NCBI GenBank assembly: GCA_021463195.1
Contig: JAJTXZ010000018.1
Coordinates: 1-64,000, forward strand
Direction: 5' to 3'
Source of the DNA: Anaerolineae bacterium
Lineage (GTDB): Bacteria; Chloroflexota; Anaerolineae; UBA4142; SHND01
DNA: 64,000 nt
Both the position numbers and the translations under genes were made by a program. The notes beneath the pieces were generated by a model. The model was not told the DNA's origin. It made no database searches and was given only the letters and a program-made list of their open reading frames with translations. Numbering within the stretch: position 1 is the stretch's first letter; each line of letters opens with the position of its first letter. Shown here piece after piece: positions 1 through 64,000 of the stretch.

Positions 1-49
1 TACCACATCTCCTCTCCCGCGCACAACGTCCAAAGCGATAGGCTTTGAC

Positions 50-751
50 CTAGCGTTTGCGCGAGGTTCGACCTGTCGGAAACGCCAGGCGCGCCGCAAT
101 CGTTTCTTTTAACCTCTCCACGTCAATTCCTTGATCTGTCGTAAAGGCGATCGCCTCGCCGCGCCGCTTGACGCCCAGCTTGACATATACATTTCGCAGA
201 TGAAAGCGCACCGTGCTTGTCGCGATAGCCAATTGCGCCGCGATTTGCTGATTCGTCATCCCGCGTCGCAGCAACGCCAGGACCTGGACCTCGCGCGTCG
301 TCAAATCGCCCGAGACGCTTGGCGGATGTCGTATCCATTCCGCCATCTTGGCGGCAATATTTTGGCTGTACCACGTGCCGCCTGCAGCCACCGTTCGCAC
401 GGCTTCAACAATTTTCTCTGGTGGTTCGTTCTTGAGCGCATATCCTGCTGCGCCGCTTTGCAACATTCCGCGAACATATTCGTCATCTTTATTGGATGAA
501 AGCGCCAAAATGGGCGTTGCGTGTCCCCTTTGCCGCATCTCCGCTGCCACTTCCATTCCGCACACATCGGGCAAGCGCGATTCGAGCACAACGACATCGG
601 CTTGGAGCGAATAAACGAGTTCAAGCGCGCTCGTTCCATCTTGCGCTTCGCCGACCACCTCAAGCTCTGCGGCTTGCTCTAAAATTTTGCAAAGCCCAAG
701 ACGCGCTGGCACACTATGATCCACTATCAAGACCCGAATCGGCGCAACCAT
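50..751 (-). CDS. LuxR/NarL-type response regulator with atypical receiver
   Basis: A protein of about 233 residues with an N-terminal CheY-like receiver (about 5-120) and a C-terminal LuxR-type helix-turn-helix (about 150-210; LTTREVQVLALLRRGMTNQQ, then IATSTVRFHLRNVYVKLGV). The family regulates transcription after aspartate phosphorylation. The ATG at 751 is preferred over the open frame reaching 838, because homology begins at IRVLIVD and the extension is translated low-complexity DNA. Oddities: the phosphoacceptor position is Glu57 (VVLESRLP) instead of Asp, and the usual acidic pair reads Asp-His (VDHS). Lys107 is kept. It may therefore work without phosphorylation. No partner kinase is adjacent. 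Confidence 0.88.
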   Translation of the reverse strand: MVAPIRVLIVDHSVPARLGLCKILEQAAELEVVGEAQDGTSALELVYSLQADVVVLESRLPDVCGMEVAAEMRQRGHATPILALSSNKDDEYVRGMLQSGAAGYALKNEPPEKIVEAVRTVAAGGTWYSQNIAAKMAEWIRHPPSVSGDLTTREVQVLALLRRGMTNQQIAAQLAIATSTVRFHLRNVYVKLGVKRRGEAIAFTTDQGIDVERLKETIAARLAFPTGRTSRKR

Positions 752-761
752 ATTTTGCTCT

Positions 762-838
762 CTCGAAAATTGGACACAGATACCACAGAAGCCACAGATA
801 CAGGTTCCATCTGTGAAATCCGTGAAATCTGCGTCCAA
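762..838. repeat. degenerate CTGTGG/TTTCACG intergenic repeat
   Basis: On the minus strand this stretch reads as imperfect 9-11 bp units (GATTTCACG, GATTTCACA, TATCTGTGG, CTTCTGTGG). It lies just upstream of the regulator start, in the 323-bp gap before the radical-SAM gene. I see no clear promoter or terminator in the rest of that gap. Confidence 0.5.
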
Positions 839-1074
839 AAGATTTTCATTCGTCGGGAGTGAGCCATTGGTTCATTGAAAACTCCGTCCCAGCGAACCAG
901 CGAAATAGACCATCATCAAGACTCGAACAAATTGTACGCGCGAGGATGGATGGCAACAAATCTTTCGGACTCGCGCTGTGATTGACATTCGTTTTCAAGA
1001 GTGATAGCTTGAAGCGCAAGTCTGGCGCCGCGAGTCCAATTGACTTGCGGCGTTGCGATTTTTAGAAAGTGTGA

Positions 1075-3618
1075 ATGGCTATGGCAGAATCAAAACAACC
1101 TCGCCGCACCGACCGCGCGGACGCGAATTTGATCCGCGAAATTCCCGTTCGCAAACCAATCGCGGGCGAATCCGCGCTCGCGTCTGCCGTGAACGGAATG
1201 GTGCGCGAGGGCGACCTATATGAAAAATTATCGGACAACCGCGTCCACTGTTTTGCCTGCGCGCATCATTGCAAGATCAACGACGGCGGACGCGGCATTT
1301 GCCAAGTGCGCTACAACGTCGGCGGAACATTGTTCGTCCCGCGCGGTTACGTCGCCGCGCTGCAATGCGACCCCGTCGAGAAGAAACCATTCTTTCACGT
1401 ATTGCCGTCAAGCGACGCGCTGACGTTTGGGATGTTGGGTTGCGATCTGCATTGCGCGTATTGCTTTACAGGCGACACATGGGTTGTAACAGACCAAGGT
1501 CCGCAAACATTTGAAAAATTGTTCGAGTCAACAGAAAACATTCAAGCGCGAACCGATGCCGAAATTGCACTGCCAAATAATTTGCGCGCGATAACGGCAT
1601 CGGGCACGTATCGTCGCGTTGAAGCAATCTTTAAGCATACATATCGCGGTCAGATGCTCACGCTCAAGCCGTACTATTTACCCGCCTTGTGTTGCACGCC
1701 AGAGCATCGCGTCTTTGCGACGGATGATCCAAACTCTCCTCCCGAGAAGGTTGAAGCAAGACAGCTGACTCTGAAACACTATCTTGCAATTCCACGCCAG
1801 TTTGATTTTTCTTTAGCGCAAACCATTGACATTAGCGAGCTCTTGAGCGAACTTCAAGTCACGTATCGTGTTGCCTGGGATTTAACATTGGAACAACGTC
1901 AATGGATTGAAGAGGCGAGCGCTCAAGGAATTTCTGCGCGCGAGATTGGAGGAAAACTGGGTACCAGCGGCTCGTATATTCGTCATGTGCGCGGAAAATT
2001 GCGGAACGGACACGGGACTGACGCGCGTACGAGCGGTGTGCTTGTCGAAAATGAAATGCTTCGTTTTCCAAACGAACATCGTCCGGGCATTCCCGCAAAA
2101 ATAGCTCTTGATGAAAATCTCGCGCGTCTGCTTGGATATTACTGCGCAGAGGGTTCCGTTGTTCAAGACAAAAATCGTCCCAACAGCTTTTCAATCAGCT
2201 TTAGTTTTTCGTATCGGGAGCGCGGGCTAGCAGAACAAGTACAGTCGTTGCTCCAAACATGCTTTGGGGTATCATCGAATTTGGTCAAGCGTGAAACTAC
2301 GCTCGCAGTTGACGTATCCAAGTCATCTCTCGCGCTTTTCTTAAAGGAGCTGTGCGGGACACGCGCGACTGACAAGCGCGTGCCATACTATCTTTTTGAT
2401 GCGCCGCGCGAGATCGTTGCGGCATTTCTCGATGCCTATACTTCCGGAGATGGGCACCGCTATCAAAACGGCAAAGTCAGCGCAACTACAACTTCCACAA
2501 CGCTCGCGTATGGTGTTGCTTGGCTCGCGCTCAAATGCGGCTACCTCGCGTCCATCTACCAAACTGCGCCCTTGCCGCTTGGTTTCATTATGGGACGACT
2601 TGTCAGTCGCTCACCGCATCAGTATTCGGTTGTATGGTACGAGAACAGTAAGGTTGAACGACGCGTCATTGAAACAGCACAATATCATCTTGTTCCACTG
2701 CGTGAAATCGTCACGAGTGATTTCGATGGCGCTGTGTACAACATGCAGGTCGAGCAAGAACACAACTATCTCGCCAATTTTTTCCTTGTTTCAAATTGTC
2801 AAAATTGGGACATTTCGCAAGCGCTACGCGATCCCGAATCGGGACGTCCGCCGTCGTTAGTGACGCCGCAGCAATTGGTCGAAATCGGCAAAGAGCAAAA
2901 CGCGCGCGTGATTGCGAGTTCGTACAACGAACCGTTGATTACGAGTGAGTGGGCAGTCGAAATTTTTCGAGAAGCAAAACGCGCGGGATTTTTGTGCGCG
3001 TACGTTTCCAATGGCAACGCGACGCGCGAGGTCTTGGAATACATCAAGCCGTACGTGCGCGCATACAAGATTGATTTGAAATCCATGCGCGATAAAAATT
3101 ATCGCGCGCTCGGCGCGCCGTTGGAACACATTCTCAACGGCATTCGCATGGTTCACGAAATGGGTTTCTGGCTCGAAATCGTCACGCTCATTATTCCGGG
3201 TTTCAACGATTCGGACGATGAACTGCGCGACGCCGCGCAATTTATCGCATCGCTTTCAAAAGATATTCCATGGCACGTCACCGCGTTTCATCAAGATTAC
3301 AAAATGTTGGACAAGGACAGCACGACCGTGCGCGATTTATTGCGCGCGTGTGAAATCGGCAAAGAAGCGGGCTTGAATTTTGTGTATGCGGGCAATTTGC
3401 CGGGACGCGTGGGGCAATGGGAAAACACGTACTGTCCCAACTGTCACGTGGCATTGATTGAACGCTACGGCTATTTGATTACACAATATCGTCTGACCGA
3501 CGAAGGGACGTGTATAAATTGCGACACGGGCATTCCCGGAATCTGGCATGCTAACGCGCAAGACGTGCGTTTGGGCGCCCCGAATTTATGGCAGACGCGT
3601 CGCCCGCGCGCCGTGTAA
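1075..3618 (+). CDS. amrS: AmmeMemoRadiSam-system radical SAM enzyme AmrS with an intein
   Basis: The open frame encodes 847 residues; removing an intein (residues 130-574) leaves a 402-residue radical SAM protein. The N-extein has the Cys-rich start of this family (HCFACAHHC, then GICQVRYN) and ends GCDLHCAY; the C-extein resumes CQNWDISQA. Rejoined, they restore the Cx3Cx2C motif as C123, C127 and C575. Later family features are SSYNEPLITSEW, YKIDLKSM, the PGFNDSDDE segment and a C-terminal CPNC pair. AmrS belongs to the AMMECR1/Memo/radical-SAM trio, whose reaction is not settled; the two partners are not in this window. The start is ATG 1075, with a second ATG two codons later and only a weak ribosome site. 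Splicing is required for a normal enzyme. Confidence 0.9.
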   Translation: MAMAESKQPRRTDRADANLIREIPVRKPIAGESALASAVNGMVREGDLYEKLSDNRVHCFACAHHCKINDGGRGICQVRYNVGGTLFVPRGYVAALQCDPVEKKPFFHVLPSSDALTFGMLGCDLHCAYCFTGDTWVVTDQGPQTFEKLFESTENIQARTDAEIALPNNLRAITASGTYRRVEAIFKHTYRGQMLTLKPYYLPALCCTPEHRVFATDDPNSPPEKVEARQLTLKHYLAIPRQFDFSLAQTIDISELLSELQVTYRVAWDLTLEQRQWIEEASAQGISAREIGGKLGTSGSYIRHVRGKLRNGHGTDARTSGVLVENEMLRFPNEHRPGIPAKIALDENLARLLGYYCAEGSVVQDKNRPNSFSISFSFSYRERGLAEQVQSLLQTCFGVSSNLVKRETTLAVDVSKSSLALFLKELCGTRATDKRVPYYLFDAPREIVAAFLDAYTSGDGHRYQNGKVSATTTSTTLAYGVAWLALKCGYLASIYQTAPLPLGFIMGRLVSRSPHQYSVVWYENSKVERRVIETAQYHLVPLREIVTSDFDGAVYNMQVEQEHNYLANFFLVSNCQNWDISQALRDPESGRPPSLVTPQQLVEIGKEQNARVIASSYNEPLITSEWAVEIFREAKRAGFLCAYVSNGNATREVLEYIKPYVRAYKIDLKSMRDKNYRALGAPLEHILNGIRMVHEMGFWLEIVTLIIPGFNDSDDELRDAAQFIASLSKDIPWHVTAFHQDYKMLDKDSTTVRDLLRACEIGKEAGLNFVYAGNLPGRVGQWENTYCPNCHVALIERYGYLITQYRLTDEGTCINCDTGIPGIWHANAQDVRLGAPNLWQTRRPRAV
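1462..2796 (+). mobile_element. intein with LAGLIDADG homing endonuclease inside amrS
   Basis: A 445-residue in-frame insertion (host residues 130-574). Splicing motifs: block A at Cys130 (CFTGDTWV), block B TPEH at 208-211, and blocks F/G (YNMQVEQEHNYLANFFLVSN) ending at Asn574, followed by Cys575 as the +1 nucleophile. A two-motif LAGLIDADG endonuclease lies between (LLGYYCAEG 352-360 and FLDAYTSGDG 451-460, with acidic residues Glu359 and Asp459 in place). A helix-turn-helix-like segment sits before it (ISAREIGGKLGTSGSYIRHV). The penultimate residue is Ser573 rather than the usual His. Both endonuclease motifs look intact, so the element may still be mobile. Confidence 0.93.
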
Positions 3619-3719
3619 TGCTTGATAGAATCGGTAATTGGCGTAGAATAGACGCAACAATGCATTGATTGCCTGCACGCGCGGCGCCTTGTATTGCAAT
3701 CCAGCGAGCCGAATCTATT

Positions 3720-4877
3720 TTGGTCAATCCAACCCCCGTCGAATTGAATCCCTATCTCAAAGCGCGCGGCGAATCACAGCTGCGCGCGAAACATGGTTTT
3801 GAGCGCAAAGCGGGTTGGCGCTTTGGTTTAATCTTTGGCATTCTGGTTCTGCTCGCGGGCTATACGCTTGACGCCATTCAACAGCTCCAAGCGCATTCGC
3901 AATTTTGGTGGCTCTATTTCGCGTGGGCGCTTGTGACGCTGGCGCCGTTGGCGCTTTTGGCGGGCGGCATCAGCGGCTATGTCAACTGGCTGCTCAAGCT
4001 GCCAATCTGGATGGGCTGGACGTTCGCGGCGGGTTGGTGCGCGCTCAACATTCCGTTTACGCCAAGTCATCTCGCGTTCCAATGGCTCGATCCAACGCTG
4101 CGCGTCGCCGATGTCGCGCTGCCGCCGCGCAGCGTCAGCGACGCGTACGGCATGTTGGCAATGCTGAGCATCTTTGCAGGCAGCGCAGTCGGTCTGACGC
4201 AGACCGTTACTGTCGGCTGGGCGTGGGAACGCGCGACCAACGATTTGGAATTCACTTTGGGCAGTTGGATGGTTTTATTTGCCAGTCTGCCATTGGCGCT
4301 AGGGTTCGGCTTGATGATTGACCATTTCGCGCAGCAGCCCTTGCGCGCGCCGCTGCAAATGACACACGCGCTAATCGAAAGCGGCTTGAATGACCCATCA
4401 AATCTCGCCACGCCAACGCAAAATCTTGAGCGCGCGGTCGCGTATCGCGAGGGACAGCGTTGGCGCAATCTATTTACGTCTGAATATACGCTGCATCTCG
4501 CCGCGCGCGAACCCCAAACCAAAGATGAAACCTATATTGACGCATCGTTTGGCAATGGCAATCTGCTGCGCTGCCGCATCAGCGCGTTGGATGAATTTTC
4601 CGACGATTGCATAGATTTGAAAAAAGCGTACAGCGATTACATTTCGGAATTTTTGCGACAAGGCGCGTTCGAATGTCAGACCTGCGCGAGCGAAATTTCC
4701 GCGCAAGCGCGCGCGTGGCAGTCAACCAATGCGCGCACCCTAACCGCCGCTGATACAACGCGCGTTTTGCATCGCGCGGGCAGCGGCGTAAGCGTGCGCG
4801 TGCGCGCCGCCGACGGCGCGGAATTGGAATGTTTATTTTGGGGCGTCAATCCCATTCGCATCGCGGCATGTCAATAA
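3720..4877 (+). CDS. multi-pass membrane protein of unknown function
   Basis: Not recognised. About 385 residues with roughly five hydrophobic segments in the first half (starting GLIFGILVLLAGYTL, FAWALVTLAPLALLAG, IWMGWTFAAGWCALNI, LAMLSIFAGSAVGL and WMVLFASLPLALGFGLMI). A soluble C-terminal half of about 170 residues contains a CQTC motif. There is no ATG near the start; TTG at 3720 is chosen, and an in-frame TTG at 3669 would add 17 residues that look like translated spacer. Neither start has a good ribosome site. It ends 18 bp before enolase, so it may be co-transcribed with it. I infer no function. Confidence 0.65.
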   Translation: MVNPTPVELNPYLKARGESQLRAKHGFERKAGWRFGLIFGILVLLAGYTLDAIQQLQAHSQFWWLYFAWALVTLAPLALLAGGISGYVNWLLKLPIWMGWTFAAGWCALNIPFTPSHLAFQWLDPTLRVADVALPPRSVSDAYGMLAMLSIFAGSAVGLTQTVTVGWAWERATNDLEFTLGSWMVLFASLPLALGFGLMIDHFAQQPLRAPLQMTHALIESGLNDPSNLATPTQNLERAVAYREGQRWRNLFTSEYTLHLAAREPQTKDETYIDASFGNGNLLRCRISALDEFSDDCIDLKKAYSDYISEFLRQGAFECQTCASEISAQARAWQSTNARTLTAADTTRVLHRAGSGVSVRVRAADGAELECLFWGVNPIRIAACQ

Positions 4878-6188
<1,311 letters not shown>

Positions 6189-6190
6189 TC

Positions 6191-6298
6191 AGCGATTGGC
6201 GACTGGAGACTAGAGCGAACTCCTGATTCGTTTGTGGGGCAAGACCTTTCGGGTTTTCGGAAACTAGCCAGAAGACAATCTCTAGTCTCTAGTCTCGC
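6191..6298. repeat. heptad fold-back between eno and maoC, holding half a palindromic element
   Basis: The left arm carries GRGAYTR-type heptads (GCGATTG, GCGACTG, GAGACTA) starting a few bases after the eno stop. The right arm (6275-6298) carries the complement (AATCTC, TAGTCTC twice) and ends about 9 bp before the maoC start. Between them, 6211-6264 matches the left half and centre of the palindromic element at 39111-39204. Confidence 0.75.
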
Positions 6299-6306
6299 TT
6301 TGCACC

Positions 6307-6768
6307 ATGTCATTCACACCACGCGGCAAATATTTTCAAGATTTCCAAGTCGGCCAAGAAATCATTTCCGCCGGACGCACCATCACCGACGCGGACATTG
6401 TGAATTTCGCGGGTCTCACCTGGGACACCAATCCCATGCACACTGACGCCGAATACGGCAAGACAACCATGTTTGGCGAACGCATCGCGCACGGCATGTT
6501 GGGTTTGTCGTACGCCATCGGACTCATTTGGCAGTTGGGCGTCCTTGAAGGCACCGTCATTGCATTCCGCGAATTGGAAATGAAATTCAAGGGTCCATTG
6601 AAAATCGGCGACACAATGCGCGTCGTCGCCCAAATCAAAGAGACCAAGCCGATTCGCAGCGCAGGCGGCATCGTAAGCATTGAATTGCGCGTGTTGAATC
6701 AACGCGATGAAACTTTGTATCAAGGCAATATGACCGTCTTGGTCAAAGGACGCGACGCAAGCGCATAA
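6307..6768 (+). CDS. MaoC-family (R)-specific enoyl-CoA hydratase-like protein
   Basis: 153 residues forming a single hot-dog domain of the MaoC/(R)-hydratase type. The family hydrates enoyl thioesters, and the catalytic Asp/His dyad lies in the segment NFAGLTWDTNPMHTD, followed by the conserved FGERIAHGML. FKGPLKIGDTM and the C-terminal strand pattern also fit. The protein is cytoplasmic. It could serve fatty-acid or CoA-thioester metabolism; the true substrate is not visible. It is followed after 19 bp by an alcohol dehydrogenase in the same direction. Confidence 0.92.
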   Translation: MSFTPRGKYFQDFQVGQEIISAGRTITDADIVNFAGLTWDTNPMHTDAEYGKTTMFGERIAHGMLGLSYAIGLIWQLGVLEGTVIAFRELEMKFKGPLKIGDTMRVVAQIKETKPIRSAGGIVSIELRVLNQRDETLYQGNMTVLVKGRDASA

Positions 6769-6787
6769 ACATAACTCGAGGCGCGTA

Positions 6788-7783
6788 ATGCAAGCGCAAG
6801 TTTTATTCCAGCCCGCCCAAGTCGAAGCGAATCCTCTGACCTTGGATGAAATCGAAACGCCCGCGCCGCGCGCGCACGAAATTCGCGTTAAAATCTCCGC
6901 GTGCGGCGTGTGTCACACCGATTTGCATCTTGTGGAAGGCGAGATTCACCCCTCCCAAATGCCGATTGTGCCGGGGCATGAGATTGTTGGAACGATTGAG
7001 GCGCGCGGCGAAAACGCAAAGCGTTTTGAACTTGGAACGCGCGTCGGCGTGCCGTGGTTGAATTGGATTGATTCCGATTGCAAATGGTTTGGCGGCGACC
7101 GCGAAAATCTATGCGAAAATATTCGCTTTACGGGTTTTGACACGCACGGCGGTTATGCCGAATTTATTTGCGTGGATGAAAATTTCGCCTATCCCATTCC
7201 CGATGCGTTCGACGACGCGCACGCCGCGCCGCTATTGTGCGCGGGCGTCATCGGCTATCGCGCGCTGCGCTTGAGTGAAATCGAACGCGGCGAAAATATC
7301 GGACTGTTTGGATTTGGCGCAAGCGCGCACATCGTCTTGCAAATCGCGCGCCATTGGAACAAACGCGTTTTTGTTTTCACACGCGGCGCGGCGCATCAAC
7401 ACTACGCGCGCGCGTTGGGCGCAGCGTGGGTTGGCAATGCCAATGACGCGCCGTCGCAAAAATTGGACAGCGCGATTATTTTCGCTCCCGTCGGCGCGTT
7501 GGTCGTGCGCGCGCTGGAATTGAGCGAACGGGGCGCGACCGTCGTTCACGCGGGCATTCACGCCAGCGCGATCCCATCGTTCGATTATGCTTTGTTGTAT
7601 CACGAGCGCACGCTGCGCAGCGCGGCAAATTCGACGCGGCGCGATGTGGTGGAATTATTAGAGCTCGCGGCGCAGATTCCAATTCGCGTCGAAATTACCG
7701 CCTACGCGCTCGCCGACGCGAACCGCGCGCTGCAAGACGTAAAATATTCGCGCGTGAACGGCGCGGCGGTGTTGAAACTATGA
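6788..7783 (+). CDS. zinc-type alcohol dehydrogenase (MDR family, CAD2-like)
   Basis: 331 residues, medium-chain dehydrogenase/reductase. The GroES-like half has the catalytic zinc ligands Cys42 (CGVCHTDLH) and His64/Glu65 (PGHEIVG); the Rossmann half has GLFGFGASAHIV. The family oxidises alcohols or reduces aldehydes with NAD(P)H. The structural-zinc lobe looks eroded: where four cysteines are usual, only two remain (DCKWFGGDRENLC). The SDR-like fingerprint RENLCENIRFTGFDTHGGYAEF places it near the CAD2/AdhA-like subgroup. Its stop overlaps the next start (ATGA), so the DinB gene is translationally coupled. Confidence 0.9.
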   Translation: MQAQVLFQPAQVEANPLTLDEIETPAPRAHEIRVKISACGVCHTDLHLVEGEIHPSQMPIVPGHEIVGTIEARGENAKRFELGTRVGVPWLNWIDSDCKWFGGDRENLCENIRFTGFDTHGGYAEFICVDENFAYPIPDAFDDAHAAPLLCAGVIGYRALRLSEIERGENIGLFGFGASAHIVLQIARHWNKRVFVFTRGAAHQHYARALGAAWVGNANDAPSQKLDSAIIFAPVGALVVRALELSERGATVVHAGIHASAIPSFDYALLYHERTLRSAANSTRRDVVELLELAAQIPIRVEITAYALADANRALQDVKYSRVNGAAVLKL

Positions 7784-8295
7784 AAGAGTATATCCAATTT
7801 ATTTACGCGTATAACGCTTGGGCGAACCGACGTATTTTAGCCGCCTGCGAAAAATTATCGGCGGCGGAATTTCTGGCGGGGCAAGGCAGTTCCACCGCGA
7901 ACCCATCCATTCGCGATACGCTCACGCATCAGTTGAGCGCGCAAGAGTTGTGGCTCGCGCGCTGCAATGGCGTTTCGCCGACGCGTTTGCTCGACCCGCA
8001 AGACTTTGGCACGCTCGCATCGCTTTGTCAATATTGGGATGAGGTGGAACAACATACGCGCGCGTATACGCAGACGCTGGAAGACGATCTGTTGGCGCAA
8101 GAGGTCGCGTACAAGACAACCAAAGGCATTCCCTATACCGGCGCGCGTTGGCAGTTGTTGGCGCACCAAGTGAATCACGCGACGCAGCATCGCGCCGAAG
8201 TGGCGCTGCTGCTCACGCGCCTGAATCATTCGCCGGGCGATTTGGATATGCTCGTGTATATGCGGGAAAAAGCCCTCGGACGCGGCATTGACTGA
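7780..8295 (+). CDS. DinB-family protein (four-helix putative metalloenzyme)
   Basis: 171 residues of the DinB/YfiT-like four-helix-bundle superfamily, whose members bind a metal through three histidines and often act as thiol-dependent transferases. Seen: an N-terminal helix with YNAWANRRILAACEKL, His50 in RDTLTHQLSAQELW, and the C-terminal pair in HQVNHATQHRAEV. It overlaps the dehydrogenase by 4 bp, which suggests coupled translation. The substrate is unknown. A second, more distant DinB member lies at 28701-29165. Confidence 0.88.
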   Translation: MKEYIQFIYAYNAWANRRILAACEKLSAAEFLAGQGSSTANPSIRDTLTHQLSAQELWLARCNGVSPTRLLDPQDFGTLASLCQYWDEVEQHTRAYTQTLEDDLLAQEVAYKTTKGIPYTGARWQLLAHQVNHATQHRAEVALLLTRLNHSPGDLDMLVYMREKALGRGID

Positions 8296-8349
8296 CGCGA
8301 ATACGCCGCTCTAGTCATTTGGCTTGGTCAATGCTTTGTCTCTACTCTT

Positions 8350-9120
8350 ATGCTTGAACAACTCGACCTCACGCGCGCGCTATCCAAAGAAGAATATCGC
8401 GCGCGCATGCAGCCGCTCAAATTTGAAATGACCTTAATCGGACGCGCGGTGTTTGAAAGTCGGACGCCGGTCATTGTCGTGTTTGAAGGCATCGGCACGG
8501 CAGGCATGGGGCGCGCGATTTCCGAAGTGGTGACGCGTCTCGATCCGCGCGGCTATCGCGTCTGGCCAATCAATGCGCCGAGCGTACGCGAACTGCGGTA
8601 TCCGTGGATGCACCGTTTTTGGCTTTGCGCGCCCGCGCGCGGCGAACTTGCGATTTTTCACGGCAGTTGGTATCGCCGCGTCTTGATTGACCGCATCGAG
8701 AAAAATATTCCCAAACGCGCCTGGCGCGAGGCGTATCGCGATATTCAAGATTTCGAACGCACGCTCGCGGATGACGGCGTGATCATTCAAAAATTTTGGT
8801 TGCACATTGATAATGCCGAACAAAAACAGCGCATTAAAAAATTGCTCGCCAATAAAGCGCTGGCGTGGCGCGCGAGTTCCGAAGCGCAAAGCAGCGCCAA
8901 CCGTTATGACGATTTTACGCGCGCCGCCGAAGATATGTTCGGTCATACGCAAGCGGAATACGCGCCGTGGACATTGGTGAGCGGCCAAGAACGGCGCTGG
9001 ATGAATGTTCAAATTTTTGAAACGCTAAGCGCCCGCTTGAAACCATTTATCCAAAATCATTTGCCGCAGCTGACGCCATCAGAATTGGCAGAACAGCAAG
9101 CGCTCGACCAGGAAAATTGA
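8350..9120 (+). CDS. degenerate PPK2-family protein (probable non-catalytic partner)
   Basis: 256 residues, collinear with the next gene product throughout the kinase core, so it belongs to the polyphosphate kinase 2 fold. The catalytic positions are changed: the Walker A segment reads GIGTAGMG with Met53 in place of Lys and Gly49 in place of Asp, and IFHGSWYRR has His104-Gly105 where the neighbour has Asp104-Arg105. It is unlikely to transfer phosphate. Two-domain polyphosphate:AMP phosphotransferases have a comparable eroded N-terminal PPK2 domain. The conserved YAPWTLVSG tail fits that N-terminal type. I infer that it pairs with the downstream product. Confidence 0.85.
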   Translation: MLEQLDLTRALSKEEYRARMQPLKFEMTLIGRAVFESRTPVIVVFEGIGTAGMGRAISEVVTRLDPRGYRVWPINAPSVRELRYPWMHRFWLCAPARGELAIFHGSWYRRVLIDRIEKNIPKRAWREAYRDIQDFERTLADDGVIIQKFWLHIDNAEQKQRIKKLLANKALAWRASSEAQSSANRYDDFTRAAEDMFGHTQAEYAPWTLVSGQERRWMNVQIFETLSARLKPFIQNHLPQLTPSELAEQQALDQEN

Positions 9121-9121
9121 G

Positions 9122-9829
9122 ATGCTCGAAAATACCGACCTCGCGCAAAAACTCGATGACGCGACGTACAAAGAGCGCATGGACGCGCTGCAAAAACGTT
9201 TGCACACCCTCTGCTATGAGGTGTATCGCGCCCGCCGACCTGTGATCATCGTGTTTGAAGGTTGGGACGCGGCGGGCAAAGGCGGCGTCATTCGCCGCAT
9301 CGTTCAAGCGCTTGACCCGCGCGATTACATCGTCTATCCTATCGCCGCGCCCGAAGGCGAAGACAAGACGCGTCATTATCTCTATCGTTTTTGGCGGCGG
9401 CTTCCGCCCACCGGCCATTTCGCCATTTTTGATCGCTCGTGGTACGGGCGCGTGTTGGTGGAACGCATCGAAGGTTTTGCAAAGGAAAATGAATGGCAGC
9501 GCGCGTACCGTGAAATCAATGATTTTGAGCGCGAGTTGACCGAATTTGGCGCAATCCTCTTTAAATTTTGGTTGCATATTTCGGCGGATGAACAACTGCG
9601 CCGTTTCCAAGCGCGGGCGGCGGTGTTATATAAACAGTGGAAATTGACGGACGAAGATTGGCGCAATCGCGAAAAATGGGACGCGTATCACGCCGCGGTG
9701 AACGACATGCTCTTGAAAACATCGCTGCCTCACGCGCGTTGGAGCATCGTTCCCGCTCAAGATAAAAATTTCGGACGCGTCTTTACGTTGGAAACGATTG
9801 TAGAAAAATTGGAATTGGAATTAGCGTAG
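9122..9829 (+). CDS. polyphosphate kinase 2 family protein (catalytic half)
   Basis: 235 residues with an intact PPK2 core: Walker A GWDAAGKGG (Asp49, Lys53), FDRSWYGRVLVER (Asp104, Arg105) and the RRFQAR lid-type segment. The family moves phosphate between polyphosphate and nucleotides (AMP, ADP or GDP according to class). It starts one base after the preceding stop, so the two PPK2 proteins are made together. The pair resembles the two halves of a fused polyphosphate:AMP phosphotransferase, which makes AMP the best guess for the acceptor; the class cannot be fixed from sequence alone. Confidence 0.93.
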   Translation: MLENTDLAQKLDDATYKERMDALQKRLHTLCYEVYRARRPVIIVFEGWDAAGKGGVIRRIVQALDPRDYIVYPIAAPEGEDKTRHYLYRFWRRLPPTGHFAIFDRSWYGRVLVERIEGFAKENEWQRAYREINDFERELTEFGAILFKFWLHISADEQLRRFQARAAVLYKQWKLTDEDWRNREKWDAYHAAVNDMLLKTSLPHARWSIVPAQDKNFGRVFTLETIVEKLELELA

Positions 9830-9854
9830 CGGATAATAATTCACATTACGCAGC

Positions 9855-10052
9855 GAGTAGACTTTATCGGAAATAACAGAGACTATCGAATCTAATTCGA
9901 CATCTCAACAAGGCGTTAAAAAAAACAAGGCAAACCTTGAACCTTGCGCAAAGCGCATTGTTTTTTTCTGATCTTGGTTCAATCGTTGAATTCGATTCAA
10001 TGGATTCGCGCAGTCAGAGAACGGCGTGTGTTTATTTCGGATAAAGTCTAGT
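9855..10052. mobile_element. MITE-like element with inverted ends and flanking TA
   Basis: Imperfect 16-18 bp terminal inverted repeats: TAGACTTTATCGGAAATA at 9857-9874 and TATTTCGGATAAAGTCTA at 10033-10050 (17 of 18 pair). Taking GACTTTATC as the tip, each end is flanked by TA, as expected for IS630/Tc1-mariner-type insertions. The interior (about 160 bp) has no gene; it holds a smaller inverted repeat with A-tract and T-tract arms near 9917-9968. It fills most of the 359-bp gap between the PPK2 gene and the SDR gene. Confidence 0.6.
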
Positions 10053-10076
10053 CTATAAAATAGCGTGCAAGTGTAC

Positions 10077-10095
10077 GGCAAATTTGAAATTTGCC
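10077..10095. repeat. 19-bp palindrome, family GGCAAATTTNAAATTTGCC
   Basis: The sequence GGCAAATTTGAAATTTGCC occurs identically at 24328-24346. Variants occur at 19984-20002, 20027-20045 and three times at 59093-59193. Confidence 0.8.
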
Positions 10096-10188
10096 CTATC
10101 AATGCATAATATCAGGTAGTAAATAGCAAAGCATCTCCTACTTGCTGCCTATTTTTTTCTCGGATACCCTCAATACAAGGAGCAGTTC

Positions 10189-11070
10189 ATGTCACAACAC
10201 GACAAAGGTTGGGTTTTGATCCTCGGCGCATCATCCGGTTTCGGCGCGGCATGCGCCAAAGCGTTAGCCGAAGCGGGCTATAACATTTTTGGCGTGCATC
10301 TCGATCGCGCGGGCGCGATGCCGCGCGTCAACGAATTGATTCAAGACATCGCGGCGACCGGCGCGCAAGTGAAATTTTGGAACAAGAATATCGCGCGCGA
10401 CGAAGTGCGTCTCGAAGTCATCGCCGGCATCGCCGAAACGTTGACGGGTAAACCCGTTGATTTCGGCGGATTGAATCTCGCCGATGAAAATAATCGCGAC
10501 GCGGCATTGGTGATTTTGTCCGACGCGCTTCAAGCGCATCACGGCGCCATCAAAGCGATGCTGCATTCAGTCGCCTTTGGTTCGTTACAGCCATTCGTTT
10601 CCGATAATCTCAAAGAACAAACCTCACGCAAACAAATGGACATGACGCTCGACGTAATGGCGCATTCGATGGTGTATTGGGTCCAAGATTTGTGTCGCGT
10701 GCGCTTATTGGACCGTGGCTCTAAAATTTTCTCGATGACGAGCGCCGGTTCGCGCCGCGCCTGGTCTGGCTATGGGCCCGTCTCTGCCGCCAAAGCCGCG
10801 TTGGAAGCGCACACGCGTCAACTCGCGCGCGAACTGGGACCGCGCGGCATTCAGGTCAACTGTTTTGAAGCTGGCGTGACCGATACGCCTGCGATGCGGA
10901 TGATTCCGGGCGCGGATGTAATCAAAGCCGAAGCGTTGCGTCGCAATCCCGGCGAACGCCTCACCACCACCGAAGATATTGCCGCGACCTTTGTGGCATT
11001 GATGGACCCGCGCGTCAAGTGGATTAACGGCACGACAGTGCGCGTGGACGGCGGCGAAGATACCCTCTGA
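10189..11070 (+). CDS. enoyl-[ACP] reductase-like short-chain dehydrogenase
   Basis: 293 residues of the short-chain dehydrogenase/reductase fold: N-terminal NAD(P) site GASSGFGAACAKAL, a catalytic stretch with Tyr and Lys spaced as in FabI/FabL-type enoyl reductases (GYGPVSAAKAALEA), and a C-terminal FVALMDPRVKWINGTTVRVDGG. FabI-like enzymes reduce enoyl-ACP in fatty-acid elongation. The substrate-binding part is longer than in common 250-residue SDRs, so a related dehydrogenase is possible. ATG 10189 follows a good AAGGAG ribosome site. A strong hairpin follows. Confidence 0.8.
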   Translation: MSQHDKGWVLILGASSGFGAACAKALAEAGYNIFGVHLDRAGAMPRVNELIQDIAATGAQVKFWNKNIARDEVRLEVIAGIAETLTGKPVDFGGLNLADENNRDAALVILSDALQAHHGAIKAMLHSVAFGSLQPFVSDNLKEQTSRKQMDMTLDVMAHSMVYWVQDLCRVRLLDRGSKIFSMTSAGSRRAWSGYGPVSAAKAALEAHTRQLARELGPRGIQVNCFEAGVTDTPAMRMIPGADVIKAEALRRNPGERLTTTEDIAATFVALMDPRVKWINGTTVRVDGGEDTL

Positions 11071-11093
11071 TTTTGAAACATGATTCTTGTATT

Positions 11094-11146
11094 GGGCAAA
11101 ACATTTTCAAACACCGCGCGCGGCGCTTGAGAATGTTTTGCCCTTG
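11094..11146 (+). terminator. 17-bp-stem hairpin after the SDR gene
   Basis: Arms GGGCAAAACATTTTCAA (11094-11110) and TTGAGAATGTTTTGCCC (11127-11143) pair at 16 of 17 positions and are followed by TTGTTAA. It lies 24 bp after the SDR stop. It argues against a TTG start at 11087 for the next gene. Confidence 0.6.
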
Positions 11147-11158
11147 TTAATATCCTCA

Positions 11159-14122
11159 ATGGCGATTGACTGGTATCCCGAAGCGGAAAAATACGAAACG
11201 ACAAAATATTATGCGGACAATCAGGGACGCCGCGCCGTCGTCATCCACATTGCCCAGGGCAGTTATGCGGCGGCGGTGCGCTGGCTGCAAGACGCGCAGT
11301 TGAATCCCAATTCCTCCGCGCATTTTGTGATTGCCAAGGATGGACGCGTCGCGCAACTCGTTTCGGTGAATAATGGCGCGTGGGCGAATGGCTTGCGTTG
11401 GAACGTGGACGCGTCGCAACCCAACGGCGGCTATTGGACAAATGGGCGCGGCGCGCGCGTCAAGCCCTCGTGGCAAAATATTGTGGCGGGACAAAATCCG
11501 AATTATTACACCATCAGTATCGAACACGAAGGATATTATCAAGAAACGTGGACATCCGAAATGTACGCGGCGAATAATGCGCTGCTGGTGTGGCTTGCCG
11601 AACAATTTGATCTTTGGTGGACGCCCTATCGCAATCTCATTGGACATTACGCGATTGACAATGTGGACCGTCCAAATTGTCCGGGCCCGACGGTTGATTT
11701 TATCAAGATGGCGGCGGACGCCAACACAACGCGTATTCTCGGCAAGGTCATTGTTGACCAGAAAAACGCGCGGGTTTATGGCACCACCGCGTTATTGGCG
11801 CTGCCGGACAAAAATATCATTACGTATCTGCGCGAGACCAGCGTGCAAGTATACGGCTCGCTCGATTTCGGCGGAAAACGCTGGTATATTTCGCAATACA
11901 GTTTTAGCAACAACCTGCCCTATTTTTTTGAGCAAGCCGCCACCGTTCCCACCGCGCCCCTGTTTCCTTCACTCTGTCTCAATCCCGGCTATCGCGATTC
12001 CGTCACGCCGGGTACGGAAGAAATGCGCGATCTCAATCCGCAGTGGCTGCGCGCGCTGCTCTTTTATCAACATCAAAATTTCACGACGGGCCAAAATAGC
12101 GAACTCGATTGGCTGCTCGATCGCGCGCGGCAGGCGAATCCAGACATCAAAATTCTCGCGCTCATCAATCCGGAAACTTTTAATCAAGTTCCGCCGGCGA
12201 CCGGCAGCGACGCATGGCCGGCGTACATTGCGCGCGTCGCGGATCTCGCGCAAAAAATCGCGGATTTTTATAAAGATAAAATCAGCGCGCTCGAAGTGTG
12301 GAATGAACCCGATGTCCAACAAATTTTACCCGAAAATTACGCCGCGCTTTTAACGGCGACGTATCCAAAAATCAAAGCGGGCAATCCGAACCTGCCGGTG
12401 ATTTCGGCGGGGATATGCTGCGGCGAAGGATTCGAGTATTTGAAACGCGTCGTCGCCGCCGCGCCCGATTCGTTCGACGGCGCGGGCTGGCACGCTTACG
12501 CCGAACGCGCGGACGGATATCCCTTTGCGAGTTGGGGTTTTGGCGAACTGCGCAATTCGGTCAATCAAGCGCGCGCGATTGCGGGCAAGCCGCTGTGGGT
12601 CACAGAAATCGGCGCGCAGTTGGATTGGAGTTGGGGCGACATTCCACCCGCGCAAGGCGTCGCCGAATATATGAAACGCGCGTACGCGCTCATGAGCGAT
12701 GTCGGGCGCAATCAGGTCGCGCACGCGTTTTGGTTTACGTGGCGCATCGCGAATGAATCATGGGGCATGGTAGACGACGCGGGCAGCAAACGTCCGGCTT
12801 GGTTTGCATTCCAACAGCTGGCGCAAAACGCCGCGCCGCCGCCAACAGGTATTGTCGAAATCACGAATGTCATGCTCACGCCAACCACTTTGGAAACACA
12901 CCAAGCGCTAAACGTGAGCATCACCGTCAAAAACGGAACGAACAGCGTCATCCACACCCAAGCGCCCGCGCCCGGTTTTATGTACAATCAAGGCGAAAGT
13001 TTTATCACGCGCGGCTATGCCGAAGTAAACAGCGCGTATCGCGTCGGGATTGATTTTGATGACAGAACGGGAATTGACCATCCCTATCGCTGGGGTTTCG
13101 GCGCGCCGCTCGCGCCGAACGAAACGCGCGTGATTAACGGACAGATTCGTCTGAACGACGCGGCGGCAAGAAATTATTGGGCGGGCTTGGTGCAAGAGCA
13201 AATCGCATGGCGCCAAGACGACGCGGGCAAAACGCAAATCACCGTGACCGCGCCAACACCCCCCCCTCCGACCGGTCATCCGACCATTCTCGCGACGTCA
13301 TTCACGCCGCAGATTTTGCCGACAGGTCAGATGCTCAACGTCAGCATCACCGTACGCAATGATACAAATGTGGCGCTCACGACGCAAAGTCCGCCGCCCG
13401 GTTTCACCTATCTCGAAGGCGAATCGTTCTTGGCGCACGGTTTTGTCGAACAGCGCGACGCGTTTCGCGTGGGCGTTGATTTTGACGGACGCGCCGCGAC
13501 CATGATTGACCATCCTTATCGTTGGGGTTTCGGTTCGCCCTTGCAGCCGGGCGAAACACGCGTCATTAACGGACAGATTCGGCTCAATGCGATCGCGACA
13601 AAAAATTATTGGGCGGGCTTGGCGCGCGAACAAATCGCGTGGCTGCAAGACGAACAAGGCAAAACAATCATCACGGTCACGCCGATTGCGCCGCCGCCGC
13701 CAACCAGCAAGCCGACGCTTACGCAGGCGCAATTCATCCCAACCTCTTTGCAAACGGGGCAAATCGTCCAAATCAAAATCACGGTGCGAAATGATTCCGC
13801 GCAAACGCTTTCGTCCCAAGGTCCCGACGCGGGCTTTTTGTACAACGAGGGCGATAATTATTTGACCAAAGGTTTTCCGCCCGCTGCGGGAGTCTGGCGC
13901 GTTGGCGTGGATTATGAAGGGCGCGAACACGTTGACCCGCGCGCGTACCCGTATCGTTGGGGGATTGGCGCGCTCGCGCCGGGGCAATCCATTGTGGTCG
14001 TCGGATTCATTCGCCTCAACCGCAAACAAAACGTCAATTATTGGGCGGGCTTGATTCAAGAAGAGAATAATATAGTGACGGGGAACGCGGGGACGACGAT
14101 AATTAGTGTGGTGAAACCATAA
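11159..14122 (+). CDS. amidase-2/PGRP plus glycosidase-like plus three-repeat protein
   Basis: 987 residues from ATG 11159. Domains: an N-acetylmuramoyl-L-alanine amidase/PGRP-like domain at about 20-185 with candidate zinc ligands His30, His163 and Cys174 (PNCPGP); a short SH3-like stretch at about 195-260; a clan GH-A barrel-like domain at about 275-560 with Glu383 (VWNEPD) and Glu483 (WVTEIG) as likely acid/base and nucleophile; then three repeats of about 140 residues beginning near 565, 707 and 851, each with PYRWGFG or PYRWGIG and NYWAGL, joined by Pro-rich linkers. It could cut peptidoglycan or bind and trim a glycan. No signal peptide or anchor is visible, so export is unexplained. 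The sugar substrate is unknown. Confidence 0.82.
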   Translation: MAIDWYPEAEKYETTKYYADNQGRRAVVIHIAQGSYAAAVRWLQDAQLNPNSSAHFVIAKDGRVAQLVSVNNGAWANGLRWNVDASQPNGGYWTNGRGARVKPSWQNIVAGQNPNYYTISIEHEGYYQETWTSEMYAANNALLVWLAEQFDLWWTPYRNLIGHYAIDNVDRPNCPGPTVDFIKMAADANTTRILGKVIVDQKNARVYGTTALLALPDKNIITYLRETSVQVYGSLDFGGKRWYISQYSFSNNLPYFFEQAATVPTAPLFPSLCLNPGYRDSVTPGTEEMRDLNPQWLRALLFYQHQNFTTGQNSELDWLLDRARQANPDIKILALINPETFNQVPPATGSDAWPAYIARVADLAQKIADFYKDKISALEVWNEPDVQQILPENYAALLTATYPKIKAGNPNLPVISAGICCGEGFEYLKRVVAAAPDSFDGAGWHAYAERADGYPFASWGFGELRNSVNQARAIAGKPLWVTEIGAQLDWSWGDIPPAQGVAEYMKRAYALMSDVGRNQVAHAFWFTWRIANESWGMVDDAGSKRPAWFAFQQLAQNAAPPPTGIVEITNVMLTPTTLETHQALNVSITVKNGTNSVIHTQAPAPGFMYNQGESFITRGYAEVNSAYRVGIDFDDRTGIDHPYRWGFGAPLAPNETRVINGQIRLNDAAARNYWAGLVQEQIAWRQDDAGKTQITVTAPTPPPPTGHPTILATSFTPQILPTGQMLNVSITVRNDTNVALTTQSPPPGFTYLEGESFLAHGFVEQRDAFRVGVDFDGRAATMIDHPYRWGFGSPLQPGETRVINGQIRLNAIATKNYWAGLAREQIAWLQDEQGKTIITVTPIAPPPPTSKPTLTQAQFIPTSLQTGQIVQIKITVRNDSAQTLSSQGPDAGFLYNEGDNYLTKGFPPAAGVWRVGVDYEGREHVDPRAYPYRWGIGALAPGQSIVVVGFIRLNRKQNVNYWAGLIQEENNIVTGNAGTTIISVVKP

Positions 14123-14241
14123 GCTGGCGCAGTGGGCGTTTGAATTATTTGACGCGCTTTGGGCTGCGTAATCCGCAGCGCGTTGACGCTCACGCAAACC
14201 CGCTTTTGACTCGATTGTAACGCCGCCATGACGCAATGCGT

Positions 14242-14247
14242 TATAAT
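14242..14247 (+). promoter_or_regulatory. candidate -10 box TATAAT before the YwiC-like gene
   Basis: A perfect TATAAT lies 46 bp before the ATG. I see no good -35 at 16-18 bp spacing, so this is weak support. Confidence 0.3.
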
Positions 14248-14293
14248 TTAGAGCGCGCATAAGCAGTTTAATTTTTTGAAAGGCGACGACGCC

Positions 14294-15163
14294 ATGCGGT
14301 CCGTTTCTCAAGCGAACGCGCAGAACGCCCAAGTCAAGCGCGCGCAATCGCCCGGCAAATTTTTTAAAATCTATCTGCTGCCGCCCGAACACGGCGGTTG
14401 GTTTTTGCTGTTGGGCCCGTTTGCGCTGGGCGTCATTGCCGCCGCGCAGCCAAACATAGAATTGTTAGCGCTGTTGTTATTCGCGCTGGCAAGTTATATC
14501 GCGCGTCAGCCGCTCACCCTGTTGGTCAAAATCTTGGCGGGGCGGCGCGCGAAAAGCGATACGCATCCCACGCTGTTGGCGCTGTGCGGCGCGGGCGCGG
14601 TAGCGGCGCTGCCGCTCGGCGTTTTGATTTGGCGCGGCTATGCGTTTTTGCTGTGGTTGGGCATTCCAGCCGCGCTCGTGCTAGCGTGGCAGTTGTGGTT
14701 GGTGACACAGCGCGAGGAACGCCAGCTTGGCATCGAATTGGTGGGCGCGGGCATGTTGGCGCTTGCCGCGTCCGCCGCGTATTGGGTGAGCGTAGGCGCC
14801 ATGACGCCAACGGGCTGGTGGTTGTGGCTGCTCGCGTGGCTGTACGCGACCGCTTCGATTGTGTACGTCTATTTGCGTTTGAAACAGCGTCGCATGAAAA
14901 TAATGCCTTTGCGCGCGGAGCAGTGGCGCGACGGGCGGCGCGCGCTGCTCTATATCGGCGCCGCGAGCGCTTGCGCGCTCGCGTTCGCGTTGGCGCAATT
15001 CGTTCCACCATGGACGCCGTTCGCGTTTATCTTGGCGAGCGCGCATTTTGTGTATGGAATTACGCATCCGTGCGTGGGCGCCAAACCCGCGCGCATCGGC
15101 ATCGAGCAATCGTTCGCCTCGCTAGGTTTTTATGCGCTGCTAGGTTTGATATTCGCGTTATGA
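14294..15163 (+). CDS. YwiC-like membrane protein
   Basis: 289 residues with about eight hydrophobic segments. The N-terminal signature LLPPEHGGWFLLLGPFALGV is typical of the YwiC-like family, integral membrane proteins of unknown function. ATG 14294 is preferred; a TTG at 14276 is in frame but sits on the likely ribosome site (GAAAGG). Cytosolic loops are Arg/Lys-rich (LRLKQRRMK), which supports the membrane topology. The gene converges on acpS and shares a hairpin terminator with it. Confidence 0.82.
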   Translation: MRSVSQANAQNAQVKRAQSPGKFFKIYLLPPEHGGWFLLLGPFALGVIAAAQPNIELLALLLFALASYIARQPLTLLVKILAGRRAKSDTHPTLLALCGAGAVAALPLGVLIWRGYAFLLWLGIPAALVLAWQLWLVTQREERQLGIELVGAGMLALAASAAYWVSVGAMTPTGWWLWLLAWLYATASIVYVYLRLKQRRMKIMPLRAEQWRDGRRALLYIGAASACALAFALAQFVPPWTPFAFILASAHFVYGITHPCVGAKPARIGIEQSFASLGFYALLGLIFAL

Positions 15164-15192
15164 CGCTGCCCGCGCCATAACGCTGTCGCGAA

Positions 15193-15222
15193 AAAAAATG
15201 CGCCCTACGGGGCGCATTTTTT
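15193..15222. terminator. bidirectional terminator between ywiC-like gene and acpS
   Basis: The palindrome AAATGCGCCC / GGGGCGCATTT with A-tract and T-tract flanks works on both strands. It sits between two convergent genes and touches the acpS stop codon. Confidence 0.85.
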
Positions 15223-15589
15223 ATTGGGCAATCACAAAGGCCAGCGCATGTTCACGCGTGTGCGAAAAAGATAGCGCGATTTCATTCACGCCAATTTGCC
15301 GCGCGCGTTGTTTCGCTTTGCCGTGCAATCGCACGGTTGGAAAACCATTCTCGGCGGAAAGCACTTCGATTTCACGCCAGTCCACGCCATCGCGATGTTG
15401 GATGCCAACGCCGAGCAATTTACTCACCGCTTCTTTGGCGGCAAAACGCGCGGCGAGCGAAGGGACACGACCCGCGCAATACGCGAGTTCGCCGTCAGTG
15501 TACACGCGGCGCGTAAAGCGTTCGCCGTACTGCGCGATGACAGCTTGAACGCGCGCAATTTCGATCAGATCAACGCCGGTGCGCAGCAT
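15221..15589 (-). CDS. acpS: holo-[acyl-carrier-protein] synthase
   Basis: 122 residues, the normal AcpS length. The enzyme moves 4'-phosphopantetheine from CoA to apo-ACP, activating it for fatty-acid synthesis. Motifs: GVDLIEIARV with the metal-binding Asp, RFAAKEAVSKLLG with the catalytic Glu/Lys, and the C-terminal LSFSHTREHALAFV. The ATG at 15589 is part of a repeat array that runs back to the ugd stop, and no Shine-Dalgarno is visible. It appears to be the last gene of a unit running from ugd. Confidence 0.96.
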   Translation of the reverse strand: MLRTGVDLIEIARVQAVIAQYGERFTRRVYTDGELAYCAGRVPSLAARFAAKEAVSKLLGVGIQHRDGVDWREIEVLSAENGFPTVRLHGKAKQRARQIGVNEIALSFSHTREHALAFVIAQ

Positions 15590-15668
15590 TTTCGATTTTC
15601 GATTTTTGATGCATGCTTTTTCTTGGCCGCAAAACCGCGTCCAATGAACAATCCGAAATCATAAATCA
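15587..15668. repeat. heptad fold-back between ugd and acpS
   Basis: Read on the minus strand, GATTT-type heptads (GATTTAT, GATTTCG, GATTGTT) begin in the ugd stop codon. Complementary units (AATCGAAAATCGAAAATG) end in the acpS start codon itself. Confidence 0.55.
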
Positions 15669-17027
15669 CTTGACGTTCGCCAAACTTGGTTCCACCGCCA
15701 GCGGCGCGTTGTCCGCGCTCGCGTCATTCAACGGTCGTCCTACTCCGCGATATTCAAAGCCGTGCGCGCGCATTTCGGCGGGGTCATAGATATTGCGCCC
15801 GTCGAGGAAAATCTTGCGCTGCATTGAAGCATAGAGACGCGGCATATTCAGTTGTTTGAACTCGTTCCATTCGGTGACGAGAATCAGCGCGTCCGCGCCC
15901 GCCGCGACCTCGTACGCGTCCGCGCAAAATTTCACGCCGTCCAAAATGCGATGCGCGTTTTCCATCGCCACTGGATCGTACGCGCGCAAATTCGCGCCTT
16001 CGTTGGCGAGCATATGCGCGAGATCAATCGCGGCGGCTTCACGAATATCGTCCGTGTTGGGTTTGAACGCGAGGCCGAGCATTCCAATTGTTTTGCCGCG
16101 CAAATTGCCGACGAGTTCGCGTAAATGCAAAACCACGCGGCGCCGCTGGTCGCGGTTAATGTCCATCACCGCGCGCAAAAGTTGCGGATGCAAACCATTC
16201 ACTTCCGCCATGTACGTCAATGCTTTGACGTCTTTGGGAAAGCAACTTCCGCCAAAGCCCAAACCCGCGTTGAGAAATGCCGCGCCAATGCGTTGGTCAT
16301 GCCCCATGCCCGCCGCGACATCTTTGACATCCGCGCCCAGTTTTTCGCAGATGGACGCGATTTCGTTAATGAACGAAATCTTCATGGCGAGAAACGCGTT
16401 GGACGCGTATTTAATCATCTCTGCCGTGCGTAAATCCGTAATCATAATTTTTTCGGTGAACGCGCGGTACAATTCCGCCACCGCTTCCGCCGCTTCCTTG
16501 TCCACCGAACCCAACACCACGCGGTCAGGATTGAGAAAATCGTAAATGGCGGAACCTTCGCGCGTAAATTCAGGATTCGAAACCACTTGAAAATCTATGC
16601 CCTGTTGCTTGCCGCGTTCAATCAACGTCTGCGCGGTGGAATCGCCCGTGCCGACAGGAACCGTGCTGCGATTGACGATGATGGTGTACGTATCCAGATG
16701 CGCGGCGATATTTTCAACCGCGCTGCGAATATATTTCAAATCCGCTTCACCATCTACGCCCGAAGGCGTACCCACCGCGACGAAAATAAATTCCGCGTTC
16801 GGAATCGCTTCGGCATAGTTCGTTGTGAATTCGAGACGCCCTGCCGCCGCGTTGCGTTGAACCACCTCTTCCAAGCCCGGTTCAAAAATCGGCATTTCGC
16901 CGCGTTTCAATTTTTCAATTTTTTCGGGAATCACATCCAAACAGATGACCTGATTGCCCAAATCCGCAAAACACGCGCCGGTGACAAGTCCAACGTAACC
17001 GACGCCGAGAACAGTAATACGACGCAC
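15666..17027 (-). CDS. ugd: UDP-glucose 6-dehydrogenase
   Basis: 453 residues of the UDP-glucose/GDP-mannose dehydrogenase family. It oxidises UDP-glucose to UDP-glucuronate for surface polysaccharides. Seen: N-terminal NAD site ([21 protein letters not shown]), the VGTPSG segment, the catalytic cysteine in [16 protein letters not shown], and the C-terminal domain ([14 protein letters not shown]). A GTG start at 17027 is supported by AAGGAG about 8 bp upstream. Between it and the preceding caiB-type gene lies a heptad fold-back whose pyrimidine arm abuts this ribosome site. Confidence 0.97.
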
Positions 17028-17040
17028 GATAAAACTCCTT

Positions 17041-17108
17041 GAGATTAGAGATTAGAGACTAGAGACTGGAGATTACAATATCCCATTCAATCTCCAGTCT
17101 CCAATCTC
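17041..17108. repeat. heptad fold-back overlapping the end of the CoA transferase gene
   Basis: Five GAGAYTR heptads (17041-17075) face complementary TCTCCAG/TCTCCAA units (17089-17108) across a short spacer. The second arm lies inside the coding sequence and supplies the last residues of the CoA transferase (EIGDWRLNGIL and the stop). Confidence 0.85.
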
Positions 17109-18266
17109 GTCTTCCGACTTGCCCAACTCGCGCAAAATTTCGTCTGTCTGTTCGCCGAGCAGGGGGGGGTGTTGGCGATAGGTGATGGGCGTTTCGGAAA
17201 GATGAATCGGATTGCCCACGCTTTTGGCGATGCCGATGAGCGGATGCTCGATTTCGACAATCATGCCGCGCGCGCGCGTTTGCGCGTCGGTCAACGCTTC
17301 GGCAGCGGAATTGATGGGTCCGCACGGAATTTCCTCAGCGCGCAATTTTTCAATCCACTCTGCCGCGGGCTGCGTTTCCAAAATACTTTGGATCTTGGCG
17401 ACGAGTTCCGCGCGCTGTTGATTGCGTCCGCGATTGCTTTGAAAACGTTCGTCCGCGCCCAGCGTTTCCTCCGCGTTCAATACGCGCACAAATTTTTTCC
17501 ACAACGCTTCGCTGCCGACGGCGATAATAATGTATTTGTCTTGCGCGCGAAAAACTTGGTACGGCACAATACTCGCGTGCGTGTTGCCGATTTTTTGCGG
17601 CGCGGCGTTCGCGTTCAAATAATTGCTGCCGATGTGATTGAGCCACGTGAGCTGCGAATCAAACAACGCCATGTCGAGAAATTGCCCCGCGCCATTTTGC
17701 TCACGCGCGCGCAACGCGACGAGGACGCCCAATGCGGAATAAACGCCCGTCGTAATATCCGCAATCGGAATCGGATAACGCATCGGCTCCCATTCCTCAT
17801 TCCCCGTGAAACTCATCAAGCCCGCTTCACCTTGCGCGACCAAATCGTAGCCCGCGAGTCCCGCTTTGGGTCCCGTAAATCCATATCCCGTAATCGAAAC
17901 ATAAATCAAACGCGGATTGATTGCGCGCAACGATTCATAATCGTGCTTGCGTTTTTGCAGCGACGCGAGCGAGGGTTGGTTCACCATAAAGACATCGGCG
18001 CCGCGCGCGAGTTCATGCAAAATTTCAATCGCTTCGGGTTTATCGAGATTGAGCGTGAGCGAACGCTTGTTGCGGTTCGCCGAGAGAAAATACGCGGACT
18101 CGGATTGCACAAACGGCGGACCCCAGCCGCGCGATTGGTCGCCGCTGCCGGGGCGTTCAATTTTGATCACATCCGCGCCAAAATCGCCGAGCAGCATCCC
18201 GCAAATGGGTCCCGCCATCGCCTGCGTCAAATCGAGAACGCGAATGTCAGAGAGGACGTTGTTCAT
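17073..18266 (-). CDS. CaiB/BaiF-family (class III) CoA transferase
   Basis: 397 residues. Class III CoA transferases move CoA between carboxylic acids through a covalent aspartyl-CoA intermediate. Seen: the N-terminal LSDIRVLDLTQAMAGPICGMLLGDFGADVIKIERPG, the nucleotide-end segment NRNKRSLTLNLDKPE, and FLDMALFDSQLTW, which carries the likely catalytic Asp. ATG 18266 is chosen because family homology begins there; the frame extends to 18404 without support. The substrate acid is unknown. The C-terminus is written by a heptad repeat and may differ from that of relatives. Confidence 0.93.
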   Translation of the reverse strand: MNNVLSDIRVLDLTQAMAGPICGMLLGDFGADVIKIERPGSGDQSRGWGPPFVQSESAYFLSANRNKRSLTLNLDKPEAIEILHELARGADVFMVNQPSLASLQKRKHDYESLRAINPRLIYVSITGYGFTGPKAGLAGYDLVAQGEAGLMSFTGNEEWEPMRYPIPIADITTGVYSALGVLVALRAREQNGAGQFLDMALFDSQLTWLNHIGSNYLNANAAPQKIGNTHASIVPYQVFRAQDKYIIIAVGSEALWKKFVRVLNAEETLGADERFQSNRGRNQQRAELVAKIQSILETQPAAEWIEKLRAEEIPCGPINSAAEALTDAQTRARGMIVEIEHPLIGIAKSVGNPIHLSETPITYRQHPPLLGEQTDEILRELGKSEDEIGDWRLNGIL

Positions 18267-18267
18267 C

Positions 18268-18319
18268 GTAGTAACGAATTCATTCGTTTTGAGTGGCGAC
18301 GAATAAAATTCGTCACTAC
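18268..18319. repeat. fold-back repeat between small ORF and CoA transferase
   Basis: Arms GTAGTAACGAATTCATTCGT and a near-complement ending ATTCGTCACTAC. On the minus strand the first arm begins in the stop codon of the upstream small ORF, and the second arm ends one base before the CoA transferase ATG. Confidence 0.7.
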
Positions 18320-18540
18320 GCGTCGCCATCCTCGCGCCAACCTTCCGCAAGCAATTCATCTGCCAGCTGCATCGCTTGGTCACGCGAATTGGGAATGAAA
18401 CCAAACCGATTCAATAAATTCATCAGTATCCAATGCTGTCCGCCTTCGCCCGTACCTTCAGCGATAGACGGCGTGTTACCATATTGAGCGTTCAGTTCAT
18501 CATATTGCCATTTCAAAAGACGCGGTTTGCGGCTTTCCAT
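18316..18540 (-). CDS. small hypothetical protein
   Basis: About 74 residues from ATG 18540 (a GTG at 18567 is also in frame). It is mostly helical in appearance, with a basic start (MESRKPRLLKWQYDELNAQY) and an acidic tail (LLAEGWREDGDA). No family is recognised. Its direction and the fold-back that joins it to the CoA transferase suggest a real gene co-transcribed with it. Confidence 0.5.
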   Translation of the reverse strand: MESRKPRLLKWQYDELNAQYGNTPSIAEGTGEGGQHWILMNLLNRFGFIPNSRDQAMQLADELLAEGWREDGDA

Positions 18541-18607
18541 TCTGTCAACTCTAGCGTTATAGATCACAATTTTCTTGGGCCGGATTCAAGAACTCTCTTT
18601 TCTTTTT

Positions 18608-18635
18608 CCGCGTTCATCCGCGTTCATCCGCGTCC
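18608..18635. repeat. short tandem repeat of CCGCGTTCAT
   Basis: Two and a half copies of a 10-bp unit between the aminotransferase stop and the small ORF. It resembles the other low-complexity intergenic arrays in this window. Confidence 0.5.
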
Positions 18636-18662
18636 CAATCGGTGGCATCTTTGTAACAAGCA

Positions 18663-19811
18663 TTATAGCGCATTCCGCAATCGCTTCACCGCCTCGCGCA
18701 ATTCATCCGGCGGATACAAACTGAACGCGAATCGCAGCGCGTTCGTTCCCCCCCCCTCCCCAAAAAAGCGCGCGCCATGCACAAAATCTACGCCGTGTTC
18801 CGGCGCGCGTCCGCGCAAAACTTGCGTATCCGTGCTATCCGGAAATTGCAGCCAAATAAAAAATCCGCCGCCCGGTTTCACAAATTTTGTCTTGGGTAAC
18901 TCTTGCGCAATCGCTTCGCACAACGCGTCGCGTCGTTCGCGATACGCCGCGCGCAATTTTTCGATTTGCGAATCGTACAATCCTGCGCGGCACGCTGCCG
19001 CCAACATCATTGCCGTAAAATGATTCACGCCGCCGCCGCTGTCGCGCAATCCCCCACCCGTCATGCGCAGTAAAAATTCTTTATTGCCTGTGATAAAACC
19101 GAGCCGCACACCGGGCGCGAACGATTTGGCGAACGAGCCCATTCGCAAAACAACGCCGTCGGGCGCGATGGACCAAAGCGACGGGGGCGCGGGCGCGTCG
19201 TACGCAAGTTCGCGGTACACATCGTCTTCGACGAGCAGCAAATTTTCCTGCGCCGCGACTTTGACCAAACCGCGTCGGCGGCCTTCACTCAAGCACACGC
19301 CGGTTGGATTGTGAAACGTTGGAATCGTGTACAAAAATTTCGGTTGCTTGCCCACGCGTTTCAATTCCGCGAGAATCGCTTGCAAATCATTCACGCGCAA
19401 ACCTTCTTCATCGGTGGGAACGGGAACGATGTCGAGCAAGTGGTCGCGCAAAATTTTGACGGCGAGATGATACGTGGGCGCTTCGATCAATACAGTATCG
19501 CCCGGCTGTGTCCGAAAGGTGCAAATTTGGTCGAGCGCGTCAGAATTGCCTGCAGTGACGATGATTTGGTCAGCGCGCAACGCGCGTCCTTCGGTGCGTT
19601 CGATGCGTTCGCGCAAATAATCGAGCAGCGGCCCCGGGCCCGCCTCTGCGCCATAATCGAGCATCTCCCAGCTGTATTCATTCAGCGCGCGTTCTCCCGC
19701 GCGCTTCATTTCTTCAACCGGCAAAAGATTCGGGTCGGGCTGTCCCCACGCCAAATCAATGACGCCGGGTTTGATACTGCGTTGAATGGTTGGAAAAATT
19801 AGCGTTGTCAT
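18663..19811 (-). CDS. PLP-dependent aminotransferase (fold type I, class I/II)
   Basis: 382 residues from ATG 19811; a GTG at 19838 would add nine. It resembles the 2-aminoadipate/aromatic aminotransferase group, the catalytic half found in MocR regulators, but here stands alone without a DNA-binding domain. Seen: DLAWGQPDPNLLP at the start, IVTAGNSDALDQI, TIPTFHNPTGVCLS, LLVEDDVYREL, and the Schiff-base lysine in GSFAKSFAPGVRLGF. The donor and acceptor are not predictable. It is divergent from the SARP regulator gene, with a candidate promoter between them. Confidence 0.93.
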   Translation of the reverse strand: MTTLIFPTIQRSIKPGVIDLAWGQPDPNLLPVEEMKRAGERALNEYSWEMLDYGAEAGPGPLLDYLRERIERTEGRALRADQIIVTAGNSDALDQICTFRTQPGDTVLIEAPTYHLAVKILRDHLLDIVPVPTDEEGLRVNDLQAILAELKRVGKQPKFLYTIPTFHNPTGVCLSEGRRRGLVKVAAQENLLLVEDDVYRELAYDAPAPPSLWSIAPDGVVLRMGSFAKSFAPGVRLGFITGNKEFLLRMTGGGLRDSGGGVNHFTAMMLAAACRAGLYDSQIEKLRAAYRERRDALCEAIAQELPKTKFVKPGGGFFIWLQFPDSTDTQVLRGRAPEHGVDFVHGARFFGEGGGTNALRFAFSLYPPDELREAVKRLRNAL

Positions 19812-19844
19812 TTTTGTATCGCTTGTAATTGAATTCACGCCGCT

Positions 19845-19869
19845 ATTATACGCGAAACGCGTTTATAAT
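19845..19869. promoter_or_regulatory. back-to-back candidate -10 boxes between divergent genes
   Basis: Two TATAAT boxes face away from each other: 19845-19850 for the minus strand and 19864-19869 for the plus strand, with CGCGAAACGCG between. The minus box would start transcription near 19838, giving the aminotransferase a very short leader. No convincing -35 boxes are seen. Confidence 0.4.
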
Positions 19870-19983
19870 GCCGCGTGTCTCTGGTGATGACCACATTGCG
19901 CTCCGTCAGCGTTAGAGAACGCTTCCTACGCAGTGTGGGCAAGCGCCAACGCGCGTCTCTGCCATTCTACATTGAAAGGGTAA

Positions 19984-20045
19984 GGCAAATTTGTAATTTG
20001 CCATACGGCTTTTCATCCGCGGATTCGACAAATTACAAATTTGTC
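19984..20045. repeat. pair of 19-bp palindromes before the SARP regulator
   Basis: GGCAAATTTGTAATTTGCC at 19984-20002 and GACAAATTACAAATTTGTC at 20027-20045. Each is a palindrome, and the two are also inverted relative to each other, so alternative hairpins are possible 32 bp before the regulator start. Confidence 0.75.
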
Positions 20046-20076
20046 CTACAGGGCTCTTTTAGCTTTGAGGAACATC

Positions 20077-23000
20077 ATGTTGCACATTCGTTTGCTGGGT
20101 GGCTTTGCAATTCAAAATGACGCGATGCCGCTGACAGGGTTTCATTCCGAACGCCTGCAAGCACTCCTCGCCTATCTCGTTCTCCACCGCGACGCGCCGA
20201 TGACGCGCCAACAACTCGCCTATACGTTTTGGGCGGATACCACTGACGCGCAGGCGCGCACCAACCTTCGCACACTGCTCGCGCGATTCCGCGACGCGCT
20301 CTCCAACGCCGACGAATTTGTTTGCTTTGCGCCGCAGACAATTCAATGGCGCGCCGACGCGGCTTTTCATTGTGACGTAATTGAATTTCAAAACGCGCGC
20401 GCCGCCGCGCTCGAACATCAACGCGCGGGCGAAACGGCGCGCGAAATGGACGCGCTCGAACGCGCAGTCAAAACCTACGCGGGCGATTTACTCCCCTCTT
20501 GCTACGACGATTGGATTTTGCCCGAACGCGAAACGCTGCGCCAAGAATGGCACGCCGCGTTGGAACGCTTGGTTGCGCGCCACGAAACGAATCGCGCGTA
20601 CGCGCGCGCATTGGAATACGCGCAGCGACTCTTGCGCGCGGACCCATTGCGCGAAGAAGCATACGCGCGCGTGATGCGTCTCGAACTTGAACGCGGCGAA
20701 CGCACGAGCGCGCTCCGCACATATCACGCGTGCGCGACGATGCTGCGCGATGAATTTGGCATTGACCCTGCCGCCGAAACGCGCGCGTTGTACTTGCAGT
20801 TGTTGCGCGTTGACCAAGTAGACGCCGACGCGCAAACTACCCCGCGCGGGCAAGCGCGGTTGATTGGCCGCGATGCGGAATGGGCGCGTTTGCTCGACGC
20901 GTGGGAACGCGCGGCGCAAGGGCAAACCCATTTTGTTCTGCTCGCGGGCGAAGCGGGCATCGGCAAGACACGCTTGGCGGAAGATTTTGCAGCCTGGGCG
21001 GCGCGCCAAGAGATTGTGACGTTGACGGCGCGCGGGTACGAGAATACGCAAACGAGCGCGTTCGCGCCTCTCGCCGAGTGGTTGCGGCATGACGCGGTGC
21101 GTCAAAATTTCAAAAATTTGGAACGCGCTATACTCGTCGAAATTTCGCGCATCGCGCCGTCGCTCCGCGCCGAGTTTCCCGATTTGCCCGAACCGCCGCC
21201 CATCGCGGAAGCGTGGCAGCGCACCCGTTTGTTTGATGTGCTTGCGCGCGCGCTATTGAGCGCACCCGCGCCGCGCATTTTGTTTTTGGATGACGCGCAG
21301 TGGTGCGATGCGGAAACGTTGGAATGGCTACAATTTGTCGCGCGTTTTGATTCCGACACGCCGTTGTTGATTCTGGCGTGTGCGCGCCGCGAAGAGGTGG
21401 ACGCCGCGCATCCCTTGACGAAATGGAAACTCGCGCTGCATCGCGCCGAACTGCTCACAGAGATTGCTTTGCCGCGCTTGAATGAAATTCAGACGTTGGC
21501 GCTGGCGACGGAATGGATGCAAGAGACGATGGACGATGCGAACGCGCGGGCGTTGTTTCAAGAGACGGAAGGGAATCCGTTGTTTGTGATTGAGATGGTG
21601 AGAGATGGGGGGTGGGGGACGGGAGATAGAGGATGGGGGACGGGGGATGGGGGACGGCGGACGACGAATGGCAAAGACGCGTTGCTGCCGCAGAAAATTC
21701 AAAGTGTGATTCAGCATCGGTTGGCGTTGCTTTCGCCCAACGCGCGCGGGTTGGCGGAGGTAGCGAGTGTGTTGGGGCGCGAATTTTCGTTTGAGGTGTT
21801 GGCGCAAGCGAGCGGGAGCGAACTCGACGCGTTGGTGCGCGGCTTGGACGAATTGTGGCGCAAACAAATCGTCCGCGAGAAAAGCGGCGAGGCATACGAT
21901 TTCGCGCACGATAAAATTCGCGCGGCGGCGTACAACAGTTTGGGCGCGGCGCGTCAAAAAATTTTGCATCTGCGCGCGGCGGACGCGTTAGTGAACGTAC
22001 ATTCAGAGAACATGGACGCGTGGAGCGGACAGATCGCGCAGCAGTATGAACGCGCGCAGCAGCCAAAACAGGCGATTGATTATTATTTGCGCGCGGCGGA
22101 CGCGGCGAAACGCGTGTATGCGGTGCAGGATACGATTCAATTCTATCAACGGGCGCTGTCGCTTTTGCCGCGCGGGGATGAGCGCGCAGCGGAATTGAAT
22201 CATTGGTTGGGCGATGCATTGCTAATGGGCGGGCAACCCAATGAAGCGCGCAATGTATTTGAGGTCGCGCTCGCATCTATTCCACCCGCCGACACGCGCG
22301 CGCGCGCCCAACTTGTTACCAAACGCGGCAGCGCCTGGAGCTCACAGCGTGAGGCGAGCGCGGCGTTGCAAGAATATGAACTTGCGGAAGCAACACAGGG
22401 CGAACCATCCGCCGATTGGCGCGCCAAAGATTGGGCAGTCTGGATTCAACGCCAGTTGGCATTTGCCGAAGCATATTATTTCGCCGCCGACAATGCCAAC
22501 AATGCTCAAGTGCTGCTACGCGCCCAACCCCTCGTCGAAAAAAACGGCACAGCGCATCAACAGATTCAGTTCTTGCGCGCGCTGGGACGTTATCGTACGC
22601 GTTTAGAACGATTTGTGCCATCGGATACGACGCTTGCGCTTTCGCAGGAGATTGTGCAAGCTTGCGAGAATTTTGGGGACAAGGGAGAGCTCGCCTCTGC
22701 GCGGTTCAATCTGGGCTTTATGCGCTTGTGGCGGGGTGAGCTGGAGGATGCGGAAAGAGAATTACACATTGCGCGCGCCTCGGCGGAAGCGATGCACTAT
22801 ACGTACTTGAATCTTTTGTGTCAGGTCTATTTAACAATCGCGCACCGAAAACGCGGGGAAATTGAATTGGCAAAACAATATGCGCGCGCTAGCGCCGCAC
22901 TCGCCGAACAAATGGACATTCAAGAATACAAAAGCGCGGCGCAAGCAAATTTCGGCTGGATAGAATGGCGCGCGGGAAATTTTCAACTGGCGCAAAAACT

Positions 23001-23274
23001 ATGTCTGGACGCTCTCCCCAAGTTTGCCAAGACCTATCCCTTTCATTGGTTTGCATCGGGCCCATTGCTAGGAATCGCGCTCGAGCGCGCCGAATGGGGC
23101 GCGGCGATTGAGTATGTGCGCGCGATGCTCACCCCCCCGCAGCAATTATTACCCGAACCCATCGCGTCGGGTTTCGCGCGAGCCGTCGCATTTTGGGATG
23201 CAGGCGATACATTGCGCGCGCGGCAAGAGCTTGAACATATTGCCGCCGACGCGAAACTGCTCGGTTATCTGTAA
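20077..23274 (+). CDS. SARP/BTAD-type transcriptional regulator with AAA ATPase and TPR-like body
   Basis: 1065 residues. Order: a winged-helix OmpR/SARP-type DNA-binding domain (about 1-95), a bacterial transcriptional activator domain (about 100-250), an AAA/STAND-type ATPase (about 270-560) with Walker A GEAGIGKT ending at Thr298 and Walker B ILFLDDAQWCD near 405, then a long helical TPR-like region to the C-terminus. Such proteins are cytoplasmic activators thought to oligomerise with ATP and an unknown ligand. ATG 20077 has GAGG six bases upstream, better than the frame start at 20041. Odd: residues 510-530 are a translated heptad repeat within the ATPase region. Confidence 0.92.
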   Translation: MLHIRLLGGFAIQNDAMPLTGFHSERLQALLAYLVLHRDAPMTRQQLAYTFWADTTDAQARTNLRTLLARFRDALSNADEFVCFAPQTIQWRADAAFHCDVIEFQNARAAALEHQRAGETAREMDALERAVKTYAGDLLPSCYDDWILPERETLRQEWHAALERLVARHETNRAYARALEYAQRLLRADPLREEAYARVMRLELERGERTSALRTYHACATMLRDEFGIDPAAETRALYLQLLRVDQVDADAQTTPRGQARLIGRDAEWARLLDAWERAAQGQTHFVLLAGEAGIGKTRLAEDFAAWAARQEIVTLTARGYENTQTSAFAPLAEWLRHDAVRQNFKNLERAILVEISRIAPSLRAEFPDLPEPPPIAEAWQRTRLFDVLARALLSAPAPRILFLDDAQWCDAETLEWLQFVARFDSDTPLLILACARREEVDAAHPLTKWKLALHRAELLTEIALPRLNEIQTLALATEWMQETMDDANARALFQETEGNPLFVIEMVRDGGWGTGDRGWGTGDGGRRTTNGKDALLPQKIQSVIQHRLALLSPNARGLAEVASVLGREFSFEVLAQASGSELDALVRGLDELWRKQIVREKSGEAYDFAHDKIRAAAYNSLGAARQKILHLRAADALVNVHSENMDAWSGQIAQQYERAQQPKQAIDYYLRAADAAKRVYAVQDTIQFYQRALSLLPRGDERAAELNHWLGDALLMGGQPNEARNVFEVALASIPPADTRARAQLVTKRGSAWSSQREASAALQEYELAEATQGEPSADWRAKDWAVWIQRQLAFAEAYYFAADNANNAQVLLRAQPLVEKNGTAHQQIQFLRALGRYRTRLERFVPSDTTLALSQEIVQACENFGDKGELASARFNLGFMRLWRGELEDAERELHIARASAEAMHYTYLNLLCQVYLTIAHRKRGEIELAKQYARASAALAEQMDIQEYKSAAQANFGWIEWRAGNFQLAQKLCLDALPKFAKTYPFHWFASGPLLGIALERAEWGAAIEYVRAMLTPPQQLLPEPIASGFARAVAFWDAGDTLRARQELEHIAADAKLLGYL
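21604..21666 (+). repeat. nine heptads absorbed in frame in the SARP gene
   Basis: Nine consecutive 7-bp units of the GAYGGGG type (GATGGGG, GGTGGGG, GACGGGA, GATAGAG, GATGGGG, GACGGGG and so on). The total is 63 bp, or 21 codons, and keeps the frame. It encodes a Gly/Trp/Asp-rich segment (DGGWGTGDRGWGTGDGGRR) in a protein otherwise rich in Ala, Glu and Arg. Confidence 0.9.
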
Positions 23275-23285
23275 AGGGAAATGCA

Positions 23286-24138
23286 ATGATACTTGTCGTT
23301 GGAGCAACAGGCATGTTGGGCGGCGCGATTACGCAAATGCTGCTTGCGCGCGGGGAGCGCGTGCGGATTCTGATTTGCCCGCAATCGCAAGAACGCGCCA
23401 CCCCACATATTCGCGCGCGCGCAAGTCGTTTCTGGAGACCTCAAAGCGCGCGCATCACTCGACGCGGCGTGTGAGGGCATTGACGTAGTTATTACCACCG
23501 CGACGGCAGCATCACGCGGCGGCGATGATACGCCTGAAACGGTAGACTGGCTCAGGCATCAGAATCTGATTGACGCAGCCACCCGCGCGGGCGTCAAGCA
23601 ATTCATTTTTGTCTCGGCGAATTTTGCTGCCCTCGAGAGTCCAATTCCCATTGCTGCCGCAAAATTCAAGGCGGAAACATATTTGCGCGCGAGTGGATTG
23701 AATTACACCATCCTCGCACCCACCGCGTTCATGGAGGGATGGCCCGAACGCGTGGTTGGACTTTCTGTGAGTAATGGACGCCCTGTTACGCTCATCGGAA
23801 ATGCACGCGGCAAAATCTCTTTTATCGCGCGTAGTGATGTCGCCGCTTATGCAAGCGCATCCATATCACATCCCGCCGCGTTGAATCAACGACTCGTCAT
23901 TGGTGGACCTGAAGCATTGTCGTACCGTGATGTGGTTGTGGTGTACGAACGCGTCTTGGGATATCTGATTCCCATACATTTTGCCAATCCCGATGAAAAC
24001 ATCTCTGATTTGCCGCCGTTTGTAGTCGCCGTGTTGGCAAAAGATGAGGACGAGATTGTTGATTTGCAAGAGTGGGCGTGCGCGTTAGGAATCACGCCAA
24101 CGCGACTTGAAGATTTTTTGCGTCTCGAAAAAGGTTGA
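23286..24138 (+). pseudogene. NmrA-like NAD(P)-binding protein, frameshifted
   Basis: The first frame gives MILVVGATGMLGGAITQMLL with an NAD(P)-binding GxxGxxG and ERVRILI, then leaves homology after HIRARA. From about 23421 the next frame continues it (QVVSGDLKARASLDAACEGI, then VKQFIFVSANFAAL) and runs to 24138 without a stop. Joined, the product would be about 284 residues, the usual NmrA/atypical-SDR length. The break falls in a CGCGCGCGCG run at 23412-23421, a typical slippage or sequencing-error site. The gene starts 11 bp after the SARP stop and may be under its control. Confidence 0.85.
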
Positions 24139-24158
24139 AACGAATAAGCAAGTTTTAG

Positions 24159-24203
24159 AACGCCGCATGGTATCGCTTGATACGATGCGGCGTTTTTATT
24201 TTT
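24159..24203 (+). terminator. rho-independent terminator
   Basis: The stem AACGCCGCAT with GGTATC pairs with GATAC and ATGCGGCGTT, followed by TTTATTTTT. It closes the SARP/NmrA-like unit. Confidence 0.9.
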
Positions 24204-24275
24204 CCCGCGCGTTAGCGTGAAGCGGTTGTGAAGCGGTCAGTTTGATACATTGGCGACAAATCATTTATCAAAAGT

Positions 24276-24319
24276 TGCCCATGACCCATTGGCTCACCAG
24301 CAGCCAATGAAAATGGGCA
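24276..24319. repeat. long hairpin upstream of the small membrane protein gene
   Basis: Interrupted palindrome: TGCCCAT, then CCATTGGCT, a loop, then AGCCAATG and ATGGGCA. It is followed directly by a 19-bp palindrome. The role is unknown; it lies where a leader or operator would be. Confidence 0.6.
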
Positions 24320-24327
24320 GTTGGTAG

Positions 24328-24346
24328 GGCAAATTTGAAATTTGCC
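24328..24346. repeat. 19-bp palindrome, identical to the copy at 10077
   Basis: GGCAAATTTGAAATTTGCC, located 25 bp before the membrane protein start codon. Confidence 0.8.
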
Positions 24347-24371
24347 TCACATTTATCAGGAGGAAAACAGA

Positions 24372-24791
24372 ATGAACGAATCTCTCACCCGTCTGCATCG
24401 CTTTTTGCTCTGGTTCACGATTTTTCCGGGAATTGTATTTGCTCTCGGATTCGTGCTTGCGCCTGTCGAGTTTCAAGCTCTGCTCGGCCTGCCTGCGCCG
24501 GATGTTGCTGCCATACGCGCCGTCGGCGGCTTTTTGTTCGGTTCGATTGTGGGCGCGGCGCTCTCTCTCCGTTCCAACAAGTGGAGCGAAGTGTGGATTA
24601 CCACCGCGTATTTGGCAACGTGGAACATTATCAACACGGTTGGTCTCGGGTTAGGAATCTTGACGGGCAGCGCATCGCCCGCATTGCTCCCCAACACAAT
24701 CATTACTTTTGTGTGCGGGTTTGGATTCGCGTATGTGTTGTGGCAGCGCCGTTCCGTTCGCGTAACCCAACGCCAAATTCAGGAGGTCTGA
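24372..24791 (+). CDS. small four-helix membrane protein
   Basis: 139 residues with four predicted membrane segments (near LLWFTIFPGIVFALGFVLA, AVGGFLFGSIVGAALSL, TTAYLATWNIINTVGLGLG and IITFVCGFGFAYVLW). The family is not firmly recognised; the layout recalls small DUF4345-like proteins. ATG 24372 has a good CAGGAGG ribosome site. The stop is one base before the next ATG, so the pair with the SnoaL-like gene is probably coupled. No function is inferred. Confidence 0.8.
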   Translation: MNESLTRLHRFLLWFTIFPGIVFALGFVLAPVEFQALLGLPAPDVAAIRAVGGFLFGSIVGAALSLRSNKWSEVWITTAYLATWNIINTVGLGLGILTGSASPALLPNTIITFVCGFGFAYVLWQRRSVRVTQRQIQEV

Positions 24792-24792
24792 A

Positions 24793-25191
24793 ATGTCCGT
24801 TGACAGCACAAAAGAAACGATGCTGCGTTATTTCAATTCTGAACATGACGACGTAAGCATGATGGCGAACGACGTAGTTTTCACCATCATGGCGACGGGA
24901 CAAGAACATCAATCGCCGCAAGGGGTGATGGGAATGTTGAATTATTTCTATCACGTCGCGTTCGATGCCAGCGCTGAAACGCGGACGTTGCTCTTTGGCG
25001 AGAACAACGCGATGGTGGAGGGCGAATTTGTCGGCAAACACATTGGCGAATTTGCGGGGATTCCTGCGACAGGGAAAAACGTGCGCGTGCCAATCTGTGT
25101 CGTGTATGATTTAGAAAATGCCCAAATCAAACGCGGGCGCGTCTATTTTGAAATGCCCGCGCTGCTCGCACAGTTGGGCGTGATGCCGTAA
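24793..25191 (+). CDS. SnoaL-like / NTF2-fold protein
   Basis: 132 residues with the alpha+beta cone pattern of the NTF2/SnoaL superfamily (MLRYFNSEHDDVSMMANDVVF, VEGEFVGKHIGEFAGIPATG, VPICVVYDLENAQIKRGRVY). The segment FAGIPATGKNVRVPICVVYD is typical of SnoaL-like proteins, which include cyclases, isomerases and ligand binders. It has a GGAGG ribosome site inside the end of the previous gene. The ligand is unknown. Confidence 0.85.
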   Translation: MSVDSTKETMLRYFNSEHDDVSMMANDVVFTIMATGQEHQSPQGVMGMLNYFYHVAFDASAETRTLLFGENNAMVEGEFVGKHIGEFAGIPATGKNVRVPICVVYDLENAQIKRGRVYFEMPALLAQLGVMP

Positions 25192-25196
25192 ATGAA

Positions 25197-25412
25197 ATGC
25201 AACCGTCGCATCTCTTTACCGTGCGCGTGTGGCGCGAACGCGCGAGCGGCGGACGCCTCGAATGGCGCGGCGTGGTGCAGCACGTCTTGACGCGCGAGAC
25301 CTTTGCATTTCGGACGTGGAATGATTTGGTGGCGCATTTGGTCAACGCCGCGGTAAAGGATGATGCGACAACGATTCAACCTCGCGACAACGATTCACAA
25401 AAACAGACGTGA
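25197..25412 (+). CDS. small hypothetical protein (WR..W-type)
   Basis: 71 residues (VRVWRERASGGRLEWRGVVQ, then TFAFRTWNDLVAHL). The compact basic/aromatic pattern resembles small uncharacterised proteins that I associate with Chloroflexota. An overlapping ATG at 25192 is in another frame. It follows the SnoaL-like gene by 5 bp. No function is known. Confidence 0.6.
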   Translation: MQPSHLFTVRVWRERASGGRLEWRGVVQHVLTRETFAFRTWNDLVAHLVNAAVKDDATTIQPRDNDSQKQT

Positions 25413-25710
25413 TGCAACGCTCACCCAATTCCAAGCCGCGCGCACGCGAAAAAATTTCGTCAAACTGAAATGGAAAACAGGCAATGAATTGGATGTAGTT
25501 GGCATTAACGTGTGGCGCAAATAGGACAAAGGGGAATGGAAACAAATGAACGCGGAATTGATTGCGGCGAAACACGCGGGACAAGTGACGGGCGCGTCCT
25601 ACACGTTTTCGGATAAAGATGTCAAGCAAGGGAAAAAATATCGGTACAAAGTGCAAGTGGTAAAAGGGAATGGTACGAGCGAATGGAGTGGAGCTATTCT
25701 CGTAAAATAA
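25411..25710 (+). pseudogene. remnant of a C-terminal Fn3-like domain
   Basis: In one frame the DNA reads ATLTQFQAARTRKNFVKLKW, TGNELDVVGINVWRK, a TAG stop at 25522-25524, then DKGEWKQMNAELIAAKHAG, GASYTFSDKDVKQGKKYRYK and a terminal SEWSGAILVK. This is the end of a fibronectin-III-like domain common at the C-termini of Chloroflexota surface proteins. No start or upstream domain remains. A good terminator still follows, so this is the decayed tail of a larger gene. Confidence 0.75.
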
Positions 25711-25711
25711 C

Positions 25712-25742
25712 AAAGGCGTGGCATCAAGTGCCACGCCTTTTT
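25712..25742 (+). terminator. terminator after the Fn3 remnant
   Basis: AAAGGCGTGGCA and TGCCACGCCTTT pair perfectly around a 5-base loop and run into TTTTT. Confidence 0.9.
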
Positions 25743-25746
25743 GTGC

Positions 25747-25986
25747 TTATGCTTCACTCGCGCGGAATTTGCACCCGTACACCAACAACCCGCGCTCGCC
25801 CTCTTCCTCTCGAATTTTCCGCGTCACCATCTCCATCCTCATTCCAATCACGAGTTTGTCTTCGTTCACATCCGTCAACATTGTCTCGACGAGTGGACCC
25901 TCGTCCAACTTGATCATCCCGCCGGAATACGGCGCGTAACTTTCAACGCCCGCGGGCATGGAGCGCAGCGTCGTGAATTAATACAA
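25747..25986 (-). pseudogene. truncated duplicate of the DUF35 gene
   Basis: The last 70 codons or so match the 3' part of the DUF35 gene at 26935-27366 closely (IKLDEGPLVETMLTDVNEDK, VTRKIREEEGERGLLVYG). Homology continues upstream as FTTLRS, LY and a TAA where the intact copy has a Ser codon, then stops at a hairpin. The zinc ribbon is missing. An internal ATG could make a 70-residue OB-fold fragment, but I judge it a decayed copy. It and the intact gene lie as direct repeats on either side of the Uma2 gene. Confidence 0.85.
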
Positions 25987-26014
25987 GGTGTCATGGTTTT
26001 CGCCATGACACCTT
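25985..26014 (-). terminator. hairpin terminator of the Uma2 gene
   Basis: AAGGTGTCATGG and CCATGACACCTT form a perfect 12-bp stem. On the minus strand it is followed by TTGTATTAATT and lies 29 bp after the Uma2 stop. Confidence 0.75.
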
Positions 26015-26042
26015 TCGTTTTCAAAATCGCGCCCTTGCGCCA

Positions 26043-26792
26043 TCAAGACGCAGTAGCGCCATTCTCTGGTTCAATCCCCATTGCGCGCAATTGCGCCGCC
26101 AAGCGCTTGGAGCGTTCTTCCGCGCGCAATGCGCGTTCTTCCGCATGCTCTGCGCGTTCTTCCGCATGCTCCGCGCGTTCTTCCGCATGTTCTGCGCGTT
26201 CTTCCGCTTCTGCCTTTTGCGCCATCAGTTCAACAAAGGTCAAAAAGCGCGCGCCATCAGGACGAAACAAATCCAATTCATCCCCGCGCAGTTCAAAGCG
26301 AATGTTCAAACGGGGACTTGTCCAATTTTGCATCTGTTCAATTTCCTCGAGTTGTTCACCGCGCCGCAGCCAGCCGCTCAATTCTCCGCGATCGGGATCA
26401 TAGATGTAATATTCTTCAACCCCATATCGCTCGTAAAAATTATACTTGCGGGTCATTTCCTTTAGCGTATTGCCTGGCGAAAGGATTTCAAAGACAACCT
26501 GTGGCGCAATGCCTTCTTCAAGCCACTGAAGATAGGAGCCGCGATCCCCTTTCGGACGCCCAAAGACGACCATCGCATCCGGCGCCGCGCGTATTTTGGG
26601 ATCTCCTTCGACGGGGTACCACAAGAAATCGCCTGCGACAAAAACACGCGGCTCGTTGGCAAACAGCGCTTCCAAACCTTCTTTAATCGTGACGATGTAG
26701 CGAAATTGTTTGGTGTTGTCCGCCATGGGCATACCATCGCTTTCCGGATAAATGACTTGCGGCTTGATCAAAATTGGCATCTGCGTTTGCAT
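26043..26792 (-). CDS. Uma2-family (DUF820) PD-(D/E)XK nuclease-like protein
   Basis: 249 residues. The core fits Uma2 proteins (GDFLWYPVEGDPKIRAAPDA, APQVVFEILSPGNTLKEM, YGVEEYYIYDPDRGELSGWL), a PD-(D/E)XK nuclease-like family of unclear role that is expanded in cyanobacteria and Chloroflexota. The likely acidic catalytic residues are Asp in APD and Glu in FEILSP. The C-terminus is a charged coiled coil made of about four AEERAEH repeats (21-bp tandem DNA repeat). ATG 26792 has GAGGGAG upstream; the frame extends to 26999 without support. Confidence 0.9.
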   Translation of the reverse strand: MQTQMPILIKPQVIYPESDGMPMADNTKQFRYIVTIKEGLEALFANEPRVFVAGDFLWYPVEGDPKIRAAPDAMVVFGRPKGDRGSYLQWLEEGIAPQVVFEILSPGNTLKEMTRKYNFYERYGVEEYYIYDPDRGELSGWLRRGEQLEEIEQMQNWTSPRLNIRFELRGDELDLFRPDGARFLTFVELMAQKAEAEERAEHAEERAEHAEERAEHAEERALRAEERSKRLAAQLRAMGIEPENGATAS

Positions 26793-26916
26793 AGCTTTTT
26801 CTCCCTCAACTTTCCGCCCCAATTGGCGCAAGCGTATTATACCCCAGCTTCTGCGGCGCTTGGATGACTTGCGCCATAACGATCCTTTCAACTTTAGCGG
26901 AGCGCGGGGGTCACGC

Positions 26917-26950
26917 AAAAAAAAAACGCGCCGCTCAACGCCGCGCGTTT
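26917..26950 (-). terminator. terminator overlapping the end of the DUF35 gene
   Basis: AAACGCGC and GCGCGTTT arms, with a T-run on the minus strand (26917-26926). The hairpin reaches into the final DUF35 codons and ends the mevalonate cluster. Confidence 0.75.
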
Positions 26951-27366
26951 CGTTTTTCCTCATTCTCATTGTCCCTCCTAAATTTGTAGCCATAAACAAT
27001 CAACCCGCGCTCGCCCTCTTCCTCGCGAATTTTCCGCGTCACCATCTCCATCCTCATGCCAATCGCGAGTTCGTCTTCATTCACATCCGTCAACATCGCT
27101 TCGACAAGCGGACCTTCGTCCAACTTTATCATGCCGACGGAATAGGGCGCGTAATTTTCAAACCCCGCGGGCGCGGAACGCAGCGTGGTGAACGAATACA
27201 ATTCACCTTTGCCGCTGAATTGGAACGAATCAAATTCCGTGCCGCGACAATTTGCGCAAACCTGACGCGGTGGAAAAAATTTTGCGTTGCAGTTCAAACA
27301 AACATTACCAACGAGTTGATAACGTTGTTCGCGCAAACGCCAGTTGGGTGCAAGATTTTCAGCCAT
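26935..27366 (-). CDS. DUF35 zinc-ribbon/OB-fold protein partner of thiolase and HMG-CoA synthase
   Basis: 143 residues: a rubredoxin-like zinc ribbon (CLNC, then CANC) at about 23-40 and a DUF35 OB-fold (about 50-130). In archaea this protein binds CoA and bridges acetoacetyl-CoA thiolase and HMG-CoA synthase, channelling acetoacetyl-CoA. The neighbouring archaeal-type thiolase and synthase genes support that role here. The start ATG 27366 has no Shine-Dalgarno; instead a pyrimidine-rich heptad arm ends about 8 bp upstream. A truncated duplicate lies at 25747-25986. Confidence 0.92.
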   Translation of the reverse strand: MAENLAPNWRLREQRYQLVGNVCLNCNAKFFPPRQVCANCRGTEFDSFQFSGKGELYSFTTLRSAPAGFENYAPYSVGMIKLDEGPLVEAMLTDVNEDELAIGMRMEMVTRKIREEEGERGLIVYGYKFRRDNENEEKRNARR

Positions 27367-27374
27367 CGAAATAA

Positions 27375-27446
27375 GAGATTAGAGACCAGAGACGAGAGAT
27401 TGATAGCGCTTGTAAATGACGCGCCAATCTCCAATCTCCAATCTCT
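27375..27446. repeat. heptad fold-back between thiolase and DUF35 genes
   Basis: GAGATTA, GAGACCA, GAGACGA and GAGATTG on one side, three TCTCCAA-type units on the other. On the mRNA the G-rich arm starts in the thiolase stop codon. Confidence 0.85.
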
Positions 27447-28599
27447 ATTTGCCTTTTAAAATATGCGTCACCGCCGTCGCCGCGACGCCGCCGAGCGATT
27501 GCGTCATGCCAATTTTCGCATTCGGCACTTGATTTTTGCCCGCCTCGCCACGCAGTTGTTGAACGGCTTCGGTAATTTGATACACGCCGCTCGCGCCGAT
27601 GGGATGTCCGCGCGCCTTTAGTCCGCCCATTGTGCTAATCGGCAATTTGCCGTTGATGGAAATTTCGCCGTCACGCGCGAGATACGTTCCCGTGCCGCGT
27701 CGCGCGAATCCTGCCGCTTCGAGCGACATGGGAGCCACAATCGAAAACGCGTCGTGCAATTCAAACAAATCAATGTCTTGCGGCGTGATGCCTGCTTGCG
27801 CGTATGCTTTGATGGAAGAGAGTTCCACCGCGCGCAGCCACATTGGGTCTTGACGGTCATGCAGCGCGAGCGTGTCCGTCGCCATCGTGCTGGCGGCAAT
27901 CGAAATCGCGCGTGCAGCATTGCCGTTCAAATTTTCACTGCGCGACAAAATCACTGCCGCCGCGCCGTCACAAATCGGCGACGAATCAAACAACGAAATC
28001 GGGTCCGCCACTTTTTTGGCTTTGGTGAATTGTTCCAACGTCACCGCTTTGCGAAACATCGCGTTCGGATTGTGTACTGCGTTCGCGTGCGCGTTGAGCG
28101 CGAACGGCGCGAAATCTTCTTCCACCAAATCGTATTCGTACATGTAGCGGCGCATCATCAGCGCGTTGAGTCCGACGAACGAAATCCCATTCGCCGCTTC
28201 GTATTCGCCATCCGCCGCCATCGCGAGTCCCGCCGTCACACTGCCATTCCACAAGTCGGTCATTTTTTCTACGCCGACGACCGCGACGCGCCGATATTGC
28301 CCCGACGCGACGGCGAGAAAGCCCGCGTGAACCGCGCTGCCGCCCGCGCCGCATGCCGATTCCACCTTCATCGCCGCGACGCCGCTCATGCCAAGTTGGT
28401 CCGCAATCAACGCGCCGAGATGTTCTTGGCGCGTCAATTCGCCGCTCAACATATTGCCAACATAAATCGCGTCCACTTGTTCAGTATGCGCGTCCTTGAG
28501 CGCCGCGAGAACCGCGTCCACTGCGAGTTGCCGCAAACCTTTTTCCCAATGCTCGCGCACCGGAGTTTGTCCTACGCCGATAATTGAAACGTCTCTCAT
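27445..28599 (-). CDS. archaeal-type thiolase (acetyl-CoA C-acetyltransferase)
   Basis: 384 residues from ATG 28599. It condenses acetyl-CoA to acetoacetyl-CoA as the first mevalonate step. The nucleophile is Cys83 in VESACGAGGSA; the downstream histidines lie in FELHDAFSIVAP and ARGHPIGASGVYQ. The second cysteine found in classical degradative thiolases is absent, as in the archaeal/SCP2-like branch that works with DUF35. The gene sits between DinB and DUF35 genes, joined on both sides by repeat fold-backs. Confidence 0.92.
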   Translation of the reverse strand: MRDVSIIGVGQTPVREHWEKGLRQLAVDAVLAALKDAHTEQVDAIYVGNMLSGELTRQEHLGALIADQLGMSGVAAMKVESACGAGGSAVHAGFLAVASGQYRRVAVVGVEKMTDLWNGSVTAGLAMAADGEYEAANGISFVGLNALMMRRYMYEYDLVEEDFAPFALNAHANAVHNPNAMFRKAVTLEQFTKAKKVADPISLFDSSPICDGAAAVILSRSENLNGNAARAISIAASTMATDTLALHDRQDPMWLRAVELSSIKAYAQAGITPQDIDLFELHDAFSIVAPMSLEAAGFARRGTGTYLARDGEISINGKLPISTMGGLKARGHPIGASGVYQITEAVQQLRGEAGKNQVPNAKIGMTQSLGGVAATAVTHILKGK

Positions 28600-28604
28600 A
28601 AAGT

Positions 28605-28722
28605 TCAATAGTGCGATAGTGGGTTAGTGTGTTAGCGCGATAGTTTAGATAGATTGCATCCGAGAAATCGCTTTTCGATTCCAACTATCGCACGCCTGCA
28701 CTATTGCACTATCTTACTACCC
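28605..28722. repeat. octad fold-back between DinB and thiolase genes
   Basis: 8-bp units AGTGCGAT, AGTGGGTT, AGTGTGTT and AGCGCGAT are answered by ACTATCGC, ACGCCTGC, ACTATTGC and ACTATCTT. The second arm lies in the DinB 3' end and supplies its final residues (GSKIVQ) and TAG stop. Confidence 0.85.
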
Positions 28723-29165
28723 TCCCACAACTGTTTCGTCAATTCCATTTGTCCCAAATGTTCAGAATCGTGTTCGATGATGTGCAAAATAATCCAGCGC
28801 ACGCTCACGTCGCCGTGCGATTCGCGATAACGCGTGGATGCTAAATCTTGCTCGGTCAATTTTTCAAAAATCGCGCGCGTCTCGTTACTGACGCGTTCAT
28901 ATTCCGCGCGCAGCGCGTCGAGTGAATCACCTCGCGCCAAAAATTCGGTTGGACGATTGCGCGTTTGCGCGCCGCCGCCGATAATTTCAAAGAACCAGCC
29001 GTGTTCGGCGCCAATGACGTGCGTCGCAAGCACAAAGAGCGAATTGGTTTCGTCGCCTGTGGGCGTCCAATTCCAGGATTCCACTGGCGCGCTTTCGAGA
29101 ACAGAAAAAATTTTTGCGCGCTGGGATTCGAGCGAGTCGAGATATTCGGTAACTTCTAAAAGCAT
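28701..29165 (-). CDS. DinB-superfamily protein
   Basis: 154 residues of a DinB-like four-helix bundle (YLDSLESQRAKIFSVLESAP, FVLATHVIGAEHGWFF, WIILHIIEHDSEHLGQM). The histidines in THVIGAEH and EHDSEH fit metal binding. It lies within the mevalonate cluster between HMG-CoA synthase and thiolase, which does not reveal a function. Its ATG directly follows the last base of a pyrimidine heptad arm, so there is no Shine-Dalgarno. The C-terminus is encoded by the octad repeat. Confidence 0.88.
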   Translation of the reverse strand: MLLEVTEYLDSLESQRAKIFSVLESAPVESWNWTPTGDETNSLFVLATHVIGAEHGWFFEIIGGGAQTRNRPTEFLARGDSLDALRAEYERVSNETRAIFEKLTEQDLASTRYRESHGDVSVRWIILHIIEHDSEHLGQMELTKQLWEGSKIVQ

Positions 29166-29236
29166 GAGATTGGAGACTGGAGATTAGAGATTGGAGATAT
29201 TCCAGCTTGTCTCCAGTCTCTAGTCTCTAATCTCTT
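29164..29236. repeat. heptad fold-back between HMG-CoA synthase and DinB genes
   Basis: GAGATTG, GAGACTG, GAGATTA and GAGATTG face TCTCCAG, TCTCTAG and TCTCTAA. The arrays fill the whole 71-bp gap from stop codon to start codon. Confidence 0.9.
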
Positions 29237-30295
29237 TTAATTCATCACCAACTTGTTCCTAAATCTGGCATACCGCGCATAATCAATCAATTCGCGGCGT
29301 CCGAGATAAAACGCGGTGCGCTTTGCCAAATCGCGGCGTTCCAAAATTTTCTCCGTGACGATGTAGGAAAAAACATCGCTGCCCGCGCCCGAACCGAACG
29401 AGACGAGCAAAATTCTGTCGCCGGCTTTCGCATTGTCCAAAACATTTGTCATGCCAATTAAACTCGCGCCCGCGTAAGTGTTGCCGATTTTGCCAACGAG
29501 CAAGCCGTGAATCACCTGGTCACGCGTAAAACCGAGTTGCTGCGCGGCTTGCAAAGGAAATTTTACATTGGGCTGATGAAGAACCACATAATGAAAATCG
29601 CGCGGCGTATAATTCATCAACTCCAAAAAATTTTGCGTCGCGGTGAGCGTGTGGTCAAAATACGCGGGCTCGCCAGTGAAACGATTGCCATGTTCGGGAT
29701 AATGTTGATACGCGCGACGAAAAAAATCGGGCGTGTCGGTGACATACGAATATGACGCTTCGAGGACGGCGAGCGCGTTTTCGGCGGGGCCCAAAATATA
29801 TGCCGCGCCGCCCGCGCCGGCGGTGTACTCGAGCGCGTCGTGCGGGCGACCTTGCGCCGTGTCCATGCCAATCGCCAACGCGTAATCCGCCATTTCGCTG
29901 CCGACGAGCGCAATCGCCGCTTGCATCGCTTCCGTTCCCGCTTTGCACGCGAATTGCCAATCGCCTGCGAGGACCGCGCCGCTCGCGCCCAACGCTTCAG
30001 CGACAAGCGTGGACGATGGTTTCACCGCGTATGGATGCGATTCACTGCCAACCCACACCGCGCGTAACTGTTGCGCGTCAATTTGGGCGCGCGCCAGCGC
30101 GTTGCGAGCCGCTTCGATGCTCATCGTGATGGTGTCTTCGTCGAGTCCCGGCACGGCTTTTTCATCAATCGGCAGCGCGTCCTCTGCTCCGCCCCACACG
30201 CGCGCGATTTCATGCGCCTTGATGCGATAACGCGGCACGTACGCGCCGTAACCGATAATGCCGACCTCGCGTTTTGGTTTCATCACTTGATTCAT
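29237..30295 (-). CDS. archaeal-type hydroxymethylglutaryl-CoA synthase
   Basis: 352 residues, close to archaeal HMG-CoA synthases and shorter than eukaryotic ones. It condenses acetyl-CoA and acetoacetyl-CoA to HMG-CoA. Seen: [20 protein letters not shown] at the start, the acetylated Cys117 in [12 protein letters not shown], the catalytic histidine in [11 protein letters not shown], and [14 protein letters not shown]. Start ATG 30295 (a second Met five codons in). The 181-bp gap to the reductase gene contains one heptad arm and nothing else that I can identify. Confidence 0.96.
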
Positions 30296-30435
30296 GCGTT
30301 CAACTCTCGTTCAATAATGTACGATTTGCAAATTGCAGCGTTCTCAATTTCCACAAACCCAAAAATGTCAAACCCCAAATTCCAATGCTCAACAATGCTT
30401 CAAACGGTGTAATCAAATCACTTGCGCAACCGCCA

Positions 30436-30479
30436 ATTCTCCAGTCCCCAATCTCTAGTCTCTAATCCCTCATCTCTTA
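30436..30479. repeat. single heptad arm after the HMG-CoA reductase gene
   Basis: On the minus strand: GATAAGA, GATGAGG, GATTAGA, GACTAGA, GATTGGG, GACTGGA. The reductase stop codon (TAA) is inside the first unit. No complementary arm is seen before the synthase gene. Confidence 0.75.
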
Positions 30480-31682
30480 TCTTTCTAACCGTCGCGCATG
30501 CAACTTCATGTGCCCTTTTTGAATTCCGTCCGTCGCCAGCGCGCGCAGCGCGGCAAGATTTTGCGCGAGGCCCACCGCCGCCATCACCGCAGCGAGTTCT
30601 TGGCCCGATTGCGCGCCAAGAATTTTCAACGCGATTTGCGCGACGCGGTGCGTTTTCGTGAGACCCCCGACGATACCCACTGCGAGCGGCAGTTCAAGAG
30701 AACCAATCAAATCGCCATTGGACGCCTGTTCCCAATGAGTCAAAGGATGATAGCCGCCATTACGCGCCGCGTATGCGTGCGCGCCAGCTTCGAGCGCGCG
30801 AAAATCATTGCCCGTCGCGAGCGCCAGCGCATCAATTCCATTCATAATCCCTTTGTTATGCGTCGCCGCGCGATAGCGGTCCACTTCTGCCAAGACTTGC
30901 GCCTCGACAATCAAGCGCGCCACCTCTACCCCGCCCAAAGCGTCCGCCGTCACGCGGCAAGTCGCGCGCGCCAAACGGCGGTCCGAAAGATTAGTCAAAA
31001 TCCGCAAGTTAACGCGCCCGCCGGTGAGTTCCGCAATACGCGGCGCGATTTTTTCGCAAGCGGTATTGACCAAGTTCGCGCCCATCGCGTCGCGCGTGTC
31101 GAACGCGAGATAGACGACGAGCATCGGACCGATGCGCGTATGAAAAAATTCGCGGACGGAGATGTCACGCGCGCCGCCGCCGCGCTTGACCAGATTCGGG
31201 TGCGCTTGATTTGCCAGCGCGAGCAACTCGGCGCGCGCCTCCAGAATGCGGCGATGACAAAGCCGCAGCGCGTGAATGGTCTCGGACAGCTCGGCGGATT
31301 CATCCGCGGGTCCGCTTACGTTCTCAAACATCACTTGCACTTGGCCGACCAAAATCGGCTCGTGCGCGTGCACATGAAAACCGCCCGACGCGCGGACAAT
31401 TTTGGCGGCATAACTGCACGCGGCGATGATGGACGGCTCTTCCGTCACCATTGGAATCAGATAATCGCGTTCATTTATGGTAAAGTTCGCCGCGAGCCCT
31501 AACGGCAGACTGTAGATTCCAATGACATTCTCGACCAGATGGTCCGCCTCTCCGATCTCCAAACCGCCGCTCAATAACGCGTCAATTTGTCCCGGGTCCA
31601 GATCAACCAGATTGGCGAGCCATTCGACTCGTTGACCCGGCGTCAGTTTATAAAAACCTTCCAGTCGTGACGAGTAACTCAT
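30477..31682 (-). CDS. mvaA: hydroxymethylglutaryl-CoA reductase, class II type
   Basis: 401 residues from ATG 31682, which has GAGGTGAAA just upstream. It interconverts HMG-CoA and mevalonate. Class II features: short N-terminus (SRLEGFYKLTPGQRVEWLA), ENVIGIYSLPLGLAANFTIN, PMVTEEPSIIAACSYAAKIV, the NAD(P) motif DAMGANLVNT, a catalytic lysine in NKGIMNGIDA, Asp in ATGNDFRA, and the catalytic His in KGHMKLHARRL. First gene of the mevalonate set, so the cluster probably supplies isoprenoids even though this class is often called degradative. No promoter was identified upstream. Confidence 0.96.
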   Translation of the reverse strand: MSYSSRLEGFYKLTPGQRVEWLANLVDLDPGQIDALLSGGLEIGEADHLVENVIGIYSLPLGLAANFTINERDYLIPMVTEEPSIIAACSYAAKIVRASGGFHVHAHEPILVGQVQVMFENVSGPADESAELSETIHALRLCHRRILEARAELLALANQAHPNLVKRGGGARDISVREFFHTRIGPMLVVYLAFDTRDAMGANLVNTACEKIAPRIAELTGGRVNLRILTNLSDRRLARATCRVTADALGGVEVARLIVEAQVLAEVDRYRAATHNKGIMNGIDALALATGNDFRALEAGAHAYAARNGGYHPLTHWEQASNGDLIGSLELPLAVGIVGGLTKTHRVAQIALKILGAQSGQELAAVMAAVGLAQNLAALRALATDGIQKGHMKLHARRLER

Positions 31683-31784
31683 TTTCACCTCACCGATAAT
31701 ACGATGAAAACACTGCAAAATGCTTTTTAGCTACTGCCAAAAGCTATCAACTCTGTAAAAGCTGACACAATTTACTCATAAATA

Positions 31785-31811
31785 AAGTGGGCGGTGTAAG
31801 ACCGCCCACTT
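31785..31811 (-). terminator. terminator of the GAF-sensor/kinase operon
   Basis: A perfect 11-bp stem (AAGTGGGCGGT / ACCGCCCACTT) with TTTATTTAT following on the minus strand, 40 bp after the hybrid kinase stop. The rest of the 168-bp gap to the reductase start shows nothing clear. Confidence 0.85.
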
Positions 31812-31850
31812 GGCTCTTGTTGATCTAGATTTTTCACCGCGCTGTCTTGA

Positions 31851-34694
31851 TTATGTCAATACCTCTTGAATCTTTTCCTGCAAGTCTTGCGGCGTATATG
31901 GCTTTTGCATAAAAGCGTTCACCTGCTTGCCATTAAATCGGCTGCTTGCTTCTTGTTCGGAATAGCCGCTCATTAGCAAAACTCGCACATCGGGATTCAC
32001 TTCGCGCAAGTGACGCAGTGTCTCCTCGCCGCTCATTTTGGGCATGGTCATGTCCAACAAGACGCAAACAATCTCGCCCCGATTTTGTTTGTATACGTCA
32101 ATTCCAGCAGGTCCATCTTCCGCCAAGAGCGGCGTATAGCCAATCCGCATGAGCATTCGCTTGGTCACGTTGCGAACGACTTCTTCGTCATCAATCACCA
32201 ATACCGCGCCGCTGCCTTTGGCTTTTAACAGTTCGCCATTGGTTTTCTCGTGATGATGCGGCGCGTCCTTGACGGGCCACAAAATGCGAAAGACCGAACC
32301 TTTGCCCACTTCACTATAAACTCGAATCGCGCCGCCATGCCCGCGCACAATGCCCAACACAGCCGCCAAACCCAAGCCACGGCCGGTGAATTTGGTCGTA
32401 AAGAACGGATCAAAAATTTTGTCTTGGGTCTCTTTGTCCATCCCGACGCCATCGTCCGCCACCTCGACAAACACATACGCGCCTTCGGGCAATTCTGGCG
32501 CCATAAAATTGCCATTGAGGTAATCGCGATCCGCTTGCACTACGCCCGTGCAAAGACTAATCGTCCCTTGCCTGTCGCTAATCGCGTCCGATGCGTTGAC
32601 AATCAGATTCATCAACACCTGACGCACCTGCGTCACATCGCCCTCAATCGGCGGCAGCGTCGGATCGAAATTAAAGCGCAAGGTCGCGTTCTTGGAGATG
32701 GAAACTTGGAGCAGCTGCGTGATTTCGGTAATGATATTATTGAGATTGATGCTTTGCATCACGAAACGGCCTTTACCGGAATAGGCCAGCATCTGGCGCG
32801 TCAAATCCGCCGCGCGCTGCGCCGCGATTTTGATTTGCTCCACCGGTTCGCGCACCACCGATTCCGGCTCGAGGTCCACCAACACCAAACCGACGTTGCC
32901 CAAAATCGAGACGAGCAAATTGTTAAAATCGTGCGCGATGCCGCCCGCCAACACGCCGAGCGACTCTAATTTTTGCGTCTCTTGCAATTTGCGCTCGAAC
33001 ACGCGCTGCCGTTCCTGTTCCAATTTGCGCTCGGTGATATCTTCGGAAATGCCCAATAGATATTTGGGCTGTCCATCCACGTCCAAAATCGGAATTTTTT
33101 TGGTATGCAGATATCGCTTGCCGTGCGCCGTTTCGATTTGCTCTTCGGGAATATCCAACAGTTTGCGCCCCGCCAACGTCTCGCGGTCTTTGAGCTCGAA
33201 AAAGCGCGCTTCATTTTCGGGGACGATATCATAATCATTCTTGCCCAAAAGTTCAGCGGTTGATTTGCCCAACAACTGTTCGCCAAAACGATTAAAGCGC
33301 ACAAAACGCAAATCTTGCGCGTCCTTGACAAACACCATGTACGGCAAATTGTCCACGACTGTATTGAGAAACACTTCAGTGCGGCGCAAATCGCCCTCGG
33401 CGCGTTTTCGTTCGCCCAATTCATTTTGGGCGGTGTGATAGAGGCGCGCGTTATCCAACGCGATCGAAGCCAATTCTGAAAAGCGCGCGAGCGCTTCCAT
33501 TTCGCTTTTGCTAAAATGGCGCCCTTCTTCCAAATACGCCAACCCGATGACGCCCACCGTCTGCGCGCCGGATTTGACCGGCACACCTGCGACCGCGCGC
33601 AAAATATCGCGCGAGGAGAGCGCCAAACGACCGGGCCAATTGCGATAATCATCCACTTTGACCGGCTCGCCCGACTGCCAGACGGTCCCCGCGAGACCGA
33701 CGCCATAATTGGCTTTGGTGCCTTTGAATCCGTTGTACGCCCCGATGGCAATCCGCATAATCATTTCGGAATTGCCCGCGCTGCCCGCCGTCTGCAAGAA
33801 CACGTAACCATGTTCCGTGCCGACCAATGCCGCCGCGCGCGCCACAATTTGCTCCAACAAATCCTCGAGGTCGAGACGGCTCATCAGACCGAGCGTAGTT
33901 TCGTGCAGCGCGGTCAGATACGCGTTCTGGTCGCGCAAAATTTGTTCGACGCGCATCCGATCCGTAATATCCGCCGCGTGGCTCAGGACATACGTGCCTT
34001 CGCCCGGTTCATGGGAACGCACATTGCGATATTGCAACACATGCACGGCGCCATCGCGCGACTGCAGCTGCACCAAACCATCGTCGCTGTCGCTGACCGC
34101 GATGCGCTCCAAATACGCGGCAAAATCGGAATGAAATTCCGGTGGAATAAAATCGCGCAGATCGCGTCCGACAATTTCATTCACCGGATAACCCAAAAGA
34201 TTCGCTGCCGCCGGATTAATTGATTTGAGGCAGCCCTCCATATCATGCGTCAAAATCAAACCTTGACTGTAATCCACCAAATGCCGATAACGGCGCTCGT
34301 TATCGCGCAATTTTTGTTCCGCCTTGTGGCGGTACAAAGCGATTTCAATCGTGGACTGGAGTTCGCGCTCTTCAAACGGTTTGAGAATATAACCGAACGG
34401 CTCGGTGACTTTGGCGCGTCCCAATGTCGCCTGGTCGGCGTACGCCGTCAAAAAAATAACGGGGATATCCAATTCCGAACGCACGATTTCCGCCGTTTGG
34501 ATACCATCCATATCGCCTTCGATTCGAATATCCATCAAGACCAGATTGGGCAACGTCGCTTTGGCTTTGGCAATGGCATCTTGGCCCTCTGCCGCCATCG
34601 CCACAACCTGATACCCCAAACCTTGCAGCCGAAACTGCAAATCTTTGGCGACAATGCGCTCGTCTTCCACAATCATAATTCGCGTATCACTCAT
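31851..34694 (-). CDS. hybrid histidine kinase (REC-PAS-GAF-PAS-HisKA-HATPase-REC)
   Basis: 947 residues, no membrane segment. Domains: receiver with Asp55 (LMDIRIEGD); PAS at about 130-245; one GAF at about 275-430; PAS at about 445-565; a HisKA helix with the phospho-His at 588 (GGIAHDFNNLL); HATPase (VADDGVGMDKETQDKIF, GRGLGLAAVLG); C-terminal receiver with Asp881 (LLDMTMPKMSG). Its N-terminal receiver is of the kind that follows HisKA_2 kinases, so the upstream 1438-residue kinase may phosphorylate it. Last gene of the sensor operon. No DNA-binding output is encoded here. Confidence 0.96.
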   Translation of the reverse strand: MSDTRIMIVEDERIVAKDLQFRLQGLGYQVVAMAAEGQDAIAKAKATLPNLVLMDIRIEGDMDGIQTAEIVRSELDIPVIFLTAYADQATLGRAKVTEPFGYILKPFEERELQSTIEIALYRHKAEQKLRDNERRYRHLVDYSQGLILTHDMEGCLKSINPAAANLLGYPVNEIVGRDLRDFIPPEFHSDFAAYLERIAVSDSDDGLVQLQSRDGAVHVLQYRNVRSHEPGEGTYVLSHAADITDRMRVEQILRDQNAYLTALHETTLGLMSRLDLEDLLEQIVARAAALVGTEHGYVFLQTAGSAGNSEMIMRIAIGAYNGFKGTKANYGVGLAGTVWQSGEPVKVDDYRNWPGRLALSSRDILRAVAGVPVKSGAQTVGVIGLAYLEEGRHFSKSEMEALARFSELASIALDNARLYHTAQNELGERKRAEGDLRRTEVFLNTVVDNLPYMVFVKDAQDLRFVRFNRFGEQLLGKSTAELLGKNDYDIVPENEARFFELKDRETLAGRKLLDIPEEQIETAHGKRYLHTKKIPILDVDGQPKYLLGISEDITERKLEQERQRVFERKLQETQKLESLGVLAGGIAHDFNNLLVSILGNVGLVLVDLEPESVVREPVEQIKIAAQRAADLTRQMLAYSGKGRFVMQSINLNNIITEITQLLQVSISKNATLRFNFDPTLPPIEGDVTQVRQVLMNLIVNASDAISDRQGTISLCTGVVQADRDYLNGNFMAPELPEGAYVFVEVADDGVGMDKETQDKIFDPFFTTKFTGRGLGLAAVLGIVRGHGGAIRVYSEVGKGSVFRILWPVKDAPHHHEKTNGELLKAKGSGAVLVIDDEEVVRNVTKRMLMRIGYTPLLAEDGPAGIDVYKQNRGEIVCVLLDMTMPKMSGEETLRHLREVNPDVRVLLMSGYSEQEASSRFNGKQVNAFMQKPYTPQDLQEKIQEVLT

Positions 34695-34750
34695 AACCTT
34701 TACCTTTCAAACTATCGCGCAAACTTTTTTTCAGGCGAACAAAGGTCAAC

Positions 34751-37700
34751 TCAGCCCGGGGGGAATGTAAGCGTAAAGCTGGCGCCGTTACGTCCGCTTA
34801 CTTCCATCTTGCCGTGCAGTTGCGACGTCAGCGTGCTTACCAGCTGCAGCCCCAACGAATCGGACTCGCGCCAATCAAAATCATCCGCAAAACCGACGCC
34901 GTCATCCGCGACTTGCAAGACGAGATTCCCATCCGACAGCGACTGCAAGCGCACATACAACTTGCCGCGCTTGCCATCGGGGAACGCGTATTTCATCGAA
35001 TTGGTCACCAATTCGGAAATAATCAAGCCGCACGGAATCGCCGTGTCAATGCCCAGCAAAATATCGGCAACATCCAATTCTGTTTGAATCTGGTCAGGAC
35101 TGACGGTGTACGAACGAAACAAGTATACCATCAACTCGCGCACGTAACCGGCAAAATCAATCCGCGCCAAATCTTTGGACTGGTATAACTTTTCGTGAAT
35201 CAACGCCATCGAGCGCACGCGCGCCTGACTTTCGCGGAACAACAACAGCGCGTCGGGATCTTTGATTTGCGCGGACTGCAAATTCAGCAATGAAGTGATA
35301 ATTTGCAGATTGTTTTTCACGCGATGATGAATTTCTTTGAGCAAGATTTCTTTTTCTTGCAAAGACAATTTAATTTCTTCTTCGGCGCGTTTGCGTTCTT
35401 GCACTTCTTGCTCCATCGCGCCGTACAGCTGCGCGTTTTGCAGCGCCGCGCCCACCGTCGCCGCAATCGTTTCAAGCAAACGCGCATTGGCTTCATCAAA
35501 AGCGTTTTCGCGCGTGGTATTTTGAATGCTGATGACGCCCGTCACCTCTTCGCCGACCAGAATCGGCACGCCAAGATAGGATAACGCCGGCGCGCCAAAC
35601 ACCTTGGCGCCCAACTGCGCCATCGTATCATCCACCGCGCGATTCAACAGCAACGGCTGTCGCGTGCGAATAATCTCCGAGGTCAAACCCTCGCCAAAAC
35701 GCATCGGTTCCACCTGCGCGCGTTTGCCGTCATTCACAAAATAGGGCAGCGAAATTTTTTGGTTCGCGCGGTCATACAACGCGACATAGACATTTTGCAC
35801 GTCGAAAATTTCGCGCACCTGCTCGCCGATGACGCTGAGCAAGGATTCCAAATCCAACTCGGATGTTACCGCCTGTGAAATACGGTTCAGCGCGTCCAAT
35901 TCCGTCACGCGACGCTGCGCTTCGCCGTACAGGCGGGCGTTATCGAGCGCCAAACCCAAACTTTGCACTACATCATTGACCAGACCGAGACGGTCTTCTG
36001 ACCATTCTTGCGTCGGGTCCGCATCCTCCAAACCGACCGTGCCAATAATATGTCCGCGCACGACAATCGGCGCCGCGAGCGCGCTGTGACCATTTCCTTT
36101 CGAGATGACCACCTCGCCCGTTTGCGCGGCGTGTTCCAATTCCGGCAATTCGGCGCGCACCTGCGCCTCGGGCGCTGTATTCTCCACCCAGACTGCGCTA
36201 GCTTGCGAATCGAGATACTCTTGCCACCCTTCGCCCGTAAGGCGACGATTCAGCGCGAGAATTTGTTCCGCCGCCGCATGTTCGCGTTCAACGGCGCGCT
36301 GCGCTTCCGCCAAAGCATCTTGCGTCTGTTCATGCAAACGTTGATTCTCTAACGCGGTCCCGAACTGCTGACTGAACGCCGCAATCCGTCGTTGCAGCGT
36401 CGCAGTCGGTAAATGCGTCGGTTCACGCGCCGCAAAGCTCAAGTATCCAATACGCCCATCGCCAAAGCGGAGCAGCGCGCTCGCAACACCGCGCGCATCC
36501 TGCTTGAGCAGAGTTTGTCGCGCCATTTCAGCCAGCGCGGCTTCTTGGGTCACATCGGGCATCACAAGCGATTTTTGTCCTTCCGCCAAGGTATACATCT
36601 CGGCGGGAATAGACCAAAGGTCGTCCGCGCTGGGAGATGGCTCGAACGCCGCCGTGCCAGCTTGCTGTCCGGCGCTGTGAATGACAAAGCGCGGCGCTTG
36701 CGGATCTTGCATCGGATCTTCCAGCGTCAACGTCGCGCGGTCAAAACCTTGCGCTCTGCCAAATTCGACGGCAACCTGAAGCAGCGCGTTCAAGTCTGTC
36801 GCGTTCCCCAATTCGCGCGTCGCGCGATACAATTCTTCGGTTTCAGCCAGCGCGTCTTGCGTCTGTTCGAACGAACGTAATCTTTGCAAACTAGCGCTCG
36901 CCCACGCCGCGATTTGTCTGACATAATTCACGTCTTGCGTCGAAAAATACGATTTCGTTCGACTGCTCACATTGAGCGCGCCCACCGCTTTATCGCCCGA
37001 CAAGAGCGGCGCGTTAATCACCGCGCGCATTCCTTGTTTGACGAGATACATCATCGCGTCCGGATTATTGTAATGCGCGATTACATCCGGCGCATAAACC
37101 AATTCGTGACTTGACAACGCCTGATTCAACAGCGTGCCGGCAAGAGTCATTTTGGCGCTAACGGGCAGCACGCGGTTCTCGGCTTGAACCGCATATAGCT
37201 GAAAACTCGTATTGTCCGGCGTCACCATCGCCATAGCGATATTATCCGGCGATAGCGCCTCTTGAATCGAATGATGCGCGAGCGTTATCACTTCGTCCAA
37301 TGAACGCGCGGATGAAATTCCGGCGCTGGCCGAACCGAGACAGCGTAGAATGAACGCCTGTTGGTTACTTTGTTTCAGCGCGGCTTGCGATTGTTCAAAC
37401 AACCGCGCGTTTTCCAATGCCAATGCCGCGAGCGCCGCAAACCGGTCGAGAATTTCAATCTCGGATTCGCCAAAGGCGCGGTCCGCTTCTTGATATGCTA
37501 ACCCGATGACGCCAATCACCTGCCCTGCGGATTTTAACGGCACACCGACAGCCGCTTTGATATCCTGGCGTCCCACGCCGCTCAAACGTCCGGACCAATT
37601 CGGATAATCATTAATCGTTAGATGTTCGCCCGTTGCCCAAACTGTGCCAGCCAGCCCAATCCCCGATTTGACGCGAGAACCGACCAACCCCTTGTACAAA

Positions 37701-39067
37701 CCGACTCCGACACGCAGTATCATGTTTGCGTCCGGCGTATCTTGCAAATAGATATAGCCGTCATCCGTATGCACCAGCGTCGCCGCGCGCGCGACAATCG
37801 CTTGCAACAGTTTATTGCGGTCAAGATGGCTCATCAAACCCGCGCTCGTTTCAGCCAACGCGGCGAGATAAGAACTATTCGCTTGCAATTCGGTATTGGC
37901 TTGTTCGAGTTCGGCGCGGCTCGTCTCTAACGAACGCGTGCGGTCCACCACACGCTGTTCGAGTCCTTCCAACGTCTGACGCAAACGCGCGGTCATGTTA
38001 TTGAATGCCAACGCCAAACCGGAAATTTCCGTCGGCCCGGCGACTTTAGCTTGCAGATTTAATTCGCCTTCGGTGATACGCGTTGCCGTCTGGGTCAAAT
38101 TCACAAGCGGCGCGGTCAAACGTCGCGCCAAATAAACCCCTACCAAGCCCGCCAATAATGCCACCGTCAAAAGAATCAACAGCGAAGTCACCGCAATTCC
38201 AATCACATTGCGATATGCTTCCTGCCACGGCAATTCAGTCACGACCGCCCAGTCCGGCAAGTCGAGCGGAACCGCCGCGCCGAGTACGGTATCGTTACGA
38301 ATGCCGGTCGTCAAACTCAGCAGATTGGACGGCGGATTCGCGCGGTGATTGACAAACTCGTTGACCCAATAAAGCGACGTGACATTGGAACGAAGCAACA
38401 CACGCACCGTATCGCGGTAAGCGATTAAATTTCCCTCGCGGTCTATCACATACGCCACGCCCGCTTCGCCTACTTGCAAGCTATTTACCAAATCCCACAT
38501 AGACTTGAGATTGAGTTCGGCGAATAAAGCGCCTTGCACCTCGCCGCGCGCGTTTTTAATTGGCACCCCCAGTATCACCATTGGCTCGCCGGAAGACGCA
38601 TCAGAATAGGACGGACTGATCACGCGCGCACCCGCCGCTAGTTGCGCTTTCATGTCGGCGGTTATGCGGTCTTGAAAGGGCGTCGCATTATAAGAAGGCA
38701 GCCGAGACGTGACAGCAACCTGTTCGCCGGCATTGTTAAAAATCGCCAACCGACGAAACGTGGGTTGAATATTCAACAGGTTTTCCAGATTAAATGTATT
38801 TTGCGCTTGATAACCGGGCGCCGGATTGGAAATGTTTGCCAGCGTTTCGAGCGCGCCAAATTTATCTTGGAAAAAATCGCTAACAGAGCGCGCCACGCCT
38901 TGCGCCACCAACTGTAGATTGCTGGTGATTGCGTCTTGCTGCGTGCGCACAAACGAAAGCAGCACGAGATCGCTGGACAAGGCGCTCACAATTACGCTCA
39001 TCACAAAAAAGGTAATGGCAAGCGTGCGGACCAGACTTGAAGATTTTGAATTAGCGCTCGATTTCAT
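34751..39067 (-). CDS. membrane HisKA_2-type sensor histidine kinase with five GAF domains
   Basis: 1438 residues. A membrane helix (about 10-35), an extracytoplasmic Cache-like sensor (about 45-290), a second helix (near 300-325), HAMP and a coiled coil, then five consecutive GAF domains (about 400-1220). A HisKA_2 dimerisation domain follows with phospho-His1247 ([20 protein letters not shown]) and an HATPase ([16 protein letters not shown]). The final GAF is followed by the ERKRAEEEI coiled linker typical of kinases. It is the only GAF-array protein in this operon that joins the arrays to a kinase core. It ends 56 bp before the hybrid kinase gene. Confidence 0.96.
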
Positions 39068-39110
39068 GGCTTGACTCGCAATAGCTGCGCGCGACGCGCT
39101 TGCATTTCTT

Positions 39111-39204
39111 TAGAGCAAATTCCTAGTTCGTTTGTGAGCCAAGACCTTTCGGGTTTTCGGAAACCCGAAAGGTCTACCCACAAATCAAAGTGGAATCGGC
39201 TCTA
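39111..39204. repeat. 94-bp palindromic element
   Basis: Ends TAGAGC and GCTCTA, with arms of about 45 bp pairing imperfectly around the centre GGTTTTCGGAAACC; the inner arms (AGACCTTTCGGG / CCCGAAAGGTCT) are perfect. A half copy lies at 6211-6264. It occupies most of the 151-bp gap between the 1631-residue sensor gene and the HisKA_2 kinase gene. Confidence 0.75.
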
Positions 39205-39218
39205 ACTGCGGACGACAC

Positions 39219-42200
39219 TTATATCGGTTTATCGCGATTCAATTTGACGACCGCGCGCGCGCTGCCGGTGGAGCGGCGCAGTTCTTCGGTCGCAATCTGC
39301 AACAATTTTTTCACGTCGGTTGTCGCATAAATGCGACTCGCGATTTCGGCGGATTTCTTTTCGCGTTCTGCCAACCGCCGCGTCTCTTCCAATGCCGCCT
39401 GCATTTGACCCGCCAAACGCGCATTATCCAACACCAGCCCTAACTTTTCGCCAATGTTATCAACAATGACCTGATTGTCTTGGGTCCATTCGCCGGCGGC
39501 GTCATCGTAATCCATTTCAATCGAACCAATCGCTTCGCCGCGCACAATAATCGGAATTTGAATTTGTTTGGTCGGTTCGAGGTCGGACGACGGCGCGTCC
39601 GCGTCTTGGTCCACCGCTTCGACCATTAACGCTGTTGATGCGACCTTTAAATAATCCTGCCAACCTTCGCGTGTCAGACGACGATTCAATGCCGATACTT
39701 GGTCTGCCGCTTGGCGCGCTTGCGCCGCGAGCCGCTGCGTCTCTGCCAAAGCGTCCTGCGTCTGCTCAAACAGACGCCGATTTTGAATCGCGGCGGAAAC
39801 GAGACTGGCGATTTGCGATGCCAGCTGCTCGTCGAGCGCATCAAAACGCTCCGGTTGCGGACTAACGATATTGAGCGTACCAAGCGGCTTGCTGCCGCCC
39901 GAAAACATGGGCGTGACAAGCGTTGACGCCAAACCCTGTGAAAGCATCGCCGCGCTATCCACAAAATTCACCGCATGCAAATCGGGAACATTCACCAGCC
40001 GATTATCGCGCAAACTCTGTTGGATGAGCGTGTTGTGAATAGCCAAACCGACATTCACAAACTGCGTGGCAGTCGGGTCTTGGAGCGCATACAATCGCAC
40101 CAGACTCGGGTTATCCGTGATAACGGCAAAAGTCGCGTCGCAATCGCGGAACAGTTCGCGCGTTTTGCGCGCCGCAATCGCATACAATTCATTCACATTC
40201 TGCACGCGGTTCAAGTCGCCGCTCAATTCGTTCAAGAGACCGAGACGCTGCGCCTGATACGCCGTCTGGCTCAGCGCGTTCTGCGTTTGCTCGAATAAAC
40301 GCGTGTTCTGAATGCTCGCCGCCACCGTCAAACCAATCGTCTTTAACAGGTTCACATCGGATTCGCGAAATTTATTTGGCGCCTGATCTGACAGTCCGAT
40401 AACGCCATAAACCGAATCGCCCAACAGAATCGGCACACCGAGATACGATTCCGTATCATCGCGCCCTGCGTTCAACGCCTGCAATTTATCCATTTGCGCG
40501 CGCATCGCCGTATCAATCCACAATGGCACGCGCGTCTGAATCACGTGCGAGGTAAAACCGGGACCGAGCGTATACGGCTCAACTTGCAACAGTTCGCCAT
40601 CGCCCATGAAATACGGCATCCGAATCATATTGGTTTCCGCGTCATATAGCGCGATATACACGCCCGCGACTTGGAAAATGCCGCCCAATTCTTTGCCCAC
40701 CTGCGCCAGCCGTTCATCGAGCGCTTGGTCAAGCGTAAGAATGCTGCCGATGCGATTCAACACAGCCAACTCTTCCAATTGCTGCTGCGTCGCCTGCGCT
40801 AGATGTTCATTTTGAACGGCAGTCGCAATGTTTCCCGCAATCGTCTGCAAAAAGCGGACATCCGCGTCAGTAAAGAAATGTTCCGGCGCGGCGCTGAGCG
40901 CAATGACGCCGTACGCTTGCGCGCCAAGCACGATTGGCACCGCCAGATATGAATTGGTTGGCGCATCTTTATCGCCAATCCAAATCCCGCCGAGCTCTTG
41001 AAAACGCTGCGGCAAATTTTCGTTAATAAGCAGCGGCGCGCGCGTCTCTAACGTGTGCGCGATAAAACCGGTTCCGCGCTGACGCGGCGGAACCTCCAAC
41101 TCGATGCCATTATCCAGAAAAAAGGGCAAGGTCACCATATTCGACGCGGCATCGTACATGGCAATGTACAGCGTCGAAACCTGAAACGGTTCCAAGAGCT
41201 GCTTGCCCATCTCGCGCAAACGCGTGTTGAACGTCTCGCCCGAATTCATAATCGCCGCAATCCGATTTAACGCCGACAACTCGCGCACGCGACGCTGCGT
41301 ATTCTGTCCTAGCTGAATATTATCCAGCGCGACGCCGACATTCGTCGCAATCGTCGTCAACAATTTGACATCTTCAGCGGTATACGGACGCTCAGGCGAG
41401 ATGCGTTGAACCGAAATCGCGCCGCCCACTTTGTCACCCACGCGCAGCGGCACGGTCAACAACGAGCTGGGCGATGCGCCGTCCCCTAAATCCACCGCGC
41501 CCATATTCTCATAATCTTGCGGCGAGCCGCGCGTCACCCATACGAGTTCGCCCGTCGTGATCACCTGCGAAGTGATACCCTCGCCCAACATCATCGGTTT
41601 GAGTTCGATGCGCCGATTATCATCCACCACATACGGAAATTCGATGTGGCGAGTGTCGGAATTATAGAGCGCCAAGTAACCAAAATCGGCGTCAAAGATT
41701 TTATGAATTTCAGCGCCAACAAGTTCAAACACCTGCGGCAAATCATTTTGGCTCACCACCAGTTGACTAATGGTATTGAGCGCGCCCAATTCTTGGACGC
41801 GAAATTCCGCGTTCGCGTACAGCTGCGCATTGTCCAGCGCAATGGATGCCAACTGCGCGAACCGCTGTAAAATATCAATCTCCGCTTTGCCAAATTTCCG
41901 TCCCGCTTCCGTGTACGCCAAACCAATGACGCCCACAGTTTCATCGTCCGCGCTGCCTCTGCCCGCGCCGCGTTTTAGCGGCGTTCCAACCACCGCGCGC
42001 AGCGCGTCGCGACGCGGGTCAGGCAAACGACCCTCCCATTTTTGATAATCGTCAATAACCATCACCTTGCCGGTCTGCCAGACGGTGCCGGCAAGACCAA
42101 CCCCGCGATGCGCGCGCGTGCCAATCAAATCATCATACAAGCCCATCCCCACGCGCATTTCAATATCAGCGGCTTGCGCGTCTTGAAAAAACACAAACCC

Positions 42201-44114
42201 ATGTGGCGTGCCCAACAACGCGCCCGCGCGCTCCATCGTCGCCCGCAGCAAATCGCCGAGTCCTTGCCGTTCAAACAAACCGGTGGAGGTATCGCTCAAA
42301 GCCGAAAGATACGCGCTATTGGATTGTAGATTTAAATTGGCTTCAGACAGCTCTTGAGTGCGTTCGTTGACGCGTCGCTCCAAACCGGTCAAGGTATCTT
42401 GCAGCCGCGCTGTCATGCCATTAAACGCCGACGCCAACGCGCCAATTTCGTCGGTCGAATCCACCGGCGCGCGCGCTGCCAAATTGCCGGCTTGCACTTG
42501 GTCCGCCGCAAGAGTCAGGCGTCGAATCGGGCGGGTTAAATATTGCGCGAGCAAGAGCGCGACGACAATCGCCGCGCCAATCGCCAAAATTCCCGCCAGC
42601 AACGCGCCGCGCGTGCCGGCATCTACCAACGCCAACGCTTCCGCCGGTTGAATCGTCGCGATCGTGCGCCAGGTGCTGCTTCGCAAATAGGGTTCCGGCT
42701 GTTCGTCCGATACACCAACAATGGCTTGGCTCGAAAGACGCGGCGTTTGCCGATACAACACAGTCGGCAGCTGTTGGCCCATGGCTTGTTTGACTTGGGT
42801 AAATTCGTCAAACGTCAACGCGCGAAAATCGCCTTCCGAAGTCAACACCTGACCTTGCGGAAAAAGCAAGTCTATTTTGCCCGATTCGCCGAAACTGCTC
42901 GCCGCCAACACTCGCTGCAGCGCGGACAGGGTATAAATGCTGTGCAACACACCGACAACGCGCGCGCGCTCCGCGTCGAAAATAGGAATGGCAATACGCA
43001 CGCCATAGGCATTGAGCATTGGATTGAATTCGGGCTGTCCGATATAAACCCCGCCGCGTCCGTCGCTGTATGCGTTCTTCCACCACCCATTGTCTTGGTA
43101 ATTGTATTCTGGGCGCCAATCTGTCGTCGCAATCACCGAACCATAGCTGTCGGTCAAAAAGATTTCTTGATTACCTTGAAAGACATTGCCAAACTGGCGC
43201 AAACTCGTCGAGAGCTCGTTGTTCAACACTTCCCGAATCACGCTCGCCTGCGGGTCCGCGCTAGCCCAACTTTGCGCGCGCTGCGCGATTAATTCCGCGC
43301 GCGCGGGCGCCGCCGCGGGATAATTATCCGTAATACTTGCGACTTGGTCCTGAATTTGTTTATTCAACGACAGCGTCGCGAGCCGATCCACATTGCGGTC
43401 CATCGTGATACCAACGGCGAGCGCCGCCGCTTGCGCGCGCGTCTGCAAATCGCGCGCCATATTATCCGTTAACGCCGAACGAATCGCTTGCGTGGCGATA
43501 AAGGTCACGCTGCCCACCGACAAGAGCGCCAAAACCACAAACGCGAGCAACAATTTGATACGCAGCGGATACGATTTAAAATTCAACAACACAAAGATTG
43601 AAAGAAAACCAATCAACAAAGCGGACAACACGATGCCCGGCAGCACGGGCGTCGTCAAAACAAAACGATCCGCCGGGCCAAAGACATCAAGCGCAATCGT
43701 CAACAAGCCAGAAAAAACGCCCAACACAATAAACCACTGCGCGCGCGAAGGACGCAGCGCCAGCGTGGCGACAAAAAGCGCCGCCGCGCCAATGCCCACG
43801 CCAATAATCAAACCGCGTCCACTGACGACCAACGAAAGGAGCGGCGCCGTAAGCAGCATCATGCTCAATCCGATTTGGACGCCCCGCTCAAAGCGCCCGC
43901 GCGCCATCAGCGTCAACCCGACAATCCAACCCATTACGGGCAAACTAAAAAGCAATACGGGAAAACTGAATAATGTCGCCAGCCCGGTATACGAGAGGTA
44001 CATCGTCAAACCGAGCGTCGCCATCATAATCGCCGCAGTGAATGCTACAGCGTACCAGGCGTGCCGCCGATTCGGCGGCGCCTCGTCAAAGACAGGAGTA
44101 GTGGCTTGGGTCAT
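39219..44114 (-). CDS. membrane sensor protein with six GAF domains and no output domain
   Basis: 1631 residues. An N-terminal block of about six membrane helices (1-210), a Cache-like extracytoplasmic domain (about 225-480), a further helix, HAMP (TRPIRRLTLAADQVQAGNLA), then six GAF domains separated by helical linkers such as [13 protein letters not shown]. The chain stops at the first helix and strand of another GAF-like unit (TEELRRSTGSARAVVKLN). I find no kinase, cyclase, GGDEF, EAL, phosphatase or DNA-binding domain. It must signal through partners, probably the kinases 30-150 bp downstream in the same operon. Relatives with this tail occur in Chloroflexota and cyanobacteria. Confidence 0.93.
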   Translation of the reverse strand: MTQATTPVFDEAPPNRRHAWYAVAFTAAIMMATLGLTMYLSYTGLATLFSFPVLLFSLPVMGWIVGLTLMARGRFERGVQIGLSMMLLTAPLLSLVVSGRGLIIGVGIGAAALFVATLALRPSRAQWFIVLGVFSGLLTIALDVFGPADRFVLTTPVLPGIVLSALLIGFLSIFVLLNFKSYPLRIKLLLAFVVLALLSVGSVTFIATQAIRSALTDNMARDLQTRAQAAALAVGITMDRNVDRLATLSLNKQIQDQVASITDNYPAAAPARAELIAQRAQSWASADPQASVIREVLNNELSTSLRQFGNVFQGNQEIFLTDSYGSVIATTDWRPEYNYQDNGWWKNAYSDGRGGVYIGQPEFNPMLNAYGVRIAIPIFDAERARVVGVLHSIYTLSALQRVLAASSFGESGKIDLLFPQGQVLTSEGDFRALTFDEFTQVKQAMGQQLPTVLYRQTPRLSSQAIVGVSDEQPEPYLRSSTWRTIATIQPAEALALVDAGTRGALLAGILAIGAAIVVALLLAQYLTRPIRRLTLAADQVQAGNLAARAPVDSTDEIGALASAFNGMTARLQDTLTGLERRVNERTQELSEANLNLQSNSAYLSALSDTSTGLFERQGLGDLLRATMERAGALLGTPHGFVFFQDAQAADIEMRVGMGLYDDLIGTRAHRGVGLAGTVWQTGKVMVIDDYQKWEGRLPDPRRDALRAVVGTPLKRGAGRGSADDETVGVIGLAYTEAGRKFGKAEIDILQRFAQLASIALDNAQLYANAEFRVQELGALNTISQLVVSQNDLPQVFELVGAEIHKIFDADFGYLALYNSDTRHIEFPYVVDDNRRIELKPMMLGEGITSQVITTGELVWVTRGSPQDYENMGAVDLGDGASPSSLLTVPLRVGDKVGGAISVQRISPERPYTAEDVKLLTTIATNVGVALDNIQLGQNTQRRVRELSALNRIAAIMNSGETFNTRLREMGKQLLEPFQVSTLYIAMYDAASNMVTLPFFLDNGIELEVPPRQRGTGFIAHTLETRAPLLINENLPQRFQELGGIWIGDKDAPTNSYLAVPIVLGAQAYGVIALSAAPEHFFTDADVRFLQTIAGNIATAVQNEHLAQATQQQLEELAVLNRIGSILTLDQALDERLAQVGKELGGIFQVAGVYIALYDAETNMIRMPYFMGDGELLQVEPYTLGPGFTSHVIQTRVPLWIDTAMRAQMDKLQALNAGRDDTESYLGVPILLGDSVYGVIGLSDQAPNKFRESDVNLLKTIGLTVAASIQNTRLFEQTQNALSQTAYQAQRLGLLNELSGDLNRVQNVNELYAIAARKTRELFRDCDATFAVITDNPSLVRLYALQDPTATQFVNVGLAIHNTLIQQSLRDNRLVNVPDLHAVNFVDSAAMLSQGLASTLVTPMFSGGSKPLGTLNIVSPQPERFDALDEQLASQIASLVSAAIQNRRLFEQTQDALAETQRLAAQARQAADQVSALNRRLTREGWQDYLKVASTALMVEAVDQDADAPSSDLEPTKQIQIPIIVRGEAIGSIEMDYDDAAGEWTQDNQVIVDNIGEKLGLVLDNARLAGQMQAALEETRRLAEREKKSAEIASRIYATTDVKKLLQIATEELRRSTGSARAVVKLNRDKPI

Positions 44115-44144
44115 ATCCTAAACAGTCCAATCTCGGGTCCCGCC

Positions 44145-47100
44145 CTATGTTTTGCCGTTCGTTTTGCTGGCTTGAAGATTCAACCGCACAACCGCGCGCT
44201 TGCTGCCCGTCGTGCGCTGCAATTCTTCGGCGGCAGTTTGCAGAGCCGATTTGATATCCGCCGCCGCGTAAAGACGGTCAGTGATTTCAGCGATTGTTTT
44301 GTCGCGTTCGGCGGCGCGCTGCGTTTGGCGCAAAACGGTTTGCGTGGATTCGTACAGCCGGGCATTATCCAACGCCACCGCCGCCAATTCAGCAAATCGT
44401 TCCACCGCTTCCACTTCAGCGGGCGTAAAGACGCGCCCTTCATCCAAAGACGCCAACCCCAATACGCCCACCGTCTGCGTCTCTGATTTGAGCGGCACGC
44501 CAATGACAGCGCGCAACGCATCGCGGTCCACCTGCGGCAAGCGACCCTGCCAATGCTGATAATCATCCACCACAATCGCTTCGGCATTTTGCCAGACGGT
44601 CCCCGCCAAACCTTGACCCGCCTGGGCGCGCGTGCCAATTAAATCGCGATACAGACCGATGCCGACGCGCATCCGCAATTCCTTGGCATTCGATTCGACC
44701 AGATGCACATAACCATGCTCGGTGCCAACCAACTCGGCAGCGCGCGTGATAATATTCTGCAAGAGCTCTTCCAAATCGAGGCGGCGCATAAGTCCGAGCG
44801 TCGTATCATGCAACGCACTCAAGAAAGCGTTCTGTTGGCGCACCGATTCTTCGGCTTGACGACGCTGTAAATATTGCGTGATTTGACTGCCTACGCCGGT
44901 CATCGTCGCAAATAAATTGTCATCCAAATTCTGCGCATGATTGCTAAAAAAGACCGCGACCCCTGATATTTGGGCATCAAGTGTAGGAAAAGCAAACGCG
45001 CCGACAAGTCCGGCGGCATGCGCGGCTTCGACTTGGCGAAAGCGCGCGTCATTCAAGATATCCTCTGTCCAGATAGGCTGTCGTTCCGCCCATGCTGCGC
45101 CCGCAAAACCTTCGCCATAAGCCAATTTCAAACCCGCCGTATCTTGAATGAATGATTGAACCTCGGGCAAAGCTGCGCCCCAAACATGCCGCAACGTTAA
45201 AATTTGCGTAACTTTGTCCGCTGCCCAATATTCGCCGAGTTGCCAATGTTGAGCGTGACAGATTGTCTCTAAAAGTTCGGTTGCGACATCGTCAAAGCGA
45301 TTCGCGCCCGCCAAGAGCCGCGCGGTTTGAAATTGCAGATTCAAACGAGCTTGGGTTTCCTGCACTTGGGTTAGCGCGTCCTGAGTCTGTCGCAAAGCGA
45401 CTTGGGTCTGTTCAAAGAGCGCGCGGTTATCCAATACCGTCGCCGCCTGCGCCATAATCGCGCGATAAAGACGCAGGTCTCGCGCGGTGAATTCATGCGC
45501 CTGGTCCCAACTAAACGTGAGTAGCCCAATCCAACGTTCGCCCACTTTTAATGGCAGCGCGGCAGACGCGACGGTCCCGCCGCGCGCAACCATCGCACGC
45601 GCTTCAGGCGCCAAATCGGCGATTTCGCGCAAATCAGAAAAAACGGTCGGCTCGGACGAATTTGACAACCATGCCGTTGAGCCTGCAAAGAACGCGAGCG
45701 GAAAACGGGTTGGCATCGTCTCGGTGAACGTTTGCTCGCGCGGCCAATTGCCGAGTAATTCGAGTTCTTGCGGATTGCCAAATGAATCGGCGTGAATACG
45801 CAAGAGCCCCGCGCGCGTAGCGCCTTGAACGACCGCCGGACCGGACGCGGCTTCCAACGCTTCTTGAATCGAATTGGCGGCGTTCAAACGCGCGCTGATT
45901 TCGTACAACGTCCGCGCTTCCGCCAACGCCTGCTCGGTTTGTTCAAATAATTGGCGATTGTCCAACACCGTCGCGACTTGCGACATAATCGCGCGATACA
46001 AACGTTCATCGCGCTCGGAAAACGCGTGCGGCTCGGACCAACTCAACACTTGGAGCGCGACCCAGCGCGAGCCAACTCGCAGCGGCAATAACGCGGTCGC
46101 GCGCACATGCGAATAGCGATACAACGTCCGCGCGTTTTCGTCCACCCGCGCGTCGGACTCGATATCAGTCACCAAGAGCGGCTTATCGGGATTTTCAATC
46201 CAAAACTTGGATAGCGGCACGGTATCGAGATCATAGCGCGTGCCCTCGATGCCCGACGGCATCGCCCGATCGGACCACCGCGCGACAATGACGCCCCATT
46301 TGGGCATGTTTTTCGCGTCGCTTTCGAGGAGCATCAAAGTAGCGGTATCCGCGCCATCCTGAATACCGCTGGCGGACGCGGCGCGTAACGCTTCCGCCAG
46401 CGTCGTCGCCGTATTGAGCTGCGCGCCGATTTGATACAACGTTTGCGTCTCCGCCAGACTCTCCTGCGTCTGCTGAAACAATAAGCGGTTATTCAACACG
46501 AGCGCCAACTGCGAAGATAGACTCTGATAAATACGCTGTTCGCCCGCCGCAAAAGAATATTTTTGCGGCCAACCGATGAGAATAAGACCCAAATTGCGCT
46601 GTTCAACGACGAGAGGCAAAAACGCGGCGGCGCGCGTATGGGAAGCAGCCAGAATAGCGCGCGTCTGGGCGTCAATCACGGGATTCGTTTCAATATCCTC
46701 GACAAATAACAGAGCGCCCGGATTTGCCATAAAATGCTTGCCCACCGAAAACTCATTTAACGGGAAATGGGTGTGCTGCGGCAAAGAAGCAAGCCCATGC
46801 AGAGCGGTCCAACTAACGACGACATTGGCAGCCAACACCCCATCCGGCGCGGTTTCAAGCAGCAAGAGTTGCGCGGACCCGGCGCCGCGGTCGAACGCAG
46901 GTTTGGCGACGATATGCACCAATTCTTCAAGCGTGTTAACCTGATTCAAATGACTGCCGGTCTCGTACAAGAGCTGTGTTTCCGCCAGCGCCGACTGCGT
47001 CGCGCCAAAGAGCCGCGCATTGTCCATCGCGGCGACCACGTGACTCGCGACGCTAGTCAGCAACGCCACTTGCGCCGCGTGATAGGCGTCAAACTCGTAA

Positions 47101-49892
47101 GTCTGAACGGACATGACGCCCTTGATTTGGTCGCCGGCGACGAGCGGCACAAACAATAGCGACGCGGAAGGCGTTTCCGTACCCAAGATAGCTTCAGTCC
47201 GCGCTTTTTCTTGCTCCCATTCCGCGCGCGTCAAATTCAATGCGATCGGTTCATTCAGTTCGATGACGCGCGCCACCTTGCCGCTTGGCGAACGCGGCGC
47301 CCCTTCATCATTAAAAGACTCGCCTTTGTCATACAACACCGGACGCGTGACGGTGTTTGTCGCCGCGTCATAGAGCCAAACGATAAACGCGTCAGACGGC
47401 AACAGACGCGGCAGATATTCATAGACGATGCGAAATAATTTCGCGCTCTCTAGCTCGCCGGATATCGCGCCCGCCAGTTCATTGATGTTTTGGACTTCGG
47501 CTACGCGTTTTGTGGTTTCATCAAACAACCGCGCGCGTTCCACCGCCACGCCGATTTGGTCGGCAATCGTCTGCAAGAGTTGTAATTCAACCTGTCCGTA
47601 GCAATCCGGCGAATAGCTTTGAATCGAAAGCACGCCAAACGTATTTTCGCCGCTGCGTAGTGGCACGCCAAGCCAAGTGCGAACTTCGTCCGCGCTGCCA
47701 AAGTTCACTCCCTGATTAGACAACTCGGATTGACGCAAATCAGATATCAAGACGGGCGCGCCACTAACAATGACTTGGGACGACAGCGTGCCTGCCAGCG
47801 GACTCTGTTCGGGCGGATACTCGACGCCGCGGTCCACGCTCAAGCGAAAATCCACCATATTATCGGCGGCATTGTAAAGCGCCATCAAAAAGGCATCCGG
47901 TTTCAAGAGCGCGGCAATTTCTTGATACACGCCGCGCGCCATTTCATCGAAACCGGAAGGATTGGCGACTGCGCGCGCGACGCGGTTCAATGTCGCAAAA
48001 CGATTTGCCGCCGCTTCGGTTTCTTGAAATAGCTGCGCGTTCTTCAAGGCAATAGCAACATGACTAGCAATGCCTTCCAGCAGCGCGATATGCCGTTCGG
48101 TATAAGCGTTGGCGGAATAGCTCTGCGCGGAAAGGGCGCCGATAATTTGTTCGCCGCGTCGCATCGGCACATAGAGCAGCGAAGCGGACGCTTTATTGAC
48201 ATTGCCAATCGCCGTATTCGCGTTCAGCTGCGCCAACGCTTGCGCGATTTCCGCCGGAGTGCGATTCACAATAATCGAGTTGCCCGTTTCAATCACGCGG
48301 CGCAAATTACCGCGCAGCGTCGGCGCGACCGGACGCGGCGCATGCGTCACCCCGTCATCAAAAATATAGGGATAAGAAACAACATTATTCGCCGAATCAT
48401 ACAGCGTCACATAAAAAGCGTCAGTGGGCATAGCTTGGGCGACTTGGACGCGCACATTTTCAAACAACCGCTCTAACGTCAATTCCTGCGAAATGGTATT
48501 GGCGATTTCGTTCAAGGCGCCGAATTCTTGAGCGCGCTGCTCGGCTTGTTCAAACAAGCGGGCATTTTCAACGGCAAGCGCCATCTGCTCCACCACACTT
48601 GTCGCCAGAGCTCGCTCGTCTTGGCTCCATTCACGCGTCCGCGTCGTATCCATCAAATCTACCGTGCCAATGACCTCGCCGCGCAAGGCGATTGGCACCG
48701 TCAGCGGCGCAACAGACTCGGGGCGCGGCGCTGAATCTCCATTCGCTGGCGGCGCCAGCGGTTCCGTCACAAAGGTATCCGAGTCTTGAGAATACACAAC
48801 CTGCGCGACTTGGTCGCGACTCGTCCATGCTTGATGAATATATTCACGCTGGGTGCGCCCCAATTCCTCCAAACTGACTGTGGCGCGATTGACCAGTTCG
48901 GCGTTTTCGACGGCAGACGCGAGGTTATCCGCGATAAGCGTCAAGGTAGGAATATCCTGTTGTCCGAACGCGTCCAGATGGTCGCTGTGCGCCGTCCAAA
49001 AACCGCGCGTCTCGCCGCGTGCGACGAGCGGAGCGATGGCAATCAAACGCGTCGCGGGCAAAATCGGCGGCGTAAAGGCTTCGTCGCCGATTTTGCCTTC
49101 GACAAGGAGACAAGGTTCATTTGCAACGCTCACGCGTGTCAATACCGAGCCGGGGTCGAGCGCAAGATGATATCCACGCTGCGTCAGTTCGCTCCCAGAT
49201 TGACCAGCGCCAGCGCGCAAGATAGCCCATTGGCGAAATTCGTCGAACAAATAGATGCCGACAAAATCCAACGCAAAGCCGGTCTGCAGCTGTTGGGCAG
49301 CATACTGCATGAACTGATTCAAGTCGCGGGTGGCGGCGCCAGCGCGCGCCAATTCCGCCGAGAGTCCAAGTTGCTTTTGCCGCCGCTGCAAGGCGGCGCG
49401 CGCCTCACGCTCGCTGATTACCTGTTTTTCAAGCGTAGTAAACATGCCGCGCTGTAAACGCTCGTGTTCAGCGAGAATTTCTTCGCGGCGCGCGAGATCA
49501 TAGCCAATCGTGAACTGACGACGATACGCTTCCAACTGTGGCATGAGCGCGGGTCCGCCGAGTTCAACGCCCGCGCGATAAAGCGTATCCATTACATCAT
49601 ACGCGCCAACAGGTTCCAAGCCCTGCCGCGCCCACACGCGCAAGCGGGCACGCGTCTCGTCGGCGGTGAATTGTCCCTCCATCACACCGATAAAATGCGC
49701 GACAATTTCTTGACTCTGCGCAGGCAAGCGCCGAACCGACATGAACGCGCCCATCATTTCGCCAATATGCTGGCGCAACGATTTCACCACCTGCGCGTGT
49801 AACTGCGGCGCCGCGTCACGCAAACGCTGCATCGCTTGCTCCATTTGCGCCTTGTTCGTCATAGCGTCTTCCGACAGGGTTGGAATTGCCAT
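44145..49892 (-). CDS. soluble giant sensor protein with about ten GAF domains
   Basis: 1915 residues with no membrane segment. The N-terminal 150 residues are helical (QLHAQVVKSLRQHIGEMMGA, AYDVMDTLYRAGVELG) and recall sensor heads such as those of RsbR-type proteins, but this is only a resemblance. About ten GAF domains follow in tandem, several from the same sub-lineage (LYEIGxxLN starts at the sixth to eighth). The C-terminus ends in the shared partial GAF start (EELQRTTGSKRAVVRLN). No output domain is seen. Start ATG 49892; a second Met lies ten codons in. No cysteine/histidine pattern for bilin binding was noticed. Confidence 0.92.
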   Translation of the reverse strand: MAIPTLSEDAMTNKAQMEQAMQRLRDAAPQLHAQVVKSLRQHIGEMMGAFMSVRRLPAQSQEIVAHFIGVMEGQFTADETRARLRVWARQGLEPVGAYDVMDTLYRAGVELGGPALMPQLEAYRRQFTIGYDLARREEILAEHERLQRGMFTTLEKQVISEREARAALQRRQKQLGLSAELARAGAATRDLNQFMQYAAQQLQTGFALDFVGIYLFDEFRQWAILRAGAGQSGSELTQRGYHLALDPGSVLTRVSVANEPCLLVEGKIGDEAFTPPILPATRLIAIAPLVARGETRGFWTAHSDHLDAFGQQDIPTLTLIADNLASAVENAELVNRATVSLEELGRTQREYIHQAWTSRDQVAQVVYSQDSDTFVTEPLAPPANGDSAPRPESVAPLTVPIALRGEVIGTVDLMDTTRTREWSQDERALATSVVEQMALAVENARLFEQAEQRAQEFGALNEIANTISQELTLERLFENVRVQVAQAMPTDAFYVTLYDSANNVVSYPYIFDDGVTHAPRPVAPTLRGNLRRVIETGNSIIVNRTPAEIAQALAQLNANTAIGNVNKASASLLYVPMRRGEQIIGALSAQSYSANAYTERHIALLEGIASHVAIALKNAQLFQETEAAANRFATLNRVARAVANPSGFDEMARGVYQEIAALLKPDAFLMALYNAADNMVDFRLSVDRGVEYPPEQSPLAGTLSSQVIVSGAPVLISDLRQSELSNQGVNFGSADEVRTWLGVPLRSGENTFGVLSIQSYSPDCYGQVELQLLQTIADQIGVAVERARLFDETTKRVAEVQNINELAGAISGELESAKLFRIVYEYLPRLLPSDAFIVWLYDAATNTVTRPVLYDKGESFNDEGAPRSPSGKVARVIELNEPIALNLTRAEWEQEKARTEAILGTETPSASLLFVPLVAGDQIKGVMSVQTYEFDAYHAAQVALLTSVASHVVAAMDNARLFGATQSALAETQLLYETGSHLNQVNTLEELVHIVAKPAFDRGAGSAQLLLLETAPDGVLAANVVVSWTALHGLASLPQHTHFPLNEFSVGKHFMANPGALLFVEDIETNPVIDAQTRAILAASHTRAAAFLPLVVEQRNLGLILIGWPQKYSFAAGEQRIYQSLSSQLALVLNNRLLFQQTQESLAETQTLYQIGAQLNTATTLAEALRAASASGIQDGADTATLMLLESDAKNMPKWGVIVARWSDRAMPSGIEGTRYDLDTVPLSKFWIENPDKPLLVTDIESDARVDENARTLYRYSHVRATALLPLRVGSRWVALQVLSWSEPHAFSERDERLYRAIMSQVATVLDNRQLFEQTEQALAEARTLYEISARLNAANSIQEALEAASGPAVVQGATRAGLLRIHADSFGNPQELELLGNWPREQTFTETMPTRFPLAFFAGSTAWLSNSSEPTVFSDLREIADLAPEARAMVARGGTVASAALPLKVGERWIGLLTFSWDQAHEFTARDLRLYRAIMAQAATVLDNRALFEQTQVALRQTQDALTQVQETQARLNLQFQTARLLAGANRFDDVATELLETICHAQHWQLGEYWAADKVTQILTLRHVWGAALPEVQSFIQDTAGLKLAYGEGFAGAAWAERQPIWTEDILNDARFRQVEAAHAAGLVGAFAFPTLDAQISGVAVFFSNHAQNLDDNLFATMTGVGSQITQYLQRRQAEESVRQQNAFLSALHDTTLGLMRRLDLEELLQNIITRAAELVGTEHGYVHLVESNAKELRMRVGIGLYRDLIGTRAQAGQGLAGTVWQNAEAIVVDDYQHWQGRLPQVDRDALRAVIGVPLKSETQTVGVLGLASLDEGRVFTPAEVEAVERFAELAAVALDNARLYESTQTVLRQTQRAAERDKTIAEITDRLYAAADIKSALQTAAEELQRTTGSKRAVVRLNLQASKTNGKT

Positions 49893-49970
49893 ACTCGATA
49901 CTCTTTCAGGGCTGCCAGATTATCAAGCCACTCATTTAACCAAATACGCGCCGTAACTGCCGCCCGCGAC

Positions 49971-50765
49971 TTAGCGCGGCTTTTCAACATACACGCCGTA
50001 AAATTCCAAGCCCACGCCCTCGCGGTCCGCTTCGGTAATGTAATCGGTCAAATTCAACCATTCAGTAATCGGGCGAAAACCGCGCGCATCGGGCTGCCAC
50101 GGTTTAATCAATTCACGCGCCTTGGCTTCTGGCACAAGATGCATCGGCGAACCCATCTGTTCAAACATCCCAAGGAATTGACCCCATTGCGGCGTCATTG
50201 CCCCTTCCGCCTGCGTCTCCCAAGTAATCCACATTTTGCTGCCGGGCGCAGCCCAATCATAGGTCGCCTGCATAATGTGTTGAATTTCCTGGTCCGACAA
50301 AAAGACCGTAATCCCATTCAAACCAATCGCAACGCGGCGTTCCGCGCCAAACACTTCGGGAATCACCGGCGAAGCCAGCAAAGTATCAATCTGGCGGACA
50401 TCCGCTTCGAGAAAACGGACATTGGGATTATCGCCCACAATTTCCGCGCCATAATTGACGACCACCGGGTCATTATCCACATAAATCACTTTGGCATCGG
50501 GCAAGGTGGAATGAATATGTTCGACAGTGGGCAGCCCGGAAGCCAGATCAAAAAAGTGATTGAATCCTTCCGCCGAGAGTTCCTCCGCCGCATCATGCAA
50601 AAACATCCGCAGCAAGCGCACCCATTTTTTGGTAGAAGGGACGAGCGAAAACATGTATTCGGCTGCCTGTCGGTCCGCTTCAAAATTATGCGAACCGCCA
50701 AGTGAATAATCATACACACGCGCGGCATTGGGAATGTTTATGTCCATAGACTGTCTTTCCGACAT
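49971..50765 (-). CDS. SAM-dependent methyltransferase, Methyltransf_19 (DUF574) type
   Basis: 264 residues. The N-terminal fingerprint NAARVYDYSLGGSHNFEADR and FFDLASGLPTVEHIHS identify the Methyltransf_19/DUF574 family, best known from actinobacteria; its substrates are mostly unknown. VIYVDNDPVVVNYGAEI gives the acidic end of SAM strand 2. ATG 50765 has a strong GGAGGG ribosome site. It lies between two giant GAF sensor genes in the same direction, so it is presumably co-expressed with them. It is not a CheR-type receptor methyltransferase by sequence. Confidence 0.93.
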   Translation of the reverse strand: MSERQSMDINIPNAARVYDYSLGGSHNFEADRQAAEYMFSLVPSTKKWVRLLRMFLHDAAEELSAEGFNHFFDLASGLPTVEHIHSTLPDAKVIYVDNDPVVVNYGAEIVGDNPNVRFLEADVRQIDTLLASPVIPEVFGAERRVAIGLNGITVFLSDQEIQHIMQATYDWAAPGSKMWITWETQAEGAMTPQWGQFLGMFEQMGSPMHLVPEAKARELIKPWQPDARGFRPITEWLNLTDYITEADREGVGLEFYGVYVEKPR

Positions 50766-50877
50766 TTTACCCTCCGAGGTAATTGGTGTAGCCCGCTGCG
50801 CTCACGCGCGCGGGCGAGAGTGACCGATAGAATTAGCGCGCGTCCGCTTCCCGCGCGAACACGCGCCTCGAACTTTT

Positions 50878-53800
50878 TTATTCATGCCCCCCATTGGATT
50901 GCTTTTCCGACGCGCCGATTCGCACCACCGCGTGCGAAGCGCCCAATGCGTGACTCAATTCGCGCGCCGTCGTCTGCAAAATTTGTTCCAAGTCAAGCGA
51001 ACGCGTCATGTGCGCGCCAATCTCGCGCGTCAACTGCTCGCGCCGCGCGCGCTCTTGGGTCTGTCCAAACAAACGCTGCTTTTCAAGCGCGTTCGCCATC
51101 TGATTCGCGATTGTTTCGGCGAGCCGCGCGTCTTGGGGCGTAAAGAAACGCGACGGCACATCCAAGTCCAACCCTACCGTGCCAATCACTTGGCTGCTGG
51201 ACAACAGCGGCACAATCATTAAACCAAACGTGCGCCGTTCCCGCATCAACGCGTGAATCGGTTCCGTCAACGGGTCAGTCTGCGCGTTCTCGATAACCAG
51301 CGGTTCGCGTGTCTCTAACACACGTTGAGTGGATGGATTATTGACGATAGGAATTCGCACGCCCAACGCCTCGGGCTGGTCCGCCGATGAAGACGCGCTC
51401 GCCATCACAACCAATTCGGCGCGGTCAGGCGTAAAGAGCGCGATCCCGCAGTTGCGCGCGTTGAATACATCCACCATTTCACGCGCCACCATACCAAGCA
51501 TATCCGACAATTCGCCGCTCGTCGTGACCAGCTGCGTAACGCGATTGACCGTCGCCAACTCGCGATTGCGAAGCGCCAACGCTTCTTGTTCTTGACGGCG
51601 CGTAATCGCGTTCGAAATTTCCGGCGCCAGCGCCAACAACATTTCCAATTCCGACGCGGCATACGAATGCGCCTCGTCATAACTTTGGACGGCAAACATG
51701 CCAAAAGTTTCCGCGCCGCGTTTAAGCGGAATCCCGAGCCATTCAAACGAAACGATGCCGAACAATTCAATCTCGCCGCGTTCCATCATTGCCCTGAGGG
51801 TAGGCGCGTCGCCCAATAACGGCTGCCCGTGTTTGATAACCCAAGCGGTAATCCGTTTACCTGCCGGCAAATAATTGCGCGCATTGAGCGTCGGCGCCGT
51901 ATCCTGCGTATCTACGAAATACGGAAACTCTAACGCGTCTTCATTCGCATGATATAGAGCCACATACATATTCGGCGCATAAACCAATTCGGCTACGATT
52001 TCATGCAGCGCCGCATAAAAGGCGTCCGTCGTCGCCGCCGTATTCACCGCGTCGGCGATGCGGAACAACGCGCTCTGAATTTGTTCCGCGCGCGTGCGCT
52101 GCACCACTTCGCGCTGCGTCTCTTCCAACAAACGCTGCTTTTCGAGCGCGTTCGCCATTTGCGATGCCATCGTTTCCGCCACTCGAATTTCATCCGCCGT
52201 AAAGACGCGTCCCGCTTCCGTCGTATCGAGACCGATCGTGCCAATCACCATTTCGCCCGACAACAGAGGAATAATCGCCAGACAGGTTGTGTGACGATCG
52301 CGCATTCGCTCGTGAATGCTCGCGGTAAGCGGATCATTCTGCGGATCCGTAATGATCAACGATTTTTTATTTTTAATGACATATTCGGAAGAACGATTGC
52401 CTTGGACCGGAATGACAATGCCCACCGCATGTTGCTCATGTTCTTCGGCGAGCGCATCCGCCACCACGACCAAGTCGGTGCGTTCCGAATTCAACAAAGC
52501 GATGCCGCAGTTGCGCGCGCGAAAAGTCTGGACCAATTCCTTTGCCATTTGAGCCAACGAATCTTCAACCGGCGCGTCGGACATCATCGTAGCGGCGACA
52601 CGGTTCAACGATTCCAATTCGATATTGCGTTGACGCGCGTGCATCTCGGCGCGCGTGCGGTCGCCAAGTTCCTGCTGCACCCGCTGATACAACCGCGCAT
52701 TTTCCAACGCGGTCGAAATCGAACGCGCCACGCGTTCGACCAAATCCAAATCCGCTTGCGAAAACTCGCGCTGGCGCCGTGAACCGATACCTACCGTGCC
52801 AATAATTTCATCGCGCACAAACAACGGCGCAAGCAAAAGCGACGCCGTTTGCCTCAGCTTCATCAGATCATGCACCGCTGCCATACGCGGGTCATGTTGC
52901 GCGTCCGAAAATGCCGCCGGACGGCGCGTCTCCAACACAATTTCAGTCGAAGGATTTCCTGCGACGGGAATGTTATAGCCCACCGTGGATGGACTGCCTT
53001 CAGGTTGATGCGCCGCCGTTACAATCAGCGTCTGTTTATCTGGTTCCAAAAGCGCGACGCCGGCTTGCTCGGCGTCAAAATACGCCGCAAGGTCAGAGCA
53101 AATCGCGCTCAACGCACGGTCCACGTCAAAGCTCACCGCGTGATGAGTCACACGATTCACCAATTCAGTTTGCCGGAGTTCCGACGCCAATTCGGCTTCG
53201 GCGCGCGTGCGTTCCGCAATCTCCTGCTGCGCCACAGTAAACAACCGCGCGTTGCGAATCGCGGCGGCGGCTTGCGTCGCCAGCAATTTGCCAATTTGCT
53301 CATCTTCCTCGGTAAAGCGTTTTTCGGGCTGCGAATGGGTCGCAGTCAACACGCCGACGGTTTCGCCCTGCCAAATCATCGGAATTCCAATGGCGGCGTG
53401 GAACGGCGCATCCGCAAACTGTTCCGAGCGCAACGCCCATGTGCGATAATCATCCACCCGCAGCGCAGTCCCTGCCGCCATCGCGCGCCCTGCCAAACCT
53501 TCGCCGCGTTTCAAGCGTCGTCCGCCAAGCGAAACTGGGCCCACATTCTGCGAGACCTGAATCTCGAGCTCATCCGCGCCAACGGGAATCCAAATGTCGG
53601 CGCCATCCACGTTTAGCAGGCGCTTTGTTCGCCCGCAAATCAAATCAAGCAGCGTCTCGATCTGCGCTTCGGGTTTGCCCAATTCCAACGAAAGGTCAAA
53701 TAGAGAGCGGATCCGTTCCGCCTGCGCCGCAATCAACTGCTCGGCGCGCGTGCGCTCCGCCAATTCCGCGCGCGCCAAATCGTACAACCGCGCGTTTTCC

Positions 53801-56800
53801 AGCGCCGTCGAGATGGATGCGCCGACGCGTTCAACCAACGCGATTTCGCGCGCGCTAAATTCGCGTCGCGTGAGCGAGTCAATCCCCAGCGTTCCGATAA
53901 CTTCATCGCGTCGGAAAAGCGGCGCAATCAAAATCGAGACGGTGCCGCGCAGGCGCATCAGCTCATGCACCGCCGCTAAACGCGGGTCGGTTTGCGCATC
54001 GGCGAAAGCGACAGCGCGACGCGTTTCCAAGACGATTTCCGCTGAAGGATTGCCCTGCACCGGAATTGTATAACCTCTGACGTCGGGCGAACCTTCCGGC
54101 GAAAAATCCGCCACCACAGTCGCCGCCGTTTTATCCTCATTCAACAGCGCGATACCGGTCTCGTTCACGCCGAAAAATTCGCCGAGGTCGCGACAAATCG
54201 CGTTCAACGCTTCGCTCACATCGAGGTTCACCGCGTGACGCGTGACGCTGCCGAGCAATTCTGTCTCGCGCAATTCGATCGCCAACTCGGCTTCGGCGCG
54301 CGTGCGTTCCGCCAATTCGCTTTGGGACGATTCATACAAGCGCGCATTATCGAGCGCAATCACCGCCAACTGGGCAAAGCGTTCTAGCGCTTGGATTTCT
54401 TGTTCGCCGAATTTTTGTTTGGGATCGAGATACGCCAAACCGATGACGCCAATCACATCATCGCCTGAACGCAGTGGCACGCCGATGACTGCGCGCAAAA
54501 TATCGCGGCTGGCGTCCTGCAAACGTCCGCCATATTCGCGATAATCTTGGACCACCACCGGCGCGCGGTTCGCCCACACTTCGCCGGCGAGACCGACGCC
54601 GGGCTTGGTGCGTCGCCCAACAAATCCTTCGTACGCGCCAACGCCAACGCGTAATTCCATTTCGTCTGCGTCCGGCGCTTGGAGATAAACATATCCATTT
54701 TCAGTGCCGACCAATTGCCCGGCGCGCGCCACAATATCATGCAATACCGCATTCACATCCAAGCGTTGCATCAAGTCAAGCGAAATTTCTTGCAGCGCGT
54801 TCAAGTAGTCATTCTGACGATTGAGCTGCTCTTGCCGCTGCTGCTCTTCGGTAATATCCCAGAACATGGTCTGAATACCGTCAATCTCGCCCATGTCATT
54901 ATAAATCGGCGTCTTGAGAACGCGCACCATAATATCCACGCCGTCGCCGCGTTGATGCGGTTCAATCGTGTCAACCGTTTCGCCGCCGCGCAGCACGCGC
55001 AAATCGTCTTGCCAATATTTTTCAGCGAGTTCACGCGGATGAAAATCGAAATCGGTCTTGCCGTACAAACCTTCCGGTTTCAATAACGTATCTTCAAAAT
55101 AACGCGTATTGCCAAACGTCACGCGCCCTTGGCGGTCTTTGCGCGTCAACGATTGCGGCAGCACATCCACCAACGAGCGATACAACGCTTCGCGTTCGCG
55201 CACGGCGGCTTCCGCCGCTTTCATTTCAGTCACTTCGGTATTGACGCCAGTGACAATAAATTCAGTGTCACTCTGGGGATGAATGCGCGCTTCTTCCATC
55301 ATCCAGTGCGTCTTGCCCTCCGCGTCAATAACGCGAAATTCTTGCGTGTAACGTTCCGCGCCTTGACGCAGCGCCTGCGCGCTGCGTTCGTTCATCGCAT
55401 GTTTATCATCCGGATGCCACGCGGCGTACCACGCGTCCCCAAACGAGGCGCCGGGCGCGATCTGAAGCGGATACGGAATGCGCGTCGTATCAAGATTGGC
55501 ATATTCCGTTTCCCAATGAAAACCAGCCGCCTCTGCCGCCGGATCATTCAGCTCGGTGACGCGCGCCGACCAGAAAATGGAATGCGTATCTTGCGAGACG
55601 CGCCGCATCAGCGATTCCGCGCGACGAATTTCAGTGACATCGTGAAAGAATGAAATGCGCGCCAGATATGAACCATCGGCAGCGGTGACCGGCGCGCTAT
55701 ACCGTTCATAAACGCGACCATCGCGGAGTTCGACCAAATCGCGGTTCTGCTCGAACTGATTCTTGTACATTTCGTCGGTGCGCTCGAGCCAAGCTTCCGG
55801 ATTGAGAACCTGCGGACGCACCAGTTGACGCAATGATTCCAACGTCTTTGCCGTCATATCCTCGGTCGCAATGCCCCAAATTTCGGTAAACCGTTGATTA
55901 AAAGAAAGAATTTGGTTATCCGCGCCAACCACCAAAATACCGTCCGGCGAAACCTGGAACTGCGCCGCGACCAACGCGTTCTGAAAGGCCTCGCGTTCTT
56001 GGGCGCGCTTGCGTTCGGTAATATCATCCGAGATGCCTAGCAAATACGCGGGTTTGCCGTCCGCGCCCATAATCGGCACTTTGCGCGTATGCAGCCAACG
56101 GATTGTGCCGTCAGCGGTTTGAATCGGCTCTTCGGGAATATCAAGCGTCTGCCCGCTCGCCAGCGTTTCGCGGTCTTTGGCGACAAAAGATTCCGCGTCC
56201 TGCGGAAATAAATCGTAATCGTTCTTGCCCAAAAGGTCTTGGCGCGCATGCCCCGTAAGTTCTTCGCCGGTTTTATTCCACTGCACAAAACGCAATTCTT
56301 GCGCGTCTTTAACGAACAACATCAAAGGCAAGTTTTCAATCAGCGAATCGAGAAACTTTTCGGCGTTTTCGCGCTGCGTCAATTCACGCCGCGACGCGTC
56401 CAATAACTCGGCATTGTCCAAAACTAACGCCGCCAGCGCCGCGAACCGATTTAACACATCCACTTCAGTTGGGCCAAAGCGCTTGTCCATCTCCAAATGC
56501 GCCAACCCGATAACGCCAATAACTTGATCACCCGATTTGAGCGGCACGCCAATGACCGCGCGCAAAACATTGCGGCTGGGGTCCGCCAGACGGCCACTCC
56601 AAGTGCGATAATCATCTACCGCGAGCGCTTCACCCGATTCCCACACCAAGCCCGCCAGTCCATTTCCGCGTTTCGCTTGTGTCCCAACAAATTCTTGATA
56701 CGCGCCAATGCCGACGCGCATCGTCATTTCTTGCGTAGCGCGATCAAGCAAGAACACATATCCGTTTTTCGTGCCAACCAATTCGCCCGCGCGTTCGATA

Positions 56801-58638
56801 ATATCCTGAAGCAGCGTTTGAACGTCGCGCCGTTTGAGCAGAGCCACACTCATATCTTGGAGCGAAACATAATACGCGTTGTTCGATTCCAATTCGATGG
56901 TGCGGTCGGCGACGCGTTGCTCCAAATTACCGACCAGTCCGCTCAACTGCGCGGTCATTTGATTGAACGTAGTTGCCAGCGCGCCGATTTCATCTTCGGT
57001 ATCCACCGGCGCGCGCGCGCGCAAATCACCGGCGCGCACACGCTCCGCTGTCGCGGTCAAACGAATAATGGGCCGCGCCAACACTTCCGCGCTTGCTAAT
57101 GCAATCACGCCGCCCACGAGCGCAATCACCAACGCCAAAATAACAGTCCCGCGCGTCTGCGCTTCAACCGGCGCTACAATTTCAGCGCGATCTTGATGCG
57201 CCAACAAAGTCCAATCCAAATTGGCGACCGCCGCGCCCACCGCATCGCTGGTAACCGCTTGAATTGCCGCGCGACTGTAAAGGCGCGGCTCGGCGACCGC
57301 GCTGACAATTTCAACCGTATCGTCCGGCGCGGCGCGAATGCGATCAAGCGTTGTCGTATCGTACAATGCCTGGTCAAAACCGATAGTTTGATTATCGGGC
57401 AAGAGAATATCCGCATGGCCCGATTGTCCGAGATGAATCGCCGCCAACAATTTGAAAAACGCTTGCAACGAATATGTCGTGCGTATAATCCCCGCGACAG
57501 TTTTGCCATCGGCGGCATAAAGCGGCGCCGCAATATTGATCGCGCTCGTCTGCGCGCTGACATCAAAATCCGGTTGTCCGATATACACCGCGCCCTGACC
57601 GTTGTTGTACGCCGCTTGCCACCATTCTTCGTCGCCTTGATAATAATCCGAAGTGCGATTCGTCGCCGCCACATTCGCGCCGTAACGGTCCGTCACAAAC
57701 ACTTCAACATTGTCGGGATACGCGGCGCGAAATCGGCGTAAAACCTCCGCCGCCGGATTATTCAAGCGCGACGCGACGAGCGCGTCGTCGTTGTTATGCG
57801 CCGCATCCGCGGCGCGCCAGGTTTGGTCTAGTCTTTCCAATTCCGCGCGAATCAACGTCGCATCGCCTTGATACGCGGCATTCGCGTCCGCCACCGCCGC
57901 AGCCAGGGTGGAATCCACCGCCAACACATTCAACACGCGCGCCTCTTGGTCCAACTGCGCCGAGATATTTTGCGCCTGCGTATCCGCCACATTCTTGAGC
58001 GCGACGCCGGCGCGTTGAGTGAAAACTTCGGTCGAAGCGCGATAATTAATGACGGCTAAAATCGCCAGCGGAATCAAAGTTAACGCGAGGGCAACGACAA
58101 TAATTTTTTCGCGGATGCTGAATTTTGAAAAATGTCTCAAAAGAAAAATACTGTACAAGCCCAAGGTCGCTAACGCGACGATAACTGTGGCGGTAAAGTT
58201 CAACACCACCGGGCGCGTCGGCGAACCAAACACATCGAGCAATACACACATCGCCGCTGAAACGCCGCCTGCCAGTAACGCCCAAATGCGCCAGCGCGGC
58301 GACAACGCCAAATACGCGCACATGCCCGAAATGACAAGCACGACCAATCCCTGCAAAACTCCCGCGCCCTGCGAAGCAAAAGAAGAAAAAGGCGCCGCGA
58401 TTAACACCACGCCCAAAATCAATGCCATGCCCAAGTCACGCCGATTGCGACGCGTCAACACGATTGCGATCACACATATCGCTACCAAAGCCGACCACAA
58501 ACCCAACGTGAAAATTCTGGTGCCGTTCAACAAGCCCGCCCCAATTAGAGCAAGCATGACGGCAGCGAGAACTCCCGCGATACGATACGCATTGATATTG
58601 CGCGCTTGGACTTGATTATCCATAATCGGTTCTCTCAT
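50878..58638 (-). CDS. giant membrane sensor protein with eight GAF and about four PAS domains
   Basis: 2586 residues, the largest product here and first gene of the operon. Order: about six to seven membrane helices (1-215), a Cache-like extracytoplasmic domain (about 225-480), a helix, HAMP (ARPIIRLTATAERVRAGDLRA), GAF, four PAS units (about 790-1290; VKDAQELRFVQWNKTGEELT is the first), then seven more GAF domains. The end is the same partial GAF start (ARELSHALGASHAVVRIG). No enzymatic or DNA-binding output is visible. GAF pairs such as the third and fifth are close copies. Start ATG 58638; MDNQVQ five codons later is possible. Confidence 0.93.
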   Translation of the reverse strand: MREPIMDNQVQARNINAYRIAGVLAAVMLALIGAGLLNGTRIFTLGLWSALVAICVIAIVLTRRNRRDLGMALILGVVLIAAPFSSFASQGAGVLQGLVVLVISGMCAYLALSPRWRIWALLAGGVSAAMCVLLDVFGSPTRPVVLNFTATVIVALATLGLYSIFLLRHFSKFSIREKIIVVALALTLIPLAILAVINYRASTEVFTQRAGVALKNVADTQAQNISAQLDQEARVLNVLAVDSTLAAAVADANAAYQGDATLIRAELERLDQTWRAADAAHNNDDALVASRLNNPAAEVLRRFRAAYPDNVEVFVTDRYGANVAATNRTSDYYQGDEEWWQAAYNNGQGAVYIGQPDFDVSAQTSAINIAAPLYAADGKTVAGIIRTTYSLQAFFKLLAAIHLGQSGHADILLPDNQTIGFDQALYDTTTLDRIRAAPDDTVEIVSAVAEPRLYSRAAIQAVTSDAVGAAVANLDWTLLAHQDRAEIVAPVEAQTRGTVILALVIALVGGVIALASAEVLARPIIRLTATAERVRAGDLRARAPVDTEDEIGALATTFNQMTAQLSGLVGNLEQRVADRTIELESNNAYYVSLQDMSVALLKRRDVQTLLQDIIERAGELVGTKNGYVFLLDRATQEMTMRVGIGAYQEFVGTQAKRGNGLAGLVWESGEALAVDDYRTWSGRLADPSRNVLRAVIGVPLKSGDQVIGVIGLAHLEMDKRFGPTEVDVLNRFAALAALVLDNAELLDASRRELTQRENAEKFLDSLIENLPLMLFVKDAQELRFVQWNKTGEELTGHARQDLLGKNDYDLFPQDAESFVAKDRETLASGQTLDIPEEPIQTADGTIRWLHTRKVPIMGADGKPAYLLGISDDITERKRAQEREAFQNALVAAQFQVSPDGILVVGADNQILSFNQRFTEIWGIATEDMTAKTLESLRQLVRPQVLNPEAWLERTDEMYKNQFEQNRDLVELRDGRVYERYSAPVTAADGSYLARISFFHDVTEIRRAESLMRRVSQDTHSIFWSARVTELNDPAAEAAGFHWETEYANLDTTRIPYPLQIAPGASFGDAWYAAWHPDDKHAMNERSAQALRQGAERYTQEFRVIDAEGKTHWMMEEARIHPQSDTEFIVTGVNTEVTEMKAAEAAVREREALYRSLVDVLPQSLTRKDRQGRVTFGNTRYFEDTLLKPEGLYGKTDFDFHPRELAEKYWQDDLRVLRGGETVDTIEPHQRGDGVDIMVRVLKTPIYNDMGEIDGIQTMFWDITEEQQRQEQLNRQNDYLNALQEISLDLMQRLDVNAVLHDIVARAGQLVGTENGYVYLQAPDADEMELRVGVGAYEGFVGRRTKPGVGLAGEVWANRAPVVVQDYREYGGRLQDASRDILRAVIGVPLRSGDDVIGVIGLAYLDPKQKFGEQEIQALERFAQLAVIALDNARLYESSQSELAERTRAEAELAIELRETELLGSVTRHAVNLDVSEALNAICRDLGEFFGVNETGIALLNEDKTAATVVADFSPEGSPDVRGYTIPVQGNPSAEIVLETRRAVAFADAQTDPRLAAVHELMRLRGTVSILIAPLFRRDEVIGTLGIDSLTRREFSAREIALVERVGASISTALENARLYDLARAELAERTRAEQLIAAQAERIRSLFDLSLELGKPEAQIETLLDLICGRTKRLLNVDGADIWIPVGADELEIQVSQNVGPVSLGGRRLKRGEGLAGRAMAAGTALRVDDYRTWALRSEQFADAPFHAAIGIPMIWQGETVGVLTATHSQPEKRFTEEDEQIGKLLATQAAAAIRNARLFTVAQQEIAERTRAEAELASELRQTELVNRVTHHAVSFDVDRALSAICSDLAAYFDAEQAGVALLEPDKQTLIVTAAHQPEGSPSTVGYNIPVAGNPSTEIVLETRRPAAFSDAQHDPRMAAVHDLMKLRQTASLLLAPLFVRDEIIGTVGIGSRRQREFSQADLDLVERVARSISTALENARLYQRVQQELGDRTRAEMHARQRNIELESLNRVAATMMSDAPVEDSLAQMAKELVQTFRARNCGIALLNSERTDLVVVADALAEEHEQHAVGIVIPVQGNRSSEYVIKNKKSLIITDPQNDPLTASIHERMRDRHTTCLAIIPLLSGEMVIGTIGLDTTEAGRVFTADEIRVAETMASQMANALEKQRLLEETQREVVQRTRAEQIQSALFRIADAVNTAATTDAFYAALHEIVAELVYAPNMYVALYHANEDALEFPYFVDTQDTAPTLNARNYLPAGKRITAWVIKHGQPLLGDAPTLRAMMERGEIELFGIVSFEWLGIPLKRGAETFGMFAVQSYDEAHSYAASELEMLLALAPEISNAITRRQEQEALALRNRELATVNRVTQLVTTSGELSDMLGMVAREMVDVFNARNCGIALFTPDRAELVVMASASSSADQPEALGVRIPIVNNPSTQRVLETREPLVIENAQTDPLTEPIHALMRERRTFGLMIVPLLSSSQVIGTVGLDLDVPSRFFTPQDARLAETIANQMANALEKQRLFGQTQERARREQLTREIGAHMTRSLDLEQILQTTARELSHALGASHAVVRIGASEKQSNGGHE

Positions 58639-58715
58639 GCTAAACAGACCTGCGCTTACATAGACGCGCGTTACTTGGAGCTAGCTGCGCGACGCAAAAC
58701 ATTTTCCACAAACGC

Positions 58716-58785
58716 AAAAACTCCACCTATCCTTGCAGGAACGAGTGGAGGCATCCGACTAGTTTCGCCCCCCGAAAGATGCGCC
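58716..58785 (-). promoter_or_regulatory. structured leader with attenuator-like terminator before the GAF operon
   Basis: Read on the minus strand: a compound hairpin (GGCGCATC with inner TTTCG, paired with CGAAA and GATGCC; 58750-58785), then CTCCAC/GTGGAG with an inner TTCC/GGAA stem (58721-58750), then TTTTT (58716-58720). The second hairpin plus T-run looks like an intrinsic terminator 78 bp before the start of the 2586-residue gene. The arrangement suits a riboswitch or other attenuator, but I do not recognise a known class. Confidence 0.5.
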
Positions 58786-58814
58786 ACGGCGCCGAGCTCT
58801 TTTGACACAAGAAT

Positions 58815-58842
58815 TGTATAGGTTTGCAACCCCATTAAGCAA
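58815..58842 (-). promoter_or_regulatory. candidate promoter of the GAF-sensor operon
   Basis: On the minus strand: TTGCTT (58837-58842), 16 bp, TATACA (58815-58820). It would start transcription just before the structured leader. Confidence 0.35.
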
Positions 58843-59079
58843 TAGGATTGATGTACTTGATATGCTCTTTCCAATGTCAATTTGATTACAACAACCCTTT
58901 GCCAACAAACGCGCCTTGAAAAAAAGCGCGTCCGCGTTCGCTTGACGATAGTCTTATCATAACAGAGAATCGCGCGTTTGCGTCGCCTAAATGAAAATTG
59001 TCAGCGAATTGTTCGCGGCGCAACACGCGCATCGGCGCGCGAAATTTTTCTTGCGGCATCAACACTTGGAATTATCTCG

Positions 59080-59202
59080 CGCGCAGCCGTACGACAAATT
59101 TTAAATTTGTCCTCCCTTAACGCGCAGCCGTACGACAAATTTTAAATTTGTCCTCCCTTGACGCGCAGCCGTACGACAAATTTTAAATTTGTCCTACCCA
59201 TG
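59080..59202. repeat. three tandem 41-bp repeats, each holding a 19-bp palindrome
   Basis: Units start at 59080, 59121 and 59162 with CGCGCAGCCGTACG, contain GACAAATTTTAAATTTGTC, and end TCCTCCCTT or TCCTACCC. They lie in the 700-bp gap between the GAF operon and groES. The remainder of that gap (58900-59079) shows no gene. Confidence 0.9.
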
Positions 59203-59251
59203 TGTAACGCGCGTTATTATAAAATTTTTATATTTCTCGCGTCAAAACTAC

Positions 59252-59279
59252 TTGACAAGTCCTATTTCTGTGGTATATT
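59252..59279 (+). promoter_or_regulatory. groESL promoter
   Basis: TTGACA at 59252-59257, 16 bp, TATATT at 59274-59279. This is a good sigma-70-type pair directly upstream of the CIRCE operator. Confidence 0.8.
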
Positions 59280-59288
59280 TTTTATCGG

Positions 59289-59315
59289 TTAGCGCTCTTT
59301 GCGATTGAGCGCTAA
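59289..59315 (+). promoter_or_regulatory. CIRCE operator (HrcA site)
   Basis: Perfect inverted repeat TTAGCGCTC - nine bases - GAGCGCTAA. It differs from the consensus only by the symmetric A-to-G and T-to-C change. It lies over the expected transcription start, so HrcA should repress groESL. Confidence 0.93.
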
Positions 59316-59366
59316 CCTATTTCTGTGTGAGATTTCCAAAAAAATCAAGATTCAAGGAGAAGCATT

Positions 59367-59669
59367 ATGGCAGACCAAACACTACGCCCCCTTGCCGATC
59401 GTGTTATTGTAGAGCCGCTTGACCGCGACGAAACGACCGCCAGCGGGCTATTGTTGCCCGAAACGGCAAAAGAAAAACCGCAAGAAGGCAAAATCCTCGC
59501 CGTCGGTCCCGGCAGATGGGACGAAGATGGCAAGAAACGTATTCCGCTCGAAGTCGCCGTAGACGACAAAGTTATTTTCGCCAAATATAGCGGCACCGAG
59601 ATCAAAATCGGCGACAAGAAATTACTGATTCTCTCGGAAAAAGACATTCTCGCAGTTGTTCAAAAATAA
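59367..59669 (+). CDS. groES: co-chaperonin GroES
   Basis: 100 residues, full length. It caps the GroEL folding chamber. Seen: [21 protein letters not shown] at the start, the mobile-loop segment [35 protein letters not shown], and [12 protein letters not shown] near the end. ATG 59367 has AAGGAG nine bases upstream. It is controlled by the promoter and CIRCE site before it and is followed by groEL after a repeat fold-back. Confidence 0.98.
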
Positions 59670-61418
<1,749 letters not shown>

Positions 61419-61465
61419 ACCGTTAAACGGGCAAGCGTCGGCAAACACGAAAGCAGATAGCAAGA

Positions 61466-61495
61466 AAACACCGCGTCGCATGCGACGCGGTGTTT
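61466..61495 (+). terminator. groEL terminator
   Basis: A perfect 15-bp stem palindrome (AAACACCGCGTCGCA and its complement) ending in TTTATTTAT, 47 bp after the groEL stop. Confidence 0.9.
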
Positions 61496-61538
61496 ATTTA
61501 TAAATTCGTATAACGTATCCGCGCGCGCGGCGGTTGAT

Positions 61539-63140
61539 TTATTTTTCCGCTGGCGCCGCCGACCGATAAATCGTAACATAACCTTCGGATTGCGGAAAAA
61601 CAAATTCATCGCGTTGCGTATAATCTAGGTCCGGACGCTGCCATGCGCTCGGCGCGATCGGTGTCAAATACGCGCGCGCCCAATTTTCGCCTTCGGCGTC
61701 AAACCACCCGCCCAACGACAAATACCACACAGTCTGTCCACGCGCGAATGCTTGCTGCATCTGTGCCAGACTTTCGTCTCGCACGCGATTTTTTTCTGGC
61801 TGCGGCCAATAATACGTTAACGCGCGCAAGCCCCAGGTGCCGCGCTCCGCCGTAACGAAATCGCCTGCGCGCGCGTTGGCGCTTATATAAGCTGACACCG
61901 CGCGCCAATCATTGATTTTCGCGCGCCGGTACAACGATACAAGCGGCGGCGCAATCATTACACTCAAGCCCGCGATACATAACACCGCGCCGACATATTT
62001 TGAACCGCGCTGTATTTTTTCTCGCTCACGCGTCCACAGCGCGGCGCGCGACCTTAAAAACGCGTAACCCGCGACCGCGCCTTGCGCAAGCCACAACAAA
62101 TAAACGGGTTGTATAAAAATCAGATAGCGCGGCACAACTTCATGGCGCGGGCGCGCGAGACCCAATACGACGAGTGGAACCGTTACCCATAACAAGGTAA
62201 GCAACCCCTGTCGCGCATCGCGGCGGAACAGCGCCGCCAAGCCGCTCAACGCAATTCCTAAAGAAAGCCACATCCGCCAATCCGCGCCTGCGCTCAAACC
62301 AAAATACCCAAATAACTCGGATAAAAAGGCAGGGGAAAGTTGAAACGGCGACAGCTCACGCCACTCGACGCTCGCATCGCGCAAGCCGCTGCGCCACACA
62401 AACGGTAATGTGCCGGGGAGCAAGGGCAAAACAAGCGCGCCAACTAGTACCATACATAGGATTACAGCGCCGAGTCCCGGAATGTTACTGGGCGCGGATG
62501 TTTTGCCGCGCCGCGCAAGCCAGTCCTGCGCCGCCAAGATCGCCGCAATCACAACGAGCGTCAGCAGAACCAAGAATCCAAATAAATGATTGTACGCCAA
62601 TAGCGCGCTAGATAGAATCAAGCCCGCCGCAGCTTGCCAACTCGGCTGCGTTAACAGGCGCGTAAAAAAATAGAGCGCCAGAATCGCGTACAACGTCAAA
62701 GCTCCGTACATACGCGCGTCCTGCGCGTACCAAATTTGAAAAGGCGCCAGCGCCATAAACAACATGGCAACGCGCGCCACAGTCAAACCCGCCATACGAC
62801 GCGCGAGCGGATACACGCTTGCCACGCCAAGCACGCTTGCGAATGCGGATGGCAGACGCATCCAAAAATCGGACGTCCCAATCTCGCGCGTCAGATGAAT
62901 CAGAACGAATTGCAGAAAAAAGCGCGGCGGTTCGCGATACTCATCCAAGATGCGCGTCAGAGCAATGCTGGAACGCCGCACTTGGGCGATTTCGTCGCCC
63001 CATAAACCTTTATCGCCGAGATGATAAAAGCGGAGCGCAAACGCAAGCACAAGAATCAGCACAGGGATAATCCACTGTGCTGATACGATTCGACTTGGGA
63101 TGCGAACGCTCGCGTCGCGCGCCGCGGCTTTAATTGCCAT
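61539..63140 (-). CDS. GT39/ArnT-type membrane glycosyltransferase
   Basis: 533 residues with about eleven membrane helices. The first periplasmic loop carries the family signature (LRFYHLGDKGLWGDEIAQVR) with the catalytic Asp-Glu. SFWMRLPSAFA-type and YPLARRMAGL segments fit the PMT_2 superfamily. Such enzymes move sugars from polyprenyl-phosphate donors to lipids, proteins or glycans at the outer face of the membrane. Its start overlaps the glycosidase-like gene by 11 bp, so the two are probably one unit. Donor and acceptor are unknown. Confidence 0.92.
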   Translation of the reverse strand: MAIKAAARDASVRIPSRIVSAQWIIPVLILVLAFALRFYHLGDKGLWGDEIAQVRRSSIALTRILDEYREPPRFFLQFVLIHLTREIGTSDFWMRLPSAFASVLGVASVYPLARRMAGLTVARVAMLFMALAPFQIWYAQDARMYGALTLYAILALYFFTRLLTQPSWQAAAGLILSSALLAYNHLFGFLVLLTLVVIAAILAAQDWLARRGKTSAPSNIPGLGAVILCMVLVGALVLPLLPGTLPFVWRSGLRDASVEWRELSPFQLSPAFLSELFGYFGLSAGADWRMWLSLGIALSGLAALFRRDARQGLLTLLWVTVPLVVLGLARPRHEVVPRYLIFIQPVYLLWLAQGAVAGYAFLRSRAALWTREREKIQRGSKYVGAVLCIAGLSVMIAPPLVSLYRRAKINDWRAVSAYISANARAGDFVTAERGTWGLRALTYYWPQPEKNRVRDESLAQMQQAFARGQTVWYLSLGGWFDAEGENWARAYLTPIAPSAWQRPDLDYTQRDEFVFPQSEGYVTIYRSAAPAEK

Positions 63141-64000
63141 GCAACTTGATGACGGTCATGGAATGCGCGGGAAAGGTGATGCCCTCCAACCGGTCGGCTT
63201 TGATTTTTCCGGGCGGCACCGCGCTAGTGACGGGCATAATCGCGGCAGGATTGTCTGGCGTATTTTGCGTCAAGAAACCGGCGGCAGTACCTCCAATCAC
63301 CGTCATTGTCGCGCTCAAAGGTCTCGCGCCGACGAGGTTCACATTCATTGTGTATGCAGTGTCCGCGCTGTGATTTAAAACCACCAACCACACTTGTTTA
63401 TTATTTTTCACCGCGTACGCGCGCAGCGCAGCGCGCCCCGCCGGTGTCTTTGGATTTTTCTTGACTTTGGCGGTAATCCACGTTTTGCCTTGCAATTCGT
63501 TTAACGCCGCCATCATGTGCCACGCCGGCGCCTTGACCAGCGTCGTTGGATTATCTAACGGCAGGTAATGCGCCAGCATCACCGGCAGCGAGGACAAATT
63601 CAACAAGACCAAGCGCGCGGCGCCGGGGTACCTGACGCCATTGAGCGTAACGGGCGAAATCGAATCCAAATATCCTTCCACCAAACCAAAACCCGCGTAC
63701 AGCGACATGCGCGTAGCAATCGCAAACGAATTATCATTGCCGTTTGTGCGCGAGGCGTTAAATTCGCCGACAAAGATCGGCAGGTTCTTGCGCGCTGGCA
63801 GCCATTGCGTCAATTCTTGACGAATTGTTTTGGGCATCGCGGTCTTGCCCTGTTTGTCCACGCGAATATCCGTCTGATTCTGATAATACGAATAACGCTG
63901 CGCGGTGGCTTCATCCGGCACTGCCGTATCCACTTGAAAATATTGATGCGTCACCACAAAATCAACTTGATTACCTACTTTTTTGAGCACGGTTTCATCC
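63130..64000 (-). CDS. glycoside hydrolase-like protein, 3' part (clan GH-A, arabinofuranosidase-like)
   Basis: The frame is open to the window edge (residues DETV precede an internal GTG at 63990), so the 5' end lies outside. About 290 C-terminal residues are seen: the end of a TIM-barrel (FVVTHQYFQVD; LPIFVGEFNAS with the likely nucleophile Glu), then a beta-sandwich tail (VWLVVLNHSADTAYTMNVNL, ending FPAHSMTVIKLHG). This resembles GH51/GH39-type alpha-L-arabinofuranosidases or xylosidases; the exact family cannot be fixed. It overlaps the GT39 gene by 11 bp. Confidence 0.78.
   Translation of the reverse strand, partial: DETVLKKVGNQVDFVVTHQYFQVDTAVPDEATAQRYSYYQNQTDIRVDKQGKTAMPKTIRQELTQWLPARKNLPIFVGEFNASRTNGNDNSFAIATRMSLYAGFGLVEGYLDSISPVTLNGVRYPGAARLVLLNLSSLPVMLAHYLPLDNPTTLVKAPAWHMMAALNELQGKTWITAKVKKNPKTPAGRAALRAYAVKNNKQVWLVVLNHSADTAYTMNVNLVGARPLSATMTVIGGTAAGFLTQNTPDNPAAIMPVTSAVPPGKIKADRLEGITFPAHSMTVIKLHGN

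Follow-up and report, generated by a model that had tools for sequence, protein, structure and literature searches.

Receivers of the PdtaR and PhyR types are partners of HisKA_2/HWE histidine kinases. The convergence of several sensors on one kinase has also been described. In the GacS-RetS-LadS network of Pseudomonas, the activity of a single kinase system is set by several sensors that contact it directly (PMC5992135, PMC4866733). The accessory sensors of that network are themselves kinases, whereas the giant sensors of the operon described here have no kinase domain.

The operon lies in a window of 64,000 nt (the whole stretch of DNA that was analysed) from an Anaerolineae genome. It consists of six genes, named g1 to g6 in the order of transcription, all of which were found on the minus strand in the ORF listing, from 58638 down to 31851 (Table 1). 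The intergenic gaps from g1 to g6 are 112, 78, 30, 151 and 56 bp, and the codon-position GC is normal in the long open frames. A preliminary description had reported six genes on a single strand, three output-less giants with about 24 GAF and four PAS domains, and a HisKA_2 kinase with five GAF domains followed by a hybrid kinase with one. The ORF coordinates, the Pfam scans and a GAF profile trained on window sequences bear this out. That description was silent on the methyltransferase g2, on the C-terminal tail shared by the giants and on a wider Chloroflexota family of tail-bearing sensor clusters.

Table 1. Coordinates of the operon genes, the C-terminal tails and the putative regulatory elements in the window.
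Feature	Position	Strand	Basis
g1, 2586 aa output-less sensor	50878..58638	-	ORF, Pfam, GAF profile, TM prediction
g2, 264 aa SAM-dependent methyltransferase (PF04672)	49971..50765	-	ORF, Pfam
g3, 1915 aa cytosolic output-less protein	44145..49892	-	ORF, Pfam, GAF profile, structure model
g4, 1631 aa output-less sensor	39219..44114	-	ORF, Pfam, GAF profile, TM prediction
g5, 1438 aa HisKA_2 kinase	34751..39067	-	ORF, Pfam, GAF profile
g6, 947 aa hybrid kinase	31851..34694	-	ORF, Pfam
g1 C-terminal tail	50884..51060	-	profile, alignment with GAF pairs
g3 C-terminal tail	44148..44324	-	profile
g4 C-terminal tail	39222..39383	-	profile, AlphaFold2 model
Hairpin 3' of g6, 11 bp, probable operon terminator	31785..31811	-	equivalent in 6/6 genus genomes
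g1 leader element TTGACAT ... CCTATTG ... TACAAT, candidate promoter	58813..58880	-	clear in 4/6 genomes
Terminator-like hairpin in g1 leader	58716..58751	-	outer stem same in 4/6 genomes, inner bases differ

Both g1 and g4 begin with seven predicted transmembrane segments, followed by a dCache domain, a further transmembrane segment and HAMP. In g1 these lead into one GAF, four PAS and seven more GAF domains, and in g4 into five full and one partial GAF domain. The third giant, g3, starts with an all-helical N-terminal domain, behind which stand nine full and one partial GAF domain. All three end in a half-GAF tail. Counted with the window-trained profile, the full GAF domains number 8, 9 and 5 in g1, g3 and g4, and one N-truncated copy each in g3 and g4 brings the total to 24. 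No output family was found in any of the three by Pfam scans, and no NCBIfam family exceeded its cut-off in the two giants scanned. Other giant GAF proteins, 1564 to 2575 aa long, are also encoded in the genome; judged by their C-terminal sequences, most of them end in a kinase or Hpt-like domain. The one exception is a 1564-aa output-less GAF protein (L009:6082-10776), which has no tail.

The N-terminal domain of g3 was modelled as all-helical by single-sequence structure prediction (pLDDT 82). Its matches are globin-like and include the RsbR N-terminus and pXO1-118, with scores within the chance range for helical folds: the non-heme globin fold of the RsbR N-terminus (2bnl) gave a Z of 8.6 (rmsd 3.2, 103 aligned residues) and 3pmd a Z of 9.2, but phycobiliproteins score equally well and helical folds reach such levels by chance. 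The model weakly suggests a globin-like sensor.

The kinase g5 is built of dCache, HAMP, four full and one partial GAF domain, HisKA_2 and HATPase_c, the last two scoring 105.6 and 39.4 bits, both above the Pfam cut-off. Its H box reads HHRVKNN (H1247/H1248), its N box contains N1356, and its core matches the blue-light-activated histidine kinase 2 (4r39). The order in g6 is REC (D55), PAS, GAF, PAS, a HisKA-type region, HATPase_c and a second REC (D881). Both receivers and HATPase_c are above the Pfam cut-off; HisKA scores 22.0 bits against a cut-off of 26.9, and the AHDFNN box is intact, with the histidine at H588. The N-terminal receiver of g6 matches PdtaR (1s8n) and PhyR-type receivers; no ANTAR domain was found in g6 by Pfam, and a PAS domain follows this receiver. 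By analogy with the known HisKA_2/HWE partnerships, these matches point to a possible phosphotransfer from g5 to the N-terminal receiver of g6.

The product of g2 matches PF04672, a SAM methyltransferase family, with an E value of 8.5e-43. Among the related genomes discussed below, the operon of G403 does not contain the gene and no copy was seen in G401, and the family also occurs in one distant tail cluster (G450). A second methyltransferase-like gene, 35% identical to g2, stands beside the first in G400 (L066:12009-12683).

The feature common to g1, g3 and g4 is one tail of about 45 residues, their last 54-59 residues being alike. Alignment to consecutive GAF pairs revealed that the tail corresponds to the first part of a following GAF domain, with helix 1 and strand 1, after which the protein stops. 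A profile built from these three tails matches them with E values of 1e-28 to 1e-31, and beyond them no significant match to it was found in the operon's genome. Outside the genus, relatives were found down to an E value of 9.6e-20. Matches occur in 48 of 400 genomes of the phylum, up to 15 per genome and often within a single region of 20-40 kb. Ten genomes of groups outside Chloroflexota gave one match, an internal GAF start; 296 genomes of the phylum to which a Thermoleophilia record belongs gave six single matches, at least one of them internal. A total of 105 output-less sensors, from the window and 20 other genomes that were read, end in the tail, where tail-bearing means a profile match within 80 residues of the C-terminus; three matches that passed the same profile threshold are internal. 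The tail-bearing proteins have a median length of 713 aa, with about 11 residues after the tail match, and most have predicted N-terminal membrane segments.

The tails are more conserved than the GAF starts inside the same proteins. Between genomes, tails are 32.4% identical, compared with 21.0% for homologous internal GAF starts and at most 21.8% in a mixed-label control; the value for tails is somewhat inflated, because choosing tails by a profile favours those that are alike. Within the genus, the figures are 50.9% for tails and 19.1% for internal starts. The comparison of orthologues is less dependent on the profile-based choice of tails and gave 62-95% for tails versus internal means of 35-63%, with single internal copies sometimes equal to the tail level. 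The position of a gene in its cluster is also reflected in its tail. The nearest neighbour of a first-position tail was the tail at the same position in another genome in nine of nine clusters, and the same was found for last-position tails in all seven clusters compared. The first-position tail adjoins the lone receivers where these are present, and the last-position tail precedes ParA. By sequence relationship, first- and last-position tails are separate conserved types.

The g4 tail was modelled with AlphaFold2 from a 25-row alignment as a long helix, a turn and a second helix (pLDDT about 92), followed by an unpaired strand segment. The modelled g4 end matches GAF domains only weakly, the best E value being 2e-3. 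A role of the tail in completing the N-truncated GAF domains found no support: those domains have a preceding segment of their own, and the tail strand is unpaired in the model.

In the Chloroflexota regions read, between 1 and 13 tail genes cluster on one strand, and a histidine kinase stands in the run or beside it. The window operon shows the same pattern, with three tailed output-less proteins and the kinases g5 and g6 directly downstream on the same strand. In one cluster (G192) the kinase and ParA stand at the upstream end, and in another (G337) the kinase extends beyond the sequence read and was left unscored. Most of the 15 regions read outside the genus hold at least one of several further genes, namely two lone receivers, a ParA/MinD-type ATPase, a hybrid kinase, a threonine synthase-receiver fusion and an EamA transporter; where a region ends at the cluster edge, a missing gene there says nothing on its presence. 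The fusion, a threonine synthase (PALP) with a C-terminal receiver, follows the kinase in clusters outside the genus (L053:14812-16662), and seven of the regions read contain the threonine synthase part. The open-access literature yielded no paper on this fusion. The kinase of the clusters outside the genus is of the HisKA type and not HisKA_2, so the coupled kinase differs between the genus and these clusters. According to Pfam and the cluster comparison, the ParA-type ATPase, the lone receivers and the threonine synthase-receiver fusion are absent from the window operon. Several other clusters are also without ParA or without lone receivers, which are common, not universal.

Six Anaerolineae genomes, one per species, were used as a sample of the genus. 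The gene order of the operon is kept at one site in all six, with the divergent groES/groEL on one side (groEL being split by a contig break in G402) and HMG-CoA reductase/synthase on the other. The genes are not scattered among relatives, and the six-gene set is a real unit. In the sister family, groEL and HMG synthase lie on different contigs, where an empty site is not demonstrable. The identity of g6 across the genus is 78-89%, and the number of full GAF domains varies among the orthologues compared, from 3 to 8 in g1 and from 5 to 9 in g3. In three of the six species, g4 is fused to the HisKA_2 kinase g5, giving proteins of 2137 (G402), 1622 (G403) and 2144 aa (G404) whose sequences match g4 over its first 1450-1590 residues and g5 in its C-terminal kinase part. 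An output-less giant is tied to the kinase by these gene fusions, and in the three fusion species the operon tails are found on g1 and g3 only. A 2749-aa frame in G401 (L068 with L069) joins the GAF stack of g1 to g3 with no methyltransferase between; a run of N lies just upstream of it, and it could be a misassembly.

Synteny and the g4-g5 fusion support the multi-protein sensory unit proposed in the preliminary description. The generic GAF-GAF or coiled-coil contacts suggested there are probably better replaced by a more specific contact element, the conserved half-GAF tail.

A single terminator for the operon, as had also been proposed, is a reasonable reading, since the hairpin after g6 recurs in all six genomes; it has no strong T-run in the window, and T-runs follow it in G403 and G404. 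Upstream of g1, the block TGTAATC.AATTGACAT...CAAGTACAT..ATCCTATTG...TACAAT is conserved in four of the six genomes, and in the remaining two only the core CCTATTG...TA(C/G)AAT was recognised by eye. The hairpin in the g1 leader is a possible attenuator. The element GATAGCTTTTGRCAG (window 31734-31748, minus strand), upstream of HMG-CoA reductase, is near-invariant in 6/6 genomes and may be a regulator site; since it has this element of its own, the HMG-CoA reductase gene is probably a separate unit. A CIRCE-like inverted repeat with two mismatches is located 5' of groES (window 59289-59315). Three 41-bp direct repeats with the palindrome GACAAATTTAAAATTTGTC lie upstream of g1 (window 59092-59194). 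They were considered as g1 operators and rejected, as they belong to a dispersed family with many near-copies genome-wide.

Whether the operon encodes one signal-integrating complex, with coupling of tails to kinase and a relay from g5 to g6, is in our judgement evenly balanced. In such a complex, g1 and g4 would be membrane receptors (Cache, HAMP and GAF/PAS stacks) and g3 a cytosolic receptor, none with an output of its own. A conformational signal would run along the GAF and coiled-coil stack of each giant to its half-GAF tail, consisting of a signalling helix, a turn, GAF helix 1 and strand 1. We infer that the tail is the coupling element between receptors and kinase. The tails may dock either to the GAF stack of g5 or to each other, through mixed helical pairing together with strand addition, and docking would set the kinase activity of g5. 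The latter would then phosphorylate g6 at its N-terminal PdtaR/PhyR-like receiver, and the kinase and C-terminal receiver of g6 would in turn hand the signal on to a final output outside the operon. The methyltransferase g2 may modify one of the components, perhaps in adaptation.

The giants might instead be independent of the kinases, as co-expressed ligand-binding or scaffold proteins whose tail serves only homodimerisation or the folding of the last helix. The modelled helical hairpin could simply cap a coiled coil, giant and kinase genes are separate in three of the six species, and the conservation of the tail could reflect homodimerisation or stability rather than docking. We nevertheless consider this rather unlikely, given the fusion of g4 to the kinase and the constant histidine kinase neighbourhood in the sampled clusters; the position-specific tail types also point to kinase-linked, partner-specific roles. 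That the giants are decayed or truncated kinases, with the tail as a relic of a break within the next GAF domain, would fit a tail that is homologous to a GAF start and stops after strand 1. However, 105 proteins share one stop point, the conservation of the tails exceeds that of the intact internal copies, the gaps behind the three tails (112, 30 and 151 bp) are too short for the missing parts, and the open frames are long with normal codon-position GC. This explanation is highly improbable.

A further possibility is a spatially organised receptor array, comparable to chemosensory arrays, that is positioned by ParA and acts on motility or cell polarity; the window operon would then be a reduced version that lacks the positioning factor. 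Elsewhere, chemotaxis systems are among the cargos that ParA-family ATPases position (PMC10241942, PMC11588486). Outside the genus, the clusters combine lone receivers and a ParA/MinD-type ATPase with up to 13 tail receptors of varied membrane N-termini and one main kinase, and the MCP chemoreceptor domain is absent from 16 of the 21 tail-bearing genomes, including that of the operon. Against such an array stands the window operon itself, without ParA and lone receivers, in a genome where the second lone receiver has no close counterpart (the best match being about 31-33%), and we regard such an array as unlikely. The missing ParA and lone receivers, together with the different kinase type outside the genus, also count against the single-complex reading, as do the lack of a recognised reciprocal docking site on the kinase and the operons of G403 and G401 in which no methyltransferase was seen.

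A broader proposal is an MCP-independent Chloroflexota architecture in which shared kinases serve large families of output-less receptors that connect to them via position-typed half-GAF tails, often with ParA; we put it forward tentatively, at somewhat less than an even chance. If true, the problem of connecting many receptors to one kinase would have been solved a second time. If the tails couple sensors to kinases, this would be a modular array off the chemoreceptor fold, in bacteria that are mostly without chemoreceptors; the runs of output-less GAF sensors in Anaerolineae would be explained, the tail would provide a sequence tag for them, and a truncated domain as a plug between proteins would become testable. 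The open-access literature yielded no paper on the tails or on clusters of this kind, which is a weak negative. The comparison suggests that the tail clusters are a previously undescribed multi-receptor signalling assembly.

Each part of the operon is a known domain, and the whole is a variant of multi-component two-component signalling. Like the PdtaS-PdtaR pair, it has a HisKA_2 kinase with GAF input and a receiver (that of g6) matching PdtaR. The receiver is, however, part of a second, hybrid kinase and carries no ANTAR domain, and separate output-less sensors are added. The stressosome with its RsbR paralogues is likewise a set of output-less sensors in one assembly, and the g3 N-terminus bears a weak likeness to the RsbR N-terminal fold, at scores that helical folds also reach by chance; in contrast to the stressosome, the operon sensors have no STAS domain by Pfam, and the size, the GAF stacks and the kinases differ. 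With the MCP/CheA array, the operon and its relatives share many varied N-terminal sensors and one common non-catalytic C-terminal element feeding a kinase, and many tail clusters outside the genus add a ParA-type ATPase and lone receivers. Here, however, the common element is a half-GAF, the kinases are HisKA_2 or hybrid HisKA rather than CheA, and neither the operon's proteins (Pfam) nor its genome (genome search) contain MCPsignal (PF00015). A further likeness is to the other Chloroflexota tail clusters, where the same tail is found on output-less GAF sensors beside a histidine kinase on one strand, although the sensors there are smaller (median 713 aa for the whole set) and most clusters contain ParA, receivers or the threonine synthase-receiver fusion.
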